In this document: positions 1-47,157 of the stretch, piece after piece | Layout: every line of letters begins with the position of its first letter | How positions within the stretch are numbered: position 1 is the first letter of the stretch | Source: Bacteroidales bacterium | GTDB taxonomy: Bacteria; Bacteroidota; Bacteroidia; Bacteroidales; UBA932 | Assembly: GCA_017634595.1 (NCBI GenBank) | Contig: JAGBNC010000027.1 | Location: forward strand, 1-47,157 | Direction: 5' to 3' | DNA length: 47,157 nt | Translations under genes and position numbers: made by a program | Notes under the pieces: model-generated | Databases searched by the model: none | The model's input: the letters and a program-made list of their open reading frames with translations, nothing else | Told to the model about the DNA's origin: nothing

Positions 1-1103
1 ACTCCGGAAGGAAGGTCAAGTATCGTGTGGAGGTTGCATTCTTCCAGGAGTTTCTTACGCAGTTCAATGGAGGCGTTGTCGGTGTTGGACAGGAAGGTGT
101 TCTTGATTACGATACCGGCGGAGCCACCTGCTTTGAGGTACTTGATGAAGTGTTCCAGGAAGAGGTATGCCGTTTCTCCGGTCTTGATGGGGAAGTTCTG
201 CTGAACCTCCTTACGCTCGCTGCCTCCAAACGGCGGATTTGCCAGAATATTGTCAAACTGGTCCTTGACCTGGACATCGGCAAGGTTCTCACCCAGTGTA
301 TTGGTCTTGATGATATTCGGCGACTGGACCCCGTGGAGTATCATATTCATCATTGCGATAAGATACGGGAGCGCCTTCTTTTCCTTGCCGTAGAAGGTGG
401 TCTTTTGCAGTTTCTCCTCATCGGCGGTCGTATGGACCAACGCGTGCATATAGTTGTACGCTTCGCAGAGGAACCCGGCGGAACCGCAAGCACCATCATA
501 CACGCTCTCACCTATCTGGGGATTTACGACCTTGACGATGGAGCGGATGAGCGGACGGGGCGTATAATACTCACCCCCATTGCGACCGGCATTGCCCATC
601 TTGTTCAACCGGCTCTCATAAAGATAGGTCATTTCGTGCTTCTGCTCGCTGGTCTGGAACTTCAAGCCATCTATCTGCTCAATGATGTCCCGAAGGCAAT
701 AACCGGAGACCAGCTTGTTGCGGAGTTCGGCAAAAATGAGACCGATTTTGACCTTGATTGAAGTGTTATCCGTTTCTCCTTGTCCCAGGTTCTTCAAATA
801 CGGGAAGAGCTTGCCATTGACGAACTCTATGAGGTCATCTCCTACCATTGCATTGTGGATGTCGTACTCTCCGGCTTTGGTTCTCGGCATTGCCCAGGTA
901 TTCCACCGGTATTCTTCATCCAGGATTGGAGAATAGGTCCCACCACCCAGGAGGGACGCTACCTGGTTCTCTTTGTCCAGGTCATCTAGGTATTTTAGGA
1001 AGAGAATCCACGAGGACTGTTCAACATAATCAAGTTCGCTGCTGCATCCTTCATCGGTACGCAGAGCATTGTCTATATTCTTAAAGACTTGCTCAAATGC
1101 CAT
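1..1103 (-). CDS. hsdM: Type I restriction-modification methyltransferase subunit HsdM (N-terminal part, runs off the window)
   Basis: The frame is open from ATG at 1103 to the window edge, about 367 residues with no stop. HsdM transfers a methyl group from S-adenosylmethionine to adenine N6, and together with HsdS (specificity) and HsdR (cleavage) forms a type I restriction system. Residues 1-150 fit the helical HsdM N-terminal domain and residues 160 onward the N6-methylase domain. Visible motifs are GGEYYTPRPL (176-185), the SAM-binding motif I as DGACGSAGFL (203-212, with G where P is usual) and the catalytic motif IV NPPF (289-292). The start is supported by a strong promoter 28 bp upstream. 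hsdS and hsdR would lie to the left, outside the window. Family members are usually about 480-520 aa, so roughly a quarter to a third is missing. Confidence 0.93.
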   Translation of the reverse strand, partial: MAFEQVFKNIDNALRTDEGCSSELDYVEQSSWILFLKYLDDLDKENQVASLLGGGTYSPILDEEYRWNTWAMPRTKAGEYDIHNAMVGDDLIEFVNGKLFPYLKNLGQGETDNTSIKVKIGLIFAELRNKLVSGYCLRDIIEQIDGLKFQTSEQKHEMTYLYESRLNKMGNAGRNGGEYYTPRPLIRSIVKVVNPQIGESVYDGACGSAGFLCEAYNYMHALVHTTADEEKLQKTTFYGKEKKALPYLIAMMNMILHGVQSPNIIKTNTLGENLADVQVKDQFDNILANPPFGGSERKEVQQNFPIKTGETAYLFLEHFIKYLKAGGSAGIVIKNTFLSNTDNASIELRKKLLEECNLHTILDLPSG

Positions 1104-1130
1104 AATCTTGTATAAACTTGCTATATCCTT

Positions 1131-1161
1131 CAAATTTACAACTTTTTCTCCTTACTCCAAA
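1131..1161 (-). promoter_or_regulatory. Promoter of hsdM (Bacteroidota -33/-7 type)
   Basis: Reading leftward, TTTG (1161-1158), a 19-nt spacer and TAAATTTG (1138-1131) match the Bacteroidota housekeeping promoter TTTG-N19-21-TAnnTTTG exactly. Transcription would begin near 1124, leaving a leader of about 20 nt before the hsdM ATG. Confidence 0.7.
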
Positions 1162-1190
1162 TTACGCCGCCCCAAAACCGTCTCAATCCA

Positions 1191-1466
1191 TCATATATAG
1201 AAAGAAAACACACCTATCAGAAACCGCTTCCCGACACCGGCTGAAGATGATTGCCGGAAGAATGCCGAAGCCGATACAACCGTGACCTTTCCACTCAAGC
1301 TTGGGAATTTGGTGAGGCTGTGTCTATGGTTGAAAAGTTCGGGCATCTTCAGCATTGTCCAAATAGCCATCTGTTGAATTGCAATTTGGTTCAGCCGCTG
1401 GAACTCTCGGATTAAATATACCCCGAATTTGGGGCTTATCCACATAGCGAACTCATTCCAATTAAG
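1191..1466 (-). pseudogene. Remnant of a KilA-N-domain protein gene
   Basis: The frame reads EFAMWISPKFGVYLIREFQ near its start (about 1454-1398). This resembles, from memory, the end of the KilA-N domain of phage-type DNA-binding proteins (FAxWISxEFKLYLIKEFQRL). A TAA in the same frame just upstream removes the rest of the domain, and the 60 or so residues that follow, to the stop at 1191, do not resemble the family. No intact gene can be built here. It is probably a decayed prophage or island gene between the restriction system and tRNA-Leu. The family assignment rests on one short motif. Confidence 0.45.
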
Positions 1467-1488
1467 GCAGAGTTAGAACCGCCTGGGG

Positions 1489-1548
1489 GTGCTCGCTCCG
1501 GTGCTGCTGGATGGGCCGGTGCTCTTGAATGCACCTTTGAGGGCAGTG
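1489..1548. repeat. Degenerate copy of the 36-bp palindromic repeat family
   Basis: This stretch shares long blocks with 1929-2023, including GGTGCTGCT, GATGGGCCGGTGC and GAATGCACCTTTGAGG. Relative to that copy it has an internal deletion that joins the first and second palindromic units. It codes for nothing recognisable. Confidence 0.6.
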
Positions 1549-1577
1549 GTGGTCTGGAGCCGTCCTCAAATCCGGTT

Positions 1578-1639
1578 CCTGGCGAGGATGCTATGAGGCT
1601 TTTTGACCGTCTGTCCTTGTTTCGAGTCCCTGGCGAGGA
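1578..1639. repeat. Short direct repeat CCTGGCGAGGA, two copies
   Basis: CCTGGCGAGGA occurs at 1578-1588 and 1629-1639 within gene-free DNA, and each is preceded by similar sequence (ATCCGGTT and TTCGAGTC). The second copy is preceded by TTCGAGTCC, which looks like a tRNA T-loop, so these could be fragments of an old integration junction. That is speculative, and no tRNA can be folded here. Confidence 0.3.
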
Positions 1640-1789
1640 CGGGACACACAGCGTTTCCCGTAGCAATTTAAAAATCAGCACTATACGTATTTCTGGTGCT
1701 CTGTTTGGAGCACCCGAAATCTGCAAAAGCCTACTGCTCAATGACTGACGTGAAACGGCCTTTCAGACCATATCCTACTCGACTTCTCT

Positions 1790-1896
1790 GAAGACTAAAA
1801 AGCTGCCGATTTTTTGTCCTCGCTGGCAAGAAACGGGGGAAAAGATGGCGGCAGGCAGCGGCGAAGACTAAAAAGCTGCCGATTTTTTGTCTTCGC
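1790..1896. repeat. Pair of directly repeated hairpins
   Basis: A 34-bp unit occurs at 1790-1823 and 1863-1896, 73 bp apart, with one base different. Each copy is itself an inverted repeat: GAAGACTAAAAA, an 8-nt loop GCTGCCGA, then TTTTTTGTC(C/T)TC. The right copy pairs further (GCGAAGAC with GTCTTCGC, 1861-1896). Both strands end the stem in a T-run, so each unit could act as a bidirectional transcription terminator. No intact gene lies beside it. Confidence 0.65.
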
Positions 1897-1928
1897 GGAC
1901 AAGGAAGGAGGGAGATGGCAAGGGTGTG

Positions 1929-2023
1929 GTGCTCGCATCGGTGCTGCTAGATGGGCCGGTGCGAGCGTTTCGCTGCCGTTTCGTACGCACCGGTGCTGCT
2001 GAATGCACCTTTGAGGTCAGTGA
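1929..2023. repeat. Two units of the 36-bp palindromic repeat family
   Basis: Unit 1 (1931-1966) starts GCTCGCATCGG and ends CCGGTGCGAGC, forming an imperfect hairpin. Unit 2 (about 1986-2016) pairs GCACCGGTGC with GCACCTTTGAG around a TGCTGAAT loop. The same family recurs at 46899-46986, at the other end of the window. The surrounding 1467-2106 stretch carries no intact gene. Confidence 0.6.
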
Positions 2024-2106
2024 CCTCACATATCAATGTTCATCCTGCGAAATGTCGCCCCCGCCTGAACACAAAAGAGACAAGTCCAAATGAACTTGCC
2101 TCTTTG

Positions 2107-2189
2107 TGCGCGAGATGAGACTCGAACTCACACAGGTTTTACCCCACTAGCTCCTGAAACTAGCGCGTCTACCATTTCGCCACCCGCGC
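2107..2189 (-). tRNA. tRNA-Leu, anticodon CAG
   Basis: The minus strand folds as a long-variable-arm tRNA of 83 nt. The acceptor stem is GCGCGGG paired with CTCGCGC, the D-arm carries AAATGGTAGAC, the anticodon stem CTAGT/GCTAG holds the loop TTCAGGA (anticodon CAG), and the T-arm contains GAGTTCGAGTCTC. The 3' CCA is not encoded and must be added enzymatically. The tRNA borders the decayed region with the restriction gene, a common arrangement for integrated islands. Confidence 0.95.
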
Positions 2190-2218
2190 TCGGATTGGAC
2201 TACAAATATACAACTTTT

Positions 2219-2767
2219 TCAGAAAATGTACGAAATTGTGAGAAGAATATCGTTAGGAAGAACGAAAAATTTTTCTCCGCCACCATTTATTCTGCCGCAG
2301 TGCAGACATTCGTAGGCAGTAAACTTATCGTAACCTCCCCATAGTCCCAATCCGATATCAAGGTTCAGGTGAGTGTTCAACATAAAAGTGTAACCGGCAG
2401 AAACACCCCCGCCGTAGCGGTCACCCTCGGAGGCCTGGGGTGAAGTAAATCCTCCGTAATTGTACTCCTGCCACTTCAGCTTTCCCCCAAGCCACCAGCC
2501 TGAGTAGATATGCCAAGGCCAGAAACGGGCCCCTGCTTCTACGCTGCGCTGGCGGTCGGCAACCTGGGAGTCGCCTCTCTGCCAGTAGAAAGGATTGTAC
2601 TTCACCCCCGCCAGGAGTGTCCAACGCCGGGCAATACCGCAGGACGCTTCCAAATTCAACGTCCCATAATCCAAATAGTCAAGCACATTGGTTGTTACCG
2701 AATAATTCTGTGCACCGACCATCACCCACAGGAAGAGCCCTGCGGCCGCCGACATAAAGTTTTTCAT
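2219..2767 (-). CDS. DUF3575-type outer-membrane beta-barrel protein
   Basis: A secreted protein of 182 aa. The signal peptide MKNFMSAAAGLFLWVMVGAQ is followed by TTNVLDYLDYGTLNLEAS and alternating aromatic strands ending ILLTISYIF, a pattern typical of small outer-membrane barrels and of the DUF3575 family; the function of that family is not known. ATG at 2767 is chosen because it places the signal peptide correctly. An in-frame ATG at 2782 overlaps the stop of the upstream lipoprotein gene (GGAATGAATAA) and could give translational coupling. It is almost certainly cotranscribed with the 2775-4361 gene. Confidence 0.75.
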   Translation of the reverse strand: MKNFMSAAAGLFLWVMVGAQNYSVTTNVLDYLDYGTLNLEASCGIARRWTLLAGVKYNPFYWQRGDSQVADRQRSVEAGARFWPWHIYSGWWLGGKLKWQEYNYGGFTSPQASEGDRYGGGVSAGYTFMLNTHLNLDIGLGLWGGYDKFTAYECLHCGRINGGGEKFFVLPNDILLTISYIF

Positions 2768-2774
2768 AGTATAT

Positions 2775-4361
2775 TTATTCATTCCCATATCGTGTAAATG
2801 CCTCATTGATAACGCCCTTGAAGGACGGGTAATAACTCAGCAGCTTATCGTGAAGCACAGTCATGTCAATAACCTCCGGCGTAAACAATGGAGGCAGTTT
2901 ATCAAGTCCGAGACCTCTTTCATCGAGGAACATAAGCAGCTGCGGCGAGAACCAGTAAGACGTGCCGAAAATGGCAGATGATTCCTTGTAATGCCGCTTG
3001 TAGAGTGCGCTCTGGCAGTAAAACGCGTAGTTCTCAGCCACTTCGCAGTAAGAGCATCCGTCATCGTCCCTGGCCCCATAGATGTTATGGAACGCCGAAG
3101 ATACAAGCGACTTGACGGCATATTCAGAATAATTAGACCACCAGTCTTTTCCGCTCAGCGAGAAATGTCCGCCATGAGCAAAAGCATGCAGGGCCAGAGC
3201 ATATATATCTGCGTAAGTTTCAGCACCTTTGCAACCTATGACCACATCCGGAGGGAATATCTTGACTAGGTGCGTGTACTCTCCCAGGACCGATTTCAAC
3301 GGTTCATACGTATCAATCAGTACGCCTTGATGAAGCATAAGTGGCAGTTCCCCGTTCCACATCTGCAAGTTCCAGATTCTCAAGTCCTTGGGCGGGGTCG
3401 GGAGTGCATCCGGATAGTCTCTGACTGATTCCAGATAGTCATAGCCGGCATTATTGACAGCACAGCGCGTGAGCAGCTTACGCTCAGATTCATTGTCCAC
3501 TACTATGCTAAGACCAGTGGACTCACTCTTTCCAAGGGCTGAGGTAGAAGCAGGCACGATGATAAGGTTAATGCCTTGGCAGAATCCCTTGACATTCTGG
3601 AATACCAAGCGGTAACGAACGTTTGAAGAGAACGAGCGTCCCATCTTGTAGTATCCTTCTTCATCTGTGAAGCAGGTACTGAACTTGACGAATGCATTGC
3701 AGCACACCTTGACTCCTTTCACGCCCACAGGTTCCTCATCGAAACCGGGGTCCATTATCGCTATACGCCCTTCGGGTTTGTGCGTCCCTCCTTCCGCATC
3801 TGCCTTGGTAAGCAGCATATCGTCATTGCCAGTCAGCCTGAAGGCTTCCCTCTCTACTGCCTCCCAGTCTATGCCGTCCGACTTGGTAGCAGGATTGTGT
3901 TCCGCTATAAAGCAGTCGTCAAGTCTCTCGTACCTTATCCCCTTGGGGAAACTGAAATCGACGGGCACTACCGCATACTGCCATGTTATATCCCCTTCCG
4001 GCAACGACGGGTCGTGATACCAGTCACCGTCTTTGACAATCCTATAGTCCAGCGGATGGTCGATGAGCTCAAGTCCCCTTTCCACAAGGGCTTGGAGCTG
4101 CTGTTCGTCTTTCGGCAGGAAACGTACATAGTAGTCGGTGGGGTCAAGAGTTGTTCTGCCTGCCCCGGCCGGAACTATCGACTGCAGAGCCTTTGACATA
4201 TTAGTTACTGAATATGGATCCGGGAGCTGCTCGCCGAGAACAATCATATCGTGGGCGAGGTCTTCCTCTTCCTGGCTCTTTCCATTCCAAGGCAGCAAAG
4301 CATTCTTGGTGCAGGCTGCTGCCGCGGCCGCCAGGGCCAAGCAAATGATGAGTCTTTTCAT
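2775..4361 (-). CDS. Lipoprotein with regulatory-like beta domain and degenerate zinc-metallopeptidase-like domain
   Basis: The 528-aa product begins MKRLIICLALAAAAAAC, a type II signal peptide with the lipid-bearing Cys at 17. Around residues 205-265 the pattern GVKGVKVCCNAFVKFSTCFTDEEGYY resembles a carboxypeptidase-regulatory-like beta sandwich. The C-terminal third contains ALHAFAHGGHF (390-400), where I recall related Bacteroidales lipoproteins having an HELAH-type zinc motif, followed by CEVAENYAFY (about 439-448), which could supply the third ligand. Here the catalytic Glu position is Ala, so peptidase activity is doubtful. ATG 4361 is chosen over an upstream in-frame ATG because it gives a clean signal peptide. 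Its specific role is unknown; it sits at the cell surface or in the periplasm and is coupled to a DUF3575 gene. Confidence 0.7.
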   Translation of the reverse strand: MKRLIICLALAAAAAACTKNALLPWNGKSQEEEDLAHDMIVLGEQLPDPYSVTNMSKALQSIVPAGAGRTTLDPTDYYVRFLPKDEQQLQALVERGLELIDHPLDYRIVKDGDWYHDPSLPEGDITWQYAVVPVDFSFPKGIRYERLDDCFIAEHNPATKSDGIDWEAVEREAFRLTGNDDMLLTKADAEGGTHKPEGRIAIMDPGFDEEPVGVKGVKVCCNAFVKFSTCFTDEEGYYKMGRSFSSNVRYRLVFQNVKGFCQGINLIIVPASTSALGKSESTGLSIVVDNESERKLLTRCAVNNAGYDYLESVRDYPDALPTPPKDLRIWNLQMWNGELPLMLHQGVLIDTYEPLKSVLGEYTHLVKIFPPDVVIGCKGAETYADIYALALHAFAHGGHFSLSGKDWWSNYSEYAVKSLVSSAFHNIYGARDDDGCSYCEVAENYAFYCQSALYKRHYKESSAIFGTSYWFSPQLLMFLDERGLGLDKLPPLFTPEVIDMTVLHDKLLSYYPSFKGVINEAFTRYGNE

Positions 4362-4435
4362 AATTCTCCGTTTATGTTTTCGATGCAAAGATGAACGGAA
4401 TTACCCGTTTATAAAAGTGTCGCAACGCTTATTTG

Positions 4436-4469
4436 CAAAAAGGGGCCGGCAGAACTTTCTGCCAGCCCC
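4436..4469 (-). terminator. Intrinsic terminator of the ftsY-dcuB operon
   Basis: Leftward, GGGGCTGGCAGAA pairs with TTCTGCCGGCCCC (one G-U) and is followed directly by TTTTTG. It lies 25 bp past the dcuB stop and closes the seven-gene operon. Confidence 0.88.
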
Positions 4470-4493
4470 CTGAAACAACATCAGGCGTGTATT

Positions 4494-5870
4494 CTACTGT
4501 ACAAAACTGGCAAAGTAGCCAGCGAAGAACACATTTGTAATCAGATAGCCTACGACTGTGGACACAATGACACTTATCAGCCCCGGCATCATGAAGCTGT
4601 GGTTGAGCAGGTATTTACCTATAACAGTGGTTCCGGAGCGGTCGAAGTTGACCGTAGCGATATCGGAAGGATAGTTAGGAATGAAGAAATACCCGTACAC
4701 ACTCGGCAGCACGCCCAGGAGCACAGGACCTGCAATGCCAAGTTCATATGCCAGAGGCAGCATGGCCACCACCACGGCGCCCTGTGAATTAATCAGGACA
4801 GATACCAGGAAGAACACAAAAGCGATGCTCCAGGGATAGCTGGTAACAATACCGGTAAGCATCTGCTTCATCTCGTCCATATAATTGCCGAAATATGTAT
4901 CGGCAAGCCAGGCTATACCATATATTGCCACCACGGCCACCATGCCGGACTGCCACACGGCGCCGGCCACTGCCTTCTTGGGAGAAGCCTTGCAGAACAT
5001 AATGTTGCAGGCGGCCGCCATAAGCATGATGATCTGGATACATATATTCATCTTGGGCAGATTGACAGCCTGTGCAACGGTGCGTCCGTCAGCCACATGG
5101 AACATCTGCAGGAAGGCGAAAGCCACAATTACAAGCAGGGAGCCAAGGAATACAAACACCGATGCCCTGGCCTGGGGAGTAATGACCTTGTCGAGTGTCG
5201 TGGCGGTACTGCCATACATGTAAGCATACTGCTCCGGATCGGACTTACGTTTGATGAATTCAGGGTCCTTATCCAGATCCTTGCCCCTCTTATAAGAAGC
5301 AAGGGAGGCACACATGAGGCCCAGGACGCATGCCGGTATGGTAACCATAAGCACCTGGGGTATGGACACCATATAACCGTTGGCATTGGAAATAGTCACG
5401 AAAGCCACGACCGCTGCCGCAATAGGCGAACAGGTTATACCGACCTGCGAGGCTACGGATGCCACGCCGCAGGGGCGCTCGGGACGTATGTCCTTCTTGA
5501 GGGCGATATCGCAGATAATGGGCATGATGGTATATACAACATGTCCGGTACCTACCAGAACTGTCAGGAAGAAGGTCACGAGAGGGCCCAGGAAGGTAAT
5601 ATGCTCGGGATGCTTCCTAAGAAGCTTCTCGGCAATCTGTATCATCCAGTCCATACCGCCGGAGGCCTGGAGGGTACCTGCACAAGTGACGGCAGCAATG
5701 ATGATATATATCACATCGGTCGGAGGCGTTCCTGGGGTCAGGCCAAAGCCGAACACCAAGATAGCCAGGCCGATTCCGGATATAGCGCCCAGAGCAAGGC
5801 TTCCGTACCGGGAGCCGACATACAGAGCCGCCAGCACTATGAGCAGCTCAATGATCATTGTGAATGTCAT
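4494..5870 (-). CDS. dcuB: Anaerobic C4-dicarboxylate transporter, DcuA/DcuB family
   Basis: An inner-membrane antiporter for fumarate, malate and aspartate in exchange for succinate, used in anaerobic fumarate respiration and succinate fermentation. The 458-aa length matches the family (about 440). Family signatures are LQASGGMDWMIQIAEKLLR, GTGHVVYTIMPI, KDIRPERP, RGKDLDKDPEF, AIYGIAWLADT and YPSDIATVNFDRSGTT, and many hydrophobic segments span the length. Last gene of the leftward operon, 9 bp after the PPC-domain gene. Succinate export fits a Bacteroidales fermenter. DcuA and DcuB cannot be separated from sequence alone, so the gene symbol is tentative. Confidence 0.92.
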   Translation of the reverse strand: MTFTMIIELLIVLAALYVGSRYGSLALGAISGIGLAILVFGFGLTPGTPPTDVIYIIIAAVTCAGTLQASGGMDWMIQIAEKLLRKHPEHITFLGPLVTFFLTVLVGTGHVVYTIMPIICDIALKKDIRPERPCGVASVASQVGITCSPIAAAVVAFVTISNANGYMVSIPQVLMVTIPACVLGLMCASLASYKRGKDLDKDPEFIKRKSDPEQYAYMYGSTATTLDKVITPQARASVFVFLGSLLVIVAFAFLQMFHVADGRTVAQAVNLPKMNICIQIIMLMAAACNIMFCKASPKKAVAGAVWQSGMVAVVAIYGIAWLADTYFGNYMDEMKQMLTGIVTSYPWSIAFVFFLVSVLINSQGAVVVAMLPLAYELGIAGPVLLGVLPSVYGYFFIPNYPSDIATVNFDRSGTTVIGKYLLNHSFMMPGLISVIVSTVVGYLITNVFFAGYFASFVQ

Positions 5871-5879
5871 AATATGTGG

Positions 5880-6317
5880 TTATAATTTATAAAGATTCAA
5901 GCCCGTTTCGGGATCGAAGTACCGCTCCAAAACTGCGTCGTTGTAGTTTTCCACTATCAACTCGCAAGCTCCGTTGATCCTGGCGCTGAGCAGGTGCCCT
6001 CCCACACAAGTATAGTCTCTGCGGCTGGCAGTGATATGTATGTGAAGATAAGGGACAAACGGATCTTCAGGCCGCTGTGAAATATTGCCTGTAAGGTTGG
6101 TTATCTCCATCTGCTCGCTGAAAGTCTTGTCCACATACTGCTTAGTGGCCGGATCGAGGAAACGGAAGGTAGCTTCGTTGATGGCTCCAAGCCCCAGGAT
6201 GCTGCCGGCAAAGATATCCTTTTCTTTGCAGAAAGCAGATACTGCCTCAACTATCTCTGAATGATTGTCCAGACTAAGGACGTATTTGTCCGGTGATACT
6301 TCTTTGTACTTGTACAT
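5880..6317 (-). CDS. PPC-domain (DUF296) protein, putative DNA-binding
   Basis: A 145-aa single-domain protein of the plants-and-prokaryotes-conserved (PPC, DUF296) family. Seen are the N-terminal YVLSLDNHSEIVEAVSAFC, GSILGLGAINEATFRFLD, and the conserved HIHITASRRDYTCVGGHLL, in which the HxH and GGH histidines of the trimeric PPC fold are retained. Plant relatives are fused to AT-hooks and bind DNA, while bacterial stand-alone members have no established function. It lies between dsbD and dcuB with 9-bp gaps on each side. No AT-hook is present, so the DNA-binding label is only by homology. Confidence 0.88.
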   Translation of the reverse strand: MYKYKEVSPDKYVLSLDNHSEIVEAVSAFCKEKDIFAGSILGLGAINEATFRFLDPATKQYVDKTFSEQMEITNLTGNISQRPEDPFVPYLHIHITASRRDYTCVGGHLLSARINGACELIVENYNDAVLERYFDPETGLNLYKL

Positions 6318-6326
6318 ATACTTCGG

Positions 6327-8171
6327 TTATTCAAGAAAACTCAGAAAATCGTCCCTGTCAAGATTGTATCCCCTGGGACCCTTCAGCACAGAGCCCTCAG
6401 CATCGAGGATAAAATAATTGGGCTGTGAATTGACACCGAAACGCTCCATCACCAGATTTGAATTCACCCGGCCGACATCCTTCAGCACCTTACCGGATGC
6501 GTTGGTAACCCATTCACTCTCCGGGAGTTTGGTCTTGTCATCGACGTAAAGGGAGACAATCACGTAATCATTCTGCAACACCTGAAGTATCCTCGGATCA
6601 CTCCACACCCTGGCTTCCATCTCCCTGCAGTTTACACAGCCGTGACCTGTGATATCCACAAAGACCTTTTTGCCCTGGGAGGCTGCAGCGGCTATTCCGT
6701 CCTCCAGTTTGGAATAGCCTTTGAGCCCGTGAGCAAGCGACACCTCCGATCCATACTCTTCGGCCTCTTGAAGCACAGGAGGCGCTTGCACCACATTCTG
6801 TCCAAGCACAAAATCCTGAGTCTCCATGGGCGGAAGATATCCGCTGAGCGCCTTGAGAGGAGCGCCCCACAGACCGGGAAGCATATAAAGCACGAAGGTG
6901 AAGTCAATGATAACCAATGCCAGACGGCCAATGGACAGATGCTCTACAGGCGAGTCATACTTAAAGCGTATCTTGCCAAGCAGGTAAAGTCCCAGCAAAG
7001 TGAAGCACACTATCCAGATGGCGAGATAAATCTCCCGGTCGAGCAAATGCCAATGATATGTCTGATCGGCAGTGCTGAGGAATTTGAGCCCGAGTGCAAG
7101 CTCTATGAAGCCCAGGACCACTTTCACGCTGTTGAGCCACCCGCCGCTCTTGGGAAGCTTCTTCAGCACAGAGGGGAAGAAGGCAAAAAGCACGAAAGGT
7201 ATGGCGAAGGCAATGCTGAAAGCAAGCATGGTGACCATGGGTGCCCAGAATTCCCCGCTGGTGCTCTTGATAAGGACCGTACCGACAATAGGGCCGGTAC
7301 AGCTGAAACTCACGAGCACAAGCGTAAGTGCCAGGAAGAAAACTCCGAGCAGTCCCCCCCTGTCGCTGCCCTTATCGGCCTTGTTCACCCATTTCGACGG
7401 CAGCACTATCTCGAAAGCGCCGAAGAAAGAGGCGGCAAACACCATGAAGATTATGAAGAAGAGGATATTAGGGAGCCAGTGCGTGGACAGCCAGTTAAAG
7501 ATGTCCGCAGTGACTGCCGAGCCTCCGAATGCCCATGTCAGGCCGATGATCAAGCAAATAGGAACCGTGTACAGCAGCACAATGAAAAGCCCGTACATCA
7601 GTGCCTTGAAGCGTCCCTCACCCGGTTTGTCGGATTGTTTGAGGAAGAACGACACAGTCATGGGCACCATGGGGAACACACATGGCGTGAGCAGCATCAG
7701 CAGGCCCCAGAGTATCGCTTCAAGTATCAGGGCCCACAGGTTTGAGTCTCCTGACGCTCCCTGAAGCTTAACCGGGACGCTGAATTCGTACTCCTCAGGG
7801 AGCCCGCACTCATCGCCGGTGCAGGCACCCCATCTCACGGTACCTTTTACCTCTGTCTTGCCACTTCCCGACAGTTCAAGCGCCTGCCGCAGAACATAGG
7901 TCCCAGTGACTACCGATTCTCCTTTATAATCGGACGGAGTATACTGCTCGGACACAAGGCCGAGGCACTGGACCGACTCCGTCTCCTCCACCGTTAATGA
8001 AGTGCCGACAAACGGCTCGGCCATAGGATGGATATAGTAGCCATCCGCAATCTGGCCCGTGACAGTTAATTCGTAACCCTCGGAGGTCTTTTTTACCTCG
8101 GGTTGCCAGCTGACGGCATTTTCAAATGCCGGAGCAGCAGCAAGCAACAGGGCAAAAAGGATCTTAAGCAT
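6327..8171 (-). CDS. dsbD: Thiol:disulfide interchange protein DsbD
   Basis: It moves reducing equivalents from cytoplasmic thioredoxin across the inner membrane to periplasmic partners. The 614-aa protein has the three expected parts: a signal peptide and periplasmic alpha domain with a Cys pair (C117 and C122, ACTGDEC); a membrane core about 145-435 with its own redox pair (C164 in TPCVFPMVP and C291 in SFSCTGPIVG); and a C-terminal thioredoxin-like domain about 485-614 with CVNC (C512/C515). All six redox cysteines are therefore present. The gaps to deoC (4 bp) and to the PPC gene (9 bp) indicate cotranscription. Confidence 0.95.
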   Translation of the reverse strand: MLKILFALLLAAAPAFENAVSWQPEVKKTSEGYELTVTGQIADGYYIHPMAEPFVGTSLTVEETESVQCLGLVSEQYTPSDYKGESVVTGTYVLRQALELSGSGKTEVKGTVRWGACTGDECGLPEEYEFSVPVKLQGASGDSNLWALILEAILWGLLMLLTPCVFPMVPMTVSFFLKQSDKPGEGRFKALMYGLFIVLLYTVPICLIIGLTWAFGGSAVTADIFNWLSTHWLPNILFFIIFMVFAASFFGAFEIVLPSKWVNKADKGSDRGGLLGVFFLALTLVLVSFSCTGPIVGTVLIKSTSGEFWAPMVTMLAFSIAFAIPFVLFAFFPSVLKKLPKSGGWLNSVKVVLGFIELALGLKFLSTADQTYHWHLLDREIYLAIWIVCFTLLGLYLLGKIRFKYDSPVEHLSIGRLALVIIDFTFVLYMLPGLWGAPLKALSGYLPPMETQDFVLGQNVVQAPPVLQEAEEYGSEVSLAHGLKGYSKLEDGIAAAASQGKKVFVDITGHGCVNCREMEARVWSDPRILQVLQNDYVIVSLYVDDKTKLPESEWVTNASGKVLKDVGRVNSNLVMERFGVNSQPNYFILDAEGSVLKGPRGYNLDRDDFLSFLE

Positions 8172-8175
8172 ATTT

Positions 8176-9066
8176 CTAGAAGAACGTTACGGTCTTCTGC
8201 TCAATAGCGCTCATGAGGCTGTTTCCCAGACGGCTGACGCCGAAACGGAACCTCTCTTTGCAGAGCCAGTCGCGGCCCAGAATACTGGAGACGATAAAAT
8301 AGTAGCACAGAGCGTCAGCAGCTGTAGATATGCCGCCGGCGGCCTTGAAACCGACTTTGCGTCCCGAGACTTCGTAATAACGGCGGATAGCTTCGCACAT
8401 AACATAAGCGGCAACCGGTGTCGCATTGACGTCAACCTTGCCCGTGGAGGTCTTGATGAAGTCGGCTCCGGCCTCCATGGCCAGGAAAGAAGCGCGGGCT
8501 ATCTGAGCGGGCGTAACCAGGAGACCGGTCTCAAGGATGACCTTCAGGACCACGTCGCGATTCTCGGCCACGGCTGCCTTGTCAATAGCATTCTTCATTG
8601 TGACAATCTCTTCATAGGCACGGTCCGTCTCCCCTGCCAGGAAAGCGTTGAGTGCAAGCACTATATCTATCTCATCGGCTCCTTCCTTGACAGCCAGTTC
8701 GCACTCGCGCACCTTAACTTCCAGGAAGCTCTGGGCGGACGGGAAGCAGCTGGACACCGTAGTGACATGCACCTGGGGGTCAGCCTTTCGGCTGCGTACT
8801 GTCGAAGCGAAGTTAGGATAGACACAGATAGATGCAGGTGCGGGATAGTCAGGGAAGGCCTCAGGAAGCCTGTTGACCTTATCTACCAGCTTTGAGACAG
8901 ATTCCGCTGTATCATTGGTATGAAGGGTCGTGAGATCCATCAACGAGAAGCACTGCTTGAGTACTTCGGGAGATGACAGCTCGTCCAGGTTGTCGGCTAT
9001 TGCCTTGATCCCGGCGGCAATTTTTTCTTCATCGGGTGTGTACCCGTATTTATCAAGATAGTCCAT
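8176..9066 (-). CDS. deoC: Deoxyribose-phosphate aldolase DeoC
   Basis: This class I aldolase splits 2-deoxyribose 5-phosphate into glyceraldehyde 3-phosphate and acetaldehyde in deoxynucleoside catabolism. The 296-aa protein shows GADEIDIVLALN (129-140, catalytic Asp), ADFIKTSTGK (201-210, the Schiff-base Lys is K205) and GFKAAGGIS (239-247, K241). It is longer than the 220-aa short form and matches the 250-300 aa long form. No other nucleoside-catabolism gene is adjacent. It is separated by 3-4 bp from neighbours in the ftsY-dcuB operon. Confidence 0.95.
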   Translation of the reverse strand: MDYLDKYGYTPDEEKIAAGIKAIADNLDELSSPEVLKQCFSLMDLTTLHTNDTAESVSKLVDKVNRLPEAFPDYPAPASICVYPNFASTVRSRKADPQVHVTTVSSCFPSAQSFLEVKVRECELAVKEGADEIDIVLALNAFLAGETDRAYEEIVTMKNAIDKAAVAENRDVVLKVILETGLLVTPAQIARASFLAMEAGADFIKTSTGKVDVNATPVAAYVMCEAIRRYYEVSGRKVGFKAAGGISTAADALCYYFIVSSILGRDWLCKERFRFGVSRLGNSLMSAIEQKTVTFF

Positions 9067-9069
9067 AAA

Positions 9070-9696
9070 CTAATGTATTTTGATATTTGTTAATGTCCTG
9101 CGTCGTGCCAGGCGGGCCTCTCTAAGGGACCGCTTCAACGAATCCCGGCGAAGGGAATCTACCCTCAGCGAATCTTTAAACAACGAGTCCCGCAGAAGCG
9201 AATCCCTGAACAGAGAATCCCTGAGCAGAGAATCCGCGATGAATTTCCGGAGCGAATCCTTGTATGGACTGCACCAGAGGAAGGTATCCTTGTCGAAATC
9301 CTTAAGCTGATAGCCCTTGATAGCGGCATTGAATTCCTTGATCTGATTAAGATGCTCAGATATCTTGCGGTACTCATCTCTCTTGTCCTTCAGCTTAAGA
9401 GAAGCATCCCGGAACACCTTCGAGAACTTCTCGGGGTCTTCAAGGTACTTGCGAACGCTGGCATCATAGTCCTCGAAAGTATAGCCGTAGCGTTTGAAGA
9501 TAGGGTCGTAGAACAGCATTGTGTCGGCCCTGGAGCGCTCGGACTGATGGTCTTCCAGCCACTGGTCCGCAAGCAACATCTCAGCATAGATGTCCGACAT
9601 AACTCCACGCGGAATAATCCGCGCCTTGTCCCCGCAGGAGCACAGCAGGAACAAGGCCGCAAAGGCTACAAGGATATGACGGACACAAGATTTCAT
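9070..9696 (-). CDS. DUF4296 lipoprotein with C-terminal (R/K)DSL pentapeptide repeats
   Basis: A 208-aa lipoprotein with signal peptide and lipobox LCSC (lipidated Cys21), followed by the DUF4296 region (MSDIYAEMLLADQWLEDH, then YDPIFKRYGYTFEDYDASVR). This small Bacteroidota family has no known function. Residues about 155-191 are a run of DSL pentads such as LRDSLFRDSLLRDSLF, predicted to be a charged amphipathic helix, and the tail is basic (REARLARRR). Its start overlaps the pheT stop by 4 bp (ATGA), so translation is probably coupled to that of PheT. Confidence 0.85.
   Translation of the reverse strand: MKSCVRHILVAFAALFLLCSCGDKARIIPRGVMSDIYAEMLLADQWLEDHQSERSRADTMLFYDPIFKRYGYTFEDYDASVRKYLEDPEKFSKVFRDASLKLKDKRDEYRKISEHLNQIKEFNAAIKGYQLKDFDKDTFLWCSPYKDSLRKFIADSLLRDSLFRDSLLRDSLFKDSLRVDSLRRDSLKRSLREARLARRRTLTNIKIH
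9124..9234 (-). repeat. 15-bp tandem repeats encoding (R/K)DSL(L/F)
   Basis: About eight degenerate 15-bp units, with a core resembling AGGGATTCTCTG on the minus strand, encode the pentapeptide repeats of the DUF4296 lipoprotein. Units differ by a few bases, so copy number may change by slippage in frame. Confidence 0.75.
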
Positions 9697-12173
9697 CGGA
9701 GTTCTGCACCAAAATCACTGCGGAACGTCTGGAGCAGACGGTCCATGAGACGCTCGGTATCCTGATCGGTAAGGGTCTTCTCTTCGTCGCGGATGACAAA
9801 GCTCAAAGCATACTGTTTCTTGCCCGCGGGAATCTTGTCTCCGCGGTACACGTCGAACAGTCCCACCTGCCGGAGCAGTTTCTTGGCCTGCTTGAAGGCC
9901 GCTGCACGCAGATCTGCATAACTTACGCTTTCGTCGAGAAGCAGTGCGAGATCCCTGCGCACTTCCGGGAACTTGGGCAGCTCCTTGAAAGCCACCTTGT
10001 CGCGTTTCACAAGCTCAAAGAGGACAGGCCAGCTTATCTCGGCAGCAACCACCTGCTGCTTAATACCGAAACTCTTGCAGAGCGCAGGCGCTACCACACC
10101 CATGGTAAGGAGCGTCTGGCCCTTGCCCGGCAGCTTATAGCATACGCCGTCGGAGAATATATCTGCCGGAGCAGCCTCTGTCCAGAGCTGGTAAAGATCT
10201 GCACCATAGCGCTTAAGAAGCAGCTCAACATAGCCCTTCAGCTGGAAATAATCCGACTTGGCAGGAGCCGCCTTCCAAGACTTATCGGGTGTGCCCGACA
10301 TCATGAGGCAGAAGCATCCGTGCTCCTCATACCCCTCCAGCTTAGTCTTGTCCTTGCCTTCCAGCCTGCGGTACACGTTGCCGTACTCGAAGGTCTTGAC
10401 AGAATAGATCTGCCTGTTGACATTGTAAGCCACGACTTCCAGCCCGCCCAGAATCAGTGTCTGACGCATCACGTTCAAGTCCTGGCTCAGAGGATTCACA
10501 ATGTCCACGCATGCCGACGCAGGGAAAGCAGTGAGCTGACTGTAGTAATCCTTCTTGGTGAGCGAGTTGTTCATGATCTCAGTGAAGCCGTTGGCAGACA
10601 GCATGTTGGAAATGTTGTTGCGGACAGCTTCGGGATCCGGCACGGGCGAAGGGGCCACCGACATCTTCATGTGATGAGGAAGGTCGATGTTGTTATAGCC
10701 ATAGACTCGAAGGATTTCCTCCACTACGTCGCACTCACGGTACACATCCACCATATATGTGGGCGGACAAACGGTAGCAGTCTCTCCATTGTCAGACGTG
10801 AAGTCATAACACAGAGCCTTCAGAATCTGCTTCATCTCCGCAGTAGGGATATCCTTCCCGATGAAAGCACGTATCCTGTTGAAATCCAAATCGATGACCT
10901 TGCGGCTTATATCTTTGCCACAAATGTCCAGCACATCCCCGCAAATCTTGCCGCCGCCGGTTTCAAGTATCAGTTCAGCGGCACGCTTGAGGGCATAAAG
11001 AGTTATGTCCGGATCGCATCCGCGCTCGAAGCGGAACGAGGCATCGGTCTGAAGCCCTTCGCGCTTGGAGGTCTTGCGGACTGACGCAGGATCGAAATAG
11101 GCGCTCTCTATAAACACGTCGGTGGTAGAGTCGCTCACGCCGCTGAATTCACCTCCGAAAACGCCGGCGATGCACATGGGCCCTTCAGGGTCGGCAATAA
11201 CCATATCGCAAGACTTGAGCTTGCGCTCCACCCCGTCAAGAGTGCGGATGGGCTCATCTTCCGCGGCCCTGCGGACGATGACTTTCCCTTCCTTGATCTT
11301 GCCGGCATCGAAAGTATGAAGAGGCTGGCCAAGTTCGAAGAGAACGAAATTGGAGACGTCCACAATATTGTTGATAGGATGGCTTCCGATGCTCATCAGA
11401 CGTTTCTGCAGCCATTCGGGTGACGGGCCGGCTTTAACTCCGCGTACCGTCAGGCCGGAATAGCGGGGAGCTCCGTCGCTGTCGAGGACTTCAACAGACA
11501 CAGCCTGGCCTTCGGAGCCATATTCTTTCAGGAGAGACGAGAAATCCGGATCGCTGCCGGGCCTTTCCGACTTGAGGGGCGGCACGAGTTCGCATGGAAT
11601 GCCGTTGTGCACGCACCACGCATAAAGGTCGCGCGCAACGCCCCAGTGGGATGCCGCATCAACACGGTTGGCAGTAATTTCATATTCGATGACGGCCTCA
11701 GTCTTGAGGTGCAGGTACTCCTTGGCCGGAGTCCCTACTACGGCGCTGTCGGGAAGGACCATGATGCCATCGTGCGAAGTGCCTATGCCGAGCTCATCTT
11801 CAGCGCATATCATACCCATAGACTCCACCCCGCGTATCTTGGACTTCTTGATCTTGAAGTCTCCGGGGAGGACGGTCCCTATCTGGGCGAACAGAACTTT
11901 CTGCCCGGCCGCCACATTGGGAGCGCCGCAGACCACCGTGAGAGGCTCTCCGTTTCCTGCATCTACTTTGGTAACATGAAGATGGTCGCTGTCGGGATGC
12001 GCCTCACATTCAAGAACCTTGGCCACAACCACACCGGCAAGGCCTCCCGGTATCTCTTCACTCTCTTCAACTGCATCTACCTCGATACCTATCGAGGTCA
12101 TAGCATCTGCTATCTGCGCCGGACTAAGCTCGCACTTCAAATAGTCCTTCAACCAACTGTAACTGAGTTTCAT
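9693..12173 (-). CDS. pheT: Phenylalanyl-tRNA synthetase beta subunit PheT
   Basis: The beta subunit of the cytoplasmic (alpha-beta)2 PheRS, which charges tRNA-Phe and hydrolyses mischarged Tyr-tRNA. At 826 aa it is the usual long form. The N-terminal MKLSYSWLKDYL is followed by a tRNA-binding OB fold (about 40-150, with HPDSDHLHVTKVD and VVCGAPNVAAGQKV), the B3/B4 editing region, the B5 region and core, and the C-terminal ferredoxin-fold anticodon-binding domain (about 735-826, starting FPEVRRDLALLLDE). pheS is not in this window. It overlaps ftsY and the DUF4296 gene by 4 bp each. Confidence 0.97.
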   Translation of the reverse strand: MKLSYSWLKDYLKCELSPAQIADAMTSIGIEVDAVEESEEIPGGLAGVVVAKVLECEAHPDSDHLHVTKVDAGNGEPLTVVCGAPNVAAGQKVLFAQIGTVLPGDFKIKKSKIRGVESMGMICAEDELGIGTSHDGIMVLPDSAVVGTPAKEYLHLKTEAVIEYEITANRVDAASHWGVARDLYAWCVHNGIPCELVPPLKSERPGSDPDFSSLLKEYGSEGQAVSVEVLDSDGAPRYSGLTVRGVKAGPSPEWLQKRLMSIGSHPINNIVDVSNFVLFELGQPLHTFDAGKIKEGKVIVRRAAEDEPIRTLDGVERKLKSCDMVIADPEGPMCIAGVFGGEFSGVSDSTTDVFIESAYFDPASVRKTSKREGLQTDASFRFERGCDPDITLYALKRAAELILETGGGKICGDVLDICGKDISRKVIDLDFNRIRAFIGKDIPTAEMKQILKALCYDFTSDNGETATVCPPTYMVDVYRECDVVEEILRVYGYNNIDLPHHMKMSVAPSPVPDPEAVRNNISNMLSANGFTEIMNNSLTKKDYYSQLTAFPASACVDIVNPLSQDLNVMRQTLILGGLEVVAYNVNRQIYSVKTFEYGNVYRRLEGKDKTKLEGYEEHGCFCLMMSGTPDKSWKAAPAKSDYFQLKGYVELLLKRYGADLYQLWTEAAPADIFSDGVCYKLPGKGQTLLTMGVVAPALCKSFGIKQQVVAAEISWPVLFELVKRDKVAFKELPKFPEVRRDLALLLDESVSYADLRAAAFKQAKKLLRQVGLFDVYRGDKIPAGKKQYALSFVIRDEEKTLTDQDTERLMDRLLQTFRSDFGAELR

Positions 12174-13048
12174 ATATCTTCTGGATTAAATAGTGCCGCC
12201 ACAAAAGATTCTTTGTCGAACGGCTTTAAGTCTTCAATATGTTCTCCCACGCCGATATAACGGACGGGTATGCCGAAGCGGTCGCTCACACCTACTACTA
12301 CCCCGCCCTTTGCGGTGCCGTCAAGCTTGGTGACCACCAGGCCGCTGATATCGGTAGCGCGGGCAAATTCCTTGGCCTGGGCAAATGCGTTCTGACCAGT
12401 ACTTGCATCAAGCACTAAAAGGACCTCATGAGGGCCGTCGGGAACCACCTTGCGCACAGAGTTGCGGATCTTCGTGAGTTCGTTCATCAGGTCCACGCGG
12501 TTGTGCAGACGGCCTGCGGTATCAATCAGCACCACATCGGCACCTCGTGCTACGGCGGCCTTGGCAGTATCGTACGCCACGGCTGCAGGGTCGGAGCCCA
12601 TCTGCTGTTTGATGATATCTACGCCAGCACGCTGTGCCCAGATGTCAAGCTGGTCAACAGCTGCCGCCCTGAAAGTGTCGGCAGCGCCCAGCAGCACCTT
12701 CTTGCCCATGGACTTCCAGTAATGGGCCAGTTTGCCAATGGTCGTGGTCTTACCCACCCCGTTGACTCCTACCACCAGCACAATATAGGGGCTTGCATTG
12801 AGTTCCGCCGGCCCCGATTCGGGGATAAGGGCGGATATCTCCTCGCGGAGCATCTTACGCAGCTCGTCCTGGCTGAGATATTTGTCCCGGTCAACCCGCT
12901 CTTCAAGATTGTCGATAACCTTGAGCGTGGTCTCTACGCCCATGTCAGACTCAATAAGAGCTTCCTCTATGGCGTCCAGGGTATCATCGTCCACTCTGGA
13001 CCGGCCTGCAATGGCGCGGCCTATCTTCTGAAAGAAACTAAATGCCAT
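12170..13048 (-). CDS. ftsY: Signal recognition particle receptor FtsY
   Basis: The SRP receptor GTPase docks ribosome-SRP complexes at the inner membrane. The 292-aa form from ATG 13048 consists of an NG domain with a short N-terminal helix (MAFSFFQKIGRAIAGR). The G1 motif is GVNGVGKTT (94-102), followed by DTFRAAAVDQL, DTAGR (176-180) and TKLDGTAKGG (240-249). The long acidic A domain of E. coli FtsY is absent, as is common in this phylum. An earlier in-frame start at 13102 would precede the likely promoter and add a hydrophobic stretch not typical of the family. First gene of the operon running to dcuB. Confidence 0.95.
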   Translation of the reverse strand: MAFSFFQKIGRAIAGRSRVDDDTLDAIEEALIESDMGVETTLKVIDNLEERVDRDKYLSQDELRKMLREEISALIPESGPAELNASPYIVLVVGVNGVGKTTTIGKLAHYWKSMGKKVLLGAADTFRAAAVDQLDIWAQRAGVDIIKQQMGSDPAAVAYDTAKAAVARGADVVLIDTAGRLHNRVDLMNELTKIRNSVRKVVPDGPHEVLLVLDASTGQNAFAQAKEFARATDISGLVVTKLDGTAKGGVVVGVSDRFGIPVRYIGVGEHIEDLKPFDKESFVAALFNPEDI

Positions 13049-13054
13049 AATTGA

Positions 13055-13062
13055 CAAATATA
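13055..13062 (-). promoter_or_regulatory. Putative -7 box for the ftsY operon
   Basis: TATATTTG fits TAnnTTTG and ends 6 nt before the ftsY ATG. No good -33 TTTG is found at the usual spacing, so this is tentative. If it is used, the mRNA would be nearly leaderless. Confidence 0.4.
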
Positions 13063-13085
13063 CAAATAAACTCAGTAAAAAGAAA

Positions 13086-13122
13086 ATTGTCCGGACAAGC
13101 ACAGCATGCTCACCCGGACAAT
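13086..13122 (-). terminator. Intrinsic terminator after the DUF4295 gene
   Basis: Leftward, ATTGTCCGG pairs with CCGGACAAT, followed by TTTCTTTTT. It lies 17 bp past the DUF4295 stop and separates the rpmB-rpmG operon from ftsY. Confidence 0.8.
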
Positions 13123-13139
13123 CATCAATTATACTAAGA

Positions 13140-13301
13140 TTATTTCTTGTTAGCGAAGAAATCTTTAGCTTTCTCAGCTTCTACCAGCTGCTCAGTGAAA
13201 ACGTAAGCACCGGTCTTGGGAGATTTCTCCATACGGATGCACTTGACCATGCTCTTTGCACCGGCCTTGGCTGCGAATGTTGCAACGGCTTTCTTTGCCA
13301 T
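13140..13301 (-). CDS. DUF4295 small basic ribosome-associated protein
   Basis: A 53-aa ORF starting MAKKAVATFAAKAG, with the family core KCIRMEKSPKTGAYVF and ending DFFANKK. DUF4295 proteins are confined to Bacteroidota and are encoded directly after rpmB and rpmG, as here (17-bp gap). I believe this family corresponds to the Bacteroidia-specific ribosomal protein named bL38, but I cannot confirm that from the sequence. The basic composition and operon position support a ribosomal role. Confidence 0.88.
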   Translation of the reverse strand: MAKKAVATFAAKAGAKSMVKCIRMEKSPKTGAYVFTEQLVEAEKAKDFFANKK

Positions 13302-13318
13302 AACTTATTCTCCTCTAA

Positions 13319-13507
13319 TTATTTGATTTCACGATGAAGAGTAACCTTCTTCAGGTAAGGGTTGTACTTCTTGCGCTCAAGACGCTCGGGAGTGTTTTTC
13401 TTGTTCTTGGTAGTGATGTAGCGGGAGATGCCCGGTACGCCGCTAGCCTTCTGCTCGGTACACTCGAGGATGACCTGCACCCTGTTTCCTTTTGCTTTCT
13501 TTGCCAT
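13319..13507 (-). CDS. rpmG: 50S ribosomal protein L33 (bL33)
   Basis: A 62-aa basic protein ([19 protein letters not shown] ... [23 protein letters not shown]) matching bL33. It has a single Cys and therefore lacks the paired CxxC zinc ligands of C+ paralogues. Second gene of rpmB-rpmG-DUF4295, 13 bp after rpmB. Confidence 0.96.
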
Positions 13508-13520
13508 AATACACTAAAAA

Positions 13521-13763
13521 TTAAACAAGGTTAATCAATCCTTTCTTCTGAGCCTCGCGGATGGTAGCTTCCAAACCGTTCTTCTCAATAATCCTCATAC
13601 CCTTACAAGATACCTTAAGGGTAATGTATCTCTGCTCCTCCTCGCTCCAGAACCTCTTGTTCTTGAGATTCAGGGAGAAGTCACGCTTGGTGCGGAGTTT
13701 GGAATGGGCAACGTTGTTGCCTTTCATTCTTTTCCGGCCTGTAACTTGACAAACTTTTGCCAT
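13521..13763 (-). CDS. rpmB: 50S ribosomal protein L28 (bL28)
   Basis: An 80-aa protein beginning MAKVCQVTGRKRMKGNNVAH, the signature of bL28, followed by FSLNLKNKRFW and LKVSCKGMRIIEKNG. First gene of its operon, with a well-formed promoter about 40 bp upstream. Confidence 0.97.
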   Translation of the reverse strand: MAKVCQVTGRKRMKGNNVAHSKLRTKRDFSLNLKNKRFWSEEEQRYITLKVSCKGMRIIEKNGLEATIREAQKKGLINLV

Positions 13764-13800
13764 AACTATCTGATTTTTATTGTTTTCTTGGTGAGGGCTG

Positions 13801-13832
13801 CAAATATCGCTCTATTTTCTTGGAATTCCAAA
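13801..13832 (-). promoter_or_regulatory. Promoter of the rpmB operon
   Basis: Leftward, TTTG (13832-13829), a 20-nt spacer and GATATTTG (13808-13801) match the Bacteroidota promoter with one mismatch in the -7 element. It sits just past the lepB stop codon (13840). Confidence 0.6.
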
Positions 13833-13839
13833 CTGGGAA

Positions 13840-14997
13840 CTACAGAAATTTAAAGAACCTGCGCCATCTAATATTCTTGGGGAATTTCCGTCCCGCATCG
13901 GTGGAGAGCCATATCACAGAAGGTTTACCGACTATGTGATCTTCAGGAACAAAGCCCCAATATCTTGAATCGAGAGAATTGTGCCTGTTGTCTCCCATCA
14001 TAAAATAATAATTCTGTTTGAATGTATATGAGCCGGCTGCGAGTGCCGCTTGCACGTCGGAGTGTTCGTAGTCCCTTATAATCCTCTCATAAAGAGGAAG
14101 ATTTGACTCAGTCAGCGGAACCGTGGCCCCCTCTCGGGGAATCCACAGGGGCCCGAAATAGTCACGGGTCCATCTCGACGAAGGAGTGAAAGGGAAAATC
14201 TCCCTCCAGTCCAAAGTGTCGGTCTGCATCACTGGCTCGACGGATACTACGCTCTGCATCCCCTTGACCTTTTCCAGCATCTCCGCAGTAAGCGGAATCT
14301 CGGGATAACCAGGGAGTGAAGGCGAGAACTGCAGTTCCTTGACGTTCAGCCCCATCTGGTCTATAGTCTTGGGATTCAGTTCCCTGCCGGTGGTGACCAC
14401 CTTGTAGCTGAGCTGAACTCCGGGCCATACCGTCTGCTGCTCGCCGTTCACCCACACCAGGCCGTCGCGGACCTCCAAGGTGTCTCCCGGGAGTGCGACG
14501 CAACGCTTGACGTAGTGGTCTTTCTTGTCCATAGGACGGACGAGCACGGGGCCGAAAGCCTGCACTGCAGCATCGCGACCCATATAACGGACCAGAGTGT
14601 AGTAATCCTCAACGGGAGCTTTGGTAAGGACTGTGTCACCGTCGGGGAAACCGAACACTACATAATCTCCCCTGCGGACCTTCCTGAATCCCGGCAGACG
14701 CTTGTACTTCCACTGGACGGAGGTCGAATAAGACTCTTTACGTCCTATGACATTGTGCGTAAACGGGATAGTAAGAGGGGTCATAGGGAGGCGTGCTCCA
14801 TATGTCAGCTTGCTCACAAAGAGGTGGTCTCCTGTGTATAGACTGCTCTCCATGGATGAGGAAGGGATCTTGAAGGACTGGAACCAGAACACGTTGATCA
14901 AGGTCACCACGACTACTGCGAACAGTATCGCGTCAACCCAGTCAAGTATCCAGTTCAAGAACTTGCTCTTGGTACGAAATCTCTTCCTGCGGCTCAC
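13840..14997 (-). CDS. lepB: Signal peptidase I
   Basis: An inner-membrane Ser/Lys peptidase that removes signal peptides from exported proteins. The 385-aa product has one N-terminal membrane segment (about 20-37), the nucleophile region [10 protein letters not shown] (Ser48), the general-base region [11 protein letters not shown] (Lys164) and the conserved [12 protein letters not shown] (334-345). Between the Lys box and the last box lies a 160-residue insertion, much larger than in the roughly 180-aa Gram-positive enzymes and typical of Bacteroidota SPase I. It starts 7 bp after the rplT stop, so it appears to be transcribed with the ribosomal genes. Confidence 0.95.
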
Positions 14998-15004
14998 TTA
15001 CAAA

Positions 15005-15349
15005 CTACTTTACAGAATTGATGATAGCCTCGAATGCCTGAGGATTGTTCATGGCCAGGTCGGCGAGCACCTTGCGGTTCAGACCGATGTTCTGAGCGTT
15101 GAGCTTGCCCATGAACTGGGAATAGGAGATACCGTACTGACGGGCGGCAGCGTTGATACGCTGGATCCAGAGAGCGCGGAAATTGCGCTTCTTGGCCTTA
15201 CGGTCACGGTAGGCATAAGTGAGACCTTTTTCGTAGGTGTTCTTTGCAACTGTCCAGACGTTCTTGCGGGACAGGAAATTTCCGCGGGTTCTCTTGAGAA
15301 TCTTCTTGCGGCGTGCCCTTGAGGCAACAGAGTTTACTGATCTTGGCAT
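15005..15349 (-). CDS. rplT: 50S ribosomal protein L20 (bL20)
   Basis: A 114-aa protein beginning [20 protein letters not shown], with [20 protein letters not shown], diagnostic of bL20. It is an assembly protein of the large subunit and, in several bacteria, the autogenous repressor of its own operon through a leader RNA. It lies 12 bp after rpmI and follows the hairpin at 15590-15666. Confidence 0.97.
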
Positions 15350-15361
15350 AATTCAATACTT

Positions 15362-15556
15362 TTAGAGAACCAACATTTCTTTTACTCTTACCAGATCAGC
15401 CTTCTCGAGGAGGGCGAAGTGGTCGAGATTTCTTTTGCGCTTCTTGGTCTTCTTGGTGAGGATGTGGCTGTGGTAAGCATGCTTCCTCTTGATTTTTCCC
15501 GATCCGGTAAGCGTGAAGCGCTTTTTGGCACCGGAATTGGTTTTAAGCTTTGCCAT
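15362..15556 (-). CDS. rpmI: 50S ribosomal protein L35 (bL35)
   Basis: A 64-aa very basic protein ([20 protein letters not shown], then [20 protein letters not shown]), a clear bL35. It is separated from infC by a 115-bp gap holding a perfect inverted repeat, so its translation or mRNA level may be set independently of infC. Confidence 0.97.
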
Positions 15557-15589
15557 TGTTTTAAAAAATTAAAGTTAATAATAAATGCT

Positions 15590-15666
15590 GTTTCAGTCCG
15601 GCAGGGTCCTCTGTGGCCCTTTTGCCTAAGTTTTATGGGCCACAGAGGACCCTGCCGGACTGAAAC
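15590..15666 (-). promoter_or_regulatory. Perfect 30-bp inverted repeat between infC and rpmI (RNA hairpin)
   Basis: The arms 15590-15619 and 15637-15666 are exact reverse complements over 30 bp around a 17-nt loop. In the mRNA, the stem starts with GUUUCAGUCCGGCAGGGUCC, 5 nt after the infC stop. After the stem come 33 A/U-rich nt up to the rpmI start, but no immediate U-run, so it is not a standard terminator. It could be an RNase III processing site, an mRNA stabiliser or an L20 autoregulatory element. No coding function is evident. Confidence 0.9.
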
Positions 15667-15671
15667 CGTCG

Positions 15672-16261
15672 TTATTTCTTTTTAAGCGGGGCGAGCATCA
15701 TTGTCATGCGCTTGCCCTCAAGCGTCGGCATGTTTTCAGCCCTGCCGTAGGGCTCGAGCTCCACCGCAAAGCGGAGCAACTGTTTCTCTCCCTGCTCGGC
15801 GAACATAATTGAACGCCCACGGAAGAATATGGAGGCCTTGACCTTGGAACCTTCCTGAAGGAAGCCGGCAGCATGCTTGAGCTTGAACTGGAAGTCATGC
15901 TCGTCGGTATTGGGACCGAAGCGGATCTCCTTGATCACAACCTTGGCGGCATTGGACTTCATCTCCTTTGCCTTCTTGCGCTGCTGGTACAGGTACTTCT
16001 GATAATCCAGAATCTTGCACACAGGAGGATCGGCTTTGGCGCTGATTTCTACAAGATCCAACTCCAGCTGGTCAGCCAGCTGAAGGGCCTTGGAGATAGG
16101 CACGACGCCCGGCTCCGGGATGTTGTCTCCCACAAGCCTGACCTGCGAGGCAGTAATCTGTCCGTTTATGTTAAGCCCGTCCTCTTCTTTCTTCTGTCCG
16201 CGAGGATCGGGGCGGCGACCTCCTGGTTTGTAGGTCGGTTTGGGTCTGTATGGTCCTGCCA

Positions 16262-16262
<1 letters not shown>
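15672..16262 (-). CDS. infC: Translation initiation factor IF-3
   Basis: IF-3 binds the 30S subunit and checks the initiator tRNA and start codon. From ATG 16262 the protein is 196 aa. Residues about 30-100 are the N-terminal domain ([33 protein letters not shown]) and the C-terminal domain follows ([21 protein letters not shown] to KKK). A basic N-terminal extension ([19 protein letters not shown]) precedes the first domain. The start overlaps the thrS stop by one base (TGATG), so coupling is likely. A TTG one codon upstream is less likely. Confidence 0.96.
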
Positions 16263-18049
<1,787 letters not shown>

Positions 18050-18073
18050 ATAATAGTTTTGGTTTGCAATCTG

Positions 18074-18101
18074 CAAAGTTACAAAATTATATCTATATTT
18101 G
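18074..18101. promoter_or_regulatory. Divergent -7 boxes between thrS and the DUF4199 gene
   Basis: TAACTTTG on the minus strand (18081-18074) lies 24 bp before the thrS ATG, and TATATTTG on the plus strand (18094-18101) ends 4 bp before the DUF4199 ATG. Both fit TAnnTTTG, but neither has a clear -33 TTTG at 19-21 nt, so the assignments are tentative. Confidence 0.45.
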
Positions 18102-18105
18102 TGCT

Positions 18106-18645
18106 ATGATTGAAAGAAAGATAGTTTGGAGCGACGCAGCTAAAAGCGGTCTCGCATTGGGTGGGGTGTCAATCGCCTACATGCTTATCACCACCTTGCT
18201 GTCAATGATAAAAGGCGGCACAGCGGCATCAATTCTGGTTAATGTTTCGAGCGTCTTGCTCTGGGCCTTCAAGTTCATTCTCTGCATAAGGCTCATGAAG
18301 TTTTTCATGCAGAAGTTCGCCGGTGCACACGAGGGAGTGTCGAATAGCGACAGCTTCCGTTTCGGCACCGTCACGGCACTACTCTCAGCCCTGATATATT
18401 CAGCCTTTTTCCTTGCTTGGATCAGTTTTATCCAGCCGGACATGCTTGCCGAATCAATAGAGACAGCCAAAGCCGGATACGCAGATGCCCTTCCTGAGGC
18501 CCAGCTCGATGCAATGGACGACATGCTTGGCAAACTGCCTAACATCATGTTCTTCGTCAACCTGTTCTGGTGCTGGCTTTTCGGGACGGTGCTCGCAGCC
18601 ATATTCTCCCGCGAGATCCCTCCGCGCAACCCTTTTAAAGAATAA
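18106..18645 (+). CDS. DUF4199 integral membrane protein
   Basis: A 179-aa protein with membrane segments at about 13-33, 45-62, 82-105 and 147-167, and the motif FRFGTVTALLSALIYSAFF typical of DUF4199. Function is unknown; in Bacteroidota it is often encoded next to a polyprenyl-phosphate glycosyltransferase, as here (5-bp gap). ATG 18106 is chosen because the longer ORF reading from 18034 would run across the divergent promoter region. First gene of DUF4199-GT2-rpiB-truB. Confidence 0.82.
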   Translation: MIERKIVWSDAAKSGLALGGVSIAYMLITTLLSMIKGGTAASILVNVSSVLLWAFKFILCIRLMKFFMQKFAGAHEGVSNSDSFRFGTVTALLSALIYSAFFLAWISFIQPDMLAESIETAKAGYADALPEAQLDAMDDMLGKLPNIMFFVNLFWCWLFGTVLAAIFSREIPPRNPFKE

Positions 18646-18650
18646 GTGCC

Positions 18651-19601
18651 ATGGATATATCTGTAGTAGTTCCGCTCCTGAATGAGCGTGAGTCTCTTCC
18701 GGAGCTAACTTCCCGCATTGCTAAAGTCATGGCCGGCGAGGGCTTGAGTTATGAAATACTTCTCATCGACGACGGCAGCTCTGACGGCTCATGGGAGTGT
18801 ATCCAGTCACTCAGCCAGACCGACCCATGCGTCCACGGGATCCGTTTCCGCCGCAATTACGGCAAATCGGCTGCGCTGTTCTGCGGCTTCGAACGGGCAC
18901 AGGGCGACATAGTGGTGACCATGGATGCCGACCTCCAGGACGCTCCCGAAGAGATCCCCGAGATGAGGCGGATGATCATCGAAGAAGGCTACGACCTGGT
19001 GAGCGGATGGAAACGCCACCGCAAAGACAATGCTCTAACTAAGAACCTCCCATCCAAACTGTACAACGCCACAGCCAGGCGCATCACCGGCATCAAGCTG
19101 CACGATATGAACTGCGGCCTCAAAGCCTACCGCAGCGAAGTGGTAAAAAGCATCGAGGTTTACGGAGAGATGCACCGCTATATCCCCTATCTGGCCAAGA
19201 ATGCAGGCTTCACACGCATAGGAGAGAAAGAGGTTCATCATGAGAAACGCAAATACGGCAAGAGCAAGTTCGGGATGGAGCGGTTCATAAACGGTTTCCT
19301 CGATCTTCAGAGCCTCTGGTTCCTGAGCACTTTCGGCAAGAAGCCCATGCATTTCTTCGGCTACAGCGGCCTGTTGATGTTCCTTGTCGGCTTCGTCATG
19401 ACTATTTGGATCATCGTTGCCAAACTGGTACATCAGGCACAAGGCATCAAGTTCAGGGCGGTGACCGACCAGCCCCTGTTCTATCTTGCGCTGCTGGCCG
19501 TGGTACTGGGCGTAATGCTCTTCCTCGCGGGCCTTGTAGGAGAAATGATAGCTCGGTCCGCACCCGAACGCAACCACTACAACATCAAAGAAGAAATATG
19601 A
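18651..19601 (+). CDS. Family 2 glycosyltransferase, GtrB/DPM1-like
   Basis: A 316-aa membrane-anchored GT-A enzyme, probably transferring a sugar from a nucleotide donor to polyprenyl phosphate on the cytoplasmic face. The N-terminal catalytic domain has ISVVVPLLNERESLPEL, LIDDGSSDGSWE and the metal-binding DADLQDAPEEIP. The region HHEKRKYGKSKFG is typical of the undecaprenyl-phosphate glycosyltransferase group, and two C-terminal membrane segments follow (about 237-258 and 275-300). It overlaps rpiB by 4 bp. The sugar is not predictable. Confidence 0.9.
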   Translation: MDISVVVPLLNERESLPELTSRIAKVMAGEGLSYEILLIDDGSSDGSWECIQSLSQTDPCVHGIRFRRNYGKSAALFCGFERAQGDIVVTMDADLQDAPEEIPEMRRMIIEEGYDLVSGWKRHRKDNALTKNLPSKLYNATARRITGIKLHDMNCGLKAYRSEVVKSIEVYGEMHRYIPYLAKNAGFTRIGEKEVHHEKRKYGKSKFGMERFINGFLDLQSLWFLSTFGKKPMHFFGYSGLLMFLVGFVMTIWIIVAKLVHQAQGIKFRAVTDQPLFYLALLAVVLGVMLFLAGLVGEMIARSAPERNHYNIKEEI

Positions 19602-20029
19602 TTATAGGTATATGTAATGACCACGCTGGCGTGGAATACAAGAATCGTCTTGTCAAATATCTTAAAGGCAAAGGATACGAAGTGGTGAACTTCGGGACCG
19701 ATTCCGAGGACTCATGTGACTACGCCGACTTCGCTCACCCTCTGGCAGAAGCCGTCGAAAGCGGACGCGTAGATAAGGGCATTGCCCTGTGCGGCACCGG
19801 CAACGGCATGGCCATTACTCTCAACAAGCACCAGGGCATTCGTGCCGGGCTGGCATGGAACACCGCCATTGCCCATCTGGTCAAGGCCCACAACAACGCC
19901 AACGTACTTGTCATGCCGGCACGTTTTGCCAGCTACCGCATGGTGGTGTCTATGGTTCGTGAGTGGCTCGCTGCCGAGTTCGAAGGCGGCAGGCACGAGA
20001 GGCGAATTGCTAAAATTCCTGTCAGATAG
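19598..20029 (+). CDS. rpiB: Ribose-5-phosphate isomerase B
   Basis: Interconverts ribulose 5-phosphate and ribose 5-phosphate in the pentose phosphate pathway. A 143-aa RpiB/LacAB-type protein with CNDHAG (D8, H9), the catalytic-Cys motif LCGTGNGMAI (C65), NKHQGIRAGLAWN, and EGGRHERRI near the end, all matching RpiB. The ATG at 19598 overlaps the GT2 stop by 4 bp. A longer reading of the same frame from 19406 is inside the GT2 gene and is not used. Confidence 0.95.
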   Translation: MIIGICNDHAGVEYKNRLVKYLKGKGYEVVNFGTDSEDSCDYADFAHPLAEAVESGRVDKGIALCGTGNGMAITLNKHQGIRAGLAWNTAIAHLVKAHNNANVLVMPARFASYRMVVSMVREWLAAEFEGGRHERRIAKIPVR

Positions 20030-20049
20030 TATTCACCACGGCGGCAATT

Positions 20050-20862
20050 ATGTTCTCCCACGACATAGCAGATTACCCCGACGGTATCGTGCTGCCGGTG
20101 GACAAACCGTGGCGCTGGACCTCCGCTGACGTAATCCGTAAGATCAAATGGGCCGCCTGCCGGCACTTCGGCAAGAAAAACCTGAAAGTAGGGCACGCCG
20201 GCACGCTTGACCCGCTGGCGACAGGCATACTGCTGGTATGCATAGGGCCCGCCACACGTAGGGCCGAAGAACTCCAGGCCTCACCCAAAGAATATGTGGC
20301 AGGCATCTGTCTGGGCGCCACTACCCCATCATACGATCTTGAGAAAGATATTGACCGCATCTGCCCTCTTGATGGCGTAAGCGAGTCTTCACTTCGCGCG
20401 ATACTCCCCTCCTTCATGGGAGAGCAGCAGCAGGTGGCTCCCCTGTTCAGCGCCAAGTCGGTGGACGGAGTACGCGCCTACGAGACCGCCAGGCGCCTGC
20501 TGCGCCAAGCCCGTGAGAAGGGCGAGACCTTCGATCCGGGAGATGTACTGCAATCGTCCCTCATCAACATCTACGAGCTCGAGCTGCTCAGTTTCAGCGA
20601 CAGCTTCGACGCTCCCGAACCGGTCCTGGCCACTGAGGGACGCGGCCGCATAAATGTAGCCGACGTAAGGGGCCACGAGCTAAAACATGCATCGATACGA
20701 GTCGCCTGCTCCAAAGGCACATACATCCGCGCCCTCGCCCGCGACCTTGGCGAGGCCTTGGGCAGCGGCGCCTTCCTGGGCTCGCTCCGCCGGACCGCCA
20801 ACGGCGGCTTCACCGAATCGGACATCATCTCCCTGGACGAAGCATTGGAGATGCTGGGTTGA
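20050..20862 (+). CDS. truB: tRNA pseudouridine(55) synthase TruB
   Basis: Makes pseudouridine 55 in the T-loop of tRNAs. The 270-aa protein has the start-proximal LPVDKPWRWTSADVIRKIK, the catalytic motif GHAGTLDPLATG (Asp54), and the later CSKGTYIRALARDLGEAL and GGFTESDIISLDEAL. A loop of about 20 residues (EPVLATEGRGRINVADVRG) separates core segments. Last gene of its operon, followed by a hairpin terminator. Confidence 0.95.
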   Translation: MFSHDIADYPDGIVLPVDKPWRWTSADVIRKIKWAACRHFGKKNLKVGHAGTLDPLATGILLVCIGPATRRAEELQASPKEYVAGICLGATTPSYDLEKDIDRICPLDGVSESSLRAILPSFMGEQQQVAPLFSAKSVDGVRAYETARRLLRQAREKGETFDPGDVLQSSLINIYELELLSFSDSFDAPEPVLATEGRGRINVADVRGHELKHASIRVACSKGTYIRALARDLGEALGSGAFLGSLRRTANGGFTESDIISLDEALEMLG

Positions 20863-20884
20863 GTTTCAAGTCACATAATAACTA

Positions 20885-20915
20885 ATCAGGGCGGTCCTTA
20901 TCGGATCGCCCTGAT
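20885..20915. terminator. Bidirectional hairpin between convergent truB and the repeat-lipoprotein operon
   Basis: ATCAGGGCGGTCC pairs with GGATCGCCCTGAT (13 bp with one G-U) around TTATC. The U-tract is weak on both strands, so efficiency is uncertain, but the position between converging genes supports a terminator role. Confidence 0.7.
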
Positions 20916-20937
20916 ATATTAGGAAGCTTATAATCAA

Positions 20938-23211
20938 TTACTTGATTACAAAGTTGATTGTATGGTTGGAATCATTGGCCTTTCCGTAGATGTTATCAGC
21001 GGAGGCAGGAGTTCCATTGATGCTGCCAGAAACCTCGATGGGGCTGTCAGCAGAGCCAAGGACAACAGTCTTGGAAGTACCGTTGAAGTAACCAACAACC
21101 ATACCCATACGGTCTGCATCGTAGGTAGGAACGGTGATCTTGCAATTAACCTTGCATCCGGTAGCTGTATTATGGTCAACATTGCCCAAGTTACCGATAA
21201 GACCGCCGACACCACCTGTTAAATCGACCTTGGTAATCACCTCGCCACCAGCGATGCAGCCGGTGATTGCGTGTCCCTGTGAGTGGAATGCACAAAGGGA
21301 CCCAATGGCAGAACCGACATTCGCTGACTCGAGGGTGACAATACCCTGGTTCTCGCTATTCTCGATAACACCGGTACCACCTTCAATACCACCGATACGG
21401 CACTTCATGACGCCGCGTCCTGTGATCTTGCCCTTATTGACGCAACCATTAACGGAAGTACCGGTCACAGGCTTCTCTTGACCAGGCCAGCCGACGATAC
21501 CGCCGATAGCAGAGTTGGACTTATGAGCGTCACTGTCAACAGTAACGTTACCCTCATTCACGCAGTTGATGTAGCTGGTGTTGGAGAACACATCGGTAGA
21601 ATTGGTGAACTCATAGTCACCACCGCCGATACCGCCGACACAAACGATAAACTCGTAAGGAATCTCAGTGCCAGGATTGCTGTTCTTAAGAGAGACGTTC
21701 ACATCACCATAGTTGTGGCAGTCTGTCACAGCACCGCAAGGAGAGCCGACAATACCGCCCATCTGGTTACGGTTAAGGTTCGCAGACAGATCGGTTTCAG
21801 CAGCAGTAAGCTTATAATCAACGACACCATGGTTCTCGCACTTTGACATGGAGAAGCCGGGAGCGCCATAAGCTACAACACCTCCGATAGTAGGAAGTGC
21901 TCCTGTAGCCTCGACCACAACCACTTTGCCAGTAATGTTCTTGGCCTGGAAGGAAATATCACCCTTGTTGTTGCAATCGTTAACAGCAGCGGCCTGATAT
22001 CCAACGATACCGGCAACACCCACAGCAACGGTAGGACCATTAACCAATACAGACACTTTACCTTCGTTGATACAGCCGGAGATTTCTCCGCTGGACTGTC
22101 CGGCAATCGCTGCTACGAGAGCAGGATCTGCCACTGCATCAGCAACCATAGCTACCTTTGCTTTGTTGGTGACGCCGGAGATAGTTCCCTGGTTGTCACC
22201 AGCAATGATACCGAAGAACGGCACCTCGGGAGCGAACTCGCAGCTGGCGTCGATGACCACATTCTTAACAGTTCCGGACAAGGTGTTAAAGAGAGGCTTG
22301 CCGCTCTTGAGGCCCTTGATCGCGTGGCCCTTGCCGTCAAGCGTACCCTTGAAGCTTTCAACTGAAGGAACAGCAACGCCGGAGAGGTCGATATCGGCCT
22401 CGAGGGTGTACTGGCTGGAGGAACTTGCAAGCACGGCCTCTGTGGTAAGGAACTCCACGAAGTCGCTGACCTTGCTCATCTGAGGATTGAACTTGCTGGG
22501 CTCGAGAGTGGTGACAGATCCGGTAGTATAATCGGACTCTTCCTCACCCTTGACAGCCTTGACACGGATGTCATAGTTCGTCTTTGCTACAAGGCCCTCA
22601 ACATCATAAGAAGTATTCGCAGTCGGGACTTTCTCCCAGTCGCCTGAAGAAGCGGGCTTGTACTCGAACACATAGCTGTCAGCAAACGGCACAGCATCCC
22701 ATGATGCCTTGAAACCGGTCTCGGCGACATTGGATGTCTTGATGCTGGCGGGGGCGCCGAACTTAGCCTCCATGGTGCCTGTACCTACACAGACAGCAAG
22801 AGGGGCAGATTCAGAGCCGAGATATGTCCAGTTGGAGAAATAGTATCCAGGGTAGTTGGCTCTGATACGGGCATAGTAGAACGCACCGGCCTTGATATCC
22901 TTGGTCACGACGGCTGAAGTCTCAGGGACTGCAACTATTGTAATAGATGTGCCGTTGACAACATCTTTGACAGAGATATCACCGGTAAGCTCGATGGTGT
23001 AAGATGTAGCACCGGCAGCGACGGCCTGTGCGGCATCCCAGGTAAAACCGGCAGATTTAGCTCCGGAAGCAGCTGCATCATAGCTGAACGATGAGACTGC
23101 GGGCTTGCTGGAATCCAAGCCTCCGGGGATACTCTGATAGGGGTTCTCCTGCTGACAAGCGGCAAGTGCAAACAAGCAAGCCGCTACAGTCATTATCTTA
23201 TAATTCTTCAT
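20938..23211 (-). CDS. Surface lipoprotein with fibronectin-III-like domains and GLUG-like repeats (paralogue 1)
   Basis: A 757-aa lipoprotein; LAAC gives lipidated Cys19. Residues about 35-150 and 152-240 look like two FN3-like beta sandwiches (ASWDAVPFADSYVFEYKPAS; VEGLVAKTNYDIRVKAV). From about 250 onward there are some eight repeats of the form GGIVG-x(5-15)-C-x-N-x-G-x-(V/I), such as CNNKGDISF and CHNYGDVNV, resembling GLUG repeats of a right-handed beta-solenoid. There is no recognisable enzyme motif, so a binding role at the cell surface is the likely function. It is the second gene of a two-gene leftward operon, 10 bp after its paralogue, divergent from susC. Confidence 0.82.
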   Translation of the reverse strand: MKNYKIMTVAACLFALAACQQENPYQSIPGGLDSSKPAVSSFSYDAAASGAKSAGFTWDAAQAVAAGATSYTIELTGDISVKDVVNGTSITIVAVPETSAVVTKDIKAGAFYYARIRANYPGYYFSNWTYLGSESAPLAVCVGTGTMEAKFGAPASIKTSNVAETGFKASWDAVPFADSYVFEYKPASSGDWEKVPTANTSYDVEGLVAKTNYDIRVKAVKGEEESDYTTGSVTTLEPSKFNPQMSKVSDFVEFLTTEAVLASSSSQYTLEADIDLSGVAVPSVESFKGTLDGKGHAIKGLKSGKPLFNTLSGTVKNVVIDASCEFAPEVPFFGIIAGDNQGTISGVTNKAKVAMVADAVADPALVAAIAGQSSGEISGCINEGKVSVLVNGPTVAVGVAGIVGYQAAAVNDCNNKGDISFQAKNITGKVVVVEATGALPTIGGVVAYGAPGFSMSKCENHGVVDYKLTAAETDLSANLNRNQMGGIVGSPCGAVTDCHNYGDVNVSLKNSNPGTEIPYEFIVCVGGIGGGDYEFTNSTDVFSNTSYINCVNEGNVTVDSDAHKSNSAIGGIVGWPGQEKPVTGTSVNGCVNKGKITGRGVMKCRIGGIEGGTGVIENSENQGIVTLESANVGSAIGSLCAFHSQGHAITGCIAGGEVITKVDLTGGVGGLIGNLGNVDHNTATGCKVNCKITVPTYDADRMGMVVGYFNGTSKTVVLGSADSPIEVSGSINGTPASADNIYGKANDSNHTINFVIK

Positions 23212-23221
23212 ATCTCTTTAA

Positions 23222-25624
23222 TTAATTGTAATCACCGCCGCACATATCTGCAGTTGTCACAGCATTCGTTGCGGTATAGGTAATCTTACCTGTGTTGGAG
23301 CAATCAGTGAATGTGAGCTCAATACCACTCTTCTTGCAGCCGACTATACCACCAAGGCAGCTGGTATAAGACTTGGGCTGAGGAGTGCTGGACACCATAT
23401 CGATGTCGCCGCTGTTGACACACTTGGTGAAAGCAACGCTGCCTGCTGAGCTGGCATCAGCTACGATACCGCCCATGAAGTTACGCCAGTTGGGCTTGCC
23501 GTTGGTCTGGATACTATTCTGGACGAGTTTGAGGACACCCTTGTTGGTGCAGCCGCTTACAGCATATTTGCAACCACCGGCAATACCACCGAGACGGTTG
23601 ATTGCGGTAGGACAAGTCACGGTAACAGCATTGTTGTTGGCGCAGTCAACGATAGTACCGCTCACATAGCCGAACACACCGCCATAATAAGAGTTAGGAG
23701 TCTCGGTGATGGTGCCGAGGGTAAGGTTAAGGTCGACATTGTTGGTGCACTTTTCAAACACCACGCTGCCGTCGGACACATAGGGACCTGCAGAGGCGAT
23801 AACGCCAGCGAAGCAACCGGAAGCAATATTGCCAGCACCCCTGTTGCCTGCAGTACCACCGGCAAAGAGTGCAGTAGCACCTATCTTGCCATAGTTATGG
23901 CACTCAGAAGCACCCTGGGTCACTGTGCCGCCGACACCGGCGACGCGGGGACATGTCCAGGTGTTTGAATCAGAATCACAAAGAATACTGACTTCACCCT
24001 TGTTTGTACAGTTCTTCAAAGAACCTTCGACATAGCCGACTACACCACCGATATTAGGGTAAGCACCGGAGCCGCCACTGATATAATGCATGCTCACATT
24101 ACCTTCGTTTGAGCAGTTTTCAACCACGCCGTAGTTGCCAGGGGTCTCTTTAGCTGAAGGAGTACCTCCAACTACACCACCAACATAGAAGTAAACGGCA
24201 GTGCCATATTCCACACTGACATTGCCAGTGTTGGTGCAATTGGCAACCATAGATTTGCCGGCCTCACCGTCATACATACCTACGACTCCGCCGAAACAAT
24301 GATAGGTTCCGGAACCGGGCTCATCAACGCTGAGAGCCACCTTACCAGAATTTGAGCAGCCTTTAACTACACCGGAGGTATAACCTACAAGACCGCCCCA
24401 GTTGCAACTTTCCTTGGGGAGAGTAGCATATTTAACTTCTACGGGAGCTGCATTTGAACAGTTCTCAACCGAGCCAAGGTTCGTGCCGACAAGAACACCG
24501 TAATTAGTTGATGCAGCAGGTTCGGGGAAGGTTACAGAGCAATCTTTGTCGAAGACAACGCCTGAAATGGCGGCACTTTCAGAGGTAGCGCCAATAAGAC
24601 TGTTCTCTAACTTGACAGCAGAGAAAGTGACATCTTTGAAGCTGCCGCTCACGGCTCCGAAGAGGTTGCCGGGAATGGTTGCATTTTTGATGACGTGCTT
24701 CTTTCCGTCGAATTTACCGGCGAATGCTTCAATCGCGGGAAGCTCGGCTCCGCCGAGATCGATATCCTTCTCAAGGGTGTAAGAATCAGTAGCACTTGCA
24801 GTTGCAGCAATGCTGCTGACGAACATCATGAACTGATCTTTATCCTCAATATTAGGCTGGAAAGCAGGCTTCTCAGGAGTAGTAATGCTGGCTGTAGTAT
24901 AATCGGTGTATTCCTTATTACCGTCAGCAACGCGATATGCACGAACACGCACATCATAGGAAGTCTTCTCGGAGAGCTCTGTAATCTCAGCCTGTGCTCC
25001 AGTAGTCTCGGCGAGTTTGGTCCAGTTACTGTCGGAGCTCTTCTTCCACTCGGGAGCGTATCCGTCAGCCTTGCCGACCATCGACCAAGAAGCAGTTATC
25101 TTGCTATAAGCAGGAGCGGAGAGTTTAAGCTCTTTGGGAGCACTGAAAGACATGGCAAGGAGACCGTGGCCGACACTGATGCAAGCCAGATCGTCGCCGT
25201 CTTTGAGCACAGTCCAATCTGAATAAACGGAACGGGGATAGTTAGCCCTGATGCGAGCATAATAACGGTCATACTCTTTAAGTCCAGAGAATATGGTTCC
25301 GTCGGTAACAGCTGCATCGGCTTGAATGGTCTGGCCCTGCGGAGTATCTTTGTACATACTCACCTCAGGTTTGTACATCGTAGCATCGGAGAAATCTTCT
25401 TGCTTTGCAAGCTGCACGGAGAAAGAAGTCGCTCCAGCCTTCAAGGCCTGCTCCGGATTCCAAACCAGCGAGACGGATGTCGTAGAGGACATGGTCTCAT
25501 CATAAGCGAAGTCCGTTACGCCAGCTTTCGACTTGTCAATGCCGGTGATGACTTCTTTCTGGGCACAGCCAGCAAGAAGGGCGGCAGACATTGCAGCGGC
25601 GATCAGGATTTTGAATGATTTCAT
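23222..25624 (-). CDS. Surface lipoprotein with fibronectin-III-like domains and GLUG-like repeats (paralogue 2)
   Basis: An 800-aa lipoprotein; LLAGC gives lipidated Cys20. It shares the architecture of the 20938-23211 product: a first FN3-like domain with YYARIRANYP, a second with KTSYDVRVRAYRVADGN, an IDLGG...AFAGKFDGKKHVIKN segment, then many GGVVG...C.N.GNVS repeats to the C-terminus (GGIVGCKKSGIELTFTDC). The common block (A)RIRANYP and the identical order of parts show tandem duplication. A near-consensus promoter lies upstream. It may be a surface binder working with the divergent SusC/SusD pair, which is inferred only from position. Confidence 0.82.
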   Translation of the reverse strand: MKSFKILIAAAMSAALLAGCAQKEVITGIDKSKAGVTDFAYDETMSSTTSVSLVWNPEQALKAGATSFSVQLAKQEDFSDATMYKPEVSMYKDTPQGQTIQADAAVTDGTIFSGLKEYDRYYARIRANYPRSVYSDWTVLKDGDDLACISVGHGLLAMSFSAPKELKLSAPAYSKITASWSMVGKADGYAPEWKKSSDSNWTKLAETTGAQAEITELSEKTSYDVRVRAYRVADGNKEYTDYTTASITTPEKPAFQPNIEDKDQFMMFVSSIAATASATDSYTLEKDIDLGGAELPAIEAFAGKFDGKKHVIKNATIPGNLFGAVSGSFKDVTFSAVKLENSLIGATSESAAISGVVFDKDCSVTFPEPAASTNYGVLVGTNLGSVENCSNAAPVEVKYATLPKESCNWGGLVGYTSGVVKGCSNSGKVALSVDEPGSGTYHCFGGVVGMYDGEAGKSMVANCTNTGNVSVEYGTAVYFYVGGVVGGTPSAKETPGNYGVVENCSNEGNVSMHYISGGSGAYPNIGGVVGYVEGSLKNCTNKGEVSILCDSDSNTWTCPRVAGVGGTVTQGASECHNYGKIGATALFAGGTAGNRGAGNIASGCFAGVIASAGPYVSDGSVVFEKCTNNVDLNLTLGTITETPNSYYGGVFGYVSGTIVDCANNNAVTVTCPTAINRLGGIAGGCKYAVSGCTNKGVLKLVQNSIQTNGKPNWRNFMGGIVADASSAGSVAFTKCVNSGDIDMVSSTPQPKSYTSCLGGIVGCKKSGIELTFTDCSNTGKITYTATNAVTTADMCGGDYN

Positions 25625-25741
25625 ACTGAATTGTTTGTGTTATAGTTAAAACAATGATAAGTTAACGCCTCTCATTGGGGCGCCTTTGACAAACAATCCT
25701 TTTTCAGCCGGCCTTCCGGCCGTTCGTCTGACTTGCAGTTA

Positions 25742-25771
25742 CAAAGATAACCATTTTTAGTTATTTCTCAA
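25742..25771 (-). promoter_or_regulatory. Promoter of the repeat-lipoprotein operon, in a 356-bp divergent intergenic region
   Basis: Leftward, (A)TTG at 25771-25769, an exact 19-nt spacer and TATCTTTG at 25749-25742 match the Bacteroidota promoter, giving a leader of about 110 nt before ATG 25624. The rest of 25625-25980 is A/T-rich. A possible rightward -7 box for susC (TATTTTTG, 25823-25830) has only TTTT at the -33 position. No regulator gene or obvious operator palindrome is present. Confidence 0.6.
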
Positions 25772-25980
25772 TAAAACGTAAGGTTTTTTTACAATACTAT
25801 TTTAATTTATAAAATTTTGATTTATTTTTGCCTTGTTGTTCACAAAACTGACCGTTTTTTATTAAAGATTTTTAAAAAAGGAAACTAACCAAATTTTATC
25901 ACTCCTTTGAAAACCATCTGATTTTCAGCAGCATATCGTCCTGGCTTGCAAGATTCTAATTTAATAACTAAGGACCATTT

Positions 25981-28900
25981 ATGATGAAAATCACGATTCC
26001 CAGAAGATTTGCGCTGGCTCTTATCGCCCTCTTTGCAGGACTGAGCGCCTTCGCACAGACTTCTACGATTACCGGTGTGGTACGCGATTCGGCAGGTGAA
26101 CCCATTGTTGGTGCCGCCGTTATGGTAAAAGGCACTACAACCGGTGTTATGACAAATGCCGATGGCTCCTATTCAATCAGGGCCAACAGCGATGCTGTAC
26201 TCGTGTGCCAACTTTTCGGCTACAAGAACGCTGAAGAGCTTGTGAACGGTCGCAGCAAAATTGATTTCACCCTCGCCGACGATACCGAGATGCTCGAAGC
26301 AACCGTCGTCGTGGGTTACGGTACCTTGAAAAAGACCCAGCTCGTAGGTTCTGTCGAGAACCTCGACGGTTCGAAGGTCGCCGACCGTCCTAACGCCAAC
26401 CTCGCCCGTTCACTTCAGGGCCAGGTAGCAGGTTTGAACATTATCCAGACCGACGGTAAGGCGAACCACTCAGGTAACGTTTACATCCGTACCAACTCGC
26501 ACAAGTACACTACACGTGCATCAATGACCAGCGGCTCCGGCGGATCCTATTCACTGGGTTCCGGCGACGGTAGCGCTCTGGTGCTCATTGACGGTGTGGA
26601 AGGCAGCCTCGGCAACGTCAACCCTTCCGACATCGAGACCGTGGCCGTGCTCAAGGATGCTTCCTCTGCAGCCATCTACGGTGCCCGTGCGTATAACGGT
26701 GTGATCTTGGTTACGACCAAGGAGGCAAAAGGCGATAAATTCTCCATTTCCTACAACGGTTCCTATTCTTACAATGACCGTACAGTCAAGTGGGAAGACA
26801 ATATCGTCACCGACGGTCTCACCTGGTTGGAAGCATTCTACGACTTCTTCCAGGGCGACTCAGTGACCCCTACCGCCGCAGGTAAAATGCCTTCACAGAT
26901 CAACACTTGGAAATTCAACGACGGCTATCTGGACACCTTCCGTCAGAGGCGTATCGCAGGCAACTACGAAGTCTTCGACGATTCATCAGGCGTGTACCAG
27001 TACTACGGTTCCACCAACTGGCTGCCCCTCTTCTACAAGAGAGCTACAGACAATACCACCCACGACATCAGCGTGAGAGGATCTTCAAAGAAGATTAGCT
27101 ACTCACTTACTGGACGTTTCTTCACCCAGTCCGGTCTGTACAAGATCGGTGACGATGACTACAACCAGTTCAATATCCGTTCGAAAGTACGTCTCAAGGT
27201 AACGGACTGGCTCAGCATCACCAACAACACTTCCCTCTTCCGCACCAACCAGAAGCAGTCTATGTTCACCACTGGTTCAGTGCTTGGAAAGCAGATCGAC
27301 CAGCACGGACAGCCTATCGGTATTCCTGTCAACCCTAACGGGACCTACTCCCTGTTTGCTGCCAAGACCGGTTTCGCATCCTTCCTCGAAGGCAACACCG
27401 GCCAGACCGATGCCAACACCACTGTGGTAACCACCACCGGTGCAACAGTCACTTTCCTTAAGGACGTTCTCAAATTCGATGCAGACTTCTCATATAAGGC
27501 TGTCCGCCGCTGGAGAGAGCGTTACCGCGCACCTCTTGATTTCTACCTGTCCGACTCATCTGTTACCCACTATGTACCTCAGGCAAGTTCATACAAGAGC
27601 CGCTGGACATATGACACCGATTATATCACAGCCAATGCTTACTTCACCTTCACTCCCAAGCTTGGTGAGAATCATGAGCTGAACCTGGTTGCCGGTGCCA
27701 ACTTTGAAAACTACGACTACGACCGCTTCTATCTGCAGCGCAGGGGCATGATCTTCCCTGACAAGTACGAGAGCTACGAGATGTATGACGCTCTTGAGAC
27801 AATTCTCATTGAGCAGAACCGCAACTCCTATGGTAACATCGGTTTCTTCGGCCGTGCCAACTATACTCTCCTCAAGCGCTACATCCTTGAGCTTGCAGCC
27901 CGTTACGACGGTGCATCCCGTTTCCCTTCAAGCAGCCGCTGGGGTTTCTTCCCTTCCATGTCGCTTGGTTGGAGAGTGAGCGAGGAGCCTTGGATGAAGT
28001 GGAGCCGCAGCTGGCTTGACAACTTCAAGATCCGTGCAAACTGGGGAACCCTCGGCAATGGTACTTCCGGAGTCTATGACTTCCTCGAGCTCATCAGAAT
28101 CGACAAGACCGGCGTCCTCTTCGACGGCGCCAAGAACAACTATACCGGAGCTCCTAACGTAGTTCCCGAGAGCCTTACCTGGGAGCGTTGTACCACTTAT
28201 GACGTAGGTCTGGACGCCGACTTCCTCGGCAACAGGCTGTCTTTCTCCGGCGACTGGTTCCTTAGGGACACCAAGGACGTTATCACCAGTGGTCCTCAGC
28301 TTCCTGCAGTCTTCGGCGCAAGCGCTCCTAAGGGCAACTTCTCACGCTTCGAGGACCGTGGCTGGGAGCTCACCCTTGCATGGAAAGACCAGTTCAAGCT
28401 TGCTGGAAAGGACTTCCGCTATTCAGTTCAGGGACGTATGTGGGACACCAAGACCACCGTCAAGGAGTTCACGACCATCGTAGAGAATCCTCTGGGACTC
28501 TATGCCGGCAAGGAACTCGGTGAGATCTGGGGTTTCCGTACCGACGGTATTTTCCGCAACAACATTGAGGCTCAGAACTGGGCTACCGATACATTCCATA
28601 AGAATGGTTCCAACTTCGCAGAGTATGCAGGTGACCTCAGGTTCATCGATATCGACGGTGACGGCGACATCAACTACGGCCTCGGTACCATGCAGGATCA
28701 TGGCGACCTTGAGGTTATCGGTAATGAAACTCCCCGTTACATGTACGGCTTCAACTTCGACTTCAGCTGGAACGGAATCGGCCTCAGCCTGTTCTTCCAG
28801 GGCGTCGGCAAGCGTGATTGGTATCCTGATACCGAGACCGCATTCTTCTGGGGTTCATACAACCGTCCTTACTGTCCTTATCTGAACGTTAACCAGATCG

Positions 28901-29343
28901 GCGACAATTATGCACAGATTGACTTCTCAACTCCTAACTGGGAGGTCGTCAACTTCGACAAGAATCCTTACTGGACCCGCCGTGTAGCTTACGCTTCCAA
29001 CCGTAACGTAGGCCCTCTTTCCTGGAACAACGATCACTATCTGCAGAACGCAGCTTACCTGCGTCTGAAGAACGTAACCCTCGACTACACCCTGCCGCAG
29101 AACCTTACCAAGAAGGTCAAGATCGACAAGGTCCGTTTCTATGTAACAATGGAGAACCTCTTCACCTGGTCTCCTATGTTCAAGCACACCAACATGTTCG
29201 ATCCTGAGGCTATCGGTCTCGGCGACACCGACTTCGATAGTGGTTCAGTGAGCGCCGGCAATGCTGGTCTTAGCGGCGTTGGTGAAGGTTACAGCTACCC
29301 TATGTTCAAGACCTTCACATTTGGTGTTAATATTACCCTTTAA
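25981..29343 (+). CDS. SusC/RagA-type TonB-dependent outer-membrane transporter
   Basis: This 1120-aa porin imports oligomeric ligands across the outer membrane, powered by TonB, with the adjacent SusD as lid. Signal peptide 1-26 (cleaved after AFA), then a carboxypeptidase-regulatory-like domain about 28-100 (TITGVVRDSAGEPIVGAAV), the SusC signature VVVGYGTLKKTQLVGSV (109-125), the plug domain (VLIDGVEGSLGNVNPSDIET, AAIYGARAYNGVILVTTK) and a 22-strand barrel ending MFKTFTFGVNITL. There is no N-terminal extension for a sigma/anti-sigma system. The ligand is not predictable from sequence; downstream phosphoesterases suggest a phosphorylated ligand. Confidence 0.97.
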   Translation: MMKITIPRRFALALIALFAGLSAFAQTSTITGVVRDSAGEPIVGAAVMVKGTTTGVMTNADGSYSIRANSDAVLVCQLFGYKNAEELVNGRSKIDFTLADDTEMLEATVVVGYGTLKKTQLVGSVENLDGSKVADRPNANLARSLQGQVAGLNIIQTDGKANHSGNVYIRTNSHKYTTRASMTSGSGGSYSLGSGDGSALVLIDGVEGSLGNVNPSDIETVAVLKDASSAAIYGARAYNGVILVTTKEAKGDKFSISYNGSYSYNDRTVKWEDNIVTDGLTWLEAFYDFFQGDSVTPTAAGKMPSQINTWKFNDGYLDTFRQRRIAGNYEVFDDSSGVYQYYGSTNWLPLFYKRATDNTTHDISVRGSSKKISYSLTGRFFTQSGLYKIGDDDYNQFNIRSKVRLKVTDWLSITNNTSLFRTNQKQSMFTTGSVLGKQIDQHGQPIGIPVNPNGTYSLFAAKTGFASFLEGNTGQTDANTTVVTTTGATVTFLKDVLKFDADFSYKAVRRWRERYRAPLDFYLSDSSVTHYVPQASSYKSRWTYDTDYITANAYFTFTPKLGENHELNLVAGANFENYDYDRFYLQRRGMIFPDKYESYEMYDALETILIEQNRNSYGNIGFFGRANYTLLKRYILELAARYDGASRFPSSSRWGFFPSMSLGWRVSEEPWMKWSRSWLDNFKIRANWGTLGNGTSGVYDFLELIRIDKTGVLFDGAKNNYTGAPNVVPESLTWERCTTYDVGLDADFLGNRLSFSGDWFLRDTKDVITSGPQLPAVFGASAPKGNFSRFEDRGWELTLAWKDQFKLAGKDFRYSVQGRMWDTKTTVKEFTTIVENPLGLYAGKELGEIWGFRTDGIFRNNIEAQNWATDTFHKNGSNFAEYAGDLRFIDIDGDGDINYGLGTMQDHGDLEVIGNETPRYMYGFNFDFSWNGIGLSLFFQGVGKRDWYPDTETAFFWGSYNRPYCPYLNVNQIGDNYAQIDFSTPNWEVVNFDKNPYWTRRVAYASNRNVGPLSWNNDHYLQNAAYLRLKNVTLDYTLPQNLTKKVKIDKVRFYVTMENLFTWSPMFKHTNMFDPEAIGLGDTDFDSGSVSAGNAGLSGVGEGYSYPMFKTFTFGVNITL

Positions 29344-29355
29344 TCAGCGGAGTAT

Positions 29356-31182
29356 ATGAAAAGTATATATAGAATTCTCCTCGTTGCATTTGCTGTCCTT
29401 TCATTAACTGCTTGCGAGAAGTTCTTCACAAGAGAGCCTATCAACTCGTTCTCTGCAGAGACATATTTCGCTAACGAGAATCAGATCAAGATGTACACCG
29501 ACGGCATGATCAACTCCTGGATGCCTTCCATGGACGACATCGGTTACGGCGGTTACAGTGTTTACAACGATCTCATCGCCACCCGTACTTCCACTACATT
29601 CTACCAGCCGGGCCTGTTCAACCCTACCCGTCAGGGCAGCTGGAGCTGGACCTTCGCAAGGCGCTGCAACATCATGATTCAGCGTATGGAAAAGAATGCA
29701 AAGGGAAATGTAGATGATGAGACTTACAACCATTACATGGGAATTGCCCGTTTCTGGAGGGCATATCATCACTTCTCCAGGATCAAGACTTTCTCCAACA
29801 TCCCTTACATCGACGTTGTTGTCGACTCCAAGGACTCCACCATCCTCTTCGGATCAAGGCTTGACAGGGAAGAGGCATTCCACCACTGCGTTGAAGATTT
29901 CGACTTTGCACAGCAGAATTGCCTCGGCACCGCCAAGTACAATACTCCAGGACGTGTGTACATCAACAAGTGGGTTATCCTTACCTACCTTTCAAGAATC
30001 TATCTGTATGAAGGCACTTTCCGTAAGTACCACAGCGTGAATCCCGCTACCAACACACCTTGGACAAACAAGTACGAGACCGCAGACGAGTTGATCCGCA
30101 AAGCAGCACAGTGCGCAGAAGAAGTTATCAAATCTGGAGAGTTCTCACTGCACAAAGACTATGCAGAGCTCTTCTTGAGCGAGAATCTGTGCAATGACGA
30201 GGTCATCTGGGGCAGAACGTACAGCGAAGCTCTTGGTTCACTCCACAACCTTACCAGATACTTCAACTCTTCCACTCTTGGTCAGCAGTACTCAGGAACT
30301 AAGGAACTGGTCCGCCAGTACCTTAAGACCGACGGTACTCCCGTCCTGACCGGTGAGCAGACTATCAACGAGGAGTTCAAAGACAGGGATGCCCGTCTGA
30401 GCGCAACAGTTCTTGGCCCCGGCCACAAAATTGCAAAACTTACCGGCGATACCTCTCCTCAGGTAATCAACATGACTTGGAACTGCACTGGTTACCAGCT
30501 CGTAAAATGGTGTGTCCCCGATGAGACCCATCAGCAGAATGCTGTTGATGCCAATTCCCTCCCTATCCTCCGTTATGCTGAGGTTCTCCTCAACTACGCT
30601 GAAGCCAAGACTCTCCTTGGCGAGATGAACAAGGGTATTTGGGACCAGACCATCGGCGCACTCCGCACCCGTGCCGGCGTAAAGAACATCTATCCCGGCG
30701 ATGCTGGTTACGTGAAAGATCAGTGGCTGCACGACTACTACACAGCCAGCGACCTTGCACATGTCAGCGAAGTAAGCGACATCGAGCTTGAGATCCGCCG
30801 TGAGCGCGTGACTGAGATGACTCTCGAGCAGGGCCTGCGTACCGACGACCTGTACAGGTGGTCTATTGCCGACCTTATCGAGAAGCGTCACAACCACGAG
30901 GGCTGGGCCGGTATCTGGGTCACCGAGGCAGAAGCCAAGAACGGCTTCACTTTCGAAGGCACCAAGTATGAGTTTACCAACTCCGGTTCAGTTGGAGAGA
31001 CCAAGATTCCTATCACCACCAATTCAGACCGTAACTGGACTCTGGAGAAGGCTGGTGCTGGTTACTACTTGATCTACAACTTCAAACTCGAGTGGCTGGA
31101 GCGCAACTATGTGCGTCCTATTCCTCAGGATGATCTGAACCTCAACAAGAATCTCGGCCAGAACTACGGCTGGGACAGCTAG
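29356..31182 (+). CDS. SusD/RagB-type surface nutrient-binding lipoprotein
   Basis: The partner of the SusC protein, 12 bp upstream. 608 aa with LTAC lipobox (Cys20) and an N-terminal CEKFFTREPINSFSAETYFA typical of SusD. It contains the TPR-like helical core (IMIQRMEKNAKGNVDDETYNHYMGIARFWRAYHHF is the usual RAYYYF-type region), ILRYAEVLLNYAEAK and ERVTEMTLEQGLRTDDLYRW, and ends with NKNLGQNYGW. It caps SusC and captures ligand. A strong terminator follows, so the pair forms a bicistronic unit separate from the phosphoesterases. Confidence 0.97.
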   Translation: MKSIYRILLVAFAVLSLTACEKFFTREPINSFSAETYFANENQIKMYTDGMINSWMPSMDDIGYGGYSVYNDLIATRTSTTFYQPGLFNPTRQGSWSWTFARRCNIMIQRMEKNAKGNVDDETYNHYMGIARFWRAYHHFSRIKTFSNIPYIDVVVDSKDSTILFGSRLDREEAFHHCVEDFDFAQQNCLGTAKYNTPGRVYINKWVILTYLSRIYLYEGTFRKYHSVNPATNTPWTNKYETADELIRKAAQCAEEVIKSGEFSLHKDYAELFLSENLCNDEVIWGRTYSEALGSLHNLTRYFNSSTLGQQYSGTKELVRQYLKTDGTPVLTGEQTINEEFKDRDARLSATVLGPGHKIAKLTGDTSPQVINMTWNCTGYQLVKWCVPDETHQQNAVDANSLPILRYAEVLLNYAEAKTLLGEMNKGIWDQTIGALRTRAGVKNIYPGDAGYVKDQWLHDYYTASDLAHVSEVSDIELEIRRERVTEMTLEQGLRTDDLYRWSIADLIEKRHNHEGWAGIWVTEAEAKNGFTFEGTKYEFTNSGSVGETKIPITTNSDRNWTLEKAGAGYYLIYNFKLEWLERNYVRPIPQDDLNLNKNLGQNYGWDS

Positions 31183-31202
31183 AGTATTTATTTATCTTAA
31201 AG

Positions 31203-31245
31203 AGAGTGACTATAGGTCGAGAGACTGATAGTCACTCTTTTTTTT
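31203..31245 (+). terminator. Intrinsic terminator after susD
   Basis: AGAGTGACTAT and ATAGTCACTCT pair perfectly (11 bp) around a 14-nt loop, followed by eight Ts. It ends the susC-susD unit. Confidence 0.92.
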
Positions 31246-31273
31246 GTTTGAGATTAAAAAAACACTAAATTTG
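31243..31273 (+). promoter_or_regulatory. Promoter of the tandem phosphoesterase genes
   Basis: TTTG (31243-31246), a 19-nt spacer and TAAATTTG (31266-31273) form a consensus Bacteroidota promoter. Its -33 element overlaps the T-run of the susD terminator. The start site would fall about 25 nt before ATG 31304, so the phosphoesterases can be expressed without susCD. Confidence 0.72.
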
Positions 31274-31303
31274 TAAGATAGACAATATTAATCTCATCAT
31301 ACA

Positions 31304-33067
31304 ATGAAAAACATCAGATTGTTTTCACTGCTCATCTTGAGCTCAGTTATGGCGTTTGCCATTTCTTGCAATACTGCCGAGCCGGACGATCCGAACAAAG
31401 GCAAGACTAATCCGGACGAGGAACTTCCCGTCGATGCCATTAACGGCACTACCATAGCAGAAGGGATGAATGCTTGCGGTCTCGTGTCTGATGCCGCAAC
31501 AGGAAAAGGTATCCCCGGAATTCCTGTAACAGATGGATTTAGCTATGTAGTGACCGATGCTAACGGAGTGTATCAGATGGCGGCAAACCGTTACACCCGT
31601 AATATCTATCTGAGTGTCCCGCCCGAATATAAGATTCCTCTTGACCCAGACACTCATTTGCCACTCTTCTACTCCACCAAGACGTTCAAAAAGAATAATG
31701 TCAACCGCAATGACTTCAAGCTGGAGCCGCAGGCCGTCGAGACAAACTTCACCATGATTATGATCGGCGACCCTCAGTGCCAGACATCAGCCCAGGTGGA
31801 AAGATACCGCAACGAGACCGTACCGGCTATGCTTTCCACGATCAACAACGGTCAGGCTAAGGGACTCTATCCCAATGTTTACGGCATGACCCTGGGAGAC
31901 ATCACGTTTGACAGCACCAATCTGTGGGGCGACATGAAGAGCACTATGACCAACCTCAAGACTAGTGCCGGCAAGTGGTTCCCTATCTTCCAATGCATTG
32001 GCAACCATGACCATAACTCTTTGGTCAAGAGCAATGACTATGACGCTACCGGCAAATACGTAGAGTATTTCGGACCCACCGACTATTCTTTCAACCGCGG
32101 CCAGGTACACATCGTAGTTATGGATGATATTATGTGCAACACGGTATCATCTAATTCATCTCCTAATAAAGCCACATGGGGTTACTCGGCAGGCTTTACC
32201 CAGACTCAGTACAAGTGGTTCCTCGAGGATCTGGCTCAGGTTGAGAACAAGTCCGACAAAGTCATTTTCCTCTGCATGCACATCCCCATGAGGGCCGGGG
32301 CCAATTCCGGCGGAGCTTCGTTCAACAAAAACGCCCACTACGCCGATGTACTCAATCAGCTCAAGCAGTTCAAAGAGGCTCACCTCATGATAGGCCACAC
32401 ACACTATCAGCAGAACTACATACACACAGGATATGTTTGTAAAGGCGGTAAGCCCATCTATGAGCATGTACATGGTGCTGCTTGCGGCGGATGGTGGAGC
32501 TGCAACTCCAATGTCACCGGCGCCCCCAACGGCTTCAACGTATATGAAATCGAGGGGAATACAGTAAAGAACTGGACTGCTATCGGATCCAAGAACGGTG
32601 CAGACTACCAGATGCGTGTATATGACGGCAACCAACTGTACAGCGGCAGCAGAGGCTATGAGTATGCATGGTATCGCTCATCCAACAAGGGCGGGAATGC
32701 GTCAATAACAGCAGTCGGTAATGCCAACCTGCAGAACGCATTCGTCGTGGAGGTATTCAACGATGACGACCAGAACTGGAAACTCGAACTATACCAAAAT
32801 GACACAAAGGTGGGCGACTTCAAACGTCTGGCCAATGGCAGCTGCTGCAATATCTGCATCACTTCATACTTCTTCAACGAACTTGGCAAGAACACAGACA
32901 CATGGGTCAACAAGACGGCCAGCCACTATTGGTACTTCGTCCCCGCCTCAAAGAAGCCGGCCGAAGAGAAGAACTGGGAAGTGCGTGCAACCCAGACAAT
33001 CCCGAGCAGCGGAGTAAATAATGTATATACTTGTTCAACTCTAACCACAGACTACGGCCAATTCTAA
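31304..33067 (+). CDS. Lipoprotein calcineurin-like phosphoesterase with MetallophosN/C-type flanking domains (copy 1)
   Basis: A 587-aa surface or periplasmic lipoprotein (AISC lipobox, Cys22). Residues about 52-145 are a beta-sandwich N-domain (GLVSDAATGKGIPGIPVTDG; TDANGVYQM). The metallophosphatase core about 150-400 carries the two-metal motifs MIGDPQCQ (the usual first motif DxH is replaced by DPQ), LGDITFDSTNLW, IGNHDHN, MHIPMR and IGHTHYQ. A C-terminal beta domain follows about 430-580. The family hydrolyses phosphomono- or diesters; the substrate is unknown. It lies 5 bp upstream of a longer paralogue and behind its own promoter, next to susCD. Confidence 0.93.
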   Translation: MKNIRLFSLLILSSVMAFAISCNTAEPDDPNKGKTNPDEELPVDAINGTTIAEGMNACGLVSDAATGKGIPGIPVTDGFSYVVTDANGVYQMAANRYTRNIYLSVPPEYKIPLDPDTHLPLFYSTKTFKKNNVNRNDFKLEPQAVETNFTMIMIGDPQCQTSAQVERYRNETVPAMLSTINNGQAKGLYPNVYGMTLGDITFDSTNLWGDMKSTMTNLKTSAGKWFPIFQCIGNHDHNSLVKSNDYDATGKYVEYFGPTDYSFNRGQVHIVVMDDIMCNTVSSNSSPNKATWGYSAGFTQTQYKWFLEDLAQVENKSDKVIFLCMHIPMRAGANSGGASFNKNAHYADVLNQLKQFKEAHLMIGHTHYQQNYIHTGYVCKGGKPIYEHVHGAACGGWWSCNSNVTGAPNGFNVYEIEGNTVKNWTAIGSKNGADYQMRVYDGNQLYSGSRGYEYAWYRSSNKGGNASITAVGNANLQNAFVVEVFNDDDQNWKLELYQNDTKVGDFKRLANGSCCNICITSYFFNELGKNTDTWVNKTASHYWYFVPASKKPAEEKNWEVRATQTIPSSGVNNVYTCSTLTTDYGQF

Positions 33068-33072
33068 TCAAC

Positions 33073-35217
33073 ATGAATTATAAAAAAATTATTATTGTCG
33101 CCATTGCACTTCTGGCTCTGGTATCGTGCAAGAATAAAGAAGATGCCTACGCCCCTGCTTCGATAAACGGGACATGGGTATTCTCTGCAGAGAGTAATGG
33201 TTCCAAATGGACGGATTTGAAAGTTTCCACCATCTACATATTCGACGGTAAGGGTGGATATGTAACCAAGAGTCTTGCCTCTGGTGCACGTGCAGCCACT
33301 TTCTACAACGGGCAAGTTTATGCCGACGAGAGTTCATTCACAACCACCGACAGCAAATCCTACACGGCTAAAACTTCAGGTAAGCAGTATGTGTTCGAAT
33401 CTCTGCCTGGCACCTATACTTTGGTTTCATCTTCTTCCGACCTCATGACCTTCGATTATAGCGGCTCTGCGTCGGCTGTCGGCTACAGGCTTTCGAAAGT
33501 ATCGAAATTCCAGGCATCGGTTGAGCCGGAACCCGAACCAGAACCAGAACCGGAGCCCGAACCGCAACCGGAGCCCAAACCTTCAATCAACGGAACTGAA
33601 CTTCTCGAAGGCAATGATATTGTAGGTTTGATTCACGACAAAGATAGCGGTAAGGGAATCCCCGGAGTCATCGTAACCGACGGATACAACTGCACCAAGA
33701 CGGACGCCAACGGAGTATATCAATTCAAGTCAAATGAACTTACCCGCTTTGTGTATTATACCACTCCCGCTGAATACAAGATAGCGACCCCGTCTTCACC
33801 CAGCGTACCAGTCTTTTACAAAGCAATAAGCCCCAACGGAGATCTTGTCCGCACCGATTTCACCCTTGAGCCTTTGGCCGGCGGGAAGGAAAACAACTGG
33901 ACGTTTATCGGTATCGGCGACCCTCAGTGCGCTACAAGCAGCAACGCCAGCCGCTATGTAGCGGAGACCATTCCGGATATCAAGAAGACTCTGTCAGGAC
34001 AGAAAAGCGTGTATGCCATGACTCTCGGTGACATCGTATTCGACAGCACCAACATGTGGCCCACGATGAAAGCTTCTATGAGTTCCGTCCACAATGGATC
34101 TGACTACATAGTATTCTTCCAGACCATTGGCAATCACGACCACGACTCTCTGCAGCCTGATACGTCAGACAATGCAATGGACGACTACAATGCCACCTCT
34201 ACATACGGCAAATTCTATGGCCCTACCGACTACTCTTTCGACCGCGGTGACGTGCATATCGTTGCCATGGACGATATTATGGTCACAAGCCAGAAGTCTT
34301 CGTCAAAGAGCAATGGAAAGACCTGGAGCTACAGCGGCGGCTTTACCCAGAAGCAACTTGACTGGCTCAAGCAGGACCTCGCACTTGTGGACAACAAGGA
34401 AAACAAGATGATTTTCATCTGCTGCCATATTCCTTTCCGCGGCTCATCGGCCAACCACTACCCTGACGTGCTTAAGCTGATGGATCAGTTCAAGGAGGCC
34501 CACCTGATGATAGGCCATACACATTACACTCAAAACTATATCTACACCACGTCACACATTGGGAAGGGCGGGCTGCCACTCTATGAGCACATCCATGGTT
34601 CCGCATGCGGCGCGTGGTGGACAAAGAACTGCAGTTCAACTGTTACCGGCGAGCCTTCTGGGTACACTGTTTATGACATTGAAGGAGCTCATATCAAAGA
34701 TTGGTACTTCAAGGGCACCAACAAGGACAAGGAAGACCAGGTGCGTGTATTTGACGGTAATGAAATATATTACGAGAAGGAAGCTTATCCACTGAACTGG
34801 TACACACCTTCGCAAAAAGTCGGCACCTACACCTTTGCTGTAAAAGGCAATGCAAACCTCAAAGGCTGCTTCGTAGCCCAGGTGTACAATGACGATGAAG
34901 CAAACTGGTCCGTCGCCCTCTACAAGAAGAGCACCGGGACAAAGATCGGAGAGTTTAAGCGCCTGGCCAATGGTACTTGCTCCAATGCAGCCATGTCGGC
35001 GCACTATTATAACAGGAAGAGCAAGACTTCCGACAGCTATCGTTCATGGACAGCCAGCCATTACTGGTACTTTAAGCCAGAGTCCGCCACTCCGGCACTG
35101 GAGTCAGACTGGGAAGTCGTTGTGACCCACACTCTCCCCGGCGGCCAGGTAAAGCACACTTACAAATGCTCTAAGCTTACCGTGACTAACGAACTGGAGA
35201 AGTCATTCTATTTCTAG
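33073..35217 (+). CDS. Lipoprotein calcineurin-like phosphoesterase with added lipocalin-like domain and EP-rich linker (copy 2)
   Basis: A 714-aa product from ATG 33073 (MNYKKIIIVAIALLALVSC, lipidated Cys19); an upstream in-frame start at 33031 would overlap the previous gene and spoil the signal peptide. Residues about 31-146 resemble a lipocalin-like beta-barrel (INGTWVFSAESNGSKWTDL). A Pro/Glu linker (151-170) leads to the same three-part phosphoesterase as in the preceding gene: N-domain, metallophosphatase core with GDPQC (282-286), LGDIVFDSTNMW, IGNHDHD, CHIPFR and IGHTHYTQ, then the C-domain. Tandem duplication with domain gain is the simplest reading. Confidence 0.93.
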   Translation: MNYKKIIIVAIALLALVSCKNKEDAYAPASINGTWVFSAESNGSKWTDLKVSTIYIFDGKGGYVTKSLASGARAATFYNGQVYADESSFTTTDSKSYTAKTSGKQYVFESLPGTYTLVSSSSDLMTFDYSGSASAVGYRLSKVSKFQASVEPEPEPEPEPEPEPQPEPKPSINGTELLEGNDIVGLIHDKDSGKGIPGVIVTDGYNCTKTDANGVYQFKSNELTRFVYYTTPAEYKIATPSSPSVPVFYKAISPNGDLVRTDFTLEPLAGGKENNWTFIGIGDPQCATSSNASRYVAETIPDIKKTLSGQKSVYAMTLGDIVFDSTNMWPTMKASMSSVHNGSDYIVFFQTIGNHDHDSLQPDTSDNAMDDYNATSTYGKFYGPTDYSFDRGDVHIVAMDDIMVTSQKSSSKSNGKTWSYSGGFTQKQLDWLKQDLALVDNKENKMIFICCHIPFRGSSANHYPDVLKLMDQFKEAHLMIGHTHYTQNYIYTTSHIGKGGLPLYEHIHGSACGAWWTKNCSSTVTGEPSGYTVYDIEGAHIKDWYFKGTNKDKEDQVRVFDGNEIYYEKEAYPLNWYTPSQKVGTYTFAVKGNANLKGCFVAQVYNDDEANWSVALYKKSTGTKIGEFKRLANGTCSNAAMSAHYYNRKSKTSDSYRSWTASHYWYFKPESATPALESDWEVVVTHTLPGGQVKHTYKCSKLTVTNELEKSFYF
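33523..33582 (+). repeat. Glu-Pro repeat linker, 6-bp coding microsatellite
   Basis: Imperfect hexamer repeats (GAACCA/GAGCCC/GAACCG) encode about nine EP dipeptides with one QP and one KP. This gives a stiff, negatively charged spacer that would hold the phosphoesterase away from the lipid anchor and lipocalin-like domain. Confidence 0.9.
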
Positions 35218-35234
35218 AAGGCATACTTTAACGA

Positions 35235-35275
35235 AAGGGTCCGCAAGCTGTTGTAAAACTTGCGGACCCTTTTTT
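35235..35275 (+). terminator. Intrinsic terminator after the phosphoesterase pair
   Basis: AAGGGTCCGCAAG pairs exactly with CTTGCGGACCCTT around an 11-nt loop, followed by a run of six Ts (35270-35275). The preceding As also make it usable for the convergent lipoprotein gene at 35291. Confidence 0.95.
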
Positions 35276-35290
35276 AGTATATTTTATTCT

Positions 35291-36079
35291 TTAGTAACGA
35301 ATTATTCTATGCAATACTGAATAGGCTGTGCTGTCGGGGTGAACTTTCTCATAGCGAGTAACCCAATTGCCTTTATCATCGTACTCATAGCTGTAAAAAC
35401 GCTCAGGATACTGTTCCAGATCGGAAGACCACATCATTTCACCTACCGAATTGAGCAAGGTCCCACGGCTTCTGACCGGCAGAGCCTTCTCGTTGTAGTC
35501 TATCTCAACATCAAACTCGCCGCCCTTGATTCTCGTAAGTTTCTCATCAGTAAGGAAAGACACGTCGGCTGTTCCCAGAAGGTCGCCTTCCGGCGAATAC
35601 GATTTTTCAACATATGAATTCCCGGAATACTCCTTCTTGGATATAAAAGAGAGCTCACCTTCTGAGTAATACTCAGTATTGACTATATGACGTCCGTCAT
35701 TCTTATGGACCCAGCGGCTCATTTCCTGGTTGTTCATGCCATAAACACGGCATTCACTGATGAAACGACCTTTGTAGTCATATTCATAGCGGGCTTCATT
35801 TTCATTTTCAGAATTAACACCTAAAATATCGGTAAGCTGGTGCCTATCATTATAGGTATAGCTTTCTTCGTAGCGGAAACTGCCGTCGAAATTGTCGGTG
35901 CGTACAGTCTCCGCCTGTCCGTATTTATTAAAGGTAACGGTATATGGCAGCTCAAGAGTATCTGATTGAAGCGTAACTTCTTGCGCGTTACAGTTTAAAG
36001 AGTACTTTTCCAAGTCAGTTTTGACCGGGCTGCAGGCGCAGATAACAAGCGCCGAGACAAGTATAAGTTTGCTTTTCAT
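35291..36079 (-). CDS. Lipoprotein with YD/RHS-like tyrosine-rich repeats
   Basis: A 262-aa lipoprotein with a short signal peptide and ICAC lipobox (Cys16). The body contains recurring beta-hairpin motifs with Tyr and Gly-Lys turns: ESYTYNDRHQLTDI, RYEYDYKGRFISECR, KKEYSGNSYVEKSYSPEGDL and SYEYDDKGNWVTRYEKV. These resemble YD repeats of RHS-type proteins, but the short length shows it is not a toxin shell. Function unknown. It is divergent from the PHP phosphodiesterase gene with only 53 bp between starts. Confidence 0.72.
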   Translation of the reverse strand: MKSKLILVSALVICACSPVKTDLEKYSLNCNAQEVTLQSDTLELPYTVTFNKYGQAETVRTDNFDGSFRYEESYTYNDRHQLTDILGVNSENENEARYEYDYKGRFISECRVYGMNNQEMSRWVHKNDGRHIVNTEYYSEGELSFISKKEYSGNSYVEKSYSPEGDLLGTADVSFLTDEKLTRIKGGEFDVEIDYNEKALPVRSRGTLLNSVGEMMWSSDLEQYPERFYSYEYDDKGNWVTRYEKVHPDSTAYSVLHRIIRY

Positions 36080-36084
36080 GATGC

Positions 36085-36111
36085 AAAGTTATCAAAATAA
36101 TAGTAACTTTG
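36085..36111. promoter_or_regulatory. Divergent -7 boxes between the YD lipoprotein and PHP phosphodiesterase genes
   Basis: TAACTTTG occurs on the minus strand at 36092-36085 (5 bp before ATG 36079) and on the plus strand at 36104-36111 (21 bp before ATG 36133). Neither has a clear -33 element. The paired identical boxes suggest shared or competing regulation of the two genes. Confidence 0.45.
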
Positions 36112-36132
36112 TAAGAACCAATTCAAGACGTT

Positions 36133-37266
36133 ATGAAAAAATCACTATTATTGATGATCGGCCTGAGCGCCTTCTGTTCCATTTTTGCTCAGAATCCTCC
36201 AGAGAACTCCGACGACCGCGTTGCGTGTTACAGGATGATGTCCTGTGTACGCAAAGTCATAGCGATTCCGGATATCGACGAGTACAAAACTCTCAAATGC
36301 GACTTCCATACGCATACAGTATATGCAGACGCACAGGTTTCGCCTGAAGGGCGCGTACAAGAAGACTGGTTCGACGGCCTCGATGTGATGGCAATGACCG
36401 AACATGTGGGTGTCCACAAGACCGGCATTGATTTTCCCGACCGTAATGTCACCAACCAGAAAGCCATGGCAGAGGGCAAGAAATGGGGCATGATAGTCAT
36501 CCCCGGCGTTGAAATCACCCGCGCCAAGCCCTTCGGTCACATGAACTTCCTCTTTGTCAAAGACGCCAACGTATTCAGCGAGGACCGCTATCTCATAGGC
36601 GAGGACGGGCATAGCTTGAAAGACGAACAGGGGCGCAGCATCAATAATATGGAGACCCTCAAGGACGACATTGCCGCGGCTGTTGAGCAGGAGTGCTTCA
36701 TTCAGTGGAACCATCCCGGCTGGCCTGACAAGAAGTGCGATATGTACGACATTCACAAGGAAATGCTTGCAAAAGGGCAGATCAATGCTGTGGAAATATG
36801 CAACCACCAGGAATGGTACCCCAAGGTGCTTGACTGGTTTGACGAGTATCATATTCCTATGACTGCCAACACCGACCAGCACAGGCCCGCTGTTGTGGAC
36901 TACGGTCATGTCATACGCCCTATGACTCTGGTATTTGCCAAGGAATACACTCTGGAATCAGTGCGCGAGGCTATGTTTGCAGGGCGCATGGTGGCCTTCT
37001 GGGACAATACCCTGGCCGGTGACGCTACCTGGCTGGAGCAGCTTGTACATCATTCGCTCAAGGTCAAGGTAATTGATGCCAAGAAAGGCAGGATAGAGGT
37101 TACGAATGTGTCGGATATCCGCTTCGAGACCATGTATGGAGATCACATGAATCCCGTGGTTCTGTACCCTCGCAGCGCTATCATCATGACGGTCAAGAAA
37201 GACCAGAAGATAGAGTTCCTTAACTGCTATACAGGCCGCAATACCCTGAAAACCAATCTCTGGTAA
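36133..37266 (+). CDS. Secreted PHP-domain phosphodiesterase (Sb-PDE-like)
   Basis: A 377-aa protein with signal peptide (MKKSLLLMIGLSAFCSIFAQ) and a PHP metal-dependent phosphoesterase domain: FHTHTVYAD, MAMTEHVG, IPGVEITRAKPFGHMNFLF, FIQWNHPGW and TANTDQHRP are the conserved metal-ligand blocks. The Sb-PDE family named for a Sphingobium phosphodiesterase has this arrangement, and Bacteroidales homologues are usually annotated that way. It should act in the periplasm on a phosphodiester. It is the third phosphoesterase within 6 kb downstream of susCD. Monoesterase activity is not excluded. Confidence 0.88.
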   Translation: MKKSLLLMIGLSAFCSIFAQNPPENSDDRVACYRMMSCVRKVIAIPDIDEYKTLKCDFHTHTVYADAQVSPEGRVQEDWFDGLDVMAMTEHVGVHKTGIDFPDRNVTNQKAMAEGKKWGMIVIPGVEITRAKPFGHMNFLFVKDANVFSEDRYLIGEDGHSLKDEQGRSINNMETLKDDIAAAVEQECFIQWNHPGWPDKKCDMYDIHKEMLAKGQINAVEICNHQEWYPKVLDWFDEYHIPMTANTDQHRPAVVDYGHVIRPMTLVFAKEYTLESVREAMFAGRMVAFWDNTLAGDATWLEQLVHHSLKVKVIDAKKGRIEVTNVSDIRFETMYGDHMNPVVLYPRSAIIMTVKKDQKIEFLNCYTGRNTLKTNLW

Positions 37267-37286
37267 TATGAGCCGGAGGCTGATAA

Positions 37287-37320
37287 AAAAAACTGGCCCT
37301 CTGAATGAGGGTCAGTTTTT
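37287..37320. terminator. Bidirectional terminator between the PHP gene and pnp
   Basis: AAAACTGGCCCTC pairs with GAGGGTCAGTTTT (one G-U) around TGAAT, with a T-run on the plus strand and a run of As on the left that becomes a T-run for leftward pnp transcription. Confidence 0.9.
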
Positions 37321-37340
37321 ATATTAATACGGCTGATAAG

Positions 37341-39704
37341 CTAGTAGAGTTCATCCACGGGCTCCTTGAAGTCATCGACTGTAGGAGCGGGAGCATTGTT
37401 GTGATGACTTATGCGACGGGGACGCTCATCCCTGCGGGGGCGGTCTTCCCTACGAGGACGGTCGCCCTCGCGGCGCTCACGACGCTCTCCCCCATTGCCG
37501 TTACCATTGCCACGGCCATTACCCTTAGGCTCCACATAGCCCTCAGGCTTCTCGGTCAAAGCACGCATCGACAGACGCATCTTGCCGCTCTTGGCATCGT
37601 ACTCAAGAAGCTTCACATCCACCTCGTCACCGACTGCAAGCACATCCTCGACCTTCTCGGTCTTGTTCCATGCAATCTCGCTCACGTGCAGGAGGCCTTC
37701 CTTGCCGGGCAGGATCTCCACGAAAGCGCCGAAATCAAGGATGCTGACCACCTTTCCGTGGTACACATTGCCAGCCTCGGGGACTGCGCAGATGCCCTTG
37801 ATCCAGTCAAGAGCCTTCTGCATGGCCTCTTTATCACTGGAAGCCACATCCACAACACCCTCAGTGAGGTTGGTTCCGGGGATAGGTACTTCCTCGATAG
37901 CGATGGTGGTACCGGTCTCTTTCTGAATCTTCTGAATGGTCTCGCCGCCCTTTCCGATAACTGCACCGATGAACTCGGCAGGAATGCGGAGCTGCTCGAT
38001 ACGGGGGACGAAAGGCTTGTAATCCTCACGGGGCTTGGAGATAGTCTTCAGCATCTCGCCCATGATATGCATACGTCCCTGGCGGGCTTGCTCGAGAGCC
38101 TTCTCAAGCACCTCGTAGCTCAGACCGTCCACCTTGATATCCATCTGCGTGGCGGTAATACCGTCGGCAGTACCGGTCACCTTGAAATCCATATCGCCGA
38201 GGTGATCCTCGTCGCCTAGAATATCGGTAAGGATAGCATAACGATCGTTAGGACGCTCTGCATCAGTGATCAGACCCATAGCAACACCTGCCACAGGCTT
38301 CTTGATCTTCACGCCAGCATCCATAAGAGCCAGACAGCCACCACACACGGAAGCCATTGAAGAAGAACCGTTGGACTCGAGGATATCGGACACTACGCGC
38401 ACAGCATAGGGATTCTCGGGCGCCATAGGGATAACGGGCTTAAGGGCCCTCATAGCCAAGTTGCCATGACCTATCTCGCGGCGTCCTACGCCCCTCTGAG
38501 GCTTAGCTTCACCGGTAGCGAAAGGAGGGAAATTGTAGTGCAGAACGAACTGCTGGTCGCCCTGGACAAGCACTTCGTCCATCTCTTTCATATCGAGCTT
38601 GGTACCAAGGGTAACGCTGGCCAGAGACTGGGTCTCGCCGCGGGTGAAAATGGCGCTGCCGTGGGCGCAAGGCAGATAACCAACCTCGCACCAGATAGGA
38701 CGGACCTGATTGCAGACACGGCCGTCAAGACGTACACCTTCGTCAAGAATCATATTGCGCATGGCCTCTTTCTCCACGTCGTGATAATAGCGGGATGCCA
38801 TGGCTGTCTTGAGAGCATAGTCCTCTTTCTCCTCCTCGGTGTGAGGCTCGGGGATAGTGGCTATGAACTCATCGAGGATAGCCTGGAAGCCGTCTTCACG
38901 CTCGTGCTTGGGCTTTGCGCTCTTGGCCAGTGCGTAGCATTTGTCGTAGCAGAAATCGCGGACTGCTTTACGGAGGTCCTCATCATTCTCGCCATGAGGA
39001 TAGTCGCGCTTGACACCGTCTGTGCCAAGCTCCGCCATAAGTTCTTTCTGAACGCGGCAGTGCTTCTTGATCTCTTCGTGGGCGAACTTGATAGCCTCGA
39101 GCATGTCGTGCTCGCTGACTTCATTCATCTCGCCTTCCACCATCATGATATTCTCCTCGGTTGCTGCGACCATAAGTTCAAGGTCGGCACGCTCCATGTC
39201 GGCGAAACCGGGGTTGATGACGAACTTACCGTCGATGCGGCAGACGCGGACTTCACCGATAGGGCCGCCGAAAGGAAGGTCGGAAGTAGCAAGTGCGGCA
39301 GAGGCTGCCAGACCTGCCAGAGCGTCGGGCTGAGTATCCTTGTCGGCGCTGATAAGGCTCACCTGGACGAAAACTTCAAGATGGAAATCATCCGGCCACA
39401 GAGGGCGAATGGGCCTGTCTATAAGACGGGCTATAAGAACCTCATAATCTGAGGGTTTGCTTTCACGCTTGAGGAAGCCTCCGGGGAAACGCCCGGCGGC
39501 ATAGTATTTCTCTCTATAATCTACTGTGAGGGGCATGAAATCAGTGCCCTCTTTAACTTCTTTAGCAGCGCACACTGTGGCGAGCAGCATAGTGCCGCCC
39601 ATCTTCACTACTGCTGAACCGTCTGCCTGTTTTGCAAGTTTACCGGTTTCGATTTCAATCACGCGGCCGTCCGCGAGCTGGATTTTTTTGTTGATAATGT
39701 TCAT
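37341..39704 (-). CDS. pnp: Polyribonucleotide nucleotidyltransferase (PNPase)
   Basis: A phosphorolytic 3'-5' exoribonuclease that forms a trimeric ring and takes part in mRNA decay. 787 aa: two RNase PH domains (about 1-230 and 320-560, with [21 protein letters not shown] and [21 protein letters not shown]), a KH domain with the GxxG loop IGKGGETI, and an S1 domain ([28 protein letters not shown]). The C-terminal 65 residues are low complexity with Gly-Asn and Arg-rich runs ([26 protein letters not shown]), probably an unstructured RNA-binding tail. It follows rpsO as in many bacteria, but a terminator lies between them. Confidence 0.97.
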
Positions 39705-39730
39705 TACTGTTTCCTATTACGTCTTTTCCT

Positions 39731-39764
39731 AAAAAAAGGATGGCTCCCCCTTTGGGAGCCACCC
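39731..39764 (-). terminator. Terminator between rpsO and pnp
   Basis: Leftward, GGGTGGCTCCC pairs with GGGAGCCATCC around AAAGG, followed by TTTTTTT. It follows rpsO by 17 bp and would limit read-through to pnp. Confidence 0.9.
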
Positions 39765-39780
39765 AATGTTTCCTATTTGA

Positions 39781-40056
39781 TTATCGACGGAGACCAAGCT
39801 TCTTGACGATATCTCTGTATCTCTCGATGTCAACTTTCTGGAGATAATCCAGAACCTGACGGCGCTTGCCGACCAGACGGAGAAGACTACGACGTGTAAC
39901 AACGTCCTTCTTGTTCTTCTTCACGTGCTCGGTAAGGTGAGCGATACGGTAGGAAAATAGAGCAACTTGACTCTCAGGAGAGCCGGTGTCTTTATTGGAC
40001 TTCCCGTACTTCGCGAAAATCTCTTGCTTCTTCTCAGGCATCAAATATTCAGCCAT
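39781..40056 (-). CDS. rpsO: 30S ribosomal protein S15 (uS15)
   Basis: A 91-aa protein with the S15 core [40 protein letters not shown] and [13 protein letters not shown]. It is a primary 16S rRNA binder in the 30S platform. It has its own promoter and an 80-nt structured leader that may allow autoregulation. Confidence 0.97.
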
Positions 40057-40140
40057 TGTGCAAAAAATTTTAAAAAATTGATAATAAACCTCGCAGCCAG
40101 AGGCTGCATAATTTTGACAATCAAGCCATACGGCTTAAAA
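40057..40140 (-). promoter_or_regulatory. Structured 5' leader of rpsO
   Basis: From a predicted start near 40140 the leader contains two compact hairpins, AAGCC-GTAT-GGCTT (40136-40123) and GCAGCC-TCT-GGCTGC (40107-40093), followed by an A/U-rich stretch to the ATG. S15 represses its own mRNA through leader structures in several unrelated bacteria, so this is a candidate S15-responsive leader. Confidence 0.5.
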
Positions 40141-40146
40141 AGCCTG

Positions 40147-40177
40147 CAAATATACGAAGAATAATTAATTATTCAAG
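40147..40177 (-). promoter_or_regulatory. Promoter of rpsO
   Basis: Leftward, (C)TTG at 40176-40174, a 19-nt spacer and TATATTTG at 40154-40147 fit the Bacteroidota promoter. It is divergent from the S1/P1 nuclease gene, whose start is only 45 bp away. Confidence 0.62.
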
Positions 40178-40186
40178 TGATTTTTG

Positions 40187-40194
40187 TATCTTTG
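40187..40194 (+). promoter_or_regulatory. Putative -7 box of the S1/P1 nuclease gene
   Basis: TATCTTTG matches TAnnTTTG and ends 4 nt before ATG 40199. No -33 TTTG is found at normal spacing. Use of this box would give an almost leaderless mRNA. Confidence 0.4.
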
Positions 40195-40198
40195 AACT

Positions 40199-40975
40199 AT
40201 GAAAAGAACAATAATAATTACTGTACTGTGCCTTTGTGCAAGCATTTCCGCTGCCGCATGGGGCAGACTCGGTCATAAGGCCGTAATAGCCGTAGCTCAG
40301 CGTCACCTGACATCGAAGACCGAAGAGAACATTGCCAAGTATTTTGACTACAACATCCAGGAAGATGCCGTGTGGATGGACGTTCACCGGAAAGACAGCG
40401 CCATTGCCTATACCACAGCCTGGCATGTATATAATGTGGACGAAAATCATAATTACGATCCAAATCCCCGCCTGCACAAAGGCGACGCCATACACGCACT
40501 TCAGATTGCCGACTACAACCTGAGACACTATAAGGAACTGAGCGACTCGGCCGTAGTAATGAACGTCCGCATGCTGATACATTTCGTAGGTGACATGCAC
40601 TGCCCCGTCCACTCCTACTTTCCCGGTCCCCGCAATTTCTGGAAGTGCAATCTGGAAGGCTATAAGACCAGTACTTTCCATGCCTTGTACGACAAGATAC
40701 CGGAGTACCTCTGGCCAGGGAAGAGCTCGGATGAGATTGCAGCTGAGATAGATAACTGCGGAGCCTGCAAAAGGCACAGAATAGCTCGCGGAACACTCTA
40801 CGAATGGGTTCGTGACTGCGCAGACAGGAGCGAATACATCTACCAGATCAATCCCCCGCTGACAAAGAACCTCGATCCGGACACAATAGAAAAATCGCGC
40901 GAGGTCGTTACTCTCCAGCTTCGTGATGCTGGCTACAGACTCGCGCGACTTCTGAATTTCTATTTCGGAAAATAG
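40199..40975 (+). CDS. Secreted S1/P1-type zinc nuclease
   Basis: A 258-aa exported nuclease of the S1/P1 family, which cleaves single-stranded DNA and RNA and can remove 3' phosphates. Cleavage of the signal peptide after SAAA gives mature Trp21 at the N-terminus, as required for the first zinc site. All nine expected ligands are present: W21, H26, D61, H76, H128, D132, H138, H161 and D165, and the spacings between later ligands (D61-H76, H128-D132-H138-H161-D165) equal those I recall for P1 nuclease. It acts in the periplasm or outside the cell, probably in nucleic-acid or phosphate scavenging. Confidence 0.94.
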   Translation: MKRTIIITVLCLCASISAAAWGRLGHKAVIAVAQRHLTSKTEENIAKYFDYNIQEDAVWMDVHRKDSAIAYTTAWHVYNVDENHNYDPNPRLHKGDAIHALQIADYNLRHYKELSDSAVVMNVRMLIHFVGDMHCPVHSYFPGPRNFWKCNLEGYKTSTFHALYDKIPEYLWPGKSSDEIAAEIDNCGACKRHRIARGTLYEWVRDCADRSEYIYQINPPLTKNLDPDTIEKSREVVTLQLRDAGYRLARLLNFYFGK

Positions 40976-40982
40976 ACTCCGC

Positions 40983-41594
40983 CTACCAGCGGTTCCAGTG
41001 AATCTTCTCCGGCTTCCATTTGTCTTTGGGAGCCGTTTCGCCTGCGGGATGTCCGATGGGGACTACGCAGAGCGGCTTCACCGTACCTTTAATACCAAGA
41101 GCCTCCTTTATGATTGCTGAGCGCTCAGGATCCGAAGCAGAAGTCCACACAGCACCAAGCCCAAGGGCTTCAGCAGCCAGAAGCAGATTCTCAGTTGCGG
41201 CAGATGCATCTTGTTCCCAGAAGATGTTCTCGACCACTTCGCCTTCACGGTTGGTCATGGTGGTCTCAGCGCACACTACTATAGCCAGTGGCGCCCCTTG
41301 GAGCATCTTGGCATGGCGGAGCTTGGCGGCAAGTGCATCAAGGGTATCACGGTCATTCAGGACAATAAACTCCCAAGGCTGAAGGTTTCTGGCTGAGGGA
41401 GCAGCCATAGCAGCACGGAGCAGAGTCTCTACATCTGCATCGCTCACAGGCTCAGATGTGTAGGAACGTACACTCTTGCGCGCAGCGATATTCTCAAGAA
41501 CGGCATCGCGGGCGCTCTGGGCAGTGTCGGGCGCATTGCAGCAAGATGCAACAGTCATAGCCATCAAAGCAAATGTTAAAATTAATCTTTTCAT
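40983..41594 (-). CDS. Exported nitroreductase-family lipoprotein
   Basis: A 203-aa FMN-dependent nitroreductase-like protein. Family motifs are RKSVRSYTSEPVSDADVETLLRAAMAAPSARNLQPWEF at 39-76, ENLLLAAEALGLGAVWT, and a C-terminal PIGHP-type end. It begins with a signal peptide and Cys residues in VASCC (18-19), so it is probably a lipoprotein outside the cytoplasm, unusual for a flavin reductase that needs NAD(P)H. It overlaps the GT4 gene by 4 bp. The electron donor is unknown. Confidence 0.88.
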   Translation of the reverse strand: MKRLILTFALMAMTVASCCNAPDTAQSARDAVLENIAARKSVRSYTSEPVSDADVETLLRAAMAAPSARNLQPWEFIVLNDRDTLDALAAKLRHAKMLQGAPLAIVVCAETTMTNREGEVVENIFWEQDASAATENLLLAAEALGLGAVWTSASDPERSAIIKEALGIKGTVKPLCVVPIGHPAGETAPKDKWKPEKIHWNRW

Positions 41595-42799
41595 ATTCTT
41601 TCGATAGTTGGTAAATTTCTGAGTTTCAATAATACATTATACCTGTCAAGTGCCTCTCCCACACAATCTTCCCAAGATCGGACGATGGTTTTGGAAGCCT
41701 GCACGCCAACTCTGTGAACCCTCTCGGGATCGGCCACCAGCTCCCGCAGTTTTGCCTCCATATCAGCAGGATCGTTCTGCACAAGGAAGCCGTTCTCGCC
41801 GTCGGTCAGAATGGTAGAAGCGGTAGAACCAGCAGCCATAACCGCAGGAGAATGCAGCGCAGCCGCCTCACGAACCACCAGGGGTGCATTATCGTACAAT
41901 GACGGGAACAGGAACAGATCGGATGCAGCATAATACCTGGTCAGCAGTTCGCGGTCGGTAATGGACCCGACAAACGTAACCTTCTCATCCAGACCTTCCG
42001 AGGTCACGAGCTCTTTCATCTCCTGCTCGGCGTATCCGGTACCGATAAAATACATCTTGAAAGGAACGTCGTTCATACGAGACAGTGTCTCTATAATAAG
42101 CTTGGGATTCTTTTCCCAGATATGCTGGCCCACAAACAGCATCACGAACTCTTCCGGCTTGATACCAAGGGCGTTACGGGCGTCCACGAAATACTTCTCC
42201 GGATAGTCGGCCACAAGGTCGGAGCCATTGTCCATAACATCGACAGGCCCCTTGTACCCATATTCACGTATCACATCGATAACCGACTCTTGCGGCACCC
42301 ATACCAAATCGGCATTCTCGTAAAAGTCAATGATATACTTTATGATGCCGTCCACCACGGGCTTGGGCAGCACGCGTGCAAAGTCGTCACGGTATTTGGA
42401 GTGGAAGGTGGCCACACAAGGTATGCCTTGAAGCCTCGCCACCCGCTGGGCCGCCATGCCGCTTGCAAATGGGCAATGCGCATGAACTATCTTGAAGCGT
42501 ATCTTCGAAATTTTCGACAGATAAGTCGGATCAATTTCGGCAATACCGGTCACGTAGGGATGGCGCATGGGTACGGGCACGCTGTAGTAAGCCAACACTT
42601 TGTAATCGAGCTTGCTATAGTCCGCCTTCGGGACCTTGGGAGTTATGACGTTAACTCCCCCGCACATCTTCTGGATCCACTTGGCATAATTCTCCACGCA
42701 CACCGACACGCCGTCCATGACCGGGGGAAAGCAGTCATTGAACAGACCTACTGTCGCATACTCCTTCTTAGGTTTTAAAGTTAAAGATTTCAAACTCAT
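41591..42799 (-). CDS. Family 4 glycosyltransferase
   Basis: A 402-aa GT-B enzyme using a nucleotide sugar with retention of configuration. The N-terminal half has GLFNDCFPPVMDGVSVCVENY and HAHCPFASGMAAQRVARLQGIP; the C-terminal half has FVGQHIWEKNPKLIIETL, FIGTGYAEQEMKEL and the donor-site pattern FLFPSLYDNAPLVVREAAAL. The N-terminal region resembles glycolipid mannosyl- or glucosyltransferases, but the acceptor cannot be fixed. Middle gene of the leftward EF-hand/GT4/nitroreductase operon (6-bp gap before, 4-bp overlap after). Confidence 0.92.
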   Translation of the reverse strand: MSLKSLTLKPKKEYATVGLFNDCFPPVMDGVSVCVENYAKWIQKMCGGVNVITPKVPKADYSKLDYKVLAYYSVPVPMRHPYVTGIAEIDPTYLSKISKIRFKIVHAHCPFASGMAAQRVARLQGIPCVATFHSKYRDDFARVLPKPVVDGIIKYIIDFYENADLVWVPQESVIDVIREYGYKGPVDVMDNGSDLVADYPEKYFVDARNALGIKPEEFVMLFVGQHIWEKNPKLIIETLSRMNDVPFKMYFIGTGYAEQEMKELVTSEGLDEKVTFVGSITDRELLTRYYAASDLFLFPSLYDNAPLVVREAAALHSPAVMAAGSTASTILTDGENGFLVQNDPADMEAKLRELVADPERVHRVGVQASKTIVRSWEDCVGEALDRYNVLLKLRNLPTIERI

Positions 42800-42805
42800 A
42801 ATTAA

Positions 42806-45019
42806 TTATTCTTGAGGCATTTCAGCAACTTCAGCTTCATCGGCAGTCTCCGCCGGTTCTTCTACCTGCTCCACTGCAGGCTTCTCCTTGTGCAGCGGCA
42901 ATCCGATACACTTAAGATTATTGGTGAAGAACAATGCACAGAATGCAACAACTGCTGCAAGCAGCACCCAGCGGAGTATCCTCCACCAGAGAGGTGCCTT
43001 GGGTTTGTAAGGATCATCAAGCTTGAGCTTGGGATACTTGGCAACGCTTGTAAGCGTACGGCCAAAAGGAATATTAACGATAACGTTGGAGTTGATGGCC
43101 CAGCCATTTGCATTGAGCACAGGCCCCAGATTACGGCGGCGCAGCTTGCCCCAGGCTATGAAGCAAGAAGGTCCTGATATCAGCAGCATGATTCCAACAA
43201 TGAGAAGGAGGATGCCCCACCAAGGCAGTTTGGCGATTCCGGCAACAATTCCGGCGATTGCTGCTCCGAGCAGGCCGATAGCCATGCCTACGGCAGCAAA
43301 AATCCCCGCGAATTTGCCGATATCGAAAGGCTGTTTCTTGGCTGCGGCATCAGCAGGAGCAGCAGCGGCTTCGTTCTGGAGGCCCTCAATAGCCTTTGCG
43401 TCCTTCTCGGCCGCCGACTTATTGACCAGGCCGGTAATCCAGTTCCAGAACTTCACATACGGAGACCAGAATGCCTGCTTAATGCTTATAGGATTTTCCA
43501 CTATACGAATGATGGTGGCATCATAATCTACGCCGTCTCGATCGTAGAAAACACCGTTGGTGCCAGGGTGAAGGTTGCGTGTGCTTCCGTCGGTCATCAC
43601 AGCCACTATATCCATCTTCTTGCCTGTGGTCTTGGAGGTGCAGGCACAGTACAGCAGGAACATGCCGCTCAGACCGGCCATATCAGCATGCTTACCCATA
43701 TCCTCCACCCTCACGCAGAGGCGGCAGCAACGCTGGTCGATATACAGCTTGCCGGCTTCAAATACCGACATTTCATTCTTGTCAGGAGAATAGAAATCGC
43801 TGAATATCACATAGTTCTTCAGAAGCTTGTAGAAGTCGCGCACCAGATGCGTAAGCTTATTTACCTCATCTATGGAGTTTGCTTCCGCCTCAAGCGCTTT
43901 GTCTTGATCCACCAGAGCAAGCAGTGCGGCTTTGTCGTCGGCAGCAATGAGTTTCTTGACCTCATCAATGCCGAGAGACTCTACTATGTCCCCCTTCTTG
44001 GCATCTTTCCATGCTGTAAAAGGAGCGAACTTGCCTACGAGAGCATTCCACTCAGCCTCGTCGATTCCTTCCTTCCCGTCAAGTCCAGTAAGTGCTTTCA
44101 TAGCATCGACCCTGGCTTTCCAAGCAGGATTTACAGCATCAAACTTCAGCAAGCCATCTTTCGAAGGACGGGCAAGAGGATAGGATGCGATCTCTTCGGC
44201 CTCGCCCGAAAGATCATGGTCAGAAATAGCGCTTATCTTTTCAGCAGACACGTCAACTGCAGGGGCCGCCGCTTCTGTGAAAGCAATGAGTTTGCAACGC
44301 ATGAAGTAGTCAGACACCTTGTCTTTCAATGCATTGACGGCATCAAGAGCAGCTTGGGTATCAGCACCGAAGGGGCAAATATCAGCCGTAGCGGCAGCCT
44401 GCCATGCAGCATAATCGGCAAGAGCCGTATAGAACGCTTCGATATTCTCGGCAGTGATGCCCTGGACACCGCTCCTGTCCGTTGCGGAGCCGGCCTTTTC
44501 GGCTATCAAAGCAATAATATCTTTCAGATGCGCATTCTCGGCAGAAGCTGCGGTTATGACACCGTCACCGTTGAACTTAGTATCGGCAAAGATAGCCACG
44601 CTGTCGGAAGTGTCAGCCACGGAGATCTCATCTTTCTCAAGTTTCAGATTAGAGAGAATCTGCAATGCCGACTTATGAAGCTCCGCACCTGCAGGGATGT
44701 CAGTATTAATGTCGGACAGCTTTACAGCGTCAGGTCCTTTGATCAGTAAGTTCTTGTCTTTGAGGACTGAGCAGAGCCAGTTGGCAGCCGCAATCACTTC
44801 ATCTACCCTTATCTTGCCGTCAGCGTCGGCATCGATCATCTTAAGGGTTTCTGTCGGGAATTCAAGACCTTCCGTCGGACAACTCAGGACAGTCCAAAGC
44901 TTCTTGTCAAGCTCGCCCAGGTGGGCAATATCTTCTCCATTGCGCACATTGACGCGAACTACGCCTCCGAAAGAGCAATAACTCCAATCGTAACCTGCGT
45001 TTTTCTTTTTCTTTGCCAT
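42806..45019 (-). CDS. Large EF-hand-containing membrane protein of unknown function
   Basis: A 737-aa product starting MAKKKKNAGYDWSYCSFGG (an ATG two codons upstream at 45025 is also possible). It contains a canonical calcium-binding EF loop, DADADGKIRVDE (63-74), with Asp at 1, 3 and 5, Gly at 6, Ile at 8 and Glu at 12, and a second, weaker site, KFNGDGVI (about 149-156). A long Ala-rich helical region follows. Membrane segments lie near 570-625 (two) and 679-701 (one), and the C-terminus is acidic (EEPAETADEAEVAEMPQE). There is no signal peptide. I do not recognise a characterised family. First gene of the operon with GT4 and nitroreductase. Confidence 0.85.
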   Translation of the reverse strand: MAKKKKNAGYDWSYCSFGGVVRVNVRNGEDIAHLGELDKKLWTVLSCPTEGLEFPTETLKMIDADADGKIRVDEVIAAANWLCSVLKDKNLLIKGPDAVKLSDINTDIPAGAELHKSALQILSNLKLEKDEISVADTSDSVAIFADTKFNGDGVITAASAENAHLKDIIALIAEKAGSATDRSGVQGITAENIEAFYTALADYAAWQAAATADICPFGADTQAALDAVNALKDKVSDYFMRCKLIAFTEAAAPAVDVSAEKISAISDHDLSGEAEEIASYPLARPSKDGLLKFDAVNPAWKARVDAMKALTGLDGKEGIDEAEWNALVGKFAPFTAWKDAKKGDIVESLGIDEVKKLIAADDKAALLALVDQDKALEAEANSIDEVNKLTHLVRDFYKLLKNYVIFSDFYSPDKNEMSVFEAGKLYIDQRCCRLCVRVEDMGKHADMAGLSGMFLLYCACTSKTTGKKMDIVAVMTDGSTRNLHPGTNGVFYDRDGVDYDATIIRIVENPISIKQAFWSPYVKFWNWITGLVNKSAAEKDAKAIEGLQNEAAAAPADAAAKKQPFDIGKFAGIFAAVGMAIGLLGAAIAGIVAGIAKLPWWGILLLIVGIMLLISGPSCFIAWGKLRRRNLGPVLNANGWAINSNVIVNIPFGRTLTSVAKYPKLKLDDPYKPKAPLWWRILRWVLLAAVVAFCALFFTNNLKCIGLPLHKEKPAVEQVEEPAETADEAEVAEMPQE

Positions 45020-45045
45020 AATCATGAGGGTTTAGTGTATTATGA

Positions 45046-45053
45046 CAAATATA
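45046..45053 (-). promoter_or_regulatory. Putative -7 box of the EF-hand operon
   Basis: TATATTTG fits TAnnTTTG 20-26 bp before the EF-hand protein start. No -33 match at standard spacing. The plus-strand ATG at 45042 lies in this promoter region, which argues against that ATG as the start of the divergent flavoprotein. Confidence 0.42.
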
Positions 45054-45077
45054 AGTATTTTTTCCTATATTTACTCC

Positions 45078-46247
45078 GTGGCAAACATAGTAATAATAGG
45101 AGGAGGCGCGGCAGGATGTTTCTGCGCAGCGGTGCTTTCTACTCTCCGTCCGGGATGGAATATCACCGTGCTGGAAGCAGGAAAGAGGCCCATGGCCAAG
45201 CTTGCCGTGACCGGCGGAGGCCGCTGCAATATCACCAACACGTTCGAGGGCACAGAGTCCCTGCAGTTGGTGTATCCACGAGGCTATAACCTGATGAAAA
45301 AAGCTCTGGGACGCTTCGGCTGGCGCGACTGCCTGGAATGGTTTGCCGGGCGCGGTGTGGCATTTACCATTCAGCCCGACCATTGCGTGTTTCCAGAGAG
45401 TCAAGATGCGATGCAGATTGTGCATGTACTTGAGAATGAGATGAAAAGAGGAGGCGTACACGTACAATGTGACTCCAAGATATACTCGCTGGACCAAATC
45501 AATCCGCGCCCCGATGCCATAGTCATCACCACCGGAGGAGGCACCGCAGAGATACTGTCCTGCACAGGCTTAAGCATCGAAGACCCTGTGCCGTCGCTGT
45601 TTACATTTAAAATTGACGACAGCGGCATTAAGGAACTGATGGGGACTGTAGTACAAGATGTCACCCTCGGCATTGCCGGTACCAAGTTCCGCTCTCATGG
45701 TACTCTGCTGCTTACAGACTGGGGGATCAGCGGACCAGCTACACTGCGTCTTTCTTCATACGCCGCAAGGCATCTGGCTCAAAACGGATATAAAGGTTCT
45801 CTGTTGGTTAACTGGCTGGGACTCAGCATAGATGAAGCTTCTTCAATGCTGTCGGGACTGAGCAAATCAAGCGGCAGGACCATAGCCAACAGTCATCCGT
45901 CAGCTTTAACCGACAGGCTATGGCGTATGCTGGTCTCAAGGGCAGGAATACGTCCCGACTGCCGCTGGGACGAACTCGGGAGCAAGGGGCTTGCCAGGCT
46001 TCTTAATGTTCTGTGTTCAGATACCTACGCCATAACAGGCAGAGCCCGCTTCAAGGAAGAATTCGTAACCTGCGGTGGTGTAAGTCTGAGCGAAGTCAAT
46101 CCAGCGACAATGGAGGCGCGCAGCTTTCCAGGGCTGTTCTTTGCCGGCGAAGTGCTTGACATAGATGCTGTTACAGGAGGTTTTAATCTTCAGGCTGCTT
46201 GGAGTACGGCTTGGATAGCTGCCCATTCAATCGCAGAAAAGTATTGA
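45078..46247 (+). CDS. HI0933/BaiN-family FAD-dependent oxidoreductase
   Basis: A 389-aa flavoprotein from GTG 45078 (MANIVIIGGGAAGCFCAAVL). The N-terminal Rossmann motif GGGAAG binds FAD, and AKLAVTGGGRCNITNT and the C-terminal GLFFAGEVLDIDAVTGGFNLQAAWSTAW are hallmarks of the YhiN/HI0933/BaiN family. Members have been linked to flavin-dependent reduction, including bile-acid intermediates, but most are uncharacterised. A 12-codon longer reading from ATG 45042 adds a hydrophobic leader unlike the family and would overlap the divergent promoter, so GTG is preferred. Confidence 0.9.
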   Translation: MANIVIIGGGAAGCFCAAVLSTLRPGWNITVLEAGKRPMAKLAVTGGGRCNITNTFEGTESLQLVYPRGYNLMKKALGRFGWRDCLEWFAGRGVAFTIQPDHCVFPESQDAMQIVHVLENEMKRGGVHVQCDSKIYSLDQINPRPDAIVITTGGGTAEILSCTGLSIEDPVPSLFTFKIDDSGIKELMGTVVQDVTLGIAGTKFRSHGTLLLTDWGISGPATLRLSSYAARHLAQNGYKGSLLVNWLGLSIDEASSMLSGLSKSSGRTIANSHPSALTDRLWRMLVSRAGIRPDCRWDELGSKGLARLLNVLCSDTYAITGRARFKEEFVTCGGVSLSEVNPATMEARSFPGLFFAGEVLDIDAVTGGFNLQAAWSTAWIAAHSIAEKY

Positions 46248-46250
46248 CGA

Positions 46251-46281
46251 TTTGGCACTGTACGATGCCAAAAAGTACAGT
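46251..46281 (+). other. Possible H-type RNA pseudoknot in the gap before hsp20
   Basis: Two interleaved inverted repeats lie 3 bp after the flavoprotein stop: TTTGGC (46251-46256) pairs with GCCAAA (46267-46272), and CTGTAC (46258-46263) pairs with GTACAG (46275-46280). The order 5'-S1, S2, S1', S2' is that of an H-type pseudoknot with a short A-rich last loop. The rest of 46282-46392 holds an inverted repeat GTTCCGG (46320-46326)/CCGGAAC (46367-46373) just before hsp20. Confidence 0.4.
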
Positions 46282-46392
46282 ATTTGTCACTGGTCTGAGC
46301 TTTGCTATTCTTATCTGTGGTTCCGGCAAGGAACCCCGGGAATAAGATCCATAGAAGAATCCCAAACCGGAACATTTAAAAAGTATTGAGTT

Positions 46393-46824
46393 ATGTTACC
46401 GATGAGACGTACAAATGATAGTTGGTTGCCGGACATTTTCAATGACTTTTTCGACAACAGCTGGATGCAAAGGCCGAGATATACTGCACCGGCCATCAAT
46501 GTAATTGAGACAGAAAAAGAATACGAAGTCGAGCTCGCCGCTCCTGGTCTCTCCAAGGAAGATTTCAACGTTCACGTTGACTCTGAGAACAATCTCCAAA
46601 TAGAGATGGAAAAGAAGACCGAGAACAAAGAGAACAGAAGGCAAGGCAGATACCTGCGCCGTGAGTTCTCCTACGAGAAATTCCAGCAGACTCTTCTGCT
46701 TCCCGACGATGTAGATGCAGAAAGGATTGAGGCTAAGGTAGAGAAGGGAGTGCTTCTGGTTACTCTGCCAAAGAAAGAAAAAGTGGCTAGAGCAGAGTCA
46801 ATTAAACGCATCGACATCAAGTAG
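46393..46824 (+). CDS. Small heat-shock protein Hsp20
   Basis: A 143-aa ATP-independent holdase of the alpha-crystallin family. The crystallin domain spans about 34-125: PAINVIETEKEYEVELAAPGL, DVDAERIEAKVEKGVLLVTLPK, with the usual GVL motif. A short N-terminal arm (WLPDIFNDFFDNSWM) and a basic C-terminal tail complete it. The untranslated region just before it contains a GTTCCGG/CCGGAAC inverted repeat that could be a temperature-sensitive structure, though no known thermometer type is recognised. Confidence 0.95.
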   Translation: MLPMRRTNDSWLPDIFNDFFDNSWMQRPRYTAPAINVIETEKEYEVELAAPGLSKEDFNVHVDSENNLQIEMEKKTENKENRRQGRYLRREFSYEKFQQTLLLPDDVDAERIEAKVEKGVLLVTLPKKEKVARAESIKRIDIK

Positions 46825-46849
46825 ATTCTACAAACCAACATTCATTCAG

Positions 46850-46881
46850 AGCTGTATTCCGTAAGGAGTACAGCTTTTTTT
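46850..46881 (+). terminator. Intrinsic terminator after hsp20
   Basis: AGCTGTATTCC pairs with GGAGTACAGCT (one G-U) around GTAA, followed by TTTTTTT. Confidence 0.92.
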
Positions 46882-46898
46882 ATGCCAAACACTGTTTC

Positions 46899-46986
46899 GC
46901 CCGTAAAGGTGCTGCCGCATGCACCGGTGAGGGCATTCCACCGCCGTATCGCTCGCAAAGGTGCCACCGCAGGCACCGGTGCGAGC
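46899..46986. repeat. Two 36-bp palindromic repeats beside the rRNA operon
   Basis: Unit 1 (46899-46934) and unit 2 (46951-46986) are both 36 nt. Each has outer arms such as GCTCGCAAAGGTGCC and GGCACCGGTGCGAGC around a GC-rich loop of 6-8 nt. They belong to the family at 1489-1548 and 1929-2023. No coding content is seen in 46882-46996. Confidence 0.7.
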
Positions 46987-46996
46987 AGGCACACAC

Positions 46997-47031
46997 AAAA
47001 AAAGGCCCGGGTCCTGTTGGACTCGAGCCTT
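46997..47031 (-). terminator. Terminator of the rRNA operon
   Basis: Leftward, AAGGCTCGAGTCC pairs with GGACCCGGGCCTT (one G-U, one mismatch) around AACA, followed by TTTTTT. It lies 8 bp past the 5S rRNA 3' end. Confidence 0.85.
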
Positions 47032-47038
47032 TCGAAAA

Positions 47039-47148
47039 GCGGCAGCTGCCTACTCTCCCACCTGGTGGGGCAGTACCATCGGCGCTAGTGAGCTTAACTT
47101 CTCTGTTCGGGATGGGAAGAGGTGGATCCTCACCGCTATAACCACCGC
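47039..47148 (-). rRNA. rrf: 5S ribosomal RNA
   Basis: About 110 nt on the minus strand with the conserved 5S core (CCATCCCGAACAGAGAAGTT, then GCGCCGATGGTACTG and GGTGGGAGAGTAGG). The 5' GCGGTGGT and 3' AGCTGCCGC ends pair to close helix I. Exact ends are within a base or two. 23S and 16S rRNA genes are expected beyond the right edge of the window. Confidence 0.95.
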
Positions 47149-47157
47149 AGTATATTA

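Follow-up and report, generated by a model that had tools for sequence, protein, structure and literature searches.

A Bacteroidales SusC/SusD locus that carries phosphoesterases and no matched glycan-degrading enzyme probably takes up a phosphoester-bearing ligand

SusC/SusD pairs usually import glycans, and they are routinely taken for sugar importers. What does such a pair import when the enzymes beside it are phosphoesterases? The question is raised by a 47,157-nucleotide stretch of DNA from a Bacteroidales bacterium (contig JAGBNC010000027.1; hereafter the window). Between positions 20938 and 37266, profile scans identified divergent FN3/GLUG lipoproteins, SusC, SusD, two MetallophosN/C phosphoesterase lipoproteins and a PHP-like protein; the matches to the SusC/SusD pair, the MetallophosN/C pair and the repeat lipoproteins bear out the gene content read in an earlier note on this DNA. 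We conclude, with a probability of roughly two in three, that the locus is an outer-membrane system for the capture, cutting and uptake of a phosphoester-bearing ligand, with the glycerophosphoryl or alditol-phosphate class favoured.

The SusC-type TonB-dependent transporter (25981..29343, plus strand; TIGR04056, 726 bits) and the SusD-type lipoprotein (29356..31182, plus; PF07980, 122 bits) are adjacent on the same strand with a 12-bp gap, the arrangement of a SusC/SusD uptake locus. They are followed by MPE1 (31304..33067, plus) and MPE2 (33073..35217, plus), both calcineurin-like phosphoesterase lipoproteins with MetallophosN and MetallophosC matches over cut-off. MPE2 is extended at its N-terminus and contains a Pro-Glu linker, and its ATG at 33073 is a more likely start than the one listed for the ORF at 33031, a TTG within MPE1. 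On the minus strand lie two repeat lipoproteins, GLUG1 (20938..23211; FN3, PF00041), with a putative role in surface ligand binding, and GLUG2 (23222..25624; FN3, PF00041, and GLUG, PF07581), whose N-termini are of lipoprotein type as judged by eye. An AlphaFold2 model of GLUG2 (mean pLDDT 86) shows an FN3-like N-terminal part and then a long beta-strand repeat region. The 262-residue lipoprotein LP262 (35291..36079, minus) matches no family in profile scans, and the PHP-type protein (36133..37266, plus) has an ordinary signal peptide by eye. Since the repeat lipoproteins and LP262 are on the opposite strand, a single operon is possible for SusC-SusD-MPE1-MPE2 only, and the PHP gene would be a separate transcription unit.

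Two conserved leaders lie in the divergent intergenic region (25625..25980), one ahead of SusC and the other on the GLUG side. In a check for conserved RNA pairing, both sides had changed in 0 of 9 pairs of the SusC leader (13 sequences) and in 1 of 24 pairs of the GLUG-side leader (11 sequences). Rfam gave no match at gathering score in 25300-26300; the best of five weak matches scored 22 bits where the gathering threshold is 100. No full Bacteroides-type promoter was found; a -7-like TATTTTTG sits 158 bases upstream of SusC.

The locus resembles canonical SusC/SusD polysaccharide utilization loci (PULs) in its clustering of SusC, SusD, accessory surface lipoproteins and lipoprotein enzymes. 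Unlike them, it has no family match to a CAZyme, sulfatase, HTCS, or sigma or anti-sigma factor: glycoside hydrolase, polysaccharide lyase, sulfatase, HTCS, ECF and anti-sigma families gave no match in the locus genes at E up to 0.1, as the earlier note had claimed, and the nine genes scanned lack the one or more CAZymes or sulfatases by which a PUL is recognized.

Are MPE1 and MPE2 credible phosphodiesterases? Calcineurin-like metallophosphoesterases bind metal through the motifs D-x-H/Q, GD, GNHD, H and GHxH. MPE1 carries these motifs, with Q for H in the first, and the residues D156, Q158, D199, N234, H235, D236, H326, H365 and H367 are invariant in 52 sequences. Its predicted structure has the calcineurin-like core fold, although the core profile PF00149 had no match anywhere in the window, where MetallophosN/C matched instead. 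The model resembles the glycerophosphodiesterase GpdQ, with Rv0805 and Lmo2642 ranking equal to it and SMPDL3A and 5'-nucleotidases as further structural neighbours. A PDB sequence search with MPE1 alone returned nothing up to E 0.1, and a profile search gave weak matches to purple acid phosphatases. MPE1 differs from GpdQ, Rv0805, purple acid phosphatases and SMPDL3A in its flanking MetallophosN and MetallophosC domains, its DxQ first motif and its low identity to them (13-18%). The literature searched for MetallophosC yielded plant purple-acid-phosphatase work only.

The earlier note read the gene at 36133..37266 as a secreted PHP phosphodiesterase. The protein is PHP-like and matches the solved PHP-like protein 3e38 (phmmer E 7e-43), and H59, H61, D66, H91, E127, H136, H194, D248 and H250, which we take to be the PHP metal ligands, are invariant in nine sequences; its profile scores, however, fall under the curated cut-offs for Pfam PHP (PF02811; 16.0 vs 26.4) and NCBIfam CehA/McbA (NF038032; 57.2 vs 80). 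A homologue, 46-47% identical, lies directly 3' of SusD in three Alistipes MAGs (L268, L269, L271). Within the genus, PHP genes close to SusD are confined to 4 of the 80 loci.

We next compared the neighbourhoods of SusD homologues, using 81 loci, the window and 80 same-genus loci picked on SusD homology alone. The 80 come from the SusD matches listed, with at most three candidates scored per genome: all matches down to G224:C3 except the contig-end fragment G267:C100 and G220:C10, then selected next ones. Relatives of the window locus come largely from rumen and hindgut. In the same-strand run 3' of SusD, 53 loci have MetallophosN/C, 20 have Exo_endo_phos (EEP), an unrelated family, one (L111) has both and seven have neither; a MetallophosN/C or EEP gene is thus present in 74 of 81 loci, a set that includes near-duplicates, so that the counts are not independent. 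SusC/SusD-phosphoesterase pairing therefore recurs among homologues, which contradicts the idea that the two never co-occur. Most of the relatives examined keep some phosphoesterase beside the importer, so the ligand is probably phosphate-bearing and not a plain glycan. On the SusD tree the distribution of MetallophosN/C is clustered and the EEP clade is nested among MetallophosN/C clades, which suggests that the enzyme was replaced while the importer was retained.

Some of the seven loci without either enzyme in the run have other candidates. L065 has a MetallophosN/C pair about 10-13 kb away on the same contig, L115 and L119 a histidine-phosphatase cluster, L138 a divergent gene with a purple-acid-type label and L139 a GLUG-GDSL gene; at the contig ends L122 and L127 no phosphoesterase was found. 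The lipoproteins recur too: of the 80 loci, 44 encode a GLUG1/GLUG2 homologue and 19 an LP262 homologue no more than 8 kb from SusD, GLUG1 homologues are divergent from SusC in many relatives, and at L149 in the window's own genome GLUG is fused to a MetallophosN/C enzyme. Organophosphate transporter labels (8), GDPD (4) and glycerol-1-phosphate-dehydrogenase-like genes (3) also occur within 8 kb of SusD in the 80 loci, and none of the three is in the window. The dehydrogenase-like gene was rejected as a general companion, its contexts varying outside a five-genome operon.

Does the pairing extend beyond the genus? A phylum-wide set took 20 of the 42 non-own SusD matches (leaving out G540:3880755, G824:C42, G700:C11 and all after G820), and genes in these distant genomes were called by a longest-ORF caller. 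The first gene 3' of SusD is a phosphoesterase in 15 of the 20; four have none in that slot and one ends at a contig end. The same slot held a phosphoesterase in 0 of 10 arbitrary SusD genes, hand-picked from 10 genomes with 2.5 kb each. Among these controls, the first gene of L305 matches no family, that of L304 is SusC by BLAST and L306 has no same-strand next gene; L302 has EEP as its second gene, giving one of ten controls within two genes. Together, the same-genus loci, the distant homologues and the controls support the phosphoester ligand that the earlier note had inferred.

PHP, GDPD and histidine-phosphatase genes were also found in the slot 3' of SusD among relatives. Across 80 named loci, many duplicating the same-genus set, 42 have MPE, 20 EEP and 18 neither. 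Among the 18, PHP is present in the three Alistipes loci; GDPD in L275 (first gene), L272 (upstream), L273 (upstream, by eye) and L278 (by analogy); PF04185 in L277 and L279; histidine phosphatase in L250 and the same cluster in L255; upstream EEP in L276 and an upstream purple-acid-type label in L270; and MetallophosN/C upstream in L243 and, by label, in L259. L205, L257 and L262 have no phosphoesterase in reach.

The window's genome is rich in such enzymes, with 11 MetallophosC genes in 2.59 Mb, and the co-localisation might be chance. This is very improbable given MetallophosN/C in 54 of 81 loci (counting L111), its clustering on the SusD tree and an own-genome expectation of 0.114 phosphoesterases per SusD within 4 kb. 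Within 8 kb, 9 of 22 SusD genes in this genome have a phosphoesterase domain, with 0.228 expected per locus; the own-genome contrast weakens with distance from SusD.

Which phosphoester is the ligand? Nucleotides are the main rival to a glycerophosphoryl or alditol-phosphate compound: the phosphoesterases would trim nucleic acid, nucleotides, NAD or ADP-ribose, and ribose or nucleoside would be the nutrient. Ribokinase lies beside SusC/SusD/MPE in the own-genome paralogous locus C12 (L143) and in L134, L141 and L142, accompanied by nucleoside hydrolase (PF01156 in L143, the same cluster in L134, a BLAST label in L141 and L142) and, in L143, a permease (PF07168). Bacteroides thetaiotaomicron has a ribose/nucleoside locus, for which our search found no dedicated paper; C12 resembles it in having ribokinase, nucleoside hydrolase and permease beside SusC/SusD and differs by its added MPE and GLUG genes, while the window locus has no ribose genes. 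These genes point to nucleotides in one divergent branch; however, all such loci are in that SusD branch (33-35% identity) and none is among the window's closest relatives, with ribokinase within 8 kb of SusD in 3 of 80 loci and a nucleoside-hydrolase label in 2. EEP and S1/P1 families include nucleases, an S1/P1-cluster gene directly precedes the EEP gene and SusC in L111, and SMPDL3A and 5'-nucleotidases resemble MPE1, all in keeping with nucleotides; GDPD and the glycerol-1-phosphate-dehydrogenase-like gene do not fit them. We consider the nucleotide reading rather unlikely.

The S1/P1 nuclease of the window, which the earlier note thought might be unrelated, was mostly rejected as a locus member, as it travels with a flanking PNPase block. 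It occurs with PNPase in L071, L075, L076 and L123, but cluster members stand without PNPase in L110, L111, L112 and L139.

Glycosidases adjoin SusD in some relatives (GH123 in L250; GH78 in L130 and L132; GH28 in L093, L095 and L112; GH109-like in L270), so the ligand may include sugars. As glycans are the usual cargo, phosphoesterases might strip phosphate or phosphodiester substituents from a glycan whose glycosidases are encoded elsewhere. The window locus has no glycosidase, however, and the recurring companion is the phosphoesterase, although Pfam scans covered only part of the neighbours in the 80 loci and may undercount glycosidases. We regard a decorated glycan as unlikely.

The concept of SusCD with phosphoesterases is already known: our glycerophosphodiester/SusD literature search led to Flavobacterium johnsoniae (PMC8115612), where, in the excerpts of that paper, PUSI pairs PusCD1 with two phosphodiesterases and PUSII pairs PusCD2 with PhoA1. 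Phosphodiesters such as lipid headgroups and nucleic acids are proposed as PUSI targets. Import of organic phosphorus is likewise proposed, induction by phosphate starvation is shown, the hosts are plant-associated Flavobacterium and PusD is polyphyletic (PMC8115612). By gene arrangement alone the window locus is alike, with a SusCD-like pair beside phosphodi-/monoesterases and CAZymes absent; it differs in being Bacteroidales and in its MetallophosN/C lipoproteins, FN3/GLUG lipoproteins and PHP protein. What is added here is a SusCD lineage that is probably keyed to phosphoesters. Might the role be phosphate scavenging under Pho control instead of carbon nutrition? Some relatives have carbon-catabolic neighbours (mannitol-1-phosphate dehydrogenase, epimerase, Fe-ADH_2), and the gut is usually not phosphate-poor; on the other side, the excerpts report PusCD complexes induced under phosphate depletion only (PMC8115612). 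We hold a purely Pho-controlled role to be rather unlikely.

Our model for a phosphoester-bearing ligand is as follows. The FN3/GLUG lipoproteins would hold it at the cell surface, and MPE1 and MPE2, given their predicted fold and metal ligands, would cleave its phosphodiester bonds. The SusC/SusD pair would import the fragments, driven by TonB as established for the family, and the PHP enzyme may make the last phosphate-ester cleavage in the periplasm. Co-occurrence suggests a SusC/SusD lineage keyed to phosphoesters, in which the adjoining enzyme fold may be exchangeable. A teichoic-acid-like polymer or a phospholipid headgroup would be a favoured ligand, serving as a source of both carbon and phosphate.

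A bolder, doubtful extension would have this lineage import poly(alditol phosphate) throughout the Bacteroidota, for example (lipo)teichoic acid taken from neighbouring Gram-positive bacteria. Phosphodiesterases from six or more families, able to stand in for one another, would free glycerol-, ribitol- or mannitol-phosphate, which would enter via SusC/SusD and a GlpT-like antiporter and be catabolised by Fe-ADH_2 glycerol-1-phosphate-type and mannitol-1-phosphate dehydrogenases. If so, teichoic acids would be a food source. Searches by title for teichoic acid with SusC or Bacteroidetes, and for calcineurin-like phosphoesterase with PUL, found no locus of this kind.

Purified SusD and MPE1 would allow the ligand to be tested directly. 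The locus extends the Pus idea from Flavobacterium to animal-gut Bacteroidales; anaerobic gut isolates were outside the scope of the published survey, as the excerpts describe it (PMC8115612). A constant importer whose companion changes fold but not reaction type would provide a rule by which phosphoester importers could be recognized from sequence.

The Pfam and NCBIfam scan covered nine genes from 20938 to 39704, with lipoprotein and signal-peptide assignments made by eye. Two divergent minus-strand lipoproteins, both carrying FN3 domains and the second alone GLUG, are followed by SusC (25981-29343, +), SusD (29356-31182, +), two MetallophosN/C phosphoesterase lipoproteins, MPE1 (31304-33067, +) and MPE2 (33073-35217, +), a lipoprotein without family (35291-36079, -) and a PHP-like protein (36133-37266, +), after which comes PNPase (37341-39704). 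SusC and SusD are separated by 12 bp, SusD and MPE1 by 121 bp, and MPE1 and MPE2 by 5 bp, taking 33073 as the MPE2 start. No carbohydrate-active, sulfatase or sigma/anti-sigma family matched among the nine genes in either database. These scans bore out the earlier note's description of a SusC/SusD locus built around phosphoesterases, with small corrections: PF00149 itself had no match within the window, and despite this the metallophosphoesterase motif residues are present in MPE1 and invariant across 52 relatives, its first metal-binding motif having Gln in place of His. In the segment 25625-25980, an alignment of 13 loci shows strong conservation of a leader ahead of SusC, and one of 11 loci shows a further conserved leader towards the GLUG gene. 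The two have words of the type TCAG...TCGTC-TG-CTTGC in common; neither reached the gathering score of any Rfam family, and these alignments show little covariation.

The window SusD alone was then used as query against 400 same-genus genomes, matching 117 at 1e-65. From among the matches listed, 80 homologous loci were fetched, and their genes were called and labelled by BLASTP against reference families, mostly checked with Pfam or NCBIfam. The earlier note had proposed looking for conserved pairing with MetallophosN/C genes, and this pairing was found: in the same-strand run of up to four genes 3' of SusD (81 loci including the window), MetallophosN/C occurred in 53, Exo_endo_phos (EEP) in 20, both in one and neither in seven. 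Usually, a GLUG/FN3 lipoprotein lies divergent from SusC-SusD-MPE. In the EEP group, BACON-type lipoproteins accompany the pair, and SusC often has a DUF6377 gene (cluster of 15) divergent from it. The sister SusD clade (L092-L120) combines SusC/SusD with BACON and EEP lipoproteins and a DUF6259-EEP fusion; the DUF6377 gene often found divergent there is a candidate regulator.

On a quick, midpoint-rooted SusD tree, the EEP rows group in a single supported clade, of 21 rows when L111 is counted (SH-aLRT 99). Its sister is the 25-row clade that includes the window, and it is nested within a set of MPE clades. Given this nesting, the simplest reading is that the calcineurin-fold enzyme was swapped once for an unrelated EEP enzyme with the same kind of reaction, while the importer was kept.

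Among ten arbitrary control SusD genes, the first 3' gene was never a phosphoesterase and the second was in one case; one first gene had no family match and one locus had no same-strand gene next. In the 2.59-Mb source genome, a phosphoesterase domain lies within 4 kb of 2 of the 22 SusD genes, the window's being one, but within 8 kb of 9, so the unusual feature is close adjacency.

Beyond the genus, a SusD scan of named genomes returned, by record titles, mostly uncultured Bacteroidales of rumen and hindgut, plus Alistipes MAGs. The closest among the matches listed (SRR12081295_bin.59, SusD 93% identical) keeps SusC-SusD-MPE-MPE, the 262-aa lipoprotein and PHP, followed by an EEP gene. Despite its rarity near SusD within the genus (4/80 loci), homologues of the PHP gene (46-47% identical) lie directly 3' of SusD in three Alistipes MAGs, which ties it to the system as a putative member. 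In 20 phylum-wide loci (SusD 28-34% identical by BLASTP), the first same-strand 3' gene was a phosphoesterase in 15: EEP in seven, MetallophosN/C in three, PF00149/purple-acid type in two, and GDPD, PF04185 and PF01663 in one each. It was not in L285, L286, L295 and L296, and L287, also counted within the 20, runs into the end of its contig. Immediately 3' of SusD lies a GDPD gene in L275, one for a PF04185 phosphoesterase in L277 (groundwater Bacteroidetes; the same locus as L282) and L279 (a Chitinophagaceae MAG), and in L250 one for a histidine phosphatase, followed by GH123. PNPase adjoins SusC/SusD in the window and in L296, from a distant Bacteroidota genome, probably by coincidence.

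In its predicted working, the window locus resembles the Flavobacterium johnsoniae Pus loci, described in PMC8115612 as pairs of SusCD type that stand beside phosphoesterases and are switched on when phosphate is depleted; it would be a candidate Pus locus. PUSI has been proposed to scavenge phosphodiesters, and that study did not extend to anaerobic isolates from the gut. Our literature searches found no published MetallophosN/C-SusCD system among the papers listed.

The recurrence of phosphoesterases 3' of SusD across relatives supports the earlier proposal that the ligand probably belongs to the phosphoester class. Within 8 kb of SusD, the 80 loci hold GlpT/PgtP-like organophosphate transporters (8), GLUG-GDSL esterases (7), metallo-beta-lactamase-like genes (5, under the Pfam cut-off), GDPD (4), mannitol-1-phosphate dehydrogenase (4; L110 and L131 also have a mannitol PTS), glycerol-1-phosphate-dehydrogenase-like genes (3) and ribokinase (3). 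Elsewhere in the source genome, a tight operon (C16:152428-157531), kept in four relatives (L162-L165), joins a ribulose-phosphate-3-epimerase family gene, Fe-ADH_2, a GlpT/PgtP-like transporter and, last, MetallophosN/C; another MPE lies near GDPD and an organophosphate transporter (L147). A related dehydrogenase (L078) scores 146 bits against the NCBIfam glycerol-1-phosphate dehydrogenase cut-off of 413. Teichoic acid is an attractive candidate ligand because Bacillus subtilis builds its lipoteichoic acid from poly-sn-glycerol-1-phosphate and its wall teichoic acid from poly-sn-glycerol-3-phosphate (PMC7086022); phospholipid headgroups are an equally fitting candidate.

Other source-genome loci include a SusC/SusD locus (C12:178000-203258) with ribokinase, permease, nucleoside hydrolase, two MetallophosN/C genes, GLUG-type genes and one metallo-beta-lactamase-like gene; a single protein in which MetallophosN/C is fused to a part containing GLUG (L149:8855-12646, contig C36); and two SusC/SusD loci (L155, L157), each with two or three metallo-beta-lactamase-like genes that belong to one cluster (c9) with a representative scoring below the Pfam cut-off. 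A divergent SusD branch carries ribokinase and nucleoside-hydrolase genes, which suggests that the wider family may take nucleotide-type ligands too.
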